The notes under the pieces: generated by a model
The model's database searches: none
What the model was told of the DNA's origin: nothing
The model's input: only the letters and a program-made list of their open reading frames with translations
Virus record (IMG/VR): IMGVR_UViG_3300040810_000461
Location: 1 to 37,727 of that record
Source: a virus
Reading direction: 5' to 3' (one strand)
Length of the DNA: 37,727 nt
Translations under genes and position numbers: made by a program
In this document: positions 1 to 37,727 of the stretch, in pieces
Layout of the letters: the number at the start of each line of letters is the position of its first letter
Position numbering within the stretch: position 1 is the first letter of the stretch

Positions 1-127
1 TGAGCCTACTGAGCCTACTGGTCCTAGCGGGCCTACTGGGCCTACTGGTCCTAGTGGTCCTAGCGGGCCTAGCGGGCCTAGCGGGCCTAGCGACGACGGT
101 GATGGTGATGGCGACGGCGACGGCATT
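1..127. repeat. Direct terminal repeat, left copy (identical to 37601-37727)
   Basis: Bases 1-127 are identical to the last 127 bases. The first ~92 bases are collagen-like 9-mer repeats; the last 35 are unique acidic-linker sequence. The coding frame is continuous across the join. A 127-base overlap is what an assembler with k-mer 127 leaves when it closes a circle, so this is probably an assembly duplication and not a physical terminal repeat. Unique genome length is then 37,600 bp. Confidence 0.95.
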
Positions 128-301
128 GGAATCGGTACTGGCTTAATGGCCGCTGCGGCAGCAAGCGGTGAGTTTGAGCCGCAATGGCGCGAGCTGTTTA
201 AGTACACAACCCTTACGCCTTACCAAAAGAAAGCGCTGGCGCCTTATGTTGATTACATTAAACAAGCGCGTGGCATGACCGAACGAGGAATGTTATCATG
301 A
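1..301 (+). CDS. C-terminal part of collagen-like EF-hand virion protein (continues from 35892-37727)
   Basis: This is the 3' end of the gene that starts at 35892 and crosses the linearisation point. The frame begins at base 2 and ends with TGA at 299-301, overlapping the ATG of tail tubular protein A (ATGA). After the last Gly-Pro-Ser triplets comes an acidic Asp-Gly linker (positions 93-124), then a unique C-terminal domain of about 58 residues with aromatic and basic residues, possibly the assembly or folding end of the fibre. Joined to the right-hand part and removing the duplicated 127 bases, the protein is 669 residues (2010 nt including stop, exactly divisible by three). I do not recognise a family for the C-terminal domain. 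Confidence 0.9.
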   Translation, partial: EPTEPTGPSGPTGPTGPSGPSGPSGPSGPSDDGDGDGDGDGIGIGTGLMAAAAASGEFEPQWRELFKYTTLTPYQKKALAPYVDYIKQARGMTERGMLS

Positions 302-945
302 CGTATTTAGAAGCAGTGAATCAAGTGCTGCTACGCTTGCGTGAAGACTCCGTAAGCGACGTAACGGGTCTTGATGATCCCGTAGCGGAGATGGTCGTAG
401 CGCTTGTTAATGATGCTAAGCAAATTGTTGAAGATGCACACACGTGGAATGCGCTGCGCTCTGACTGGGCCATTGCAACCACCGCTGGCGACAACCTGTA
501 TAGCTTGACAAATGCCGGAAATTATGGTAAGATAGAGTATATCGTTAAGGACGATGGAACAGAGCTTACGGAAGAAACGCTGTACAGCTTGCGCAAACGG
601 CAAGCCGCTTCGCCTGCTGACAACAAACCAAAATATTATGCTGTTAACGGCACTGACGCTAGCGGCGACATTCAACTACAACTGTTCCCGCAACCTGACG
701 CCGTATACAACTACACCGTATATGGCTTTAAGCGTCAAGCTGAGCTAAGCGCTGCTGCTGACGTTCTTCTTGTGCCCTCTAAGCCCGTTGTGTACTTTGC
801 GCTAGCTATGGCGGCACGCGAGCGTGGCGAAGTTGGCGGTCAAACGGCAGCAGAACTCTTCACCTTGGCTAATGTGTATTTGTCAGACGCCATTGCGTGG
901 GATGCTTCGCTTAACGATCTTGACAATATCTGGATGACTGTGTAA
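298..945 (+). CDS. Tail tubular protein A-like (gp11-type) tail/adaptor protein
   Basis: A 215-residue protein resembling the T7 gp11 (tail tubular A) family. That family forms the ring joining portal to tail nozzle in podoviruses. The N-terminus has the typical helical segment (residues 1-60: LEAVNQVLLRL, then VAEMVVALVNDAKQIVEDAHTWN), followed by a beta-rich part. The length is normal for the family. The start at 298 has an upstream GAGGA and overlaps the collagen-like gene stop (ATGA). The stop overlaps the next ATG (TAATG), and that next gene is tail tubular B, the expected partner. A perfect-looking promoter lies inside the gene at 505-533. Confidence 0.85.
   Translation: MTYLEAVNQVLLRLREDSVSDVTGLDDPVAEMVVALVNDAKQIVEDAHTWNALRSDWAIATTAGDNLYSLTNAGNYGKIEYIVKDDGTELTEETLYSLRKRQAASPADNKPKYYAVNGTDASGDIQLQLFPQPDAVYNYTVYGFKRQAELSAAADVLLVPSKPVVYFALAMAARERGEVGGQTAAELFTLANVYLSDAIAWDASLNDLDNIWMTV
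505..533 (+). promoter_or_regulatory. Predicted intragenic sigma70-type promoter within tail tubular A
   Basis: TTGACA at 505-510, a 17-base spacer and TAAGAT at 528-533, preceded by TATGG, giving the extended -10 TGG-TAAGAT. This is the same architecture as the five promoters in intergenic positions elsewhere in the genome. It would feed tail tubular B and the three internal virion proteins. It lies inside coding sequence, so activity is inferred only from pattern identity. Confidence 0.6.
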
Positions 946-2657
946 TGGCGCAACAGCAACAGAACATTACGGTTAGCGCTCCGGGGTTTCAAGGGCTGAA
1001 CACGGAAGACTCTCCGCTTCAGCAAGACCCCGGCTTCTGCTCTGTGGCCGACAATGCTGTTGTAGATAAGTTTGGTCGTATTGGTTCGCGCAAAGCTTGG
1101 ACTGAGTACACGACAGGTATTAACGTTACGTACACTCCCGCTGTTGGTGTAGCTACTACGCAAGTTAAAACGCACCGCTTAGGTCAAGGTAACATTAGCG
1201 GTACTATTTACGTGCTAGCTACTGTTAGTGTTGTACAGTTTGACGCAGCGGGCGCTACGCTACAAAGCGACTACTTTATTTGCAAGCTTACCGAGTCTGC
1301 CGGTTCTGTGTATGAGCTGGACGAAGTAAGCTACCCAGCGCTTGTTGATAGCAGCAAGCTTACTGACGCTAAGATTGTTGGCTTTAACAACAGGCTGTAT
1401 ATCTTTACAGCGGGCAATGAAGCGCTTGTATATGACGGCAGTACGATTGCCAAGCTGTTTACCGGAACGGCAGACGTTGACTACATTGTGCCCCAAGATG
1501 ACACTGGCGTTATTGCTAGCGTCATCAACGGAGATGTAGCCACTGCTGCGTATGGCCGCTTGTGGGTGAGTGGCGTAGACGGCGACTACCAAACGATTTA
1601 CTACAGCGACTTGCTTAACTCTACGCAGTGGTACGATGGGCGCGCTGTGCCTGCTGATGCACAAAACACTGCTGGTGTTCTTAACGTCAACGAATACTGG
1701 CCTACGGGTATTGACCGTATCGTCGGCATTGTGGCGCACAACAACGCGTTGTTCGTCATGGGCAGGCAGTCTATCCTTGTGTACAACAACGCTGCTACGG
1801 GCGATCCTGCGGGCGCTGACGGCATCTTCTTGGCTGACGCAATCACAAGCATTGGTTGTGTAAACCGTGACGCTATCGCTGGCGTAGGCTCTGACGTACT
1901 ATTTGTTGACGACTCTGGCGTACGCTCTTTGGGCCGTACAATCCAAGAAAAGTCCGTACCGCTTGGTGACTTGACGGCTAACATCCGCCGCGACATCAGC
2001 GACGTTATTGCCGAAACGGAAGATAAGACAACCATCTCGCTATCTTACTGGCCTGACGAAAACATTGCAGTTGTTAACTTCAGCGAAAGCTTACAAGCCT
2101 ACGCTATTGAGATGCGTTCTCCTAGCGTTACTGGCGGCAATAAGGTAACGCGCTGGACCGATACGGCATGGGAGCGTGCGCTTTATTATGAAACAGCTAA
2201 CGAAGCGCGTGTGTTCCTTAGCAGCAGCGTAAGCGGCTACGGCTTATTCTTATACGAGAATGGCGTAAACTATAACGACGAAGCTTTTGAGTTTAAGTAC
2301 GAGTCTAACTCGTTTACGTTCGGCCAGCCTGCTAACCTTAAGATGCTAAAGCAGATTGACTTTACTGTTGTAACTACGCAGGCCGATGCGCAAGCGTATG
2401 CAGGCTGGGGCTATGCTGGACGCTTAGACTACTCTAAAGCTTTAACGCTAGCCGCTCAGGCCCCTGCGCTTTACAACGTGTCGTACTTTAATCAAGGCGC
2501 AGAGTACGGTCCTGGCCTATCTACCATCCGCCGCTATCGGGTTAACACTAAAGGAAACGGTGAATCTGTGATTATTGGACTACGAGCAAACATTAATGGG
2601 ACTACTTGTAGTCTTCAAGAAATCAACGTACAGACCCTCATCGGGAGGATTATCTAA
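945..2657 (+). CDS. Tail tubular protein B-like tail nozzle protein
   Basis: A 570-residue protein directly downstream of tail tubular A, the conserved order in T7-like podoviruses. The N-terminus carries the family-like pattern PGFQGLNTEDSP...FCSVADNAVVDKFGRIGSRKAW (about residues 13-52), where a nozzle protein lists ligands and defines the start of a beta-propeller-like fold. The rest is a long beta-rich body with regularly spaced Tyr/Trp strands and few charged helices. T7 gp12 is nearly 800 residues, so this is a shorter version, as in many marine podoviruses. The start overlaps the preceding stop (TAATG). It acts at the distal tail in contact with fibres. Confidence 0.8.
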   Translation: MAQQQQNITVSAPGFQGLNTEDSPLQQDPGFCSVADNAVVDKFGRIGSRKAWTEYTTGINVTYTPAVGVATTQVKTHRLGQGNISGTIYVLATVSVVQFDAAGATLQSDYFICKLTESAGSVYELDEVSYPALVDSSKLTDAKIVGFNNRLYIFTAGNEALVYDGSTIAKLFTGTADVDYIVPQDDTGVIASVINGDVATAAYGRLWVSGVDGDYQTIYYSDLLNSTQWYDGRAVPADAQNTAGVLNVNEYWPTGIDRIVGIVAHNNALFVMGRQSILVYNNAATGDPAGADGIFLADAITSIGCVNRDAIAGVGSDVLFVDDSGVRSLGRTIQEKSVPLGDLTANIRRDISDVIAETEDKTTISLSYWPDENIAVVNFSESLQAYAIEMRSPSVTGGNKVTRWTDTAWERALYYETANEARVFLSSSVSGYGLFLYENGVNYNDEAFEFKYESNSFTFGQPANLKMLKQIDFTVVTTQADAQAYAGWGYAGRLDYSKALTLAAQAPALYNVSYFNQGAEYGPGLSTIRRYRVNTKGNGESVIIGLRANINGTTCSLQEINVQTLIGRII

Positions 2658-3500
2658 ATGAGTCTTTTTAATCTGCTTGGCGCGGGCGGAGCGCTCGCTG
2701 CGGGCCTTGATATTTCAGAAGATATTCGTAGAAGCGGACAGCAAGGCGCTGAGGCTATGCGTGCGCTTGGCGAGCGCATGGGCGAAGAGACTGCCTTCCG
2801 TGGCTATGGGGTACAGACGGGCCTAGGACGCTCTCAGATTGACCCTACAGGAAGTTTGAACGTAGGCGTAGGGGCGGAGCAGGGTCTTATGGGCGGCGGT
2901 ATGGGCATGTATGGGCAGGCTCAGACGGCCCTTGAAGGAGCCCTTGGCGACACCGCAGCGCGTGAGCAAGCAATCTTTGAGCGCGCTATGGCTATGCAGA
3001 ACCCAGCGCTAGATCGCGCACAGGCTGCACAGCAAGCCCGTGAGTTTGCTATGGGCCGTGGCGGTGTACGTGGCTCACAGTTTGGTGGCACCGCTGAGGA
3101 TGCGGCTATGGCCCGTGCACGTGCTGAAGCAGCTAATACGGCAGCGTTTCAAGCGATGGGGCAGGCGCAGCAGGAAGCCATGAACCGTGCACAAATGGGT
3201 AACATTGCTGGGCAGCTTGGGTTACAAGGCTACGGCACTTCGTTTATGCCCTTACAGCAACAGCTTAACGCCCTGCAAGTTGGTCAGCAAGCGGCTAACA
3301 TGGCGCAGACTGGGCAGCTCACTGGCGCTGGCTACCTTGCACAGCTTGGCCTTGGCGGCTTGCAGTCTCAGATTAACGCTGACTTGGCCGCTGCGCAGCT
3401 CTACGGTAACTTAGTAGGCGCAGGTACGAAAGCGCTTGGCGGAATCTCTGGCAGTGGCGGTAGCATTTGGCAAGACGTTAAGCAACTGTTAGGTCTTTAA
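2658..3500 (+). CDS. Putative internal virion / ejection protein (Gln-Ala-rich)
   Basis: A 280-residue protein with a hydrophobic Gly/Ala-rich start (LFNLLGAGGALAAGLDI), then a long Ala-, Gln-, Arg-rich helical region (residues 90-250) almost without aromatics. It sits after tail tubular B, the slot of T7 gp14 and gp15 core proteins, so a role as an ejected inner-core protein is inferred from position and composition. No enzymatic motif is visible. The start at 2658 follows GGGAGGATTATCTAA, a good ribosome site, and comes immediately after the previous stop. Confidence 0.6.
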   Translation: MSLFNLLGAGGALAAGLDISEDIRRSGQQGAEAMRALGERMGEETAFRGYGVQTGLGRSQIDPTGSLNVGVGAEQGLMGGGMGMYGQAQTALEGALGDTAAREQAIFERAMAMQNPALDRAQAAQQAREFAMGRGGVRGSQFGGTAEDAAMARARAEAANTAAFQAMGQAQQEAMNRAQMGNIAGQLGLQGYGTSFMPLQQQLNALQVGQQAANMAQTGQLTGAGYLAQLGLGGLQSQINADLAAAQLYGNLVGAGTKALGGISGSGGSIWQDVKQLLGL

Positions 3501-3511
3501 GGAGCGACATC

Positions 3512-4861
3512 ATGGCAGGTAGAGACGTAAGCGCCAACCTTGGCGGGATGTTGTCGCAGATTGGAAGCGCTTTTGGTGCAGCAGGAAGGACTGCTGGTCA
3601 GGGCCTTATGCAGCCTATTACGACGGCGTTTCGCCCCGATCTAGACCCTAAGAGCGTTGAGTCTTTGCAGCGCCAAGCAGCGTTTCAGGGGCGTATCGGT
3701 GACACGGAGCAAGCGCGGCTGTACACCAGCCAAGCGCTGGCGCTAGAGGAGCGCAACAGGGCTGAAGAAGAAAAGCAGCGTAAGCTAGCTGAAGGGCAAG
3801 AGCGCGTAAAAGCACTTAACGCTTTCCGTAATGCCGTTGCTTCCGGCGACGCAAACGCCATTGCTACGGCACGTGCTAATCTTGAAGCGGTTGGACAGAC
3901 TCAAGGAACGTCACTGCTTCCGCAAGCGGCTGCTATTGAGTCTAACGAGCGTCAAACAAAAGCAGCAGCAGCCACGGCAGCAGCAGCGGAAGAAGCGCGT
4001 CGTTTAGACAACTTAGAAGCTGGTATGCGTGCTGCATTTAATGCTGTAGATAGTATTGAGCAAGCAGATGTTCTTCTTAAGAACGCGCCGCCAAAGGTTT
4101 CTGAGCAAGCCGCTGCTGCACACAAACAAGTGGTTGATCGTATTACTAGTCAGCAAAAACGTGCTGAAGAAGAGCGCAATCTTAGTGTAGTTCTTCCGCC
4201 TTCGTTTGAAATGGTAGAGCAGGAAGGTAAGCTTGTTATTCCCAGCATTGCCAATCTTGACGAGCCTGTACGGAATCAGTTAAATAGCATGGCGCAGCGC
4301 TTGGATGCTGATATTAAAGCAGCAAACGAAGCCGCTGCAAACGGAAAATCTATTATTCCGCAAGCTACTCGCGAGGCTTTGCGCCGCCGCCGTAATAACT
4401 TAGAAACAGAAGTAAGCAAAGCTGTTCTTGAGCAGGCCGGTAATGAAGCAAAAGCAAAGCGACAAGAGCAAGTTGCTTTTAGGCAAAAGGCTCAAAACGA
4501 GCTTGTTAGAAATTATTCAGACACAGACTCCGAAGAAGCGCAAAAAGATTTAGAAGCGCAGGGCTACACTGTTACCTTAACGGAAGCAGAAAACTACTTG
4601 CGTCAAGAAGCAATTAATCGTTTGTTTAAGACCGCCCCGAGCGTTGATGACGATGGAGTAGTTGATTTAGATGCGCTACAGGCTGGCGAAGAGCCTAAGC
4701 AAGGCGTTGCCGTGCCTCCTGAGTTCCAGATCTTTACGCTGCCAGAGAAAGACGAGCGCGGAAACTTTGAAAAAGCTCTTGATCTGGCAGAATCAGGCGT
4801 AGAGCTTTTCACTGACCTTTTTACGCCTAAAGCTGCTATTAACCAGCTAACCGAGGACTAA
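3512..4861 (+). CDS. Putative internal virion protein, coiled-coil rich
   Basis: A 449-residue protein dominated by charged helices: Ala/Glu/Gln/Arg heptad-like stretches at residues 60-120, 140-180, 210-240 and 270-340. A short acidic and Pro-rich tail follows near 370-410 with VPPEFQIFTLPEKDE. The first 40 residues are Gly/Ala rich. It follows AAGGAGCGACATC, a strong ribosome site. Position between two other inner-core candidates suggests it belongs to the ejectosome (T7 gp15-like slot); sequence alone does not show this. The 3' end meets the next gene with only two bases between them. Confidence 0.6.
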   Translation: MAGRDVSANLGGMLSQIGSAFGAAGRTAGQGLMQPITTAFRPDLDPKSVESLQRQAAFQGRIGDTEQARLYTSQALALEERNRAEEEKQRKLAEGQERVKALNAFRNAVASGDANAIATARANLEAVGQTQGTSLLPQAAAIESNERQTKAAAATAAAAEEARRLDNLEAGMRAAFNAVDSIEQADVLLKNAPPKVSEQAAAAHKQVVDRITSQQKRAEEERNLSVVLPPSFEMVEQEGKLVIPSIANLDEPVRNQLNSMAQRLDADIKAANEAAANGKSIIPQATREALRRRRNNLETEVSKAVLEQAGNEAKAKRQEQVAFRQKAQNELVRNYSDTDSEEAQKDLEAQGYTVTLTEAENYLRQEAINRLFKTAPSVDDDGVVDLDALQAGEEPKQGVAVPPEFQIFTLPEKDERGNFEKALDLAESGVELFTDLFTPKAAINQLTED

Positions 4862-4863
4862 AC

Positions 4864-7401
4864 GTGCCTGAGTATCGCATAAAGAAAAACGGCAAGGTTT
4901 ATAAAGTAACTACCGACACGCAGCAAGAAGCCATTGACCGCGTTCTTGCGCATGTTGGTGAAAAGCCCGCTGCGCCAGCAGAGCCGGAAGGCCCTGCGCC
5001 GCTGCCTAGCGCTGTGGCCACTGCGCAGGAGACGTTTGAGCGGTTGGCTAGCAGAGCAGCCCCGGCTATTAAGCCACTAGAAAGCGGCGTGCTTGCTACC
5101 ATTGGCGACTACTTGCTTGAAGACCGTCCTAGCGAAATGGATGCTGTTCAGCGCGCTTTGCAAAGCCTACAGCTTGGTCAAGGGCTGGGCGAATACTTAC
5201 AAACTACCGGCACTGGGCAGCCCACCACGCTTGGGCAAGACGTAATGGCAGCGCTGGATGTATTTGACGTGGCCGGAGCCGCGCCTGGGCTTGGTAAGGG
5301 AGTGGTTGCTGGAGCGCGTGCAGCTACTGATACGGCACGGCGCGCTGCCGGTATGGTTAGTGACCTAGAGCCGCTGTCTATGGCGCGTATTAAAAGCCCT
5401 GTGCTGCCCGAAGACGCAACAGAAGCGCTGGTAGCTTTTGATCGGCAGGTTACAGAGCGCGTTAAGCAGTCTCCGTTTGTAGATAATAAAGAACAATTTG
5501 GTTGGGTGCAAAACTGGGGCACGGGGGTTACTGACGCTGTTCGCCAAAAGATTAGCCCAGAGGCAGGCGCTAAACTACAGGTGGCTGACGAAACGGCAAT
5601 GCGTCAAAACACCCTTGACTCGCAAGAGTTTGTTGAAACAAAAGCTATGCGCCGTGTTGCTAATCTATTTGACACGGACGATAAGTTTGCAGGCATGGTT
5701 CTTGACTTTGCGCAAGGCGCTGAAAGCAAAGAAGCTATTGAAAAGTACATTGAACAAAAGATTGATAGGCGCCTTCGTAATCGGGCTTTTCGTTTTGATA
5801 GTAGCGTAGACGCTTTCAATAACTATATGGAGTGGTCTGCAAAGAACAACAATAATTGGAACGTAAAAGCAGGGGAGTATCGTGGCGGTGCGCCTTTGTC
5901 TCAAATGGATATGTTTCCAAGAACAGGTGAAGAGTATTATTTGCATACGCAAAAAGTAGGGGGGCTTAGCAAGTCTGACAGAATTCAGCCAGTTAATAAG
6001 CTAAATGAAAAAGATGTAATTAACTTTGAAGATGACGAGTACAACTTAGCTGTTGATTTGGCCTCCAAAGAGCGTACTCGTGAAATTATTAAAGAAGGCG
6101 GAAAAGTAAACGTCAGAGAATACGCAAATCCTTTTGTGTCCAACTCCAATCGTATTTTTAACAATAACCGCGTTTTAGCTATTCAAGAACAGTTTGGCCT
6201 TCCTAATGTTAATACAGGCGCTGAGGGCGTTATGCGCGCTCTTGAAAACAACGCTAAGCAACGAGGGCTGGGCGAAACAAGCTCTCGTATGTTGCGTAAT
6301 GCTACCGCCACTTTACTAAAAGGCCAGAACAGAGCAGCCTCTGCGGGCTGGCGCGCACTTCAAAGCAGCGGATATTCTGTACTTTCTGGTCCCATGACCG
6401 CCGTTCTAAACATGCACGATCTTTCCGTTGCTATGTGGAATAATGGCGTTAAGTCTTCTCTTGGGTTGTTTAATCCGCGTTTAAAAAGCGCTGCAAGTCT
6501 AAAGCGTCTTGGCCTTACGCAGCAAAACGTAGGCGAGTGGTTTCAACGCGTGCGTAAAGAAGGCGCCAAAGAAACCGGCGCAGAAAAAGCAGAAAAATGG
6601 GCAAACAGGTTTCGCGACGTTACCATGAACTTCGGTTTTAAGCAGCTAGACGCTCTAGCTAAGCATGGTGTTGTGCGTATGGTTGCACAAGATACGCTTA
6701 ACCGTGCACGTCGCGGGACGCTACGCGAGCGGTGGGCTGGCTATCTTGAGCCGGCTGACTTAGCACGTCTTGAAGGAGCGCTTAAGCGTACGAACGGTGA
6801 CGTTCGCAAGATGAACGCTAAAGAGGCTAAGCTATACGATCAGATTTTAACGGCAGGGCTTGGACAGCAGCAGCTTATTTCTGCTGGTGGTCGTCCCATG
6901 GTGTGGCTAGAAAACCCCAATCTTCGCCCCATGTGGATGATGCGCGGGTTTGCTATCAAGCACAACGCTTTGCTGTCTGATCGTATTGCTAAGAAGCTCA
7001 GAGCCGGGGACAAAGCAGGCGCTGCCAAAGAAGCTACGCTGTACTTGGCTCTTCCTGGCGCAGCTTATGCAGGGCTTAACGTGGGTCGTAGGGCTATGTT
7101 TAAGGAAGACTACGAGCCTACTGAAGAAGAAGTAATGTATTCTTTAGCAGATTCTGTATTAGGACCGCTTAGCCTTAACAGCATGAGTGTCGGCTCGCAA
7201 TACGAGCGTTCATTATGGGAGCGTGGAGACGTTGCTCAGATTGTAGCTAACGGCTTGCTTCCGCCCCTTGGCCTTTACGGCGACGTTGCTGGTGGCGTTA
7301 TGAAAGCAATCGCTAAAGGTGACGTTGAGGAAGTGGCCGATATTGTTGCTGAAAGCCCCTTCTATAAACAATGGTCTAACTTCTTCGATAACATCGACTA
7401 A
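4864..7401 (+). CDS. Large internal virion / ejection protein (last gene of the late arm)
   Basis: An 845-residue protein starting at GTG 4864 behind GAGGACTAAAC. The N-terminus (residues 1-40) is a small basic beta-like module, then a Pro-rich linker (about 33-50), then long helical regions. Residues about 690-760 contain a Trp/Met-rich stretch and an Ala/Gly-rich, possibly membrane-interacting segment. It is the largest and last structural gene, the slot of T7 gp16, which crosses the cell envelope during ejection. I see no convincing lysozyme or transglycosylase motif, so a peptidoglycan activity cannot be claimed. The central region (nt 5800-6200) is more AT-rich than its flanks. Confidence 0.6.
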   Translation: MPEYRIKKNGKVYKVTTDTQQEAIDRVLAHVGEKPAAPAEPEGPAPLPSAVATAQETFERLASRAAPAIKPLESGVLATIGDYLLEDRPSEMDAVQRALQSLQLGQGLGEYLQTTGTGQPTTLGQDVMAALDVFDVAGAAPGLGKGVVAGARAATDTARRAAGMVSDLEPLSMARIKSPVLPEDATEALVAFDRQVTERVKQSPFVDNKEQFGWVQNWGTGVTDAVRQKISPEAGAKLQVADETAMRQNTLDSQEFVETKAMRRVANLFDTDDKFAGMVLDFAQGAESKEAIEKYIEQKIDRRLRNRAFRFDSSVDAFNNYMEWSAKNNNNWNVKAGEYRGGAPLSQMDMFPRTGEEYYLHTQKVGGLSKSDRIQPVNKLNEKDVINFEDDEYNLAVDLASKERTREIIKEGGKVNVREYANPFVSNSNRIFNNNRVLAIQEQFGLPNVNTGAEGVMRALENNAKQRGLGETSSRMLRNATATLLKGQNRAASAGWRALQSSGYSVLSGPMTAVLNMHDLSVAMWNNGVKSSLGLFNPRLKSAASLKRLGLTQQNVGEWFQRVRKEGAKETGAEKAEKWANRFRDVTMNFGFKQLDALAKHGVVRMVAQDTLNRARRGTLRERWAGYLEPADLARLEGALKRTNGDVRKMNAKEAKLYDQILTAGLGQQQLISAGGRPMVWLENPNLRPMWMMRGFAIKHNALLSDRIAKKLRAGDKAGAAKEATLYLALPGAAYAGLNVGRRAMFKEDYEPTEEEVMYSLADSVLGPLSLNSMSVGSQYERSLWERGDVAQIVANGLLPPLGLYGDVAGGVMKAIAKGDVEEVADIVAESPFYKQWSNFFDNID

Positions 7402-7407
7402 AGCGTA

Positions 7408-7437
7408 GCGCCCGCTGAGCAGCCACTCGGCGGGCGC
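7408..7437. terminator. Hairpin between convergent arms, probable bidirectional terminator
   Basis: Left arm GCGCCCGCTGAG (7408-7419), loop CAGCCA, right arm CTCGGCGGGCGC (7426-7437): 12 pairs including one G-T wobble. It lies 6 bases after the stop of the late arm and 9 bases before the end of the early arm. The T-rich tail is weak on both sides, so termination may be partial or factor-assisted. Confidence 0.65.
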
Positions 7438-7446
7438 CTTGCCTCT

Positions 7447-7749
7447 CTACAGGTCCTCCTCTTTCACGAATATGCCATTACGCATCTTACCCTTACGGTC
7501 CTTGATTTTCTTGTAGCTAACCTCCAGCGCTTGGCGTAGCGTAAAGCCGTTGCGCGTTGCAATGTTAATCAACACAACCAGCACGTCCCCCATCTCGTCC
7601 CGAAGATCGAAGCCGTCGTGCACGTCTTGATCTAACTCGTTCACCTCCTCTAGCAGCTTGTGCATTTGAGCAGCGTCCGTGCTGCCTTCGATTAGGTTGC
7701 GGTCTTCGTGCCAGTCAGCGACTAGCTGTTCAAGTTCTGCAAAGCTCAC
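7447..7749 (-). CDS. mazG: MazG-like nucleotide pyrophosphohydrolase
   Basis: A 100-residue single-domain MazG-type all-alpha NTP pyrophosphohydrolase. It shows the metal-binding pairs EEVNE (residues 34-38) and DEMGD (51-55). The family hydrolyses (d)NTPs or alarmone-like nucleotides, and in phages it is thought to modulate host nucleotide or ppGpp pools. I chose the GTG at 7749, behind GGGAG with 8 bases spacing and overlapping the upstream stop as GTGA. An ATG 21 bases further upstream has no comparable ribosome site. It is the last gene of the replication arm, next to the convergent terminator. Confidence 0.85.
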   Translation of the reverse strand: MSFAELEQLVADWHEDRNLIEGSTDAAQMHKLLEEVNELDQDVHDGFDLRDEMGDVLVVLINIATRNGFTLRQALEVSYKKIKDRKGKMRNGIFVKEEDL

Positions 7750-7964
7750 TTCGTTAACTCCCTGGCCCATACGCGTTCGTTGATGTGGCTATTGTAGCAG
7801 TGGTTAGGGTCGAACCAGAAGAGGTCGTCCAGTGCGTCTTCCGCTTTGGTCCAGCCCTCGCGGTGGCAGCGCCCCGATACGGACTCATACGGCAGCCCGT
7901 TCAGGAACACTACGTTAGCGAGTACAGACAAGGCGTGGAAGATGCGGTGTAGGTAGTCCTTCAC
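7746..7964 (-). CDS. Small conserved-looking phage protein, unknown function
   Basis: A 72-residue protein if translation begins at GTG 7964, which has GGAGG 8 bases upstream and forms a GTGA overlap with the stop of the DUF3310 gene. It starts with a hydrophobic segment (residues 5-22: LHRIFHALSVLANVVFLNG) that could be a single membrane-associated helix. It ends with an aromatic and Cys/His-containing half (GRCHREGW, FDPNHCYNSH). Short phage proteins with the LSVLANVV pattern are familiar from podoviruses, but I know no function. It sits in the nucleotide-metabolism end of the early arm. Confidence 0.65.
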   Translation of the reverse strand: MKDYLHRIFHALSVLANVVFLNGLPYESVSGRCHREGWTKAEDALDDLFWFDPNHCYNSHINERVWARELTK

Positions 7965-8197
7965 GGCCCGTACCTCCACTCAAGCAGCATCTCCAAGTAG
8001 TGAATAGCTTTACGCAGGTCTTCAGCGCCGCCCTTGTCTGCGTGGCGCGTGACGTACTTGATGACGTTGCCTTCCATGTAGCCCAGCCCGTTCTTGTAGA
8101 TGTACTCAATAGGCTGAATAGGTAGCTGGTAGTGACTCCCGCCTTCTTGCCGATTAGTAGCTTCAGTGCATCGGGCCTTCGTAGTCTTCTTCTGCAT
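7961..8197 (-). CDS. DUF3310 (SaV-like) family protein
   Basis: A 78-residue protein with the hallmark of DUF3310: GGSHYQLPIQPIEYI (residues 19-33), then NVIKYVTRH and GGAEDLRKAIHYLEMLL. This small phage family is sometimes labelled nucleotide-kinase-like, but its biochemical function is not established. The ATG at 8197 follows GGAG with 9 bases spacing and lies inside the 3' end of the upstream gene (35-base overlap). The stop overlaps the next start as GTGA. Its neighbours, MazG and a phosphoesterase, suggest a nucleotide-related role. Confidence 0.85.
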   Translation of the reverse strand: MQKKTTKARCTEATNRQEGGSHYQLPIQPIEYIYKNGLGYMEGNVIKYVTRHADKGGAEDLRKAIHYLEMLLEWRYGP

Positions 8198-8453
8198 GTC
8201 CCATAGCTCCAGTTAGTAGGTTGTACTTGCCCAAGTCGAGCAGCATGTTAACGGTGTCGGGGTGTAGGCCGTTAGAGGCTAGCACAAACTCCCGGTCTTC
8301 GATGAAGATAACGCAAGCAGCCTCTACGGCTACCTCTGGATTCTCTTCTTCAAAGTTGCCAAGTGCTTCGCGTAGCTTGAACAGCATGTCACGCACCGTA
8401 ATGCGATCTTCCTGCTTCTTCTTCCCGAAGCCTCCTTCGATTACCTTTGCCAT
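8163..8453 (-). CDS. Hypothetical acidic protein
   Basis: A 96-residue protein with a basic N-terminus (KVIEGGFGKKKQEDR) and a mostly helical acidic body containing ITVRDMLFKLREAL and NPEVAVEAACVIFIEDREFVLASNGL. I recognise no family. It is co-directional with and overlaps the DUF3310 gene by 35 bases, so it is probably translated with it. The start is one base downstream of the preceding stop, with only a weak ribosome site (GGAA). Confidence 0.6.
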   Translation of the reverse strand: MAKVIEGGFGKKKQEDRITVRDMLFKLREALGNFEEENPEVAVEAACVIFIEDREFVLASNGLHPDTVNMLLDLGKYNLLTGAMGHAEEDYEGPMH

Positions 8454-8454
8454 A

Positions 8455-8634
8455 TCAATCGTTCCAGTCGTCGAACAGCTCTAAGTGCTTCTCAAAGCGT
8501 TCTCGGTTGTCAAGGATGTGGCTACGTAGTAGGTCCACCAAATCGTATGTGTCAATGTCGCACAGGTCAACAACCTCCCACGGGTCACAGTGTTTCATTA
8601 CGGCTTCAATGAGCGGGTCTTCGTAAAGGGGCAC
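8455..8634 (-). CDS. Small acidic hypothetical protein
   Basis: A 59-residue protein. I start it at GTG 8634 because GGAGGG precedes it and because this places it directly after the TGA of the metallophosphoesterase gene, whereas longer upstream extensions would overlap that gene with improbable Ser-rich sequence. It has EDPLIEAVMKHCDPWEVVDLCDIDTYDLVDLL followed by a charged helix and an acidic end (FDDWND). No family is recognised; protein-binding or regulatory function would be speculation. Confidence 0.55.
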   Translation of the reverse strand: MPLYEDPLIEAVMKHCDPWEVVDLCDIDTYDLVDLLRSHILDNRERFEKHLELFDDWND

Positions 8635-8635
8635 G

Positions 8636-9322
8636 TCAAACCCTCCGAATCTTAGAGCCAAGGTCCATCGGCTCAGCGTACGGCGTACCGTCAATGACCA
8701 CGCCGCACCCGATGATGGGCTTGAGCTTGAAGTGTCGCCCATAGGCAAAGGCGAGGTGCTTCTGGTTTACGCCGCAGCCTACCGCCATGCCCCATACCAG
8801 CTCCCTGTCGCTAGCCGTGTAGCTCACGCCAAGGTTGCTGTGGTTGTGGCCCGATACGGTGCACTGCATGCGCTGCTTGGCGTCGTTACGGAAGCCGTTC
8901 ACGCCGTTAGCGGTTTCACCGTGATGGTACAGCACGCCATCAATCTCAATCTGCTCCGCCACCTTCCATCCCTCGGGCATCTCAAGCAGCTCTTCAATGG
9001 GCCGCATGTAGATGGAAGGCTCCATGCCCAGCTTGCGTAGCTGCCGTGCCGGGATGCGGTCGTGGTTGCCCAGGATTAGCGTGACGTTAGGGAACGCATC
9101 GTACCAGCGCTTCGCCCGCTCAAGCGCAGACTCATACTCCCCGTGTACGTTGTGCAGCAGCGGCTCGCTGTCGTGGAAGCTGAGGCTGTGGTTGTCAATG
9201 AAGTCACCGATGTGTACCACAGTGTCCACATTCCACAGATCAAACTGCTCCTGACAGAACTCCAAGTAGCCGTCTAGTTCATAGGGCAGGTGTGTGTCTC
9301 CGATGATTCCTACACGTGCCAT
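8636..9322 (-). CDS. Calcineurin-like metallophosphoesterase
   Basis: A 228-residue phosphoesterase with the full metal-site series: GDTH (8-11), GD (39-40), GNHDR (85-89), a His pair HH (133-134) and GHNHS (158-162). The family hydrolyses phosphomono- or diesters with two metal ions. Phage members lie in DNA-replication modules and may act on nucleotides or RNA/DNA ends; the substrate here is unknown. The ATG at 9322 follows AAAGGAG; a longer reading frame upstream overlaps the HNH gene and lacks such a site. The final TGA abuts the GTG of the next gene. Confidence 0.88.
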   Translation of the reverse strand: MARVGIIGDTHLPYELDGYLEFCQEQFDLWNVDTVVHIGDFIDNHSLSFHDSEPLLHNVHGEYESALERAKRWYDAFPNVTLILGNHDRIPARQLRKLGMEPSIYMRPIEELLEMPEGWKVAEQIEIDGVLYHHGETANGVNGFRNDAKQRMQCTVSGHNHSNLGVSYTASDRELVWGMAVGCGVNQKHLAFAYGRHFKLKPIIGCGVVIDGTPYAEPMDLGSKIRRV

Positions 9323-9323
9323 G

Positions 9324-9683
9324 TCACTTACTCCTTTTCTTTGCGTCGCGTTCTTCGTTAGTCTTGATTTGGTGGCAGTCTTTACACAGCACTTGGAATC
9401 CGTCAGCTTCACAGAACATCCTCTCTACGAAGCCGGGGAGGTCGTCGTAGTTCCGTAACGACCCGCACTGTACAATATGATCTACTTCCACCTGCCGTGA
9501 CCCAAACCAGCCGTTGCAGTGTGCGCATACGTAGGTGTTGTATGCTACCTTAGCGGCTTGCTTGGCGCTGTGCTTCGGGCCCCAGCGTTGGAAAGCAGAA
9601 CGGAGGGCGCTACGGATAAAACCAAAGTAGCGTGCCTCCGTCCACTTCCCGTCGTTACGCGTCCTTGCTACCCTCTTAGTCAT
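9324..9683 (-). CDS. HNH endonuclease
   Basis: A 119-residue HNH nuclease. A basic N-terminal half (KWTEARYFGFIRSALRSAFQRW) precedes the domain, which shows CAHC (zinc knuckle, about 53-56), VEVDHI (HNH catalytic His) and LCKDCHQIKTNEER (second CxxC and final His/Asn). Small HNH proteins in this position may be free-standing homing nucleases or replication/packaging nucleases; context between exonuclease and phosphoesterase does not decide. Its ATG at 9683 overlaps the end of a small upstream frame. The ribosome site is weak, so coupling to the upstream frame is likely. Confidence 0.8.
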   Translation of the reverse strand: MTKRVARTRNDGKWTEARYFGFIRSALRSAFQRWGPKHSAKQAAKVAYNTYVCAHCNGWFGSRQVEVDHIVQCGSLRNYDDLPGFVERMFCEADGFQVLCKDCHQIKTNEERDAKKRSK

Positions 9684-9810
9684 CCAGCGTTTCCAATATG
9701 ATTCTAATGCGGTGGCGGTCCTTAAGCCACATTTTGATCATACGCATTAGTGGTTTAAGCTGCTGTGGGTATGTAAGCACATGCTCTACGCGCCCTGCGG
9801 GAACTCCCAC
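9676..9810 (-). CDS. Candidate 44-residue basic micro-protein
   Basis: A frame from GTG 9810 to TAA 9676, with GGGGGAG 5-6 bases upstream of the GTG. It covers the otherwise empty 100 bases between the exonuclease and HNH genes, overlapping the former by 25 and the latter by 8 bases. The peptide is rich in basic and hydrophobic residues (LMRMIKMWLKDRHRIRIILETLDD at the C-terminus), consistent with an amphipathic helix. The interlocking overlaps mirror those of neighbouring genes and would explain how the HNH gene is translated. No family is recognised; a shorter ATG start inside it is possible. Confidence 0.5.
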   Translation of the reverse strand: MGVPAGRVEHVLTYPQQLKPLMRMIKMWLKDRHRIRIILETLDD

Positions 9811-10517
9811 AGCTCCCCCTCTCGCCTGCGAATCCATAGCTGTCTCCCTTGCCGTAGTAGCCAGTCGTCTAGTATCGCCTCCTTCTCGTCAACGCACATG
9901 CCAACCTTGTCGAATGCTTCAGAGTATACGTTGCGCACATACTGATACATTTCGGCAGCATCATACATGTCTTCGATTGGATCAAGGATTGAGCGCATAG
10001 CTTTCTGGCCCAAGCGCTTGAACAATCCGGGGATGTTGTCGGTTGCGTCTCCTGTGATTAGCTGCTTGTAAAAGAAGCGGTCTGCATCTTCGGGTGACAC
10101 GTTGAATAACTCCCTGCGTCGCCAGTTCCAGTGCCAGCCAGGAACGCCATACAGGTCTTTGTCTAGCGTTGCGATGCCGTGGCCGTGCTGACACGCCATA
10201 TAGCCAAGCTTGTCGTCTGCCTCCTCGCCTTCCACAACCTCAGCGCCCAAGGTGTCGATCATGTACTCCTTGAGCGCTGAGAAGTGTTGCGGCTTGTCGG
10301 ACTTACGGTTTCCTTTGTACGGGTAGGTGTCACAGGCGTAGTCGTGACGGTAGTTCCCCTTCCCGGTTAGGTAGATTTCGACGCCCTCCGCCTGCAATTC
10401 GACCATGATCGTTTCACAAACGGAGCGCACCGAACGACACGCAAAGGCAATGGGGTCATCCTTGGCGGCGAACGCCACGCTGTACAGAATGATGTCGCCG
10501 TCCAGACCCCAGCGCAT
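9786..10517 (-). CDS. 5'-3' exonuclease (T7 gp6 / FEN-like)
   Basis: A 243-residue FEN/PIN-type nuclease. It shows N-terminal metal Asp residues (GLDGD, 4-8), the EEADD acidic cluster (98-102), TLDKDLY (117-123), and the helix-3-turn-helix signature GDATDNIPG (156-164). T7 gp6-type enzymes remove RNA primers and degrade host DNA during replication and recombination. The start overlaps the stop of the SSB gene (TAATG), so the two are co-translated. Although short, about 240 residues, every expected metal ligand block can be seen. Confidence 0.88.
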   Translation of the reverse strand: MRWGLDGDIILYSVAFAAKDDPIAFACRSVRSVCETIMVELQAEGVEIYLTGKGNYRHDYACDTYPYKGNRKSDKPQHFSALKEYMIDTLGAEVVEGEEADDKLGYMACQHGHGIATLDKDLYGVPGWHWNWRRRELFNVSPEDADRFFYKQLITGDATDNIPGLFKRLGQKAMRSILDPIEDMYDAAEMYQYVRNVYSEAFDKVGMCVDEKEAILDDWLLRQGRQLWIRRREGELWEFPQGA

Positions 10518-10963
10518 TACAACACCTCTTCCAAAGCGCTTTCGTCTAAGCTGACTTCAGGCTTAGCCAGCTCTTCGATAGACATGCTAACTAGCGAAGG
10601 TCGAGTCACGCCGTCACGTGCCTTGTATGCCTTGATCCTAGCGCGCACTACGGTACCATACCCGATCTCGCGGGGGCTGCCCTCAAAGGGCGTCTTGCCG
10701 TCGTCTTCAAACAAGATGTTAAACTTGCCGCTGTTATCAATAGGGTACTGCGACTTGCACTCAATGAACCGACCGCGTGCGTACTTATCGTCAGGCTTTT
10801 GCTTAGTCTCCACGCCTAGCTCTTCTAGCCGCTCAACAGCACGGTCGCTAAGGTTGGTGAGCTGCACACCATACTTGCCGGTGGGTGCTTTATTGAAAAC
10901 AATCTGGTCCACCAAGGACGGAAAGCTAACGGTAGCGCGAAGTTGAACGATTTGGTTTTCCAT
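10517..10963 (-). CDS. Single-stranded DNA-binding protein (T7 gp2.5-like)
   Basis: A 148-residue protein starting at ATG 10963 behind AAGGAAC. It has an OB-like beta-rich body (residues 5-125, including GTVVRARIKAYKARDGVTRPSLVSMSIEELA) and an acidic C-terminal tail (EVSLDESALEEVL). Gp2.5-type SSBs use such a tail to contact polymerase and helicase. It has its own promoter just upstream (11010-11038) and is immediately followed by the exonuclease. The family assignment is from context and tail, since these proteins diverge fast. Confidence 0.75.
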   Translation of the reverse strand: MENQIVQLRATVSFPSLVDQIVFNKAPTGKYGVQLTNLSDRAVERLEELGVETKQKPDDKYARGRFIECKSQYPIDNSGKFNILFEDDGKTPFEGSPREIGYGTVVRARIKAYKARDGVTRPSLVSMSIEELAKPEVSLDESALEEVL

Positions 10964-11009
10964 GTTTAGTTCCTTGTTAGTTGTGTGGCCGGTGTTGACC
11001 ACTGATATT

Positions 11010-11038
11010 ATCTTCTCATACTTTGCTTTGTTTGTCAA
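11010..11038 (-). promoter_or_regulatory. Predicted sigma70-type promoter for SSB/exonuclease genes
   Basis: On the minus strand: TTGACA (11038-11033), 17-base spacer, GAAGAT (11015-11010) preceded by TATGA, so an extended -10 (TGA-GAAGAT). The predicted start is near 11003, 40 bases upstream of the SSB ATG. The -35 begins 4 bases after the stop of the HNH-AP2 gene. Confidence 0.75.
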
Positions 11039-11041
11039 GCG

Positions 11042-11566
11042 TTATGCGACCCTACCATGGTTAACATGAAAGCCGTACTTAACGTCTGCCGCAGCGCGGG
11101 CCGCTACTGCGTCTTCTTTGTTTTTAAAACCGCCTAAATAAAACCATTTTTTATTTGCGTATATGCGTGCCATCCAGCGCTTTGCTTTTTTGTTAAAGTA
11201 AACACCGACGTATCCTGATGTGTTGTTTTTACGAAGCGCTGCATTTTTAGAATTAGTAGCGCTATCCACCATACGAAGATTACTTATTCGGTTGTCGGAC
11301 CTATTGCCGTTAATGTGGTCGATTTCAAACATCCCCGCGTCCCAGCCAGTTGCCATTTTGTAGCAAACACGATGCGCTCTGTAACGTACGTTATCAATAC
11401 AAACAATAACGTATCCAACAGAATTGTCTACGATTCCAGCAACGTCTCCAGCTTTAGCAGTGCCTCTTCGATTGACTTTCCAGCGCAACTGTCCGGTTTG
11501 TGGGTTATAGGCCAGAAGCTCATTAAGCCTTTGGCTAGACGGCAGCATTTTAATTTTACGGTTCAT
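11042..11566 (-). CDS. HNH homing endonuclease with AP2 DNA-binding domain
   Basis: A 174-residue protein with an HNH core at about residues 80-110 (FEIDHINGNRSDNRISNLRMV and NSKNAA) and a C-terminal AP2 domain at about 115-160 (NTSGYVGVYF, WMARIYANKKWFYLGGFKNKEDAVAARAAA). This is the classic free-standing HNH-AP2 homing endonuclease, a selfish gene that cuts cognate alleles lacking it. It sits between polA and SSB, its ATG overlapping the polA stop (TGATG). It is visibly more AT-rich with longer A/T runs than its neighbours, consistent with recent transfer. It probably has no essential role in replication. Confidence 0.92.
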   Translation of the reverse strand: MNRKIKMLPSSQRLNELLAYNPQTGQLRWKVNRRGTAKAGDVAGIVDNSVGYVIVCIDNVRYRAHRVCYKMATGWDAGMFEIDHINGNRSDNRISNLRMVDSATNSKNAALRKNNTSGYVGVYFNKKAKRWMARIYANKKWFYLGGFKNKEDAVAARAAADVKYGFHVNHGRVA

Positions 11567-13206
11567 CAGTGAGTCTCGCTCCAGTTGTCTCCAATTTTGT
11601 ACTCGCCGTCCAGCGGACAGCGCAACTCTAGCGTACGTCCTGCCTCCCTTATCGCGTTACGGAACACTGCGCCTACACGCTGCGCATACTCTTCAGGCAC
11701 CTCTACCTGAAACTCATCGTGCACCTGCGCTACCAACTTGTACGGGTAGCGGTAGGTTGCTAGCTTTTGCGTAGCAATCACAAGCGCTTGCTTCATGACG
11801 ATAGCACCGGCGGATTGCAGCAAGGTGTTGAGTGCTGCATGTTCGCTGCGTATCAGCACACGGCGCCCGTCAAGTCCCGGTAAGCTACCCCCAAGCCCAT
11901 GCCTAGCCACCTTGTTGATTAGCTTCAGGAGGGCAGGTAGGCTGTCTAGGAAGCGCTGCTTAAGCTGTGCGCCCTTGCGTGACGAGCCGCCCACAATGCT
12001 CCCGATCTTGGCATCACCGGCACCGTACAGGAACGCATAGATAAACGTCTTGGCCTGCGCTCTGGTCTCTAAGCCAGCGGCCTCTTGATTGTAGGTGTGG
12101 ATGTCGCCGTTAAGGATAAGGTCCGTGTACTCTTCATCGTTCATGTAGTGGGCTAACATGCGTAGCTCAAGGCCAGAGGCGTCAATACCGACAAGCTTGC
12201 TGCCCTCAGGCACAACGAAGCATTGGCGGTACAGAGAGTCGCTGGGTATCTGTGCCATGTTAGGGCTGCTGTGCGTCATTCGGCCCGTCACGGCACCGCA
12301 GGTGTTCACATAGCCGTGGATGCGGCCATCGTCCTGCACAGCATCAAGCCAAGACTTGAGCATGGCGTAGCGCTTCTGCAGCGTAAGGTACTCAAGGACC
12401 AGCATAGCTTCCGGTACGTGTTCATTCTGCTTGAGCGTAGTCTCGTCCACCTTGGGCTTACCGCTGGGCGTGGTGTCTTTCCACACGGCGCCTTTGGCAG
12501 ACAAGCGCTCCGCTATTTGGGGGCGTGAGCCTACGTTGAACGATGTCACCTTGTCCTTCAGACGCTTGCCGGTCTTCTCAGACCAACGCTCCTCCACGAT
12601 GGGCGGGAAGATAGCCTGTAACTCCTCTTCGATTTCACGCATGCGCTGCTCATGTTCACAGTAAAGGTTGCAGGCTGTGTTGAAGTCGAAGGCGAATCCG
12701 TTAGCGACTTGCTGCTCCGTAGCCTTAGCGACAGCATGCTCAAGGTCACGGGACTGCTGGCTGAAGCCTTGCTCGTTAAGCTGGGAGTTGATGTGTTCAT
12801 ACACGTCCCAGTTAGCGCGGCAGTCTTGCAGGCAGTAGTGGATCATACTGTCCGTCAGGCCCTTGTCGAAGTCAGCTAAGTCAAACTCTTCCTTGAGTTC
12901 TTTACCGACACGCAGCGCCCAGTCCTTGAGCTTGTGTCCGCCCTCAATGGCGGGGTTGAGGAGACGGCCCAGGACTAGAGTGTCCTGAACCGCCCCGCTC
13001 CACTTCCAGCCCCAGACGCGCTCTAGGACCGGAAGGTCGAAGGCCACTAGGTTGTGACCGATGATGGTGTCAACTCCGCGTAGAGCGTCCCATAATGCGG
13101 ATGACGTGGTGCAGGACACGGCTTCGTTCCGATCGGGTAGGTACACGCCCGCCATCCAGATCATGTCGTGGGCTAGGTTCGTTTCGATGTCCAATACTGC
13201 TTTCAT
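11566..13206 (-). CDS. polA: Family A DNA polymerase (T7-like) with 3'-5' exonuclease
   Basis: A 546-residue replicative polymerase. The exonuclease domain has DIE (6-8), HNLVAFD (51-57) and YCLQD (124-128). The polymerase domain has motif A GIDASGLELRM (340-350), motif B R382..K386..Y390..Y394, and motif C HDE (496-498). The residue equivalent to E. coli position 762 is Tyr390, as in T7, a state usually linked with lytic phages. It is shorter than T7 polymerase (704), and I see no obvious thioredoxin-binding insertion. The ATG at 13206 follows a run of five G. It lies downstream of its own promoter and leader gene. Confidence 0.95.
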   Translation of the reverse strand: MKAVLDIETNLAHDMIWMAGVYLPDRNEAVSCTTSSALWDALRGVDTIIGHNLVAFDLPVLERVWGWKWSGAVQDTLVLGRLLNPAIEGGHKLKDWALRVGKELKEEFDLADFDKGLTDSMIHYCLQDCRANWDVYEHINSQLNEQGFSQQSRDLEHAVAKATEQQVANGFAFDFNTACNLYCEHEQRMREIEEELQAIFPPIVEERWSEKTGKRLKDKVTSFNVGSRPQIAERLSAKGAVWKDTTPSGKPKVDETTLKQNEHVPEAMLVLEYLTLQKRYAMLKSWLDAVQDDGRIHGYVNTCGAVTGRMTHSSPNMAQIPSDSLYRQCFVVPEGSKLVGIDASGLELRMLAHYMNDEEYTDLILNGDIHTYNQEAAGLETRAQAKTFIYAFLYGAGDAKIGSIVGGSSRKGAQLKQRFLDSLPALLKLINKVARHGLGGSLPGLDGRRVLIRSEHAALNTLLQSAGAIVMKQALVIATQKLATYRYPYKLVAQVHDEFQVEVPEEYAQRVGAVFRNAIREAGRTLELRCPLDGEYKIGDNWSETH

Positions 13207-13279
13207 TTCGATAACCCCCTAGCCTACTAAACTCTTCCTGTTCTTGCAGTGCGATTACGTAGTCACCCATTCGACTCAT
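13070..13279 (-). CDS. Small leader gene overlapping polA
   Basis: A 69-residue frame whose ATG at 13279 has an excellent ribosome site (AAAGGAG, 6 bases away), the first on the transcript from the promoter at 13377-13406. The N-terminal 25 residues (MSRMGDYVIALQEQEEF...) look like a genuine small phage protein. The rest overlaps the first 137 bases of polA in another frame and is Arg/Ser-rich. Either a short protein has been extended into polA, or this is a translated leader that couples to polA initiation. No function is known. Confidence 0.5.
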   Translation of the reverse strand: MSRMGDYVIALQEQEEFSRLGGYRNESSIGHRNEPSPRHDLDGGRVPTRSERSRVLHHVIRIMGRSTRS

Positions 13280-13296
13280 AGTATGCTCCTTTACGC

Positions 13297-13364
13297 TAGC
13301 GTTACGTAAGCGCTACGGCCTAACTACTTACGGCTTAAGCTGTATTAGGTTTGCCGTAACGCTA
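13297..13364 (-). promoter_or_regulatory. Inverted repeat in the leader of the polA transcript
   Basis: CGTAACGCTA (13355-13364) and TAGCGTTACG (13297-13306) are perfect 10-base complements separated by 48 bases. A competing shorter pair, CGTAAG (13305-13310) and CTTACG (13327-13332), lies inside and overlaps the first stem. The outer stem starts about 6 bases after the predicted transcript start and ends about 6 bases before the AAAGGAG ribosome site. Confidence 0.55.
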
Positions 13365-13376
13365 CATAACGGTTTT

Positions 13377-13406
13377 ATCTTACCATACGGAGCGGGGGTG
13401 TGTCAA
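13377..13406 (-). promoter_or_regulatory. Predicted sigma70-type promoter for polA
   Basis: Minus strand: TTGACA (13406-13401), 18-base spacer, TAAGAT (13382-13377) preceded by TATGG (extended -10). The -35 overlaps the TGA stop codon of the RNR gene. Downstream are the leader gene and polA. Confidence 0.8.
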
Positions 13407-15313
13407 GCCCCAGAGCCTACAACTTCACAAACACCGCCAGTGCAAGCAAGCTCTTGGCTTCCGGTGGTGGTGTCGCCACGCTCAAAGGCAGGCAGAGCAG
13501 CCCAGTCAATCTCAGGCATGTGAGCTGACAGCTCCTTGTACTCCTGCTCCGTAAGCTCCTGATAGGGCGCCTGACGGTACGTGCCGTTGTCGTAGGGCAA
13601 CAGGCTGATACCGGACATGATGTCCCAGTTGTCCCAAATCCACTGGCATACAGCGAAGAATTCGTCTTCCTTGTAGTACACAGTGATGGACGGCTTGTGT
13701 TCGCACCAGTGCAACTGATACTGCTTCCAGACTTCAAGCTGTCCGATAGCGCCAACATCGTTACGGAAGATGGAGGTCTTCGGTGCTTCAATCGGGAAGC
13801 TGAACACGGTGGTGGTGTCAGGCTTCATGACGCACGCCTCATACGGTACACCCTGAGCGCGCAGGAAGTCCGTCATCGGGTCTTTGTTGTCCTGGCGTAC
13901 CGTGCGTACGTAGTACCGTGAGTAGTTAGGGTGGATGCCTGACGCACACAGCGCAAGCTGACTCACCGTACCGCTTGGCTTAACGCACGTGATGGCAGCA
14001 GCAGGGTTGATGTCAAGGCTCTCAGCCCACTGCTTGTTCACGTTGATGGCACGCTCACGCATGACGGTCAGCCACTCTTCAAGCTTCTTGTTACCCTTGC
14101 TGCCGTTAAGCACGGGGTGGTCCATGAGGCCCGTCAAGCTGACGCCAAGCAGCGCTTCCTCCTCGCAGTTCTTCTTCCACACAGAGCGCAGGTAGCGGAA
14201 GTTGGTGAGCGTAGCTTGCAGCGTACCGAAAGCCGTGGCGATCTCAACCTTCTCCAGAAGTTGGTCAAGCGTATCGGTGGAGCGTACAATCACTTCGCTC
14301 AAGTTGCAGAACTCAGCAGGGCGCAGGAGGATTTCGCTGCACGGATTACACCCAAAGGCTGCGGTGTTGTCACGCCGTCCGTTACGCCCCGCAATGTTGC
14401 GTGCTGCTTCCCGTGAGAAGATGCCACGCTCACCTGAATAGCTTTCATACAAAGCTTTCATCTCGCTCATGAAGAACGGGAAGTCAGGCTTCTCGTCATA
14501 AACTGCGCTGTTGTTAGCCAAGGCACGCTGGCCGTTCTGGTTCCACCACTGTCCAGACTTAGCCGCCTGCATGCGGTCAGACACAGGGCTGGACAGGCTG
14601 ATAAGTGCACTGCGGCGCACGCCGCCCACCACCACGATCTCAGCGATCTTACAGCAGATGTCATGGCACTCTAGGTCCGTGAGCTTACGGCCAGCAGCGC
14701 CCTTGAACACGTCCACAAGGAAGCGGTGCAGGTCTTCCAGCGGCTCCGGCCCAGACGCCCTGCCACCAAAGGTCTTGAGCCGTGCGCCAGCGGGGCGGAC
14801 TTGGGAGTAGTCAAGCTTGGGCACCTCGCCAGCGTAGAGCATGGCGATTAGCTGCCGCGTACTCTTAGCCCAGCCAATCTTGCTGTCCGCTACGACAATC
14901 GTGGTGTCCGTATCGGCAAACTCTTCGGCCACGACGGGCAGCTTCTTAACTTCCTCACGCTCTACGCTGAAGCCTACGCCCGTGCCGCAGAGCAGGATGT
15001 ACATCAGCTCGTCAAAGGCTTTCGGGTCATTGATGGCAAGGTAGGCGCAGTTAAAGCCAGCCACGTTGTCACGGTCCAGCGCAGGGCCTGCCGTCATGAG
15101 AGCGCGCATGCTGGGTACTACGTCAAGGTCATGGATAGCTTTCTTGAAGCGCGTGGCTTCGTTGCTGCTGACCATGCCCTTGTCTTTCCAGTAGTTGACG
15201 TAGCGGTTAACCGTCTCGTCCCACGTCTCGCGGCGCTGCTCGTCCTCCAGCCAGCGAGCGTACCGGCTCGCATGAATGAAGGCGCTGTAGCTTGGATTGC
15301 TTGTCGGAATCAT
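13403..15313 (-). CDS. nrdJ: Class II (adenosylcobalamin-dependent) ribonucleoside-triphosphate reductase
   Basis: A 636-residue monomeric class II RNR, making deoxynucleotides from ribonucleotides with coenzyme B12 and no oxygen requirement. Key residues match the Lactobacillus leichmannii enzyme: C89 (C119), radical C325 in NPCSEI (C408) with E327 (E410), C336 in EFCNLSE (C419), and the C-terminal redox pair C624/C629 (C731/C736). It depends on cobalamin that the phage does not make, so the host must synthesise or import it. The ATG at 15313 follows AAAGGAG. The stop overlaps the -35 of the polA promoter. Confidence 0.95.
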   Translation of the reverse strand: MIPTSNPSYSAFIHASRYARWLEDEQRRETWDETVNRYVNYWKDKGMVSSNEATRFKKAIHDLDVVPSMRALMTAGPALDRDNVAGFNCAYLAINDPKAFDELMYILLCGTGVGFSVEREEVKKLPVVAEEFADTDTTIVVADSKIGWAKSTRQLIAMLYAGEVPKLDYSQVRPAGARLKTFGGRASGPEPLEDLHRFLVDVFKGAAGRKLTDLECHDICCKIAEIVVVGGVRRSALISLSSPVSDRMQAAKSGQWWNQNGQRALANNSAVYDEKPDFPFFMSEMKALYESYSGERGIFSREAARNIAGRNGRRDNTAAFGCNPCSEILLRPAEFCNLSEVIVRSTDTLDQLLEKVEIATAFGTLQATLTNFRYLRSVWKKNCEEEALLGVSLTGLMDHPVLNGSKGNKKLEEWLTVMRERAINVNKQWAESLDINPAAAITCVKPSGTVSQLALCASGIHPNYSRYYVRTVRQDNKDPMTDFLRAQGVPYEACVMKPDTTTVFSFPIEAPKTSIFRNDVGAIGQLEVWKQYQLHWCEHKPSITVYYKEDEFFAVCQWIWDNWDIMSGISLLPYDNGTYRQAPYQELTEQEYKELSAHMPEIDWAALPAFERGDTTTGSQELACTGGVCEVVGSGA

Positions 15314-15428
15314 TTACTTCTCCTTTGTTGAAATACATACGTTCTAACTTATCTAGCTTCTTAGACACTTGGTCTAACAATCTTTCCAGCTCCTCGACAC
15401 GAAGCGCTGAGGCTGAGCGGGGACGCAT
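15207..15428 (-). CDS. Small coiled-coil protein overlapping the RNR start
   Basis: A 73-residue frame from ATG 15428 behind GGAGGAATTAGG, overlapping the DUF1289 gene upstream (55 bases) and the RNR 5' end (107 bases). Residues 8-32 (ALRVEELERLLDQVSKKLDKLERM) form an evident amphipathic helix or coiled coil; the remainder is basic. The strong ribosome site and central position in the chain support translation, while the long overlap with RNR in another frame makes the C-terminal half doubtful. No family is recognised. Confidence 0.5.
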   Translation of the reverse strand: MRPRSASALRVEELERLLDQVSKKLDKLERMYFNKGEVNDSDKQSKLQRLHSCEPVRSLAGGRAAPRDVGRDG

Positions 15429-15562
15429 CCTAATTCCTCCATAATTTGTTCACGTTCTGCGTCAGTGTAGCGACGCCACATGACAATCTGCTCTTTGGTT
15501 CTACCGCAGCCAGTGCATACGTCCCCCTCCAACTCACACTCGCTGCGACACGGCGACTTCAC
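15374..15562 (-). CDS. DUF1289 family Cys-rich protein
   Basis: A 62-residue protein starting at GTG 15562, behind GGAGGAAGCACT and overlapping the primase-helicase stop as GTGA. It carries the DUF1289 pattern: SPC at the start, then C5, C9, C16 and C19 in VCTGCGRT, followed by a WRRYTDAEREQIM helix. Bacterial DUF1289 proteins are small, probably metal-binding and of unknown function, usually found on proteobacterial chromosomes. Its place between primase-helicase and RNR suggests an accessory role in replication or nucleotide supply, but this is only context. Confidence 0.85.
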   Translation of the reverse strand: MKSPCRSECELEGDVCTGCGRTKEQIVMWRRYTDAEREQIMEELGCVPAQPQRFVSRSWKDC

Positions 15563-17223
15563 AGTGCTTCCTCCTCCGGTGGCGTGTAATCAGACAGACG
15601 CCCTGTGTCCATGTTGTACAGCAGGTGGCCCGCTGGTCCGGTGATGCCGCTGAAGCGGTTCTTCAGCACACGTATGTGCGTGGTGTTGCGCTCCGTTGGG
15701 TCTTCAGCTTGGCCGTTACGCTCCAAGCCAATCACAAAGTCACTGAGCTGAGCAATGGACGCTGAGCCCCGTAGCTGTGCGACTGACGTAACGGCCCCTT
15801 CCTCGTGGCCCTTACCGTCAGGGCGCTTGAGGTGAGACACAGCGAACAGCACAATGCCTGTGTCCTGGGTTAGCGTACGCAGCTTCGTCATGATCTCGTC
15901 AAGGGCCTTGCGTTCATCACCATGCTGCCCTGCCGACACCAAGATACTGATGTGGTCAAGGACAATGACGTTGCAGTCAAGCGCCTTTGCCATGAAGCGT
16001 ACACGGGACACGACATCATCAACGCTAGCGCCTGTGTCGAAGCTGGCGTCCATGATGAACAGCCTGTCGTCCCCATACACCCGCTCATAGGCGTCTAAAT
16101 AGTCCTGTGAGCCGCGCACCACCCTGCTGATGGGCAGGTGTAGCGGGGTGTCTAGATCGACGCTCATGAAGCCCTCAGCGGTGCGCTCGACGCTCTCTTC
16201 CATGAACAGACAGCCGATGCGATTGCTGGTGGTGTTCTTCACGTGCATTACGATTTCACGCAGGATGCTAGACTTGCCCAACCCGCTACCTGCTGCGATG
16301 GTGATCAGCTCCGTAGGACGAAAGCCATAGGTTAGTTCATTTAGCTTAGTCCAGGGGTACTCGCCAAGGCAAGGCGGACGCGGTGCTAGCAGGCGTTCAA
16401 GCAGCTCCTCCTTCGACAGCACACCCTTCGGCGTATAGATTGAGGCTTGCCAGTAGGCATCCGTAAACTCCTTCTTACGGCCAGCCTTCAGGTAGTCACA
16501 AGCGTCCTTGCCAAGCCGTGCGTCAAGCTTCATGACACGCAGCTTACCTGCGAACACTTCCGCTGCCTTCTCGACAGCTTCCTTGCCCGCACTGTCAGCG
16601 TCAAAGCACAAGACGATTTCGTCGAAGCCGTCAAGGAACTTATACGCTGCCTTGAAGTCTTTACCTGCGCTGCCAGCGCCGTTCTTCAGGGACACAACAG
16701 CAGCTTTGTTATCAAACATTTGGCTAGCCGCTAGCGCGTCAAGCTCACCCTCAGTGACCACAATGCGTCGCTGCTGGTGGTTGCCGTAGCGCTGCTGTCC
16801 GAAAAGCCCTGCGTCTTTGGTGTTACCAACAGAGATAAAGCCTTTGGTCGATACGGTGCGTACCTTGAAGCCTATCGGCTCTGCGCTTTCTTCGCTGAAG
16901 TAGGGGTAGTAGTGCTTATCACCATCCACTACGACACCGTATAGCTTGGCGTAAGTGGACGTTATGCTGCGCTCTGGGATGCTAGAGGCAGGCGCTGCGG
17001 CCCACTTAGCGACTAAGCGCTCCAGCTCTAGGTCTTTAGTTAGTGCAACCTCCATGCGTGGCCTCTCGTAGTGGGTTTCGTAAGGTGTTTTTGGCGCTGC
17101 TGTCGGTGTCTGACAAGCGAAGCAGTAGTAGCTGCCGTCACTGTACTCTGCGTTGGCGTCGCTGCTACCACAAGCGTCACACGCTACGTGTCTTACAAAC
17201 TTTGCCTTGTCCGTTGTGTACAT
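15559..17223 (-). CDS. Primase-helicase (T7 gp4-like)
   Basis: A 554-residue bifunctional protein. A zinc finger (C15, C18, C34, C37) recognises primase sites. The TOPRIM primase domain has EGE (158-160) and DAD (208-210). The RecA-like hexameric helicase has Walker A GSGLGKSS (312-319), catalytic Glu in MEES (341-344), Walker B VIVLDH (419-424), and a Gly/Ser arginine-finger region near 485-535. The length equals T7 gp4 (566). The ATG at 17223 has GGAGG upstream and lies only about 18 bases from the predicted transcript start of its own promoter. It works with PolA and SSB at the fork. Confidence 0.95.
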   Translation of the reverse strand: MYTTDKAKFVRHVACDACGSSDANAEYSDGSYYCFACQTPTAAPKTPYETHYERPRMEVALTKDLELERLVAKWAAAPASSIPERSITSTYAKLYGVVVDGDKHYYPYFSEESAEPIGFKVRTVSTKGFISVGNTKDAGLFGQQRYGNHQQRRIVVTEGELDALAASQMFDNKAAVVSLKNGAGSAGKDFKAAYKFLDGFDEIVLCFDADSAGKEAVEKAAEVFAGKLRVMKLDARLGKDACDYLKAGRKKEFTDAYWQASIYTPKGVLSKEELLERLLAPRPPCLGEYPWTKLNELTYGFRPTELITIAAGSGLGKSSILREIVMHVKNTTSNRIGCLFMEESVERTAEGFMSVDLDTPLHLPISRVVRGSQDYLDAYERVYGDDRLFIMDASFDTGASVDDVVSRVRFMAKALDCNVIVLDHISILVSAGQHGDERKALDEIMTKLRTLTQDTGIVLFAVSHLKRPDGKGHEEGAVTSVAQLRGSASIAQLSDFVIGLERNGQAEDPTERNTTHIRVLKNRFSGITGPAGHLLYNMDTGRLSDYTPPEEEAL

Positions 17224-17247
17224 TACGTCCTCCGCAAAGGGCCTAAC

Positions 17248-17276
17248 ATCTTACCATATTTTTCGATCATTGTCAA
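17248..17276 (-). promoter_or_regulatory. Predicted sigma70-type promoter for primase-helicase
   Basis: Minus strand: TTGACA (17276-17271), 17-base spacer, TAAGAT (17253-17248) preceded by TATGG (extended -10). The -35 contains the TGA stop of the upstream small gene. The leader is very short, leaving just the GGAGG ribosome site before the ATG at 17223. Confidence 0.85.
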
Positions 17277-17431
17277 CTCTCTATCATGGACAATAGTAGG
17301 TTCACCACACTTTCTCCATACTCTTTTGCTATGTCGCGCATTGCAACCTCGGTGTCTGTCTCCGGGTTTGAGAGGTAGTAGTACAGCTCCTCCAGTTCCG
17401 GCTTCGTTATGTGGTCATATTGATTCGTCAT
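17273..17431 (-). CDS. Hypothetical small helical protein
   Basis: A 52-residue acidic protein starting at ATG 17431 behind GGAGGACG. It is mainly helical (KPELEELYYYLSNPETDTEVAMRDIAKEYGESVVNLLLSMI). It overlaps the preceding gene by 17 bases, and its stop codon is embedded in the -35 of the primase-helicase promoter. No family is recognised. It is the last of the small early genes. Confidence 0.65.
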   Translation of the reverse strand: MTNQYDHITKPELEELYYYLSNPETDTEVAMRDIAKEYGESVVNLLLSMIES

Positions 17432-17813
17432 CGTCCTCCCCGTCTTCTTCCGGCTCCCACTCGACAAAGAAGTCAAGCTCTTTACGGGAGCGTAGCGGCC
17501 CGTCTCCGGCCATGTAGCGCTCCTCCCCGTCCACGTTGGCGTAGTCCCCGTGCGTGCGGGAGAGGAGACTGTAGCGCGCCTCACGGCTAACATCAATCAT
17601 GTCCCACGAATTGTAGCCGCTGTCCATCTGCTGTTCCAGGTCACGCATTGCAGATTCACGGTCACGGCGGGCTTCACGTTCGATGTTATGCTGGCGGTAC
17701 TGCTCAGGCGTTATTGCCTGGGTCACGCCGCCCCTCGCTGCAAACTCTGCTATGTCGGCGGCGAGCTTGCGGCGCAGCGCTTCCTTCTCCTCAAGCGGTG
17801 TGTGTATTGTCAT
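17415..17813 (-). CDS. Hypothetical acidic protein
   Basis: A 132-residue protein starting at ATG 17813, where ATGA overlaps the upstream stop; GGAGGG lies 11 bases upstream. The N-terminal third is a charged helix (EEKEALRRKLAADIAEFAARGG), and Arg/Glu-rich helices follow (NIEREARRDRESAMRDLEQQM). The C-terminus is strikingly acidic (EWEPEEDGEDDDESI). Such tails can mimic DNA or contact polymerases, but there is no direct evidence here. It lies in the early block. Confidence 0.65.
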   Translation of the reverse strand: MTIHTPLEEKEALRRKLAADIAEFAARGGVTQAITPEQYRQHNIEREARRDRESAMRDLEQQMDSGYNSWDMIDVSREARYSLLSRTHGDYANVDGEERYMAGDGPLRSRKELDFFVEWEPEEDGEDDDESI

Positions 17814-18019
17814 ATAACAGCGGGCCCTCCATAGTATTCCATCACAATCTTTATGGCGTCGATGCGCTTCTGTATGTGCATCCTGTCCTCCTCTGTGTCC
17901 CATGCGTACACCCCGCCAGTGCCGCGCTCTTGCTCACACTCCAAAGCATCAAGCGCCATTGACAAATCGTGCAAGATGATGTCGTTAAGTTGCTCGTCGT
18001 TAAGCTCAAAGGTTGGCAT
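17810..18019 (-). CDS. Hypothetical small acidic protein
   Basis: A 69-residue protein. ATG 18019 overlaps the upstream stop (TAATG) behind GAGGAGGAA. It is helical with an acidic start (FELNDEQLNDIILHDLSMALDALECEQ) and a second helix (MHIQKRIDAIKIVMEYY). Its end overlaps the next gene as ATGA. It resembles a two-helix adaptor or inhibitor in shape only; no family is known to me. Confidence 0.65.
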   Translation of the reverse strand: MPTFELNDEQLNDIILHDLSMALDALECEQERGTGGVYAWDTEEDRMHIQKRIDAIKIVMEYYGGPAVI

Positions 18020-18198
18020 TACTGTTCCTCCTCGTCAGTGTTCAGTTTTTCATCAAGTAATTCAATAGCTTGCGCAATGTCAATAAGCAATCGCGCTTCG
18101 TCGTCGCTAAGCTGATGCTCTACACGGTACAGGATTTCGTACGTTTTGAGCAGCAGTTGGTATGCGTTAGCGCGCGCTGCGGTTAAGCTCTTCGTCAT
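18019..18198 (-). CDS. Hypothetical small helical protein
   Basis: A 59-residue protein from ATG 18198 behind AAGGAGAGCTGGG. A longer upstream extension would lie wholly within the neighbouring micro-gene and is rejected. It is nearly all helix (ARANAYQLLLKTYEILYRVEHQL, then EARLLIDIAQAIELLDEKL), ending DEEEQ. It overlaps the 39-residue gene at 18167-18286. No family is recognised. Confidence 0.6.
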   Translation of the reverse strand: MTKSLTAARANAYQLLLKTYEILYRVEHQLSDDEARLLIDIAQAIELLDEKLNTDEEEQ

Positions 18199-18286
18199 CC
18201 CAGCTCTCCTTGATCCATTCATCATACGTTAAGAAACATTTCCGGTGATAAGACCAGAACCGGCACAGCTTATACGGGTCACTCAT
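18167..18286 (-). CDS. 39-residue aromatic-rich micro-protein
   Basis: An ATG at 18286 overlaps the stop of the upstream 108-residue gene (ATGA) with AGGA 10 bases upstream; TAA is at 18167. The peptide is rich in Trp, Tyr, Phe and Cys (LCRFWSYHRKCFLTYDEWIKESWDDEE), an unusual composition for a chance frame. It fills the gap between two small genes and overlaps the next by 32 bases. The chain of overlaps is the main support; function unknown. Confidence 0.6.
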   Translation of the reverse strand: MSDPYKLCRFWSYHRKCFLTYDEWIKESWDDEELNRSAR

Positions 18287-18609
18287 AACGCTATCATCCT
18301 GTGATTGATAATGACTTGCACCGTTACGTCCCAATCGGTTGAATAAGCATACGCTGCGGCCATTTGTTTTGCAACTTCTATTACACGCTCGCGCACGTCA
18401 CCGTTAACGTGATCGGACCAGAATGGTATGGTGATGACGGGCTGCACCACGGAGTCGCAGTAAATCTTTATCAGAGCGTCCATATCGAAGCTCTCAGGCG
18501 ACGTAAAGGGGTTGGGCATAGGGCCGTACTGCCTAGCCTCAGCGGCCCGCATAGCGGCGTCTGCGGCGTCCTGGCCTGCCTGGATTAATTCGGCTGTCGT
18601 CATGGTCAT
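18283..18609 (-). CDS. Hypothetical early protein
   Basis: A 108-residue protein. ATG 18609 is preceded by GGGAGGTAGTGAA and overlaps the upstream stop as ATGA. The N-terminal Ala-rich helix (TAELIQAGQDAADAAMRAAEARQ) is followed by a Pro-rich linker (GPMPNPFTSPES) and a mixed alpha/beta region ending in a beta-like strand (WDVTVQVIINHRMIAL). No family is recognised. Confidence 0.65.
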   Translation of the reverse strand: MTMTTAELIQAGQDAADAAMRAAEARQYGPMPNPFTSPESFDMDALIKIYCDSVVQPVITIPFWSDHVNGDVRERVIEVAKQMAAAYAYSTDWDVTVQVIINHRMIAL

Positions 18610-18842
18610 TTCACTACCTCCCAGCGCTCTACGGTTTCATGCACTGCGCCCCAATTGGCAGGCAGTGAGATTTCGTTACGCAGCGAACCTTCACGCCTGT
18701 CCTGCTTCCACTTCACCAATTCCTCCATGCGCTTTTGGTACGGCTCGCCGTTCTTCAGGTAGCGGCAGCACTCAACGCGGCGGTGCTGCAAGTTAATGCC
18801 TAGCGTTAAGTACCGTTGAAGCTCTGTCGCGAACGTCACCAC
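18606..18842 (-). CDS. Hypothetical basic early protein
   Basis: A 78-residue protein from GTG 18842, behind GGAGGGTGT. It is basic (LQHRRVECCRYLKNGEPYQKRMEELVKWKQDRREG), then turns hydrophobic with Trp residues. It overlaps the repeat-protein gene by 7 bases and the next gene by 4 (ATGA). A second GTG directly follows the first, so the start could be one codon later. No function is known. Confidence 0.6.
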   Translation of the reverse strand: MVTFATELQRYLTLGINLQHRRVECCRYLKNGEPYQKRMEELVKWKQDRREGSLRNEISLPANWGAVHETVERWEVVK

Positions 18843-19147
18843 ACACCCTCCACAGCGTCAAGGTATTCTTCATGCGTTGTCCCGTGGTTGCTCCAGATTT
18901 TGCCGTATACGCTGCCTCGGACGCTGCCGTGGACGCTGCCCCATATACTGCCCCACAGGTGTCCCCATACGTTGCCGCGTATGCTGCATCGGACGCTGCC
19001 CCATACGTTGCCATGAACGCTGCCCCACACGTTGCCCATTACGTTGCCTCGGACGCTGCCCTTAACTTCTGAGACAAACAGCTTACCGTGCCTGTCACGC
19101 TCAAACTCTACAAGCTCTAGCATTTCCTTAATCGTTGGCGCTTTCAC
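18836..19147 (-). CDS. Tetrapeptide-repeat (G-x-V-x) protein, possible beta-helix
   Basis: A 103-residue protein from GTG 19147 (GTGA overlap with the upstream stop). Residues 30-85 are about fourteen near-perfect tetrapeptides of the form G-[NSH]-[VIL]-[WRHMY], for example GNVWGSVHGNVW. Regular spacing of Val/Ile every four residues with Gly and Trp predicts a small beta-helix or beta-roll. The N-terminal 28 residues are an acidic helix and the last 20 an acidic/aromatic cap. The 12-base DNA repeat also creates long spurious frames on the other strand. Phage proteins with GxVxGxV tracts are common but uncharacterised. Confidence 0.7.
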   Translation of the reverse strand: MKAPTIKEMLELVEFERDRHGKLFVSEVKGSVRGNVMGNVWGSVHGNVWGSVRCSIRGNVWGHLWGSIWGSVHGSVRGSVYGKIWSNHGTTHEEYLDAVEGVW

Positions 19148-19428
19148 AACCCATACTCCTCTTGCCAGTCCGTTACGGCTTCCATGTAGTCGTCAATCGC
19201 TTGATAATACAGCGAGTCTATGGCTTCCGCTAGTGCTTCCTCAAAGCCAGCGAAGCGCTTTCCAACGGCCAGCAGCAAGGGCGTTAGGTCGTCGCCTATG
19301 GGAATATAAAGCTCGTCCGCATCGCCTGCCGTTATGGTTTCGCGGAGCCACTCTTTAGCCAGCGCTTCCCGTATCTTGGCCTTTTCGCAAAGCCATTCAT
19401 AATGATCGTCATAGTCTATGTTAGCCAT
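19144..19428 (-). CDS. Hypothetical acidic early protein
   Basis: A 94-residue acidic protein with ATG 19428 behind GAGGCTAGCACA. It is helical throughout: DDHYEWLCEKAKIREALAKEWL, then FAGFEEALAEAIDSLYYQAIDDYMEAVTDWQEE. The stop overlaps the GTG of the repeat protein. Small acidic early proteins often bind host enzymes; nothing in the sequence names a target. Confidence 0.65.
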   Translation of the reverse strand: MANIDYDDHYEWLCEKAKIREALAKEWLRETITAGDADELYIPIGDDLTPLLLAVGKRFAGFEEALAEAIDSLYYQAIDDYMEAVTDWQEEYGL

Positions 19429-19432
19429 TGTG

Positions 19433-19636
19433 CTAGCCTCTTTGCTTGCGATTCTTGATGCGCTCGCGCACCATTAATATAATATTGATTGCCGTTAACG
19501 CTGGTCCAAGTGTTACAATTAACACATATTCCCAGACATTGAAAGTCTTTTTCCCGCTGTGGAAATCCTCTGCCCACATGGCGACGGCACATATAAAACC
19601 TAAGGCAAGATAAACAGTTAAAGCATTGATTTCCAT
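19433..19636 (-). CDS. Small membrane protein, two predicted helices
   Basis: A 67-residue protein from ATG 19636 behind GAGGGAAACACT. Two hydrophobic segments (residues about 4-22 LTVYLALGFICAVAMWA, and 34-56 EYVLIVTLGPALTAINIILMV) are joined by a short polar loop containing a Lys pair; the tail is basic (RERIKNRKQRG), implying cytoplasmic ends. As an early gene product it is more likely to modify the host membrane or exclude other phages than to lyse the cell; this is speculation. Confidence 0.65.
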   Translation of the reverse strand: MEINALTVYLALGFICAVAMWAEDFHSGKKTFNVWEYVLIVTLGPALTAINIILMVRERIKNRKQRG

Positions 19637-19646
19637 AGTGTTTCCC

Positions 19647-19805
19647 TCACATTGTAAACAGTAGCGATACAGTGAGCCACCACGTCCCAAGCACTATGGG
19701 GAGCGTTGCGGCAATGACTAGGCCCGCGATGGCCATGCCGGCCCATGCTGCCCAGCGATTAAGCCGGGCGTGCCTTTCGTATGCTTTGCGTGCTGCGCTG
19801 TTCAT
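19647..19805 (-). CDS. Small membrane protein, single or double helix
   Basis: A 52-residue protein from ATG 19805 with GGGGAGG just 4 bases upstream and an ATGA overlap with the upstream stop. The N-terminus is basic (ARKAYERHARLNRW) and is followed by an Ala/Ile/Leu-rich hydrophobic stretch (residues 18-50, AGMAIAGLVIAATLPIVLGTWWLTVSLLF). Topology is probably N-in. It sits directly before another small membrane protein, so they may act together. Confidence 0.6.
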   Translation of the reverse strand: MNSAARKAYERHARLNRWAAWAGMAIAGLVIAATLPIVLGTWWLTVSLLFTM

Positions 19806-20062
19806 GCTGCCTCCCCTGCCCATAGTGCGTCTAAGCTGGACAATGCGTACATGTAGCGCATCCGCCCGTTGTAGCGGTGACACGTCACGGCCATGCCGTC
19901 ACTATGGCGCACAAACACGCGCTCTTTACCTTGCAAGTCTGAGAGCACTAGGCCGCTAGCGGTGCGCTTGTAAAAGCCGTTCACGGTACCGGTGCGGTCG
20001 AACAGAGACTCCACGGCCTCCCTATCGTTCTTCGCGTATTTCTTTCCATTGTAAGTGATCAT
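19802..20062 (-). CDS. Hypothetical early protein
   Basis: An 86-residue protein beginning MITYNGKKY from ATG 20062 behind GGAGGCGGCAGC. It has a basic N-terminus, a central part with alternating beta-like strands (GTVNGFYKRTASGLVLSDLQGKERVFVRH) and a Tyr/Met-rich C-terminal half. The stop overlaps the following ATG (ATGA). No family is recognised; the beta-rich pattern suggests a small barrel. Confidence 0.6.
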   Translation of the reverse strand: MITYNGKKYAKNDREAVESLFDRTGTVNGFYKRTASGLVLSDLQGKERVFVRHSDGMAVTCHRYNGRMRYMYALSSLDALWAGEAA

Positions 20063-20074
20063 GCTGCCGCCTCC

Positions 20075-20314
20075 CTACGCATTCGCTGCGATGTTATCGA
20101 AAAACTCTTGCGGCTCATGCTCTGCGCTATCCTTGAACGGCCCGAGCCATTGGTTGATATGCTTCGACGTGGTGACGCTCCACTTCTTAGCCGTGCGGAC
20201 GTAACGCCCGCTGGGCAGCAACGCAGCAACTGGCGTACGATAGCTGAAGAAAACCACCGTGCCTTCCGTCAGGGTTAGTTCCGTTTTGTTGGCGCCAAGA
20301 TTGTTAAGTTTCAT
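20075..20314 (-). CDS. Conserved-looking small phage protein (TPVAA / SKHINQWL type)
   Basis: A 79-residue protein from ATG 20314 behind GGAGAACGACACG. The pattern KLNNLGANKTELTL, VVFFSYRTPVAALLPSGRYVRT and TTSKHINQWL resembles small proteins I know from T7-like and other phages, probably a beta-rich fold with a helical end. I cannot assign a function. It lies in the first part of the early transcript. Confidence 0.65.
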   Translation of the reverse strand: MKLNNLGANKTELTLTEGTVVFFSYRTPVAALLPSGRYVRTAKKWSVTTSKHINQWLGPFKDSAEHEPQEFFDNIAANA

Positions 20315-20379
20315 CGTGTCGTTCTCCGTTTAATTCTGCGGCTTGCCTCATCAGCGCGCGGGGAGCCATCCCGTCACGG

Positions 20380-20395
20380 ACGCCCTGGTGGGCGT
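20380..20395 (-). other. Intergenic RNA hairpin in the early transcript
   Basis: ACGCCC, loop of four, GGGCGT (on the minus strand the loop is ACCA). It lies just 3' of the stop at 20402 in an 87-base gap without a T-run, so it is more likely an RNA stability or processing element than a strong terminator. Confidence 0.45.
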
Positions 20396-20401
20396 TTCGG
20401 C

Positions 20402-20605
20402 TTAGCGCGGCTCAAGCTCCCTGATGCGAGCGCGGAAGGCGTCGGTCAGGGCCTTATAGGTGCCGTTCTCTTCGATGAGTACGGCGTTCTGAATGGCGTA
20501 GAAGACGCGCAGGGCGCCACCCCTAGCGGCAACATCGCCACCCTCATGCAAAGCTTCTGCTATCAGGGTGCCTAGTTCGTTGGCGGTGCGTTTGTTTAAC
20601 TCCAT
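20402..20605 (-). CDS. Hypothetical early protein
   Basis: A 67-residue protein from ATG 20605 behind GAGGAGCACACACA; an upstream in-frame extension would run through a hairpin and is rejected. It is helical (RTANELGTLIAEALHEGG, then GGALRVFYAIQNAVLIEENGTYKALTDAFRARIRELE). Hairpins flank the gene on both sides (20380-20395 and 20621-20636), so its mRNA segment may be processed separately. No family is recognised. Confidence 0.6.
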   Translation of the reverse strand: MELNKRTANELGTLIAEALHEGGDVAARGGALRVFYAIQNAVLIEENGTYKALTDAFRARIRELEPR

Positions 20606-20620
20606 TGTGTGTGCTCCTCT

Positions 20621-20636
20621 GCGCCCCGAAGGGCGC
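20621..20636 (-). other. Hairpin with UUCG tetraloop in the early transcript
   Basis: On the minus strand: GCGCCC-TTCG-GGGCGC, a 6-base GC stem with the exceptionally stable C(UUCG)G tetraloop. It sits between the stop at 20652 and the ribosome site of the gene at 20605. There is no T-run, so a role in RNA stability or processing is likelier than termination. Confidence 0.6.
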
Positions 20637-20651
20637 GCTATGGTTGATTGT

Positions 20652-20945
20652 TTAGGCGCGGGCACCGTTCAGGCGGGCCATCCGGTTGCGCATGAAGCGC
20701 TCGTAATGGCCAAGATCGGGGCCCGTTTCCGCCTCAACGTGAACAAAATCATTAAGCAAAAAATCGGCAATGTCTTGCATTGCTTCAAAGTAGTTATGCT
20801 TGAACCGGACAAACAAAGTTTCGTCTGCATCGCTATCGCGAAATACGACACGATAGTTAAACTTATCGTTGCCGTCCATTACCAAAGCCTCTAGGCCTTC
20901 TTCTTCGTTGCGATACGTAGCGATGATTTCTTGTGCGTAGTTCAT
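20652..20945 (-). CDS. Hypothetical early protein
   Basis: A 97-residue protein from ATG 20945 with GGAG 9 bases upstream. It has an N-terminal helix (NYAQEIIATYRNEEEGLEAL), a beta-like central part (KFNYRVVFRDSDADETLFVRFKH), then an aromatic helix (YFEAMQDIADFLLNDFVHVEAE). It is the second gene of the early transcript, a position where host take-over proteins usually lie; the function is unknown. Confidence 0.65.
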   Translation of the reverse strand: MNYAQEIIATYRNEEEGLEALVMDGNDKFNYRVVFRDSDADETLFVRFKHNYFEAMQDIADFLLNDFVHVEAETGPDLGHYERFMRNRMARLNGARA

Positions 20946-20949
20946 TGTT

Positions 20950-21126
20950 TTACACTCCAAGGTTGGCAAGAGTAGCGAACAGGAAAACGAACAGGGGAGC
21001 CGTTGCGATGGCGTAGCCCATCAAGCCACCAGCAGGTAGCTTTGGCGCCGGGTCGCAATCATCAAGATCGGCAAGGCGTTGCTTTATGCGTGCATTAATA
21101 GCTTCAAGGCGTTGCATGTGGTCCAT
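20950..21126 (-). CDS. First early gene: small protein with C-terminal membrane helix
   Basis: A 58-residue protein from ATG 21126 behind GGAGCAGCACAC. An upstream in-frame ATG (21171) would overlap the promoter -10 and is rejected. Residues 1-25 are a basic helix (HMQRLEAINARIKQRLADLDD); residues 36-58 are hydrophobic (GYAIATAPLFVFLFATLANLGV), a C-tail membrane anchor. It is the first gene after the early promoter and so should be made immediately on infection. Confidence 0.65.
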   Translation of the reverse strand: MDHMQRLEAINARIKQRLADLDDCDPAPKLPAGGLMGYAIATAPLFVFLFATLANLGV

Positions 21127-21144
21127 GTGTGCTGCTCCGTTTGG

Positions 21145-21161
21145 GCCTTGTCCGTCAAGGC
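21145..21161 (-). other. 5'-terminal hairpin of the early transcript
   Basis: Minus strand: GCCTTG-ACGGA-CAAGGC, a perfect 6-base stem with a 5-base loop. It begins about 2 bases after the transcript start predicted from the promoter at 21170-21198. Hairpins at the very 5' end typically protect mRNA from decay. Confidence 0.5.
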
Positions 21162-21169
21162 ATGAGTGC

Positions 21170-21198
21170 ATGGTAGGGAGCGCTTAGCACACTGTCAA
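21170..21198 (-). promoter_or_regulatory. Predicted early promoter (minus arm)
   Basis: Minus strand: TTGACA (21198-21193), 17-base spacer, TACCAT (21175-21170). The -35 is perfect, but the -10 is weaker and lacks the TGR extension seen at the other six sites. Position at the head of the leftward arm supports it. Confidence 0.55.
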
Positions 21199-21353
21199 GC
21201 CCACGAAACGACCGTTCGTCGGTAGGGATGCTATGCATGGAGCGTGCCAATCCGTGACGCGGTGCTGACGCGTTGCTGCCGTAGCGGCTCCCGCCTTGCC
21301 CCCTTTCTGCTACCAATTTGGTATAGAATACGCTGCGCGACCGCTGCGCTAGC

Positions 21354-21396
21354 CGTATGAGCCAGCTTCATGTTGCGTATGAGCCTACTGCATGTT
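21354..21396 (+). repeat. Two imperfect 21-base direct repeats (22-base period)
   Basis: CGTATGAGCC at 21354-21363 and 21376-21385, each followed by a diverged middle and CATGTT. A period of 22 bases places them about two helical turns apart, on the same face of the DNA. Confidence 0.65.
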
Positions 21397-21410
21397 AACA
21401 CTGCTTACAT

Positions 21411-21444
21411 TGCGCGGGCGGGGTGGCCCTATGCGCGGGCGGGG
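21411..21444 (+). repeat. GC-rich direct repeat pair (21-base period) with G-runs
   Basis: TGCGCGGGCGGGG at 21411-21423 and 21432-21444, followed by more G-runs up to 21449. Five runs of at least three G lie within about 35 bases, enough in principle for a G-quadruplex on the plus strand. Confidence 0.6.
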
Positions 21445-21610
21445 GAGGGCCTGTCTAGGCGGCTGTCGATGGGGGGTGCTGCTCAGCTTTGCAAAAAGTA
21501 ACTTTTGAGTATCCAAGTGGATACAAAATGCAACACTTTGCACACAACCAAACTGCCCGCAACGCCCCATAACGCCTGCAAATTGTACAAAAAGTGATCA
21601 ATTTGGAAAA

Positions 21611-21682
21611 CTGCATGCGCCGTAGCGCTCTGCATGGGCCGCTACGCTACCTTTTAAGCAACTGCATGGGCCGTTAAGCTAC
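21611..21682 (+). repeat. Three iteron-like repeats CTGCATGSGCCG...
   Basis: Copies at 21611-21629, 21630-21650 and 21662-21682 share CTGCATG(G/C)GCCG followed by TAGCGCT, CTACGCTAC or TTAAGCTAC. The last two are 32 bases apart and share the preceding context. They end 17 bases upstream of the -35 of the terS promoter, so they could bind a regulator of the late arm or an initiator. Confidence 0.65.
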
Positions 21683-21699
21683 TATTTACCCTTCAGCTA

Positions 21700-21728
21700 T
21701 TGACTTTTGCTTTAAAATATGATAAGAT
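21700..21728 (+). promoter_or_regulatory. Predicted sigma70-type promoter for the late (plus) arm
   Basis: TTGACT (21700-21705), 17-base spacer, TAAGAT (21723-21728) with TATGA before it (extended -10). The 19 bases AAAATATGATAAGATATAT are shared exactly with the promoter at 27455-27483. The predicted start is near 21735, about 159 bases before terS. Confidence 0.85.
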
Positions 21729-21744
21729 ATATGCTATTGTTTAG

Positions 21745-21855
21745 CTATACAGGTACACAGCGGCTCCAGCTACAGCCTAACGACAACTGCTGACAACAAA
21801 AACACAGCCGATTGGCCTTACGACTACAGCCGACAACCACTGACCACCTGTATAG
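21745..21855 (+). promoter_or_regulatory. Long-range inverted repeat in the terS leader RNA
   Basis: CTATACAGGT (21745-21754) and ACCTGTATAG (21846-21855) are perfect 10-base complements bracketing 91 bases. The stem begins about 10 bases after the predicted transcript start and ends about 25 bases before the terS ribosome site. The bracketed segment is C/A-rich with repeated ACAGC and GACAAC motifs and contains no reading frame of note. Confidence 0.55.
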
Positions 21856-21893
21856 GTAGCGTAATGTAGCAAAATATAGAGGATGTGTGTATA

Positions 21894-22283
21894 ATGGCGG
21901 ATAAGCCCGTAGCGAAGCGCGGTCGCCCCTCCAAAGCGGCACTCCAATCGACAAAAGATTTGAGTAAAAGACAGCAGGCGGCAGCATTAAAGGAGTTTAG
22001 GGCTAGATTGCTGCTAAACCCTAAGTCACCTGCGTTAATAGAGAAGTTGTTTGATATAGCTTTTGATGATGAGCATAAGCAGCAAGCCGTAGCGATGAAG
22101 CTTTTAGCTGATCGCCTTATGCCCGTAGCTGGCTTTACAGCAGACGGCAAGCAGCAAGCTCAAGTTAGCATTAACATTAGTGGTATTGGTGTACCGTCTG
22201 GGTCGGTTACTGTTGAAAACGCTGCCGATGATGTTGAAGACGGGGACTATGAGGAGCTGTATGAGTCGGAAAATGGAGCGTAA
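21894..22283 (+). CDS. terS: Terminase small subunit (putative)
   Basis: A 129-residue protein immediately upstream of the terminase large subunit. It starts at ATG 21894 behind GAGG 10 bases away; an ATG at 21885 abuts that same GAGG and is unlikely. The N-terminus is basic (KPVAKRGRPSKAAL, an AT-hook-like RGRP), followed by helices (KRQQAAALKEFRARLLLNPKSPALIEKLFDIAFDDEHKQQAVAMKLLADRLMP) and a C-terminal acidic tail (DDVEDGDYEELYESENGA) that would contact TerL. Small subunits recognise the packaging site; the gene has a long structured leader. Confidence 0.75.
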   Translation: MADKPVAKRGRPSKAALQSTKDLSKRQQAAALKEFRARLLLNPKSPALIEKLFDIAFDDEHKQQAVAMKLLADRLMPVAGFTADGKQQAQVSINISGIGVPSGSVTVENAADDVEDGDYEELYESENGA

Positions 22284-22334
22284 CGGCCCGCATGCGCCAC
22301 TACGTCACAAACAAAGCAAAGCATAGCGGCACAT

Positions 22335-23594
22335 ATGGCTAACATAGACCTATCGCTTATCCCGTGGCAGCAGGAAGTCTACGAGGACGGTAGTCGCTTT
22401 AAGGTTGTAGCTGCTGGCCGACGCTGTGGCAAGAGCCATCTCGCTGCCGTGTCGCTCATCGTAGCGGCCCTTAACGGTGAGCCGGGGAAAGTGTTCTATG
22501 TTGCACCAACGCAGGGCATGGCACGTGACATCCTGTGGGAAAAGCTGTTTGAACTAGCAGGAGAGATTATAGAAGGCAGCAATATAAACAACCTAACCAT
22601 TACGCTCGCTGGCGGCAACACCATATACTTAAAGGGTGCTGACCGCCCCGACACCCTTCGGGGTGTGTCCTTGAAGTATTTGGTCATGGACGAGTTGGCG
22701 TTTATGAAGCAGGATGTATGGGAAGCAATCTTGCGCCCAGCGCTCTCTGACCTCAAGGGACGCGCCCTGTTCATTGGAACGCCTGAAGGCCGCAACCACT
22801 TCTACGATATGTGGATGGGAGGCTACTCCGGGGCGTGGGACGATTGGTCTGCGTGGCAGTTTACGTCACGGGACAATCCGTTCCTTGACAGCAAAGAGAT
22901 TGACCACGCGGAGGCTACGCTGCCCCGCTGGGCTTTCAACCAAGAGTACATGGCTAGCTTTGACGCCCAAGGCTCGGAGTTTTTTAATGCCGACGACTTT
23001 ATGTACTATGACGCAAAGCCTAGCGACCTGCCGGGAGACTATTACATCGCAGTTGACTTGGCTGGTTTTGAGAGCGATAGAGGCAACAAAACGAAACGGC
23101 GAGACAATAGTGCCATTGCTGTTGTTTTTGTAGACGAGAATGGCGTATGGTGGGTTGAAGATATAGCGTTTGGGCGATGGACGCTTGACGAGACAGCAGA
23201 GCGCATCTTTAAGGCTGTTGAGGAGTATAAGCCTCCGGCTGTAGGGGTCGAGAAAGGAATCGCTCAGCAGGCCGTTATGGGGCCGCTCAGCGACCTTATG
23301 CGCCGTACGGCACGTGTGTTTCGTGTTGAGCTGCTTAGCCACGGCAACCAGAAGAAGCAAGATCGTATCTTGTGGGCACTGCAAGGCCGCTTAGAGCATA
23401 AGCGTATTCGCTTCAAGCACGGCTCTTGGAACACAGCGCTAGTTGATGAGGCTTCAGCATTCCCGTCACAGCTAGTACATGACGACTTGCTTGACGCTTT
23501 GAGTTATGTAGACCAGATGGCTATAGTGCCGTACATGGCTAACATTGATGTTGAAGATGAATACGAACCATACGACGCCGTAGCGGGTTACTAG
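22335..23594 (+). CDS. terL: Terminase large subunit
   Basis: A 419-residue packaging motor. The ATPase domain has Walker A AGRRCGKS (27-34), Walker B YLVMDE (115-120) with catalytic Glu120, and the coupling motif GTPEG (148-152). The RNase H-like nuclease has Asp241 (AVDLAGF), Glu306 (GVEKG) and the late acidic cluster HDDLLDA (382-388). The length fits small podoviral TerL proteins. It cuts and pumps DNA into the prohead through the portal, the next gene. No good ribosome site precedes the ATG, so translation may be coupled to terS or use another signal. Confidence 0.95.
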   Translation: MANIDLSLIPWQQEVYEDGSRFKVVAAGRRCGKSHLAAVSLIVAALNGEPGKVFYVAPTQGMARDILWEKLFELAGEIIEGSNINNLTITLAGGNTIYLKGADRPDTLRGVSLKYLVMDELAFMKQDVWEAILRPALSDLKGRALFIGTPEGRNHFYDMWMGGYSGAWDDWSAWQFTSRDNPFLDSKEIDHAEATLPRWAFNQEYMASFDAQGSEFFNADDFMYYDAKPSDLPGDYYIAVDLAGFESDRGNKTKRRDNSAIAVVFVDENGVWWVEDIAFGRWTLDETAERIFKAVEEYKPPAVGVEKGIAQQAVMGPLSDLMRRTARVFRVELLSHGNQKKQDRILWALQGRLEHKRIRFKHGSWNTALVDEASAFPSQLVHDDLLDALSYVDQMAIVPYMANIDVEDEYEPYDAVAGY

Positions 23595-23631
23595 CTTGGG
23601 CCATTGCGCTTAAACTACAAAGGGACACACA

Positions 23632-25632
23632 ATGAGCGAAGCAATTTTTATGCAAGACACTACCTTCGGCACGGAGCAAGACCTTGCCGACTGGGTGGTG
23701 AGCCGGTGTAACACTTGGCGTGACTTCTACGAAAGCAACTACGCTGAGCGTCACGAAGAGTATATGCGCATCTACCGCAGCCAGTGGTCCGCTGAGGATG
23801 TGGAGCGCAGCTCTGAGCGCTCAAAGCTTATTGCCCCCGCTACGGCTCAGGCAGTAGAGTCTAACGTCGCAGAGGTTGAAGAAGCTACGTTTGGACGCGG
23901 CAAGCTCTTTGACATTAAAGACGACTTCAACGATCAAGACCCACGCGACATTGCCTACTTGCGCGCTAAGCTACACGAAGACTTTAGCTTGGCACGTATT
24001 CGGTCTTCTGTAGCTGAAGTGTTGGTTAATGCTGCTGTGTTTGGTACGGGTGTGGGCGAAGTAGTTGTTGAAGAGCTAAAAGAGTATAAGCCAGCTACGC
24101 GTCCACTACTTGACGGCGATATGCAAGAGGTAGGCGTTGAGGAAAGCTATCGCCCTATTGTCAAGCTAAACCCCGTCCAGCCCCGCAACTTTCTTATTGA
24201 TCCGAACGCTACGTCCATTGACAATGCGCTTGGCTGCGCTATTGATGAATTTGTGTCTAAGCATATTGTCCAAGAGTTGCAAGAGTCTGGTGTGTATCGT
24301 GACGATGTGTATGTGGGCACGGCGGCAGCAGACGAAGAGATTGAGCCCGACCCATACATTGACACGCAAGCGCAAGATCGCGTACGGCTGACCAAATACT
24401 ATGGCAAAGTGCCACGTGATCTGCTGTTAGCAGAAGGCGTATCGGAAGACGAGATTGCCGAGAAGGGCAGCTACGTTGAAGCTGTGATTGTTATTGCAAA
24501 CGAAGGCACGCTGCTTAAAGCCATTCCGTCACCCTACATGTGCCAAGATCGCCCTGTCGTGGCGTTCCAGTGGGATATTGTACCGAGCATGTTCTGGGGG
24601 CGGGGTGTATGCGAAAAAGCTTATATGTCACAAAAAGCGCTGGACGCCGAGCTTCGTGCACGCATCGACGCCCTCGCCCTTACTACGCACCCCATGATGG
24701 CCGTAGATGCTACGCGCATTCCGCGAGGCCACAAGCTTGAGATTCGTCCGGGGCGTATGCTGCTGACGAACGGCTCGCCGTCTGACGCACTGCTACCCTT
24801 TAAGTTTGGACAGCTAGACCAAGTAACCTTTGCGCAGGGCGCACAGCTACAGCAAATGATTAGCCAAGCAACGGGTGCTGCTGAAGCTAACGCGGGCATG
24901 GTGCAGAATGACGTAACTGCAGCCGGGATGTCCATGACGCAAGGCGCTATTGTCAAGCGTCAGAAGCGTACGCTAGTTAACTTCCAAGAGAACTTCCTTA
25001 TTCCGTTTGTGCGCAAAGCGGCGCACCGCTACATGCAGTTTGATCCTGAGAACTATCCGGTGCGGGATTATGTGTTTGTGCCCTTCAGCTCCCTTGGCGC
25101 TATGGCCCGAGAGTACGAAGTGTCGCAGCTTGCACAAATCCTGCAAGTAGTTCCGCCTGAGTCGCCTGCACATGGCGCCATCATCAAAGGCATCATCGAC
25201 CACCTTAACGTCACGAACCGCGACGAACTCATTGCTGCTATTGAGGCTGGCGCTGCCCCGAACCCAGAAGCACAGCAGATGGCTATGGCGCAGCAGCAAG
25301 CGCAAATGGCCGTGCTGCAGGGTCAGGTTCAGCTTCTTCAAGCCCAGGCCGCAGAGTCGCAGTCGCGTGCTAACAAGTACAACACCGAAACGGAGCTTGC
25401 GCCCACGGAGCTTACCCTTAAGTACAGCGACCAGAATAACGACGGCGTAGCAGACAAAGACTTTGAGCGCCGCGTTAAGATGGCTGAGCTGCTGCTTAAG
25501 GAGCAGGAGCTTCGGGGCAAGCAGAACAGCGAAGCCGAAATGGCTAAGGCTAAAGCTGAAGCGGAGTTGATTCGTCAGCTAACTGAAATGGGAGGCGCTG
25601 GCGCGCCGCAAGCACCGCAACAGGAGCAATAA
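23632..25632 (+). CDS. Portal protein (head-tail connector)
   Basis: A 666-residue protein right after TerL, behind AAAGGGACACACA. The early part (residues 12-130) has the WRDFYESNYAERHEEYMRIYRSQW and ERSKLIAPATAQAVESNVAEVEEATFG pattern of podoviral portals. The body includes NFLIDPNATSIDNALGC, and a helical C-terminal barrel region is rich in Gln/Ala (residues 540-600), ending in a charged coiled coil. It forms the dodecameric ring at the head vertex, docking TerL during packaging and tail tubular A afterwards. The length is in the range of P22-like portals (725). Confidence 0.88.
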   Translation: MSEAIFMQDTTFGTEQDLADWVVSRCNTWRDFYESNYAERHEEYMRIYRSQWSAEDVERSSERSKLIAPATAQAVESNVAEVEEATFGRGKLFDIKDDFNDQDPRDIAYLRAKLHEDFSLARIRSSVAEVLVNAAVFGTGVGEVVVEELKEYKPATRPLLDGDMQEVGVEESYRPIVKLNPVQPRNFLIDPNATSIDNALGCAIDEFVSKHIVQELQESGVYRDDVYVGTAAADEEIEPDPYIDTQAQDRVRLTKYYGKVPRDLLLAEGVSEDEIAEKGSYVEAVIVIANEGTLLKAIPSPYMCQDRPVVAFQWDIVPSMFWGRGVCEKAYMSQKALDAELRARIDALALTTHPMMAVDATRIPRGHKLEIRPGRMLLTNGSPSDALLPFKFGQLDQVTFAQGAQLQQMISQATGAAEANAGMVQNDVTAAGMSMTQGAIVKRQKRTLVNFQENFLIPFVRKAAHRYMQFDPENYPVRDYVFVPFSSLGAMAREYEVSQLAQILQVVPPESPAHGAIIKGIIDHLNVTNRDELIAAIEAGAAPNPEAQQMAMAQQQAQMAVLQGQVQLLQAQAAESQSRANKYNTETELAPTELTLKYSDQNNDGVADKDFERRVKMAELLLKEQELRGKQNSEAEMAKAKAEAELIRQLTEMGGAGAPQAPQQEQ

Positions 25633-25635
25633 GCT

Positions 25636-26667
25636 ATGGCTTCTGATCTAGCGCTCCTCGCATTAGTTAAGAAAATGGATGGCTTCACAGGTCCGCAAGG
25701 GCCTGCTGGAGCGCCTGGGCCGTCTGGGCCGCAAGGCCCTGCTGGAACACTTGGCCCTCAAGGGCCTGCCGGTAAAGACGGACGTGACGGTAAAGCTGGA
25801 CCGCCTGGGCCAATTGGGCCACAAGGCCCTCAAGGGCCTAGCGGCGCGGACGGAGCAGCTGGCGCTGACGGTCAGGACGGTGTAGGCGTTGAAAGCGCCT
25901 ATATTGCCGCTGACGGCTCGTTAGTCTTTACCCTTACGGACGGTAGCGAGGTAGACGTAGGAGCGCTTACAGAGCTTCTGGGAGCGTCTGAGGGCAATAC
26001 GTACGTACTGGGACAGTCTCAGGGCAGCGGCGCTATAACAGAAGCAACATCCTTAAACGTCCCCGGCTCTGGTGGCGCTACGTCTTGGAATGACGTTGAA
26101 GGTACGATTAACTTTCCACTAAGCGCTGAAGTAACGCTAGAGCTTGGGCAAGAAGAGTTATTTTATTCTAAAGCCTCTGAAGCAATTAGTAAAGGCGAAG
26201 TTGTTATGTTTGCTGGCGCTCAAGGCGACCACTTGTTAATCCGCAAAGCTGACATAACGGTTACGGGCTTTCGTCAAGAGTGGGTTATTGGCGTAGCTCA
26301 TCAAGACTTTGACAATAACGAGTTTGGGTACGTTACGTCTTTTGGTAAAGTTCGTAACATTGATACGCTGGCGTTTAACGAAGGTGACCTTTTATGGCTA
26401 TCTGTTACGACGCCTGGAGCGCTTACTAACGTAGAGCCCGCAAAACCTAACTGCCCTGTGCTTGTTGCTGCCGTAACGCGCTCACACCAAAACCAAGGCA
26501 CGATCTTTGTACGCCCCTCTACTACCAAGAAGTTGCAAGAGCTGTGCGATGTGTCAAGCGCTACGCCAAACGATGGCGACATATTAGCGTGGGATGCAGC
26601 GACTGGCACCTGGAAACCAATAGCGCCGGTCTTCCCGGCACTGTATGGCGTAACAACCTACCCGTAA
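25636..26667 (+). CDS. Collagen-like virion protein 1
   Basis: A 343-residue protein behind AGGAGCAATAAGCT. Residues 16-80 are about 21 Gly-X-Y triplets ([15 protein letters not shown]..., then [10 protein letters not shown]), followed by short strands and a C-terminal domain (about 180-300) with [36 protein letters not shown]. That reads like a head-decoration or fibre domain and is known after collagen tracts in phages. Triple-helical stalks make trimers. Position between portal and scaffold suggests a head or connector fibre. Confidence 0.8.
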
Positions 26668-26680
26668 CTAGGAGTAAACT

Positions 26681-26812
26681 ATGAAACCCTGCGCATCCTG
26701 TCCGTCCCCTGCTAAGTGCAAGAAGGCTGGTAAGTGCCTGAAGCGCGCTGGCGCAGCGGCCCGTACCAAAGCTAAGCGCACGACGCGGAGCATGAAACGT
26801 GGCAGCTACTAA
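26681..26812 (+). CDS. 43-residue Cys/Lys-rich micro-protein
   Basis: A 43-residue protein behind TAGGAGTAAACT. It is very basic and has four Cys in the first 19 residues (KPCASCPSPAKCKKAGKCLKR), a possible zinc-binding knuckle, then an Ala/Arg/Lys tail (ARTKAKRTTRSMKRGSY). It is the first of four consecutive small basic proteins between the collagen-like gene and the scaffold operon. Nucleic-acid binding is likely from composition only. Confidence 0.7.
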   Translation: MKPCASCPSPAKCKKAGKCLKRAGAAARTKAKRTTRSMKRGSY

Positions 26813-26954
26813 GAAGTCGCCCACGCCAAAGAACAAAGCGTTGTACGCAAAGGTTAAAGCAGAGGCTAAGCGTAAGTTTGACGTTTGGCCGTCCGCGTAT
26901 GCTAGCGGCTGGCTAACCAAAGAGTACAAAAAGCGAGGAGGCACTTATGCCTAA
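26799..26954 (+). CDS. 51-residue basic protein (KFDVWPSAYASGWLTKEYKKRGG type)
   Basis: Starts at GTG 26799 with GCGGAG 9 bases upstream, inside the end of the previous gene (14-base overlap), and ends at TAA 26954, overlapping the next ATG by 8 bases. The pattern SPTPKNKALYAKVKAEAKRKFDV, then PSAYASGWLTKEYKKRGG is one I recognise as recurrent in marine phages and some large viruses, with no known function. About 30% of residues are Lys or Arg. Too short for most gene finders. Confidence 0.75.
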   Translation: MAATKKSPTPKNKALYAKVKAEAKRKFDVWPSAYASGWLTKEYKKRGGTYA

Positions 26955-27201
26955 CAAGCCTAAGGGCGGTTTGACTAAATGGTTTAAGGAGGACTGGCGC
27001 GACCTTAAGACCGGCGAGAAGTGTGGCCGTTCTGGTAAGGACAAAAAGAAGCGCCCGTATCCGTCATGCCGCCCGAAGGCCGTGGCAGACAAAATGACTG
27101 CTGCTGAGAAGCGCTCGTCTACTAAGCGCAAGACTAGCAGCAAGCCAATTAAGCACGCCGTCACGGCTTCTGGCCGCAGGAGAAAGCGCAATGCCAAATA
27201 A
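26947..27201 (+). CDS. DUF5872-like basic protein
   Basis: An 84-residue protein with ATG 26947 behind GCGAGGAGGCACTT. It has the DUF5872-type core GGLTKWFKEDWRDLKTGEKCGRSG, then KRPYPSCRPKAVADKMTAAEK and a Lys/Arg/Ser tail ending GRRRKRNAK. Two Cys in CGRSG and SCRP could bind metal. The family is found in phages and giant viruses with unknown function. It overlaps the next gene by 11 bases, so the four basic genes form one translational unit. Confidence 0.8.
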   Translation: MPNKPKGGLTKWFKEDWRDLKTGEKCGRSGKDKKKRPYPSCRPKAVADKMTAAEKRSSTKRKTSSKPIKHAVTASGRRRKRNAK

Positions 27202-27451
27202 ACGTACGCCTGCTAAGGGCAAGGCGAAGGTCAAGATTACCGCTAGTGGGCGCAAAGTGTCGTATGGGCAAGCGGGGCAGGCCAAAGGTGGCGGACCGCG
27301 TGTACGCCCTGGCACGTCCAAAGGTGACGCGTACTGCGCACGTAGCGCTGGGCAAATGAAAAGCCACCCCAAAGCAGCCAAAGACCCTAACAGCCCGCTA
27401 CGGCTAAGCCGCAAGCGCTGGAAGTGCAGCGGAACTAAGAGTCGAAAATAG
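27191..27451 (+). CDS. DUF6321-like basic protein
   Basis: An 86-residue protein with ATG 27191 behind CAGGAGAAAGCGCA. The sequence KVKITASGRKVSYGQAGQAKGGG, GTSKGDAYCARSAGQMK and AAKDPNSPLRLSRKRWKCSG matches the DUF6321 pattern as I know it. It is strongly basic with one Cys in YCARS and one in KWKCSG. Function is unknown. It ends 3 bases before the -35 of the next promoter, so the group of basic genes belongs to the upstream packaging transcript. Confidence 0.8.
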   Translation: MPNKRTPAKGKAKVKITASGRKVSYGQAGQAKGGGPRVRPGTSKGDAYCARSAGQMKSHPKAAKDPNSPLRLSRKRWKCSGTKSRK

Positions 27452-27454
27452 GAC

Positions 27455-27483
27455 TTGACATTTAGTTCAAAATATGATAAGAT
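27455..27483 (+). promoter_or_regulatory. Predicted sigma70-type promoter for the scaffold/capsid operon
   Basis: TTGACA (27455-27460), 17-base spacer, TAAGAT (27478-27483) preceded by TATGA (extended -10). It shares 19 bases exactly with the terS promoter. The predicted start is near 27490, 36 bases before the first small gene. This would boost capsid expression above that of the terminase. Confidence 0.88.
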
Positions 27484-27525
27484 ATATACTAACTTAAAGC
27501 ACGACACGGCCTCACGGAGACAACC

Positions 27526-27690
27526 ATGTCACTTGTAACACAAGCAAAGTTTGACGAATTAGTAAAGAATACCACTACTTACCTTCAAGATGCCTTTAAG
27601 CGGCTTGACGCCATTGAGGAAAAAGTAGATAAGCTTTTGTCTGCTCCTCAGCCTACGCGGCGTACCGCTAAGGAAAAAGCAGATGAGTAG
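27526..27690 (+). CDS. 54-residue coiled-coil protein
   Basis: ATG 27526 follows CACGGAGACAACC, and TAG ends at 27690, overlapping the next ATG by 8 bases. It is helical with a clear heptad-like helix (YLQDAFKRLDAIEEKVDKLL) and a basic Pro-containing tail. It is the first gene after the capsid-operon promoter. Its size and coiled-coil nature would suit a small assembly or decoration factor, but no family is recognised. Confidence 0.65.
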   Translation: MSLVTQAKFDELVKNTTTYLQDAFKRLDAIEEKVDKLLSAPQPTRRTAKEKADE

Positions 27691-27925
27691 TGAAGACCAA
27701 AAGTTTTTTGAAGATTGCCGCAGCCTGTTCCTTACGGACGGCTGGAAGCATTTCCAAAAAGAAATTGATGTAGCTATTCAAAGCCTTAACCTTGGCGCTA
27801 TCGACTCGTCTAACGAGTTCTGGAAAGCTAAAGGTCGCTTTGAAGCATTGCTACAAATCGCCGGTTGGGAAAACGCTGTGCTAGCAGCAGAGCAGCAAGC
27901 AGAAGAACCGGAAGAAAATGCGTAA
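27683..27925 (+). CDS. Hypothetical acidic protein of the head operon
   Basis: An 80-residue helical protein: SEDQKFFEDCRSLFLTDGWKHFQKEIDVAIQSL, then SNEFWKAKGRFEALLQIAGWENAVLAAEQQ and an acidic end. Small proteins with the pattern LF.TDGWK.F..... and KGR...L..I..WE are familiar to me from T7-like phage head modules, without known function. It overlaps both neighbours by 8 bases. It is probably co-translated with the zinc-ribbon gene. Confidence 0.7.
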   Translation: MSSEDQKFFEDCRSLFLTDGWKHFQKEIDVAIQSLNLGAIDSSNEFWKAKGRFEALLQIAGWENAVLAAEQQAEEPEENA

Positions 27926-28142
27926 GATTTTTGATGTGCAGTGTGAAAGCTGCTCAAAAGTAACTGAAGTGTTTGGTAGGGATAGCGACTCGTTCCGGTG
28001 CGGAGCCTGCGGTAAACCTGCCAAGCGCATCATCAGCCCTGTACGCTGTAAGCTTGAAGGCTACTCTGGGAGTTTTCCCGGCGCAGCTATGAAGTGGGAG
28101 CGAGAGCATATCAAGGCTGGCCTTAAGAACGGACAAGCATAA
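27918..28142 (+). CDS. FmdB-like zinc-ribbon protein
   Basis: A 74-residue protein with a classic zinc ribbon: CESC (9-12) and CGAC (28-31), followed by KRIISPVRCKLEGYSGSFPGAAMKWEREH. The pattern matches FmdB-type zinc-ribbon proteins widely present in phage head operons next to scaffold genes. Function is unproven; a structural or assembly role is often inferred. The start overlaps the preceding gene. Confidence 0.8.
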   Translation: MRKIFDVQCESCSKVTEVFGRDSDSFRCGACGKPAKRIISPVRCKLEGYSGSFPGAAMKWEREHIKAGLKNGQA

Positions 28143-28198
28143 GCCATACGCCCCGTTTAGTTTAATCTGATAACCCGCAAGGGCCGGAGAGTTTAATA

Positions 28199-29023
28199 AT
28201 GGCACGATTAGTAGACGCCCCCGAAGAACAACTTGATGAGGCAACCGAAGTCGGTACGCTTGAGGAGTTGGAGCCAGAAACCGCTGAAGTTGAAGAAGCC
28301 GAAGCGGAAGAGGTAGAACAACCACAAGCATCCGAAGACGATCTCCCCGAGAAGTACAGGGGCAAAAGTGCATCAGAGATTGCAACGATGCACAGAGAGC
28401 TTGAGCAACGCTTAGGCCAGCAGAGCCAAGAAGTCGGAGAGCTACGTAAAGCCTTTGACGAAATGGTTAAGCAGTCTATCGCAGCGCAACAGGCTCCGTC
28501 TGCACCGGAACCAGAAGTGGACGAGGTGGACTTCTTCACTGATCCACAAGCAGCAGTTAAGAAGGCTATTGAGAACCATCCAATGCTTAAGCAGTCTCAG
28601 GCTGTGGCGGCAGAAATGGCGAAGTCTCAAGCGCTAGCCCAACTACAAGCTGCACACCCTGACATGAAAGAAGTCCTTACGGACGCTGGATTTCAGGAGT
28701 GGATTGGTAAGTCACAAGTTCGTAAAGAGCTGTTTGAGCGAGCAGATAAAGGTTATGACTTTGCTGCCGCAGACGAGCTGCTAACGCTTTATAAGGAGCG
28801 TCGTGGTATCGTCGAGCAAACCGCTAAAGTCGAAAAGGTGGCTCAACAGAACGAAATCAAGAAAGCTTCTACAGGTTCGGCACGGTCCAACCCCGACAGC
28901 ACTAAGTCGCGGAAGGTCTACCGGCGTCGAGACATTATTGAACTAATGAACCGCGACCCGAAACGATACGAAGCCCTCATGCCTGAAATTATGAAAGCGT
29001 ATCAAGAGGGTCGAGTCAAATGA
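28199..29023 (+). CDS. Scaffolding protein
   Basis: A 274-residue protein directly upstream of the major capsid protein, behind GGAGAGTTTAATA. It is highly acidic at the N-terminus (residues 5-45, mostly Glu), largely helical and Gln/Ala/Glu-rich, with a basic C-terminus (TGSARSNPDSTKSRKVYRRRDIIELMNRDPKRYEALMPEIMKAYQEGRVK). This architecture is typical of phage scaffolds, in which the basic C-terminal helix-turn-helix binds the coat protein. It would be removed from the prohead on packaging. Assignment is by composition and position. Confidence 0.82.
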   Translation: MARLVDAPEEQLDEATEVGTLEELEPETAEVEEAEAEEVEQPQASEDDLPEKYRGKSASEIATMHRELEQRLGQQSQEVGELRKAFDEMVKQSIAAQQAPSAPEPEVDEVDFFTDPQAAVKKAIENHPMLKQSQAVAAEMAKSQALAQLQAAHPDMKEVLTDAGFQEWIGKSQVRKELFERADKGYDFAAADELLTLYKERRGIVEQTAKVEKVAQQNEIKKASTGSARSNPDSTKSRKVYRRRDIIELMNRDPKRYEALMPEIMKAYQEGRVK

Positions 29024-29045
29024 TTAAACTAACGGAGTAACTACT

Positions 29046-29921
29046 ATGCCTTTGGGTACTAACCACGTAACGAAGACCACCGCAGCGACTTTCATCCCCG
29101 AGATTTGGTCCGATGAAATCATTGCTGCATACGAGAAGTCTCTGGTTGTTAAGCCTCTTGTTCGCTCTATGAGCATGACCGGCAAGAAAGGCGATACGAT
29201 TCACATTCCGAAGCCGACCCGTGGCAATGCCAGCGTCAAGGCTGCTCAAACGGAAGTGACGCTGATCGCTGCCACCGAGTCTGAGCTGACGATTGCTATC
29301 GACCAGCACTACGAGTACAGCCGTCTCATCGAAGACATCGTGGACGTGCAAGCTCTCAACAGCCTGCGCCAGTTCTACACCTCCGATGCTGGCTATGCAC
29401 TCGCTACCCGCGTTGACACGGCGCTTATCGCTGAGGCTGCTAACTTCACGTCTCAGCTTGAGTTCCTTACCGGCGCTGGCACGCAAACCGCTGCTGGTAC
29501 GGCAACGGCTGGCTTCACCGACCTTGGCTTCCGCGAAGCTTTGCAGGTGCTTGATGACAACGATGTCCCGATGGACAACCGCGTGTTCATCATTCCGCCC
29601 GCAATGAAGAAGGAGCTGCTTGGCGTGACCAACTACGTCAGCACCGACTTCGTAACCGGCAAGCCTGTTGAGACTGGCAAGATCGGGTCTCTTTATGGCG
29701 TTGACGTGTACGTGTCCACCAACCTGCCCACCGAGAACACCGACGAAAAAGGCGCTCTGCTTATGCACAAAGACGCCATCGTGTTCGCGGAGCAGCTTGG
29801 CGTTCGCGTCCAGACGCAGTACAAGCAAGAGTACCTTGCTGACCTGATGACCGCCGACACCTTGTACGGCGTGCAGACCTATCGTCCCGAAGCGGGCGTG
29901 AAGCTGTTCGGCACCGTCTAA
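29046..29921 (+). CDS. Major capsid protein
   Basis: A 291-residue coat protein behind CGGAGTAACTACT. The start LGTNHVTKTTAATFIPEIWSDEIIAAYEKSLVVKPLVRS is typical of HK97-fold coats of marine podoviruses and related phages, as is the helix-rich spine region ending GYALATRVDTALIAEAANF. The C-terminal half has the QVLDDNDVPMDNRVFIIPPAMKKELL pattern and a final YGVQTYRPEAGVKLF strand. Codon use is biased to C-ending codons more than in its neighbours, as expected for the most abundant protein. A hairpin terminator follows. Confidence 0.92.
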   Translation: MPLGTNHVTKTTAATFIPEIWSDEIIAAYEKSLVVKPLVRSMSMTGKKGDTIHIPKPTRGNASVKAAQTEVTLIAATESELTIAIDQHYEYSRLIEDIVDVQALNSLRQFYTSDAGYALATRVDTALIAEAANFTSQLEFLTGAGTQTAAGTATAGFTDLGFREALQVLDDNDVPMDNRVFIIPPAMKKELLGVTNYVSTDFVTGKPVETGKIGSLYGVDVYVSTNLPTENTDEKGALLMHKDAIVFAEQLGVRVQTQYKQEYLADLMTADTLYGVQTYRPEAGVKLFGTV

Positions 29922-29942
29922 ACAGCATAGCAATACAGCCGA

Positions 29943-29967
29943 GCCGGGGCGGCTTCTAAACCCCGGC
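29943..29967 (+). terminator. Hairpin after the major capsid gene, probable terminator
   Basis: GCCGGGG (29943-29949), an 11-base loop, CCCCGGC (29961-29967), followed by ACTTATTCT. A 7-base GC stem with a short, imperfect T-run; it probably lowers expression of the fibre genes relative to the capsid and does not stop all transcription, since no promoter is seen before the fibres. Confidence 0.65.
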
Positions 29968-29993
29968 ACTTATTCTAGCTCAGGGTTTCTACT

Positions 29994-30896
29994 ATGGCAA
30001 TTACGTACACTCCGGCTACTAACTTTGGCGCAAAAGACTCATTGCCGACGAACGACCCCGCTAAGGTTATTAAAGGGTCAGAGTTTACCACTGAGTTTTC
30101 TGCCATTCAGTCCTCTTTTAACCTTGCTGCACCAACAGCATCGCCTACCTTTACCGGCACCGCTACGTTTGATAACATCGCTGCTACTGGAACTTCAACG
30201 CTTACCGCTGTTGACATTAACGGTGGCACCATTGACGGCGTAACGCTAGCCACTAGCGACGTAACCGTTGGCGCTGGCAAAACGCTAGACGTATCGGCTG
30301 GTACGCTAACGCTAGCTAACGATCAGATTAGCGGCGACAGCATTGAAGGCGGCACCATTGGTTCTGTTACGATTACTAGCGTTGACATTAACGGCGGTTC
30401 GATGGATGCCGTTACGATTGGTGCTGCAACGGCTGCTGAAGGTACCTTTACAACTGTCGCAGCAAGCGCGCTAACGGTTAATACGGACACGCTCTACGTA
30501 GATTCTGGAACGAGCCGTGTTGGTATTGAGAATGCTTCGCCTAGCTACACGCTTGAGGTTACGGGTGAAGCGGTCGCTACGCAAGGCATGCCGTACATTG
30601 CAGAAAGCGGTACTAGTCGTACGCTTGCGTTCAGTGACATTGGCAATTACATTCGCTGCACGAACGCAGCAGCCACTACTGTAACCATCCCGCCTAACGC
30701 TAGCGTTACCATTCCGACTGGCGCTGAAGTTATCATCTTCCAAGCAGGCGCTGGGCAAGTAACGATTGCCGCTGGTGCTGGCGTTACGCTAAACAGCAAA
30801 GAAGGGAATCTCAAAATCAGTGCCCAGTACGCTGCCGCAACGTGCAAGAAAATTGCTACGGATACTTGGGACGTTATCGGAGACCTTTCAGCCTAA
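29994..30896 (+). CDS. Putative fibre/decoration protein with beta-repeat
   Basis: A 300-residue protein almost without charged helices, Thr/Gly/Val/Ala-rich. Between residues 60 and 160 there are repeated units (TSTLTAVDINGGTIDGVTL, VTITSVDINGGSMDAVTIG), suggesting beta-helix or beta-roll turns as in fibre shafts. The C-terminal region contains TLEVTGEAVATQGMPYIAESGTSRTLAFSDIGNYI, then a small beta domain (TVTIPPNASVTIPTGAEVIIFQAGAGQVTIAAGAG) common in phage fibre tips. A tail or head fibre is most likely. Its stop overlaps the next ATG (TAATG). Confidence 0.75.
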   Translation: MAITYTPATNFGAKDSLPTNDPAKVIKGSEFTTEFSAIQSSFNLAAPTASPTFTGTATFDNIAATGTSTLTAVDINGGTIDGVTLATSDVTVGAGKTLDVSAGTLTLANDQISGDSIEGGTIGSVTITSVDINGGSMDAVTIGAATAAEGTFTTVAASALTVNTDTLYVDSGTSRVGIENASPSYTLEVTGEAVATQGMPYIAESGTSRTLAFSDIGNYIRCTNAAATTVTIPPNASVTIPTGAEVIIFQAGAGQVTIAAGAGVTLNSKEGNLKISAQYAAATCKKIATDTWDVIGDLSA

Positions 30897-33800
30897 TGTT
30901 TGCTAAAGCCGCTATTACTGGAACGCTTCAAGCCGGTGGGCCTACGTTCACTGCCGAGTACCTCGTGGTCGCTGGTGGTGGCGGTGGTGGCCGAGGCGAT
31001 ACCAATAACAACGGTGGTGGCGGTGGTGCGGGAGGTTATCGGTCGTCTGTAACAGGTGAATCCTCTGGCGGTGGTGCATCCGCCGAGTCTGCGCTGGGCA
31101 TTGCTCTTGGAACCCCCTACACGGTTACTGTTGGCGCTGGCGGCGCAGGCGGCGCATCTGTGTACACGCTAGGAGTAAACGGTAATGACAGCGTTTTGTC
31201 TACCGTTACATCCGTAGGCGGAGGTGGTGGCGGCGCTGTAAATGGATCTCCTGCCCCTGATTTTGGTCGCGGTAAAGACGGCGGATCAGGTGGCGGATCA
31301 GGCGATTTTAACTCCAATAACCCAGGCGGATCGGGAACAGCAAATCAAGGTTTTGATGGCGGCTCCGGTATTGGAGCGGCGGGCGTTTCGCGGAACATGG
31401 GCGGGGGCGGTGGCGCTGGAAGCGTAGGCGAAAGCTATGTAACTCAAGGAGGAGGCATTGGTCTTTCTAGCTTAGTCACTGGAGCATCAATCACGCGAGC
31501 TGCTGGCGGAAATGGCTCAAGCAGTGGCGGAAGCGCATCAGCTAACACTGGGTCAGGCGGAAACGGAAATAGAAACTCTGCGGCTGGAGCAGGCGGCTCC
31601 GGCGTCGTCATCATCCGCGTCCCCAGCGAAGTTGTCGCAGAGTTCTCTGCTGGCGTTGTGTACAACTACATCCCCCAAGACGACTTCAACGTCTACGAGA
31701 TCACGGCTGCTGGCGTCTCTGACACGGTGACGTTCTCGCAGGGCGCCCTGGCTACCATCGAGGACAGCCTGCGCTTCAACGACGACGACAGTGCGCGCCT
31801 GACCCGTACCCCCTCTGTGGCTGGTGATCGCAAGACTTGGACTTGGAGCGCGTGGGTTAAGCGTGGGAACTTGTCCACTGGCGCAGGTTATTATGGAACT
31901 CTGTTTGGTGCCTTAGGCGGCAGCACAGAAACAATTATTGAATACGACCAAGATAATAAAATAGAAGTAAGATGGTACAGCGGTGGATATGCGCTTCAAG
32001 TGCGGTCCTCTGCTATTTATCGTGACTCATCTGCGTGGTATCACATTGCAGTTGCTATTGATACAACTCAAGCAACTGCAAGCAATAGAGCAAAGCTATA
32101 TGTTAACGGCAAGCAAGTAACAGCGTTAACAGTCGCAACATATCCAGCGCAAAATTCAGATATGGATGTGAACAACACGGTTGGTCATGGCATTGGAATG
32201 CGGGCGGATGCAATACGGCCATTCGACGGCTACATGGCTGACGTTTACTTCATCGACGGTGAAGCCCTAGACCCCAGCCGCTTTGGCAAGCAGGACGCTG
32301 ACGGCGTGTGGCAACCTATCAGCTACACCGGCACCTACGGCACCAACGGCTTCCATCTGGACTTTGCTGACAACAGCACGGCTGCTGCCCTGGGCACGGA
32401 CGTAAGCGGTAACGGTAACGACTGGACGCCTAGCGGTATCACCACGGACGATCAGGTATCTGATACGCCTACGGTTAACTATGCGACTTGGAACCCGCTG
32501 GATAAAGGCGCTAATTTTACCTTATCTGACGGAAATCTTAGGATAGATTACGGTACTGCTGCGTGGTCCGCGTTGCGTGGTAATTTTGGCATCCCGTCAG
32601 GGCAATGGTACTGGGAAGTTTATAGCCCCGGCACTTATGTGATGGCTGGGATTGCAACAAAAAATGCAAGTCTGGCGAATTACATTGGAAGCGATGCAAA
32701 CGGATATAGCTATTACAGCATAAACGGCGAAAAAAATTACAACGGTTCTGGTACTGCGTATGGGGACACTTGGACTGTTTCGTCAATAATCGGCATTGCG
32801 TTTGATTCTGAAAACGGAACGTTAGAATTTTTTAATGATGGTGTATCACAAGGTGTAGCATTTACAGGGGTAACGCCAGCAGAATACTTTCCTGCGGTAA
32901 GCCACTATGCGCAATCATGGGTTGTTGCCAACTTCGGCCAGCGCCCCTTTGCCTACACGCCGCCCGCAGGCTTTGTCGCCCTGAACAGCGCCAACCTCCC
33001 TGCCCCTGTGATCGCAGACGGCAAGGAGCACTTCCAGCCTGTGCTGTACACGGGTAACGGGACCAGCCAAACTGTGCGTGGCTTGGAGTTTGGCCCGGAC
33101 TTTGTGTGGATCAAGAACCGCAGCGCGGGAGATAACCACAAGCTGCTTGATGCGGTGCGGGGTGCTACGAAAGAGCTAGAGAGCAACACGACCGACGCAG
33201 AGGTAACAAACAGCGACGGCTTAACGGCGTTTAACTCCAATGGCTTCACCGTAGGGGCGGACCTTGAGTACAACACCAGCGGCGAGAACTTTGTCGCATG
33301 GAACTGGAACGCAGGCGGCAGCACTGTCACCAACACGGACGGCAGCATCACCTCGCAGGTGCGGGCTAACACGGATGCTGGGATCAGCATTGTCAGCTAT
33401 GTGGGCAACGGTACCGACAACGCAACAGTCGGCCATGGATTAGGCGTTGCTCCCGGCTTGATAATCAGCAAGAACCGAGACACGACCAGCAACTGGACAA
33501 CGTGGCATGGCACTTTTGCCGCGAACGACTACATTGCGCTGAATCTGACGAGTGCAAAAAACTACGCCGGGGCGCTGACCAATGTATTCGGCGGCACTGA
33601 TGGTTCGGCTCCATCATCGACGGTGGTCAAGTTCGGGACCGACCTTGGGGTAAACGGGTCGGGACAAGACATCGTTTTGTACTGCTTCGCCGAGGTAGAC
33701 GGCTTCTCCAAGTTCGGCAGCTACACCGGCAACGGCTCTGCTGACGGTCCCTTCGTCTACACGGGCTTCCGTCCTGCGTTTGTGATGTTTAAGCGGACTG

Positions 33801-34036
33801 ACGCGGCGTCTCAGTGGGGCATTTTTGATTCAAAAAGAAACGTAAGCAATGTAGCAGTGAACTTGCTTTATCCGAATAATACTTCGGCAGAGACTACTAA
33901 TGCTGGTCGAGATATGGATATTTTGAGCAATGGCTTTAAGCTGCGCGGAATTGCTAATGATTCAAACGCCTCCGGCGGAACCATCATCTACATGGCATTC
34001 GCAGAGAATCCATTCAAGACGGCAAGGGCACGATAA
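30896..34036 (+). CDS. Large tail fibre / adhesin with Gly-rich and lectin-like domains
   Basis: A 1046-residue protein starting at ATG 30896 (TAATG overlap with the previous stop); a longer frame from 30842 overlaps the previous gene and is rejected. Its order is: Gly-rich domain (about 20-240, with EYLVVAGGGGGG typical of phage Gly-rich fibre proteins); a LamG/concanavalin-like domain (about 285-460, WTWSAWVKRGNL and WYHIAVAIDTTQ); a SPRY-like domain (about 528-690, WYWEVY and IGIAFDSENGTLEFFNDG); and a repeated C-terminal beta domain (705-1046, GLEFGPDFVWIKNRS and HGLGVAPGLIISKNR). It should bind the host surface. Lectin-like modules suggest sugar recognition. Confidence 0.82.
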   Translation: MFAKAAITGTLQAGGPTFTAEYLVVAGGGGGGRGDTNNNGGGGGAGGYRSSVTGESSGGGASAESALGIALGTPYTVTVGAGGAGGASVYTLGVNGNDSVLSTVTSVGGGGGGAVNGSPAPDFGRGKDGGSGGGSGDFNSNNPGGSGTANQGFDGGSGIGAAGVSRNMGGGGGAGSVGESYVTQGGGIGLSSLVTGASITRAAGGNGSSSGGSASANTGSGGNGNRNSAAGAGGSGVVIIRVPSEVVAEFSAGVVYNYIPQDDFNVYEITAAGVSDTVTFSQGALATIEDSLRFNDDDSARLTRTPSVAGDRKTWTWSAWVKRGNLSTGAGYYGTLFGALGGSTETIIEYDQDNKIEVRWYSGGYALQVRSSAIYRDSSAWYHIAVAIDTTQATASNRAKLYVNGKQVTALTVATYPAQNSDMDVNNTVGHGIGMRADAIRPFDGYMADVYFIDGEALDPSRFGKQDADGVWQPISYTGTYGTNGFHLDFADNSTAAALGTDVSGNGNDWTPSGITTDDQVSDTPTVNYATWNPLDKGANFTLSDGNLRIDYGTAAWSALRGNFGIPSGQWYWEVYSPGTYVMAGIATKNASLANYIGSDANGYSYYSINGEKNYNGSGTAYGDTWTVSSIIGIAFDSENGTLEFFNDGVSQGVAFTGVTPAEYFPAVSHYAQSWVVANFGQRPFAYTPPAGFVALNSANLPAPVIADGKEHFQPVLYTGNGTSQTVRGLEFGPDFVWIKNRSAGDNHKLLDAVRGATKELESNTTDAEVTNSDGLTAFNSNGFTVGADLEYNTSGENFVAWNWNAGGSTVTNTDGSITSQVRANTDAGISIVSYVGNGTDNATVGHGLGVAPGLIISKNRDTTSNWTTWHGTFAANDYIALNLTSAKNYAGALTNVFGGTDGSAPSSTVVKFGTDLGVNGSGQDIVLYCFAEVDGFSKFGSYTGNGSADGPFVYTGFRPAFVMFKRTDAASQWGIFDSKRNVSNVAVNLLYPNNTSAETTNAGRDMDILSNGFKLRGIANDSNASGGTIIYMAFAENPFKTARAR

Positions 34037-34410
34037 TGGCACACTACGCTTACCTTGATGAAAACAACATCGTCACCCAGGTGATCGTTGGGCGCGACGA
34101 GGACGACCTTGTTGAAGGCGTGACGGACTGGGAGGTCTACTACGGCGCCAAGCGGTGCAGCTACAACACCTACGGTGGGCAGCACAGCCTCGGCGGTACG
34201 CCTTTCCGCAAGAACTATCCTGGCATCGGCTACAGCTATGACGCTGACCGTGACGCGTTTATCGCGCCGCAGCCCTTTGCCTCGTGGACGCTTAACGAAG
34301 ATAGCTGCTTATGGGAACCTCCCGTGCCCATGCCTGACGACGGCAATATGTACACTTGGAACGAAGAAACCCTTTCGTGGGATACCGTTGAAGAAGGAGT
34401 TGAAGAATAA
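34036..34410 (+). CDS. Conserved phage protein following tail fibre
   Basis: A 124-residue protein with TAATG overlaps to both neighbours. It shows a pattern I know from cyanophage and other marine phage fibre loci: AYLDENNIVTQVIVG, CSYNTYGGQHSLGGTPFRKNYPGIGYSYDADRDAFIAPQPFASWTLNEDSCLWEPPVPMP. It is rich in Tyr, Trp and Pro with an acidic end. Its role is unknown, perhaps fibre assembly or host-range related, since it always seems to follow fibre genes. Confidence 0.72.
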   Translation: MAHYAYLDENNIVTQVIVGRDEDDLVEGVTDWEVYYGAKRCSYNTYGGQHSLGGTPFRKNYPGIGYSYDADRDAFIAPQPFASWTLNEDSCLWEPPVPMPDDGNMYTWNEETLSWDTVEEGVEE

Positions 34411-34601
34411 TGGAAGCATTCTTTTTGTTTTTTGATGCGCTCCCCGGATGGATTAATGCACTAACTGCTGTGGTAACTGCTGCGACTGCTGTAACGGCCC
34501 TTACGCCCAGCACCGCAGATGACAAGTACGTAGCGCTTGCCCTTAAAGTTCTTAACACTATTGCTGGTAACGTCTTTAAGAACAAGAACGCTGACGGCTA
34601 G
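34410..34601 (+). CDS. Small membrane protein (lysis-cassette)
   Basis: A 63-residue protein starting TAATG. It contains one long hydrophobic region (residues 3-32, AFFLFFDALPGWINALTAVVTAATAVTAL), then a helical region (KYVALALKVLNTIAGNVFKN). It may be a small holin or a fibre-associated membrane anchor. It lies first in the run of membrane and lysis genes. No specific family is recognised. Confidence 0.65.
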   Translation: MEAFFLFFDALPGWINALTAVVTAATAVTALTPSTADDKYVALALKVLNTIAGNVFKNKNADG

Positions 34602-34606
34602 GCGCT

Positions 34607-34768
34607 ATGGACGGGCCTGACCAGCTAGAAATACTGCTGTCGCTGTGGCCTGTCTTTGCTGGTTTTATCAGCTTGGTCATAGTGTTAGCTAAGATGCACA
34701 GCGAACTGGAAACCGTTAAGGAGAAGGTTCGCGTGTTGTTTGAATTGTGGAATGGGCGGGATCGCTAA
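34607..34768 (+). CDS. 53-residue single-pass membrane protein
   Basis: ATG 34607 to TAA 34768; the stop overlaps the ATG of the next gene (TAATG). It has an acidic N-terminus (MDGPDQLEIL), one membrane helix (LSLWPVFAGFISLVIVLA), and a charged helical tail (KMHSELETVKEKVRVLFELWNGRDR). The topology resembles small holin- or Rz-like helper proteins. The ribosome site is poor, suggesting coupling to the upstream gene. It was missed by length-based gene finding. Confidence 0.65.
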   Translation: MDGPDQLEILLSLWPVFAGFISLVIVLAKMHSELETVKEKVRVLFELWNGRDR

Positions 34769-35241
34769 TGAGCTTCGATGCTATTAAGAACATCGTTGGT
34801 GCCGTAGCGCCTACCCTTGGAACGGCCCTAGGAGGCCCTCTGGGCGGCGCTGCGGCGTCAGCCATAGCGGGGGTGCTGGGTTGTGAATCGGACGCTCAGA
34901 GCCTCCAGAGGGCCTTACAGAAGGCTACGCCGGATCAGCTTAGCGAGATTAAGAAAGCTGAGTTGGACTTTGAAGCACGCATGAAAGAGTTGGACGTAGA
35001 CCTCTACGCCTTGCAAACCGCTGACACAGCGGATGCGCGCAAGCACTTTAGCAAAGACTGGACGGCGCGGTTCCTTGCGATTGCGCTGTGCTGCCTGTTT
35101 GCTGGCTACATCATTCTTGTAACGGTTTTACCGCATGAGCAAAACAGCGATGCTATTATCAACCTTATTCTCGGCAGCATTACTGGCAGCTTTAGCACCG
35201 TTATCGCTTTTTACTTTGGCTCTAGCCAGCGGCAGGATTAA
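34768..35241 (+). CDS. Holin, three-transmembrane type (GTA_holin_3TM-like)
   Basis: A 157-residue protein starting at ATG 34768 (TAATG overlap); an upstream ATG (34747) lies in the previous gene and is less likely. An N-terminal Gly/Ala hydrophobic segment (residues 8-37, VGAVAPTLGTALGGPLGGAAASAIAGVLG) is followed by a charged helix (QRALQKATPDQLSEIKKAELDFEARMKELDVDLYAL) and two C-terminal membrane helices (FLAIALCCLFAGYIILVTVL and AIINLILGSITGSFSTVIAFYFG). This is the layout of 3-TM holins of phages and gene-transfer agents. It opens the membrane for the lysozyme encoded next. Confidence 0.82.
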   Translation: MSFDAIKNIVGAVAPTLGTALGGPLGGAAASAIAGVLGCESDAQSLQRALQKATPDQLSEIKKAELDFEARMKELDVDLYALQTADTADARKHFSKDWTARFLAIALCCLFAGYIILVTVLPHEQNSDAIINLILGSITGSFSTVIAFYFGSSQRQD

Positions 35242-35244
35242 TCA

Positions 35245-35688
35245 ATGCGGACAGGACCTCAAGGAATTGAACTCATACGACACTTTGAAGGCTGCCGTCT
35301 TGATGCTTACCTGTGTCCTGCTGGGGTGTGGACTATTGGCTATGGGCACACTGCTGACGTAAAGGAAGGAGACAGCATTGATCAAGAAGCGGCTGAAGCG
35401 TTTCTTATTGAAGATTTGGAAAAGTTTGAGCAAGCTGTTACGCGAATGGTGGAAGTCCCTCTTACGCAACAGCAGTTCGACGCTCTTGTATCCTGGACCT
35501 TCAACCTTGGCGCTGGCAATCTGGCAGAGTCAACGCTCCTCCGAAAACTAAATAACTACCAATACGCAGAAGTACCAGAGCAAATGATGCGCTGGGTTAG
35601 GGCCGGTGGGCAAGTATTGGACGGGCTGGTTAGACGCCGCGCCGCTGAAGCTGCACTGTTTCAAAACAAAGATTGGCGCGAGGCGTAA
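35245..35688 (+). CDS. Endolysin, GH24 phage-type lysozyme
   Basis: A 147-residue muramidase behind AGGATTAATCA. The catalytic block is HFEGCRLDAYLCPAGVWTIGYGHT (residues 13-36). The family triad Glu-x8-Asp/Cys-x5-Thr is present as E15, C24, T30, the Cys version. A conserved substrate region follows (QQQFDALVSWTFNLGAGNL, 71-90) and a C-terminal RRRAAEAALF. There is no signal peptide, so it depends on the holin to reach peptidoglycan. A very short gap separates it from the holin and from the next small membrane protein. Confidence 0.93.
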   Translation: MRTGPQGIELIRHFEGCRLDAYLCPAGVWTIGYGHTADVKEGDSIDQEAAEAFLIEDLEKFEQAVTRMVEVPLTQQQFDALVSWTFNLGAGNLAESTLLRKLNNYQYAEVPEQMMRWVRAGGQVLDGLVRRRAAEAALFQNKDWREA

Positions 35689-35691
35689 CGA

Positions 35692-35892
35692 ATGCAACAA
35701 CAGCTACAAGATAATGCACACAAGGTTGCAGACCAGCTAGCCGCTACGTCCGTACTTAGCGCTATCACTGCCAACCTTCCGCTTATCACTGAGTGGATGC
35801 AGATGATTGCTGCGCTTATTGGTATCTGTTCCGGTTTGGCAGCGCTGCGCTTTTACCTTAAGCGTACGTCACGCTTGGACGAGGAAGATTAA
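35692..35892 (+). CDS. Small single-pass membrane protein, holin-like
   Basis: A 66-residue protein behind GAGGCGTAACG. The N-terminus is polar ([28 protein letters not shown]), the membrane helix lies at about 35-53 ([18 protein letters not shown]), and the C-terminus is charged ([14 protein letters not shown]). This is the layout of class III-type small holins. Directly after the lysozyme, it is probably a second holin or antiholin. The stop overlaps the ATG of the collagen-like gene (TAATG). Confidence 0.7.
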
Positions 35893-37727
35893 TGAGTGCT
35901 TTAAGTTCTTTATTAAATCAGCTTCAAAGCGGACAATATGTTTATGGCGATGCTGGACGGCTTCGCGATACTGGCGCGTTAAGCCAAAACGACTTCAATC
36001 AGTTTGTAAGCGCATTTGATGAATATACTAACACCGTAGCTGGTCAGCGTCCTTATAGCGTTGGGGATGTTGTAACTGCTCCTAAAGCTACAGGCATTGC
36101 TGCTCAGGAGCTTACCGGCGATCCAGACATGGACCGCATGATTCTTGCTGCGCGTGACGCACAAGGCGTTAGCCGCGATGTTGGGCAAAGCGGCCTTAGC
36201 ATGGACGAGTATCAGCAAGCTGTTTCAAATCTTGCTGCTTATCGTAACCTTCCCGAAAATGTAGCGTACCGCCACACTGTACGCCCTGAGCTTGGTATGC
36301 TTGCTGGTGGCTTGTTGTCGCTTGCTGTTCCGGGTGTTGCGTCAGGTATTGTTGGTACGCTTTTCCCTGGCGCTGCGGCTACTTCAGCGGGCGCTGCGGC
36401 TGCGCTTGGCGGCGCTGGCGGTGGGCTAGGAACGCTAGGCACTACGGCTTTAACAGCAGGCGTAGGCGGTGCGTTAGGTGCCGGTCTTGCAGAAGCAACG
36501 GGCAGAGACCCGCTTACTGGCGCCCTTGGTGGTATGCTTGGTGGCGGGCTTGGCGCTGGTGCGCAGGGCGCTACGGCACTTAGCAGCTTAAGCGCAGCAG
36601 GGCCTTCTGTTATTGAGCAAGTGTTTAGCGACGAAGACTACCGCGAAGGTGGTGTAATTCCTGAGCAGCCGTACGATACTCGTCAGCCGCCGGTAGACCC
36701 TACAGACGCAAGCGGTGGAGGCGGCGGTGGAGGCGGAGCAACTACCACTACTACAGCCCCTGATGCCCCTTACGGCTCCATTCCAGAAGGCTTTCCAGGC
36801 TCTGGCAATCCGTTTACGCCCGCTGACTTTGAGTGGTTTATGAGTCATGGCGGCAAAGACAGCAACAACAACGGGCAGATTGATGCTGACGAGTATGCCG
36901 ACTACAAAGAGCAAGAGGCAGCGGCACAGCAAACAGCACAAGTAGACCCAGAGCGTCCGTACCGCTACGAAGGCAATGGGCGTTTTGTTAACGTGCTTAC
37001 GGGCGAAGTAATTAATCGTGACGTACCAGACACGTTTGTTGTTGGGGACTTTTACGGCCTGCCCACGGATCAAGAAGAGTTTGTTAATGTAAACGATTCT
37101 TCGGGTTTAGACATAACCGGACTTGAACCTTTAATTCCTACTGGTCCTACTGGTCCTAGTGAGCCTACTGAGCCTAGTGAGCCTACTGAGCCTACTGAGC
37201 CTACTGAGCCTACTGAGCCTACTGAGCCTAGTGAGCCTACTGGCCCTAGCGGCCCTAGTGGCCCTAGCGGCCCTAGCGGCCCTAGCGGCCCTAGTGGTCC
37301 TAGTGGCCCTAGTGGTCCTAGTGGCCCTAGCGGCCCTACTGGGCCTAGTGGCCCTAGCGGCCCTACTGGGCCTAGCGGGCCTAGCGGCCCTACTGGGCCT
37401 AGCGGGCCTAGCGGGCCTAGCGGGCCTAGTGAGCCTAGTGAGCCTAGTGAGCCTACTGAGCCTACTGGTCCTAGCGGGCCTACTGGGCCTACTGGTCCTA
37501 GTGGTCCTAGCGGGCCTAGCGGCCCTACTGGGCCTAGCGGGCCTAGCGGGCCTAGCGGGCCTAGCGGGCCTAGCGGGCCTAGCGGGCCTAGCGGGCCTAC
37601 TGAGCCTACTGAGCCTACTGGTCCTAGCGGGCCTACTGGGCCTACTGGTCCTAGTGGTCCTAGCGGGCCTAGCGGGCCTAGCGGGCCTAGCGACGACGGT
37701 GATGGTGATGGCGACGGCGACGGCATT
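35892..37727 (+). CDS. Collagen-like virion protein 2 with EF-hand loop (continues at 1-301)
   Basis: The frame opens at ATG 35892 (TAATG overlap) and runs off the right end; it finishes at 301 after closing the circle, giving 669 residues. Layout: a polar helical head (1-130), a hydrophobic Gly/Ala segment (about 136-205) that may cross or insert into a membrane, a poly-Gly/Thr linker (about 276-290), and a canonical EF-hand loop [12 protein letters not shown] (about residues 323-334, Ca2+ ligands at 1,3,5,7,9,12). A collagen-like tract of about 62 triplets (416-600) follows, then acidic linker and C-terminal domain. It lies between lysis genes and tail tubular A, so a tail-associated fibre is plausible. 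Confidence 0.88.
37136..37692 (+). repeat. 9-base tandem repeat tract encoding collagen-like triplets
   Basis: About 62 units of CCT-AGY/ACT-GGN or GAG, coding Pro-(Ser/Thr)-Gly or Pro-(Ser/Thr)-Glu. Units with GAG (Glu) cluster in blocks near 37150-37230, 37430-37470 and 37590-37620; the rest carry Gly. An exact 75-base segment occurs at 37448-37522 and 37601-37675, 153 bases (17 units) apart. Glu in the Gly position would break a triple helix, so the tract alternates helical and flexible blocks. Repeat number may be mis-assembled. Confidence 0.9.
37601..37727. repeat. Direct terminal repeat, right copy
   Basis: Identical to bases 1-127. Because the shared segment includes 35 non-repetitive bases, circular closure is credible even though most of the overlap lies in a repeat tract. 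The number of collagen repeat units at the join remains uncertain in a short-read assembly. Confidence 0.95.

Follow-up and report, generated by a model that had tools for sequence, protein, structure and literature searches.

The window, that is, the whole 37,727-bp stretch of viral DNA that we analyzed, carries six promoter-like sites, three on each strand. They lie among the genes and features listed here.

298-945, plus strand: tail protein gene holding site 505 (phrog_10775).
505..533, plus strand: site A, TTGACA-N12-TATGG-TAAGAT, within the tail gene 298-945 and upstream of the next tail gene, 945-2657.
11010..11038, minus strand: site E, TTGACA-N12-TATGA-GAAGAT, upstream of the ORF 10963-10517 and an exonuclease gene.
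13377..13406, minus strand: site C, TTGACA-N13-TATGG-TAAGAT, between the gene for ribonucleotide reductase and that for DNA polymerase.
17248..17276, minus strand: site D, TTGACA-N12-TATGG-TAAGAT, followed after 25 bp by the start codon of the primase-helicase.
17415..17813, minus strand: gene for a SutA-like protein of 132 aa, with a SutA-RBD-like stretch at 17727-17789 and an acidic C-terminal tail.
21582..21609, minus strand: candidate early leftward promoter, TTTCCA-N16-TACAAT, outside the six-site class.
21700..21728, plus strand: site B, TTGACT-N12-TATGA-TAAGAT, preceding a terS-like ORF (21894), terL, and portal.
21894-22283: terS candidate, downstream of site 21700.
27455..27483, plus strand: site F, TTGACA-N12-TATGA-TAAGAT, preceding a scaffold-like ORF and the gene for the major capsid protein (29046).

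The consensus of the sites (n=6) is TTGACW-N12/13-TRTGN-TAAGAT, an extended -10 layout of the sigma70 type. The -35 hexamer is TTGACA at five of the six and TTGACT at one, the -10 hexamer is TAAGAT at five and GAAGAT at one, and TATGA or TATGG, providing the TGn element, stands directly 5' of the -10 at all six; the spacer is 17 bp at five sites and 18 bp at one (13406). Sites 21700 and 27455 have 19 consecutive identical bases in common. In all these respects, from coordinates and strands to hexamers and spacers, our data reproduce the original prediction. Its gene labels fared differently: the gene holding site 505 encodes a tail protein and not terS, the candidate for which lies downstream of 21700, and the label "SSB" for 10517-10963 is unconfirmed.

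The six sites are far from random. There are six copies of TATGNNAAGAT in 37,727 bp, all of them at the promoter sites, and five of TGNTAAGAT. When a position weight matrix (PWM) built from the six sites was scanned over the genome, as had been proposed, the sites stood apart with scores of 28.5 to 30.7, the next best position reaching 14.5. Matches to the matrix were expected to be rarer in shuffled sequence, and in 100 first-order Markov shuffles none reached the lowest site score (maximum, 19.3); in leave-one-out analysis, each site still ranked among the top six of 75,374 positions. Scans with a generic sigma70 consensus do find sites only slightly more numerous than in shuffles, as chance matches to that consensus would have it. 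However, the 14-bit gap in the PWM scores, the lack of shuffle matches, the leave-one-out ranks, and the conservation at orthologous positions described below leave chance a vanishingly small probability, and a chance origin was rejected on the PWM scan and shuffles. Every site combines a TTGACA-like -35 with a TANNNT-like -10 at 16 to 18 bp, one having G at -10 position 1, and this layout supports their reading as putative extended -10 promoters of the sigma70 type, used by the polymerase of the host. We judge the six to be a real set of host-RNAP promoters under concerted selection.

Other polymerases and factors were considered as well. PF00940 (T7-type RNA polymerase) had no match in the window, whereas the same search recovered the enzyme in the control phages P60 and CRP-171; this agrees with the earlier view that no phage RNA polymerase can be recognized, and T7-type promoters were rejected accordingly. 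Promoters of a phage-encoded sigma were set aside after PF04542 (sigma70 region 2), found in 10 control bacteria, gave no match in six genomes, the window included; a highly diverged sigma may be present in the phage. T4-type middle promoters (MotA/AsiA) were rejected on the canonical -35 (TTGACA/T) at every site, with no MotA box replacing it. A terminator scan of the window gave no excess over shuffles.

A megablast search against common public phages (50,697 records) gave no match, and the relatives of the primase, terL, and capsid among public phages are all less than 60% identical. As to the host, the best lead comes from a Halieaceae MAG into which a phage contig was binned (primase, 66%; ribonucleotide reductase, 73%), binning being weak evidence.

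Relatives of the phage carry the sites at orthologous positions. The -35 (majority, 0.95 to 1.00) and the TRTGN--10 (0.88 to 0.96) are the fixed parts, and the spacers diverge (0.61 to 0.93). Orthologs of site B lie about 600 bp upstream of terL, those of site D keep their distance from the primase, and site F orthologs were found too; site E orthologs have G at -10 position 1 in either dialect (GAAGAT/GAAAAT), and site C orthologs mostly read TATGG-TAAGAT or CATGA-TAAAAT. In all 23 of 23 distinct multisite relatives, the fourth base of the -10 is the same at every site, either all G (TAAGAT) or all A (TAAAAT), against a mean of 7.4 and a maximum of 15 in a permutation test, the significance of which is overstated since the genomes are mosaic and the records related. 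TAAGAT is a genome-wide "dialect," invariant only within this genome: the original prediction of an invariant TAAGAT applies here, but sister genomes use TAAAAT at all sites. More distant relatives have TATAAT, TAGAAT, or TACAAT at the -10. In one of them (G020), three class members, one at the orthologous tail-gene place, read TRTGC-TATAAT with its textbook -10; this genome also has one TACTAT and, like another distant relative with both TAAAAT and TACAAT (G012), is not uniform. Selection on the exact hexamer, which the original prediction had also proposed, is strongly supported by its concerted change at all sites between relatives, but TAAGAT itself has no special standing, as TAAAAT, TATAAT, TAGAAT, and TACAAT fill the same role.

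When viral contigs were scanned for TTGAC-N13-TATGRTAAGAT, at least 119 stretches carried the pattern; among the stretches listed, only in this phage group did a single stretch hold two or more copies (three in L113 and two in L010), so that the single matches elsewhere are probably background.

The proposal that the set runs every module finds no support, the early leftward genes (about 17.9 to 21.2 kb) being without a site of this class; the notion of a phage-wide architecture was in this respect overstated. Upstream of these genes, TTTCCA-N16-TACAAT (21609-21582, minus strand) is conserved in relatives of both dialects and is a candidate for their promoter.

The site within the tail gene offers a view of dialect inside a coding sequence. 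TTGAC-N12-TATGG-TAA[AG]AT is present in every close ortholog examined, where the synonymous Lys codon AAG/AAA at site 505 tracks the genome dialect; in distant relatives the residue itself shifts with the hexamer (codon ATA in G020, ACA in G021, AGA in L330), being Lys in the core clade. The tail site agrees with another site in all nine records that have one. Over one stretch of 134 bp, G008 and L183 differ at four positions, the dialect base among them. On starred branches of the tail-gene tree, the dialect switched four times or more; the tail-site test had only two independent pairs on such branches (sign test, p 0.5).

Three of 22 gene trees are split once by dialect, those of the SutA-like, terS-like, and endoVII/HNH genes. 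The SutA-like tree has a single dialect change, with 100% support for the separating branches, and 19 of the other 21 trees need two to five changes. The terS-like and endoVII/HNH trees, which have fewer rows than the SutA-like tree, likewise split once, and this counts against the SutA-like protein as the reader. Since the SutA-like gene lies close to site D, linkage may contribute to its split.

In all 20 records searched, the window included, the SutA-like gene lies directly upstream of the primase and its product matches PF20661 (SutA RNA-polymerase-binding domain), 11 of them over the Pfam cutoff. The window copy scores 17.1 bits, below the cutoff of 29.3, and we call it SutA-like rather than filing it as SutA for this reason; in single-protein scans, the copies of G012, G017, and G020 were above the cutoff. 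A profile search against the PDB gave SutA (7f0r_G) at E 8.6e-5 as the sole significant match, the next being at 0.46. With its start placed at the internal Met where the homology of relatives begins, the protein has an RBD-like stretch from near residue 7 to 10 and an acidic C-terminal stretch, and its predicted helix 7-26 aligns with SutA helix 57-76. Of the SutA interface residues K60, R64, L67, M71, F74, L75, G78, G79, V81, and I84, tallied by eye on the alignment, 7 of 10 are identical in the window protein (K R L I F A G G T I) and 7 of 10 in G012 (K R L T F L G G I L). The AlphaFold model is weak overall (pLDDT 62), the first helix alone reaching 85. The acidic N-terminal region of SutA is needed for its activation function. 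In the alignment, the RBD-like stretch of the window protein has neither that region nor the wedge loop ahead of it, the acidic stretch being C-terminal instead. No reading of DNA sequence is known for SutA. PF20661 had no match in six isolate phages with related primases, the weak tblastn matches in T5-like phages (E about 2) turned out to be a small protein that is unrelated, and in the open-access literature, to which our search was confined, we found no description of a phage SutA-like protein.

We tentatively propose, at a probability of about 0.45, that the sites form a host-RNAP extended -10 regulon whose -10 core is set by one trans-acting partner, which we infer to be the SutA-like protein. 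In such a regulon, the host sigma70-type RNA polymerase would read the six sites, the leftward ones driving replication genes (primase/RNR, polA, and the exonuclease group) and the rightward ones packaging, capsid, and tail genes. A single partner would impose one common -10 core across the set, and a change of that partner would change all the sites. As the partner, a phage protein that binds RNAP is favored over the host sigma or tuned strength of the original prediction; that the SutA-like protein is the reader is a hypothesis open to testing. Its N-terminal helix and GG motif would anchor the protein on the beta protrusion of RNAP; as the end of the SutA RBD runs toward sigma3.1, the phage C-terminal extension would come near where the TG element and the -10 are read and melted in the promoter complex, and once the early phase is over the protein would favor those phage promoters that share its dialect. 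The fully specified form, in which such a beta-protrusion-anchored protein reads the extended -10/-10 via its C-terminal extension and its divergence repeatedly rewrote one base in every promoter, we regard as doubtful. Were it true, a phage would have a new means of equipping the host polymerase with a private promoter dialect, needing neither a sigma factor nor a polymerase of its own.

The dialects might instead fit the RNAP and sigma of two host lineages, with the SutA-like protein a fellow traveler and not a reader; promoters, RNAP-binding protein, and other host-facing genes would then shift together on a change of host. This is rather unlikely. In its favor, the SutA-like protein, which presumably touches host RNAP, would itself be expected to adapt when the host changes, and host-facing genes are swapped, lysozyme being found mainly in G-dialect genomes. 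Yet the lysis cassette does not strictly follow dialect, as L316 is of the A dialect with a G-type lysozyme, and L183 and L321 are of the G dialect but carry the A-dialect holin-like gene. The differing positions, the third and fourth of the -10, are moreover among those that known sigma70 proteins read least, in G-dialect genomes the candidate early promoter carries A as its fourth -10 base, and both dialects occur in one metagenome (G005 and L010 share sample number 3300025853).

Two further accounts appear improbable, and about equally so. Another phage DNA-binding protein, a repressor or activator, could use the -10 region as its operator, dialect being its binding code. Scattered sites that covary with one phage protein are documented for stoperators (PMC6550527), and the phage has many small early proteins of unassigned function; the conserved bases, however, are exactly the -35, TG, and -10 at correct spacing, with no extra palindrome or box, and no helix-turn-helix protein is among the first 25 of the 41 families listed. 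Alternatively, no trans-acting selection would be involved, dialects being inherited, rarely switched states held together by whole-module recombination. The mosaic, related genomes and the mere two independent pairs behind the tail-site switch suit this account, but it sits poorly with the concerted change of six scattered sites, one of them synonymous within a tail gene, with the two to five changes needed by most genes, and with otherwise similar tail stretches that differ at the dialect base (G008 versus L183).

Concerted switching of the -10 core between close relatives is a natural experiment that predicts one trans-acting reader and names a candidate, and the dialects supply matched natural promoter pairs one base apart. 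If our proposal is confirmed, SutA-like RNAP-binding phage proteins would be promoter-specificity factors, and dialect would be a sequence-based means to recognize such regulons in uncultured phages.

How a phage with neither polymerase nor sigma directs host RNAP from its early to its later genes is an old question, and T5 is a stated example (PMC7472727). There, the early protein gpT5.026 attaches to RNAP beta (residues 1-151 and 703-795) and brings about the change from early to late transcription at host sigma70 promoters, and we found no promoter dialect described; the T5 record has no PF20661 match, and gpT5.026 is unrelated in sequence to the window protein as far as compared. Pseudomonas aeruginosa SutA (PF20661; PDB 7f0r, 7xl3, and 7xl4) resembles the phage protein in the helix, the GG, and, as it appears, most beta-protrusion interface residues, but the phage protein has its RBD-like stretch at the N terminus, an acidic C terminus, and a long middle region that SutA lacks. 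LUZ24/PaP3-like phages, e.g., phage tf, likewise have several sigma70 promoters for host RNAP on both strands, but these were matched to the general sigma70 consensus, and we found no uniform, clade-switching -10 core described (PMC3517423). Cluster A mycobacteriophages have many genome-scattered stoperators that vary between relatives with one phage protein (PMC6550527); these are 13-bp repressor sites, whereas the window sites are complete promoters. Bacterial sigma70 extended -10 promoters (TTGACA-N17-TATAAT plus TGn) share the hexamers, the 17 (18)-bp spacer, and the TRTGn, whereas in the window -10 positions 3 and 4 are fixed genome-wide as AG, and relatives switch in concert to AA, TA, GA, or CA. 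What is new here is this concerted -10 dialect across relatives.

All six sites of the class TTGACW-N12/13-TRTGN-TAAGAT were found in the window, a single 37,727-bp IMG/VR virus record, exactly where the original prediction had placed them. A matrix scores them at 28.5 to 30.7 bits, the next best genome position reaching 14.5, while 100 shuffles gave a maximum of 19.3 and zero hits at threshold; each site was also recovered individually with a matrix built from the remaining sites. A generic consensus scan of the window genome gave counts near those of shuffles and is thus insufficient on its own to reveal the set. Sites D, C, and E run leftward and B, F, and A rightward.

Sites and genes of the window (gene assignments from PHROGs and Pfam; each distance separates the −10 from the nearest plausible start codon downstream)
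298-945, tail gene, contains site 505
505 (+), site A, before tail genes
945-2657, second tail-module gene
9786-10517, exonuclease
11038 (-), site E, before the 10963-10517/exonuclease group, 47 bp
11042-11566, HNH/endoVII-like
11566-13206, DNA polymerase
13403-15313, ribonucleotide reductase (RNR)
13406 (-), site C, before polymerase, 98-171 bp
15374-15562 (-), DUF1289 protein (E 2.2e-14), flanked by the RNR and primase genes
15559-17223, primase-helicase
17276 (-), site D, before primase, 25 bp
17415-17813 (-), SutA-like protein, 132 aa
21609-21582 (-), conserved candidate early promoter, of another type than the six sites
21700 (+), site B, before packaging genes, 166 bp
from 22335, terL
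from 23632, portal
27455 (+), site F, before capsid genes, 43 bp
from 29046, capsid
from 35245, lysozyme

The two ends of the record, 1-127 and 37601-37727, form an exact 127-bp terminal repeat. It lies in a gene of collagen-like Gly-Pro-X repeats that runs across the record join, and a 9-bp tandem array extends over 37137-37690.

Relatives were taken from IMG/VR with the primase, terL, tail, polA, and SutA-like proteins as queries. Close relatives conserve the three promoter elements (−35, TG, and −10), whereas their spacers diverge. In the related record G020 (primase identity, 62%), three sites read TTGACN-N12/13-TRTGC-TATAAT, and one of these occupies the orthologous position within the tail gene; the class is thereby identified as that of sigma70 extended −10 promoters. 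By computation, the six sites are a real promoter set of this class. The window encodes no match to T7-type polymerase (PF00940) and none to sigma70 region 2 (PF04542), positive controls being detected for both; the phage is thus without a T7-type polymerase and without a recognizable sigma. A Pfam scan of 51 window proteins found no regulator among the 25 families listed.

The original interpretation is partly supported; the proposal that this set runs every module was not, as the early leftward region (about 17.9 to 21.2 kb) is without any such site. The candidate early promoter is closely preceded, between the divergent promoters, by three direct copies of CGGC(C/G)CATGCAG (21610-21673, minus strand), largely kept in relatives of both dialects, which are possibly iterons or an operator. 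A small early protein (18836-19147, minus strand) has a short-period GxVxG-type repeat, with similar proteins in A-dialect relatives.

TAAGAT had been described as invariant; this is true within the window, but among relatives the hexamer is a switching dialect, which makes the finding more interesting than first described. In the core clade, all records with at least two sites carry one and the same fourth −10 base throughout (23/23).

G dialect (TAAGAT): window, G001, G002, G009, L010, L344, L230, L418, L421, c195
A dialect (TAAAAT): G005, G007, G008, L076, L232, L234, L235, L227, L342, L346, L424, L427, c507
(c195 = L314+L341 and c507 = L302+L352, each merging two overlapping loci of the same contig)

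Against these 23 uniform records, 20,000 permutations averaged 7.4 and never exceeded 15; since the permutation ignores kinship among records, the strength of the result comes less from this value than from three things combined: the scatter of the sites, the mosaicism of the genes, and the repeated switches. A tail-gene tree computed without the promoter-site columns needs six dialect changes, of which well-supported branches force four or more, so that by this gene the dialect has switched repeatedly. The tail site shares the dialect of the other site(s) in all nine records having another, only two pairs being independent on supported branches. Site E retains its own G at −10 position 1 in both dialects. 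Both sites read TAGAAT in L330/L331 and TACAAT in L247, and two sites each read TATAAT in L243 and L268; nonuniform records occur among distant relatives (G012, mixed; G020, with one TACTAT). The −10 core is thus uniform per genome and changes in concert. The residue coded across the tail-gene −10 varies with the hexamer, at its third position (L330, G020, and G021 versus the core clade): the core clade has Lys AAG/AAA, and the distant relatives have ATA, ACA, and AGA codons. This suggests a constraint of the promoter on the tail protein sequence.

A single trans-acting partner would impose the same dialect on all sites. The leading candidate is the SutA-like protein, encoded just upstream of primase in almost every relative whose sequence covers that region sufficiently. 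Each of 20 records has one match to the SutA RNAP-binding domain (RBD; PF20661), 11 above the Pfam cutoff and the window copy under it; single-protein scans gave 8.9e-9 (G017), 3.3e-7 (G012), and 3.8e-7 (G020). With a 14-member profile, SutA (7f0r) was the sole significant match among PDB sequences (E 8.6e-5), aligned over the RBD. The phage group thus encodes a conserved SutA-RBD-like protein. Weak matches (E 0.001-0.5) to PHROG 23871, 9129, 5249, 15231, 18837, and 14822, families of unknown function, hint at a possibly wider spread of these domains among phages.

The candidacy draws on the alleles of this protein, which split with dialect. Among 22 genes tested, a single dialect change suffices for the SutA-like, terS-like, and endoVII/HNH genes (19, 14, and 9 tree rows), and the remaining 19 require between two and five, including the adjoining primase with two; row sets differ between genes, and linkage of the SutA-like gene with site D is possible. 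Both dialect sides of the SutA-like tree are 100% supported, a split that is suggestive, not proof. The lysis cassette, despite first appearance, is not strictly dialect-specific. The main rival explanation is that host adaptation sets the dialect. As to the host, L432 (JAAENL010000372.1), placed by binning in a Halieaceae MAG, offers a lead: this contig encodes a phage primase and an RNR related to those of the window (66% and 73%, respectively), and the same MAG encodes two SutA-RBD proteins.

The SutA-like protein is also favored by what is known of SutA, which promotes promoter unwinding and whose RBD grips the beta protrusion via K60, R64, L67, M71, F74, L75, G78, G79, V81, and I84 (He et al., PMC9300723). 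In the window protein the residues aligned to these are, in order, K, R, L, I, F, A, G, G, T, and I, and the helix predicted at 7-26 (pLDDT about 85) matches SutA helix 57-76 in the alignment. The C-terminal end of the SutA RBD approaches sigma3.1 (He et al., PMC9300723), which adjoins the extended −10. Unlike in SutA, the acidic stretch of the window protein is C-terminal, so by architecture it is not a SutA. Phage T5, in contrast to the window group, has no match to PF20661; its gpT5.026 binds residues 1-151 of beta and switches transcription at host promoters from early to late (PMC7472727), which shows that this general kind of mechanism exists.

Follow-up and report, generated by a model that had tools for sequence, protein, structure and literature searches.

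Four consecutive small genes, g1 to g4, lie in the head-gene block of the marine viral DNA stretch analysed here (37,727 nucleotides, hereafter the window). They encode very basic proteins which, on balance, we take to be capsid-interior proteins, of the prohead-core or internal head type, that would stay with the packaged genome. This reading is favoured because of the co-occurrence and order of the genes, their head-gene neighbours and the fusions of their relatives to protease and portal. It is also favoured because of the Glu preceding g4-type modules, the T4-like start of S-CREM1 gp179 and the reported detection of S-CREM2 ORF160 in virions. In any case, g1–g4 are not four unrelated proteins.

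Four overlapping genes under purifying selection

The initial annotation had drawn attention to four consecutive small basic ORFs with overlapping ends, three of them encoding Cys, and this description holds (Table 1). All four are present on the plus strand, with computed pI values of 10.8, 10.2, 11.0 and 11.6 for g1, g2, g3 and g4, net charges of +14, +10, +22 and +22, and 4, 0, 2 and 2 Cys, respectively. Each of the three junctions is an overlap of 8–14 bp, and a purine-rich, ribosome-binding-like stretch was found just 5' of the starts. In comparison with the closest relative, L014, synonymous and nonsynonymous codon changes amounted to 24 and 0 in g3, 22 and 4 in g4, 8 and 2 in g1, and 7 and 0 in g2, the latter counted over the last 43 codons only. 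Because nearly all changes were synonymous, the coding capacity is not due to chance, and g1–g4 are real coding genes under purifying selection. At the nucleotide level, no relatives of the four-gene operon were found in phage records.

Table 1. Position and assignment of g1–g4 and of surrounding features in the window
Feature	Coordinates	Strand	Description
TerL (terminase large subunit)	22335..23594	+	phrog_2 E 8e-53
Portal protein, SU10-type	23632..25632	+	PF23899 E 3e-24; phrog_1216 E 5e-44
Collagen-like tail-fibre protein	25636..26667	+	PF01391 E 3e-9; phrog_5073; adjoins g1 on upstream side
g1	26681..26812	+	43 aa; four-Cys basic protein with basic tail; no Pfam/PHROG match
g2	26799..26954	+	51 aa; GTG start; DUF5872 N-terminal half (LYAKVKAEAKRKFDVWPSAYASGW)
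g3	26947..27201	+	84 aa; DUF5872 C-terminal half (GLTKWFKEDWRDxKTGxxCGR...YPxCRP)
g4	27191..27451	+	86 aa; basic; putative DUF6321 superfamily (KGDAYCARSxGQMK...NSPLRLSRKRWKC)
Sigma-70-like match	27455..27483	+	TTGACA-17-TAAGAT, TG-extended; 10/12; right after g4
Acidic scaffold-like protein	28199..29023	+	phrog_13678 E 1e-11; PHROGs give no function
MCP (major capsid protein)	29046..29921	+	phrog_267 E 8e-58

The gene order is TerL, SU10-type portal, collagen-like fibre, g1–g4, three small genes, acidic scaffold-like protein and MCP. The position between portal and scaffold proposed earlier is right as to order, but neither is an immediate neighbour: the fibre gene separates the portal from g1, and the three additional small genes separate g4 from the scaffold gene. 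The scaffold-like protein has a computed pI of 4.8 and a net charge of −18. Sigma-70-like matches near g4 were not more frequent in this region than expected by chance. A 74-aa FmdB-like zinc-ribbon protein is encoded between g4 and the scaffold gene (27918-28142), and the window carries two collagen-like fibre genes, one within the head-gene block and the other at 37070-37726 on the minus strand.

Protein families and their co-occurrence

As judged from family profiles, g2 and g3 are a DUF5872 split over two overlapping genes. The g2 protein matched PF19197 over profile positions 1–39 (E 3.7e-10, 40.9 bits, gathering score 27.5), and g3 over positions 51–99 (E 1.4e-5, 26.1 bits, just below the gathering score of 27.5); the same family was matched by 53 of 55 aligned g3 relatives (E<=0.1). 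Natural single-chain versions occur at locus L228 (116 aa, profile 12–112, E 2.4e-15) and at L216. The assignment is made because both halves match one family and single-chain versions exist. The two proteins thus jointly cover a family whose members occur in algal giant viruses as well as in phages, with the difference that in the window its halves are not in one polypeptide. The initial annotation had assigned two genes to DUF5872-like and DUF6321-like families; the families were well chosen, but DUF5872 takes up both g2 and g3, and the DUF6321-like gene is g4. The AlphaFold2 model of g3 was of moderate quality (pLDDT 78); its structural matches were viral proteins, one weak match being a DUF5872 protein of CeV-01B. 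The g3 fold matches M1HJ88, M1I0I0 and A7RCF2 may be chlorovirus proteins, possibly linked to abundant basic virion proteins of PBCV-1 such as A523R.

The g4 protein had no direct Pfam match at E<=1, DUF6321 (PF19846) included. Its family profile aligned with the DUF6321 set with an hhalign probability of 98.5 over 65 columns, and profile–profile comparison alone assigns it to this superfamily. A Cys-Ala-Arg motif and a Trp-x-Cys end are common to g4 and the phage members, but the loop region of g4 is not alike. For g4, AlphaFold2 predicted a small fold with confidence (pLDDT 87, pTM 0.72). A known DNA-binding fold was considered for g4 and rejected, since the model had no fold match in the PDB; structural neighbours among viral DUF6321 proteins were weak (E>=0.4). 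The best viral structure matches of the g3 and g4 models were uncharacterised or DUF5872/DUF6321 proteins, and neither protein had a convincing match among PDB sequences.

No database match was obtained for g1. Its core is C-x2-C-x5-C-x5-C (KPCxxCPSPAKCKxAGKCLKK), and relatives collected by phmmer and a viral scan form a recognisable family with the core KPCxxCxxxxxCxxxGKC. A separate g1-seeded scan yielded 60 testable loci, near-duplicates included. At 49 of them, a g4, DUF6321 or KW-type gene lies no more than 1.5 kb away in the same orientation, and 39 of the 49 have the KW type only. The KW family (phrog_7595, ...SFKARH...SAAYWADKVKW) comprises small, basic proteins whose genes often adjoin g1, g2 or g3, as at L019:1433-1717, L003:1832-2116 and L004:4228-4506. 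It partly matches phrog_220, 'minor head protein and DNA pilot' (E 5e-8). One sequence matches both the KW and g4 HMMs, and a relation between the two is suggestive; inclusion of KW in the g4 superfamily was rejected, the profile comparison being weak (probability 5.7).

The initial annotation had asked whether the four families co-occur or are scattered, and they proved not to be scattered. With window-family HMMs, all 53 testable g3 loci had g2 on the same strand, 51 within 300 bp and normally directly upstream, and all 45 g2 loci had g3; g2 and g3 are an obligate pair. About half of the g3 loci (25/53) had g4 nearby. In the other direction, just 7 of 48 g4 loci had g3, and the 41 without it count against the capsid-interior reading. 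These include a Vibrio phage in which g4 stands alone among replication and membrane-protein genes, with no head genes in the stretch read. The samples were the best 80 matches per query and therefore over-represent close relatives.

Among 84,980 bacterial and archaeal genomes, g3 was found at just 17 loci, mostly on short MAG contigs, so the family is essentially viral. Pattern scans of viral contigs for DUF5872/DUF6321 gave at least 600 matches. The system is not confined to podoviruses: it is carried by T4-like cyanophages, T7-like cyanophages, pelagiphages and Roseobacter phages, with DUF5872 also present in algal giant viruses. Among 100 proteins adjoining g2/g3, there were 20 portal, 18 scaffold-like (phrog_13678), 8 TerL and 6 MCP matches, in counts where families may overlap. 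The genes lie just before TerL or TerS in Roseobacter phages CRP-7 and CRP-212, between TerS and portal in C72C1, and between scaffold and MCP in P-SCSP2. A small EF-hand protein (KIDANKDGKISREDF) occurs within the basic-gene cluster at L008:5743-5868 and L006:10908-11273 (P-SCSP2, HTVC023P).

This distribution bears on the idea that g1–g4 might be packaged and then ejected to act in the host, in anti-restriction or in the takeover of RNA polymerase or nucleoid, like T4 IPI/Alt. T4 internal proteins are indeed small and basic, and some are ejected (PMC9026906); moreover, the module set varies among phages, and its location is a terminase region that is hypervariable, or a mobile cassette (PMC3037559). 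We nonetheless consider such a role quite unlikely, for unrelated phages share strongly conserved cores, and DUF5872 extends to algal giant viruses, unlike fast-diverging host-specific effectors. Nor was any effector-like Pfam or PHROG match obtained.

Fusions, polyproteins and apparent protease sites

Relatives of g2, g3 and g4 were found fused to head proteins. At L156 (6747-8543), and also at L237 and L238, one ORF carries a head-maturation protease (phrog_9427, E 5e-49), DUF6321, g3 and g2, and further protease–DUF6321 fusions occur at L131:1-869 (minus strand), L241:4977-6527 and L243:4908-7313. A lambda-type portal is followed by g4 in the same chain at L225 and L317-L319. A presumed MCP fusion in L261 was discarded: the Gp23 match (23.8 bits, below the cut-off of 24.4) covered a short motif at the N terminus, after which other modules follow. 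In several viruses (L156, L131, L241, L243), DUF6321 immediately follows the prohead protease domain, the place usually taken by the scaffold part in protease–scaffold fusions. Another module, 'HYTKDGKEWTGPQHA...HTADSQDLYHY', was noticed in L261:5923-7611; it is also a separate 48-aa gene adjoining g3 in CRP-207 (L004:4920-5066) and is g2-fused in L113.

T4-like marine phages carry g3, g2, PCW and g4-type modules as parts of long proteins encoded near the terminase genes gp16/gp17. In S-BM3, SBM3_00185, which adjoins gp16, combines g3-like, g2, PCW and g4-type modules into a single polypeptide and gave partial matches in 497 phage records. The recurrent module orders in ORFs of at least 150 aa were g2-g4 (17), g2-PCW-g4 (15) and g3-g2-PCW-g4 (7); g1 was not seen in polyproteins. 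A 949-aa protein of Synechococcus phage ACG-2014f, near TerL on its upstream side (L355:409-3258), contains g3-like, g2-like, PCW and DUF6321 modules and many L/I-x-E sites, and looks like a large head polyprotein.

The borders of these modules were scanned in viral contigs, using the DUF6321-module start AAWTKKxGK and leaving the upstream sequence free. Among 71 distinct upstream contexts, 60 had Glu immediately ahead of the module (or ahead of its single leading G/A/S/T) and 11 had the initiator Met; no other residue occurred there. Since only these two residues occur, the starts of stand-alone proteins coincide with the apparent cut points of the polyproteins. Sufficient sequence was available for 57 non-initiator contexts, in which P1 was always Glu and P3 was L/I/V/M/F/T in 86%, the P2–P10 residues upstream being otherwise unrelated (mean identity 12%). 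The border consensus, (L/I/V/T)-x-E↓(G/A), is the T4 prohead-protease signature; T4 gp21 cuts after L/I-x-E (PMC9026906). In these polyproteins, x-x-E likewise tends to precede the g3, PCW and g2 modules. The polyproteins of T4-like marine phages therefore appear, from these site patterns, to be cut into modules by the prohead protease; the linkers are Glu-rich, which counts against cleavage.

A related signal was found at the start of S-CREM1 gp179, a 91-aa DUF6321 protein encoded between terS and terL. It begins MKTYNDFITE↓VAAW, and was compared with the start sequence of T4 IPIII. In IPIII, residues 4 and 7 serve capsid targeting and residues 8 and 10 processing (PMC9026906), and Y4, F7, I8 and E10 of gp179 sit at these positions.

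The window proteins are of another make. No L/I-x-E site and no N-terminal capsid-targeting sequence were found in g1–g4 (starts MKPCASC, MAATKKS, MPNKPKG and MPNKRTP), and a scan of window ORFs found no prohead-type protease; release by processing is therefore not the route for this phage. These features are consistent with g1–g4 being ready-made separate proteins.

Fusions and border sites also bear on whether g1–g4 might be nucleic-acid-binding proteins outside the virion, active in late expression or in a packaging step such as terminase help or DNA-end protection. The location near terS/terL in Roseobacter phages, C72C1 and T4-like cyanophages would suit such a function, as would the four-Cys motif of g1, whose sequence resembles a zinc knuckle. 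Yet it would leave unexplained why modules are fused to the prohead protease and the portal, why their borders carry protease-like sites and why ORF160 was detected in virions, and we regard it as improbable.

Virion detection of a relative and likely role

S-CREM2 ORF160 (128342-129235) contains g3 (E 2e-18), PCW and g2 (E 2e-19) modules and no g4-type module. It was detected in the virion proteome with 7 unique peptides covering 13.1% of the whole ORF, not assigned to modules, and the authors noted that some virion-associated proteins were possibly co-purified contaminants (PMC10665884). The record of its S-B68 homologue (GC0119) bears the label 'structural protein'. For the stand-alone copies, no report of virion presence or DNA binding was found in the literature searched. 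An S-SCSM1 'virion protein', prompted by a weak fold match (E 0.13), was considered as a second virion-detected g3 relative and rejected, as no g2, g3 or g4 module was present in those proteins of the retrieved region that are labelled as virion proteins and have no known function.

An assembly-only role was weighed against these data, in which the four proteins would nucleate or size the prohead by bridging the acidic scaffold and the portal, and would be gone before or during DNA entry, playing no part on the packaged DNA. The presence of an acidic scaffold-family gene next to them in many genomes, and the fusions with head-maturation protease and portal, agree with it; in T4, cleavage of the core proteins gp22, gp67 and gp68 yields fragments that for the most part leave (PMC9026906). 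Against it stand a charge well beyond the apparent need of a scaffold partner, the report of ORF160 in mature virions and the conservation of Cys/Arg-rich folded cores. Taken together, we hold this role to be unlikely.

Under the capsid-interior reading, g1–g4 would be made together with portal and scaffold, and would be loaded into the prohead, probably by charge attraction to the acidic scaffold and/or by contact with the portal. On packaging they would remain with the genome, neutralising DNA or adding to its order. In T4-like marine phages, modules of the polyprotein (g3, g2, PCW, g4-type) would be freed inside the head by the prohead protease, and this phage would encode the same kind of modules as tiny proteins from the outset. 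We infer polyprotein cleavage, head location in this phage and DNA binding.

The initial annotation had proposed virion proteins of a packaging operon with a histone-like activity. Capsid association gains support from neighbours, fusions, border sites and ORF160; the histone-like part draws on charge and analogy. The charge of g1–g4 is compatible with DNA binding or condensation, and a DNA-condensing, histone-like activity is plausible by analogy. No Pfam match to a known DNA-condensing family (histone-like, HU or protamine-type) was found for any of the four.

Functionally, the closest known systems are the T4 internal and core proteins. T4 IPI-IPIII, gp67 and gp68, which are processed by gp21, share with g1–g4 a small size, a basic character, synthesis alongside the head proteins and, on the reading favoured here, a place in the head interior; a g4 relative has a T4-like targeting start, and modules of T4-like marine phages stand behind L/I/V-x-E. 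In contrast, no common sequence family was found, the window proteins are tiny overlapping genes without targeting sequence or L/I-x-E, and families of the g1–g4 type range far outside T4-like phages. Among eukaryotic viruses, the closest are ascovirus P64 (2-cysteine adaptors, PF08793) and PBCV-1 A278L/A282L, which are modular cationic virion proteins, P64 being Cys-bearing too. P64 binds and condenses DNA, and A278L/A282L were found with DNA (PMC6163548, PMC3281028). These are large multi-domain proteins, whereas g1–g4 are not, and g1–g4 do not match their Pfam models. By sequence, g1–g4 belong to none of these systems.

Basic head-interior proteins are a known kind. Within the scope of our searches, the novelty lies in the set of modules, in its occurrence in split and polyprotein forms and in how widely it is distributed. 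More broadly, it is conceivable, though we put it forward tentatively, that small basic modules, most of them with Cys (g1, g2, g3, PCW and g4/DUF6321), make up a widely shared, virus-specific kit that is a protein component of the packaged nucleoid, both in many tailed phages of the sea and in algal giant viruses. It would be made as a polyprotein cut in the head by the prohead protease in T4-like cyanophages, and from overlapping tiny genes, often missed by annotation, in other phages. Such a relation between polyprotein and separate genes is suggested for head-interior proteins. DUF5872 and DUF6321 have no described function, and linking them to the capsid interior offers a first role that can be tested; in the open literature searched, DUF5872 is mentioned in one paper and DUF6321 in none. 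A paper on virion DNA organisation saw no evidence of much neutralisation of phage DNA by basic proteins (PMC3281028), a claim that is now directly testable in cultured isolates.

A minor observation concerns the N-terminal 'AGATGFTGAAAPEGPVAGYDP' segment of S-CREM2 ORF160 (residues 17-70, L349:3644-4537), which matches the major-head-protein family phrog_696. It recurs in a 61-aa S-SCSM1 virion protein (SSCSM1_97, L478:23122-23307) and is possibly a shared head-targeting segment.
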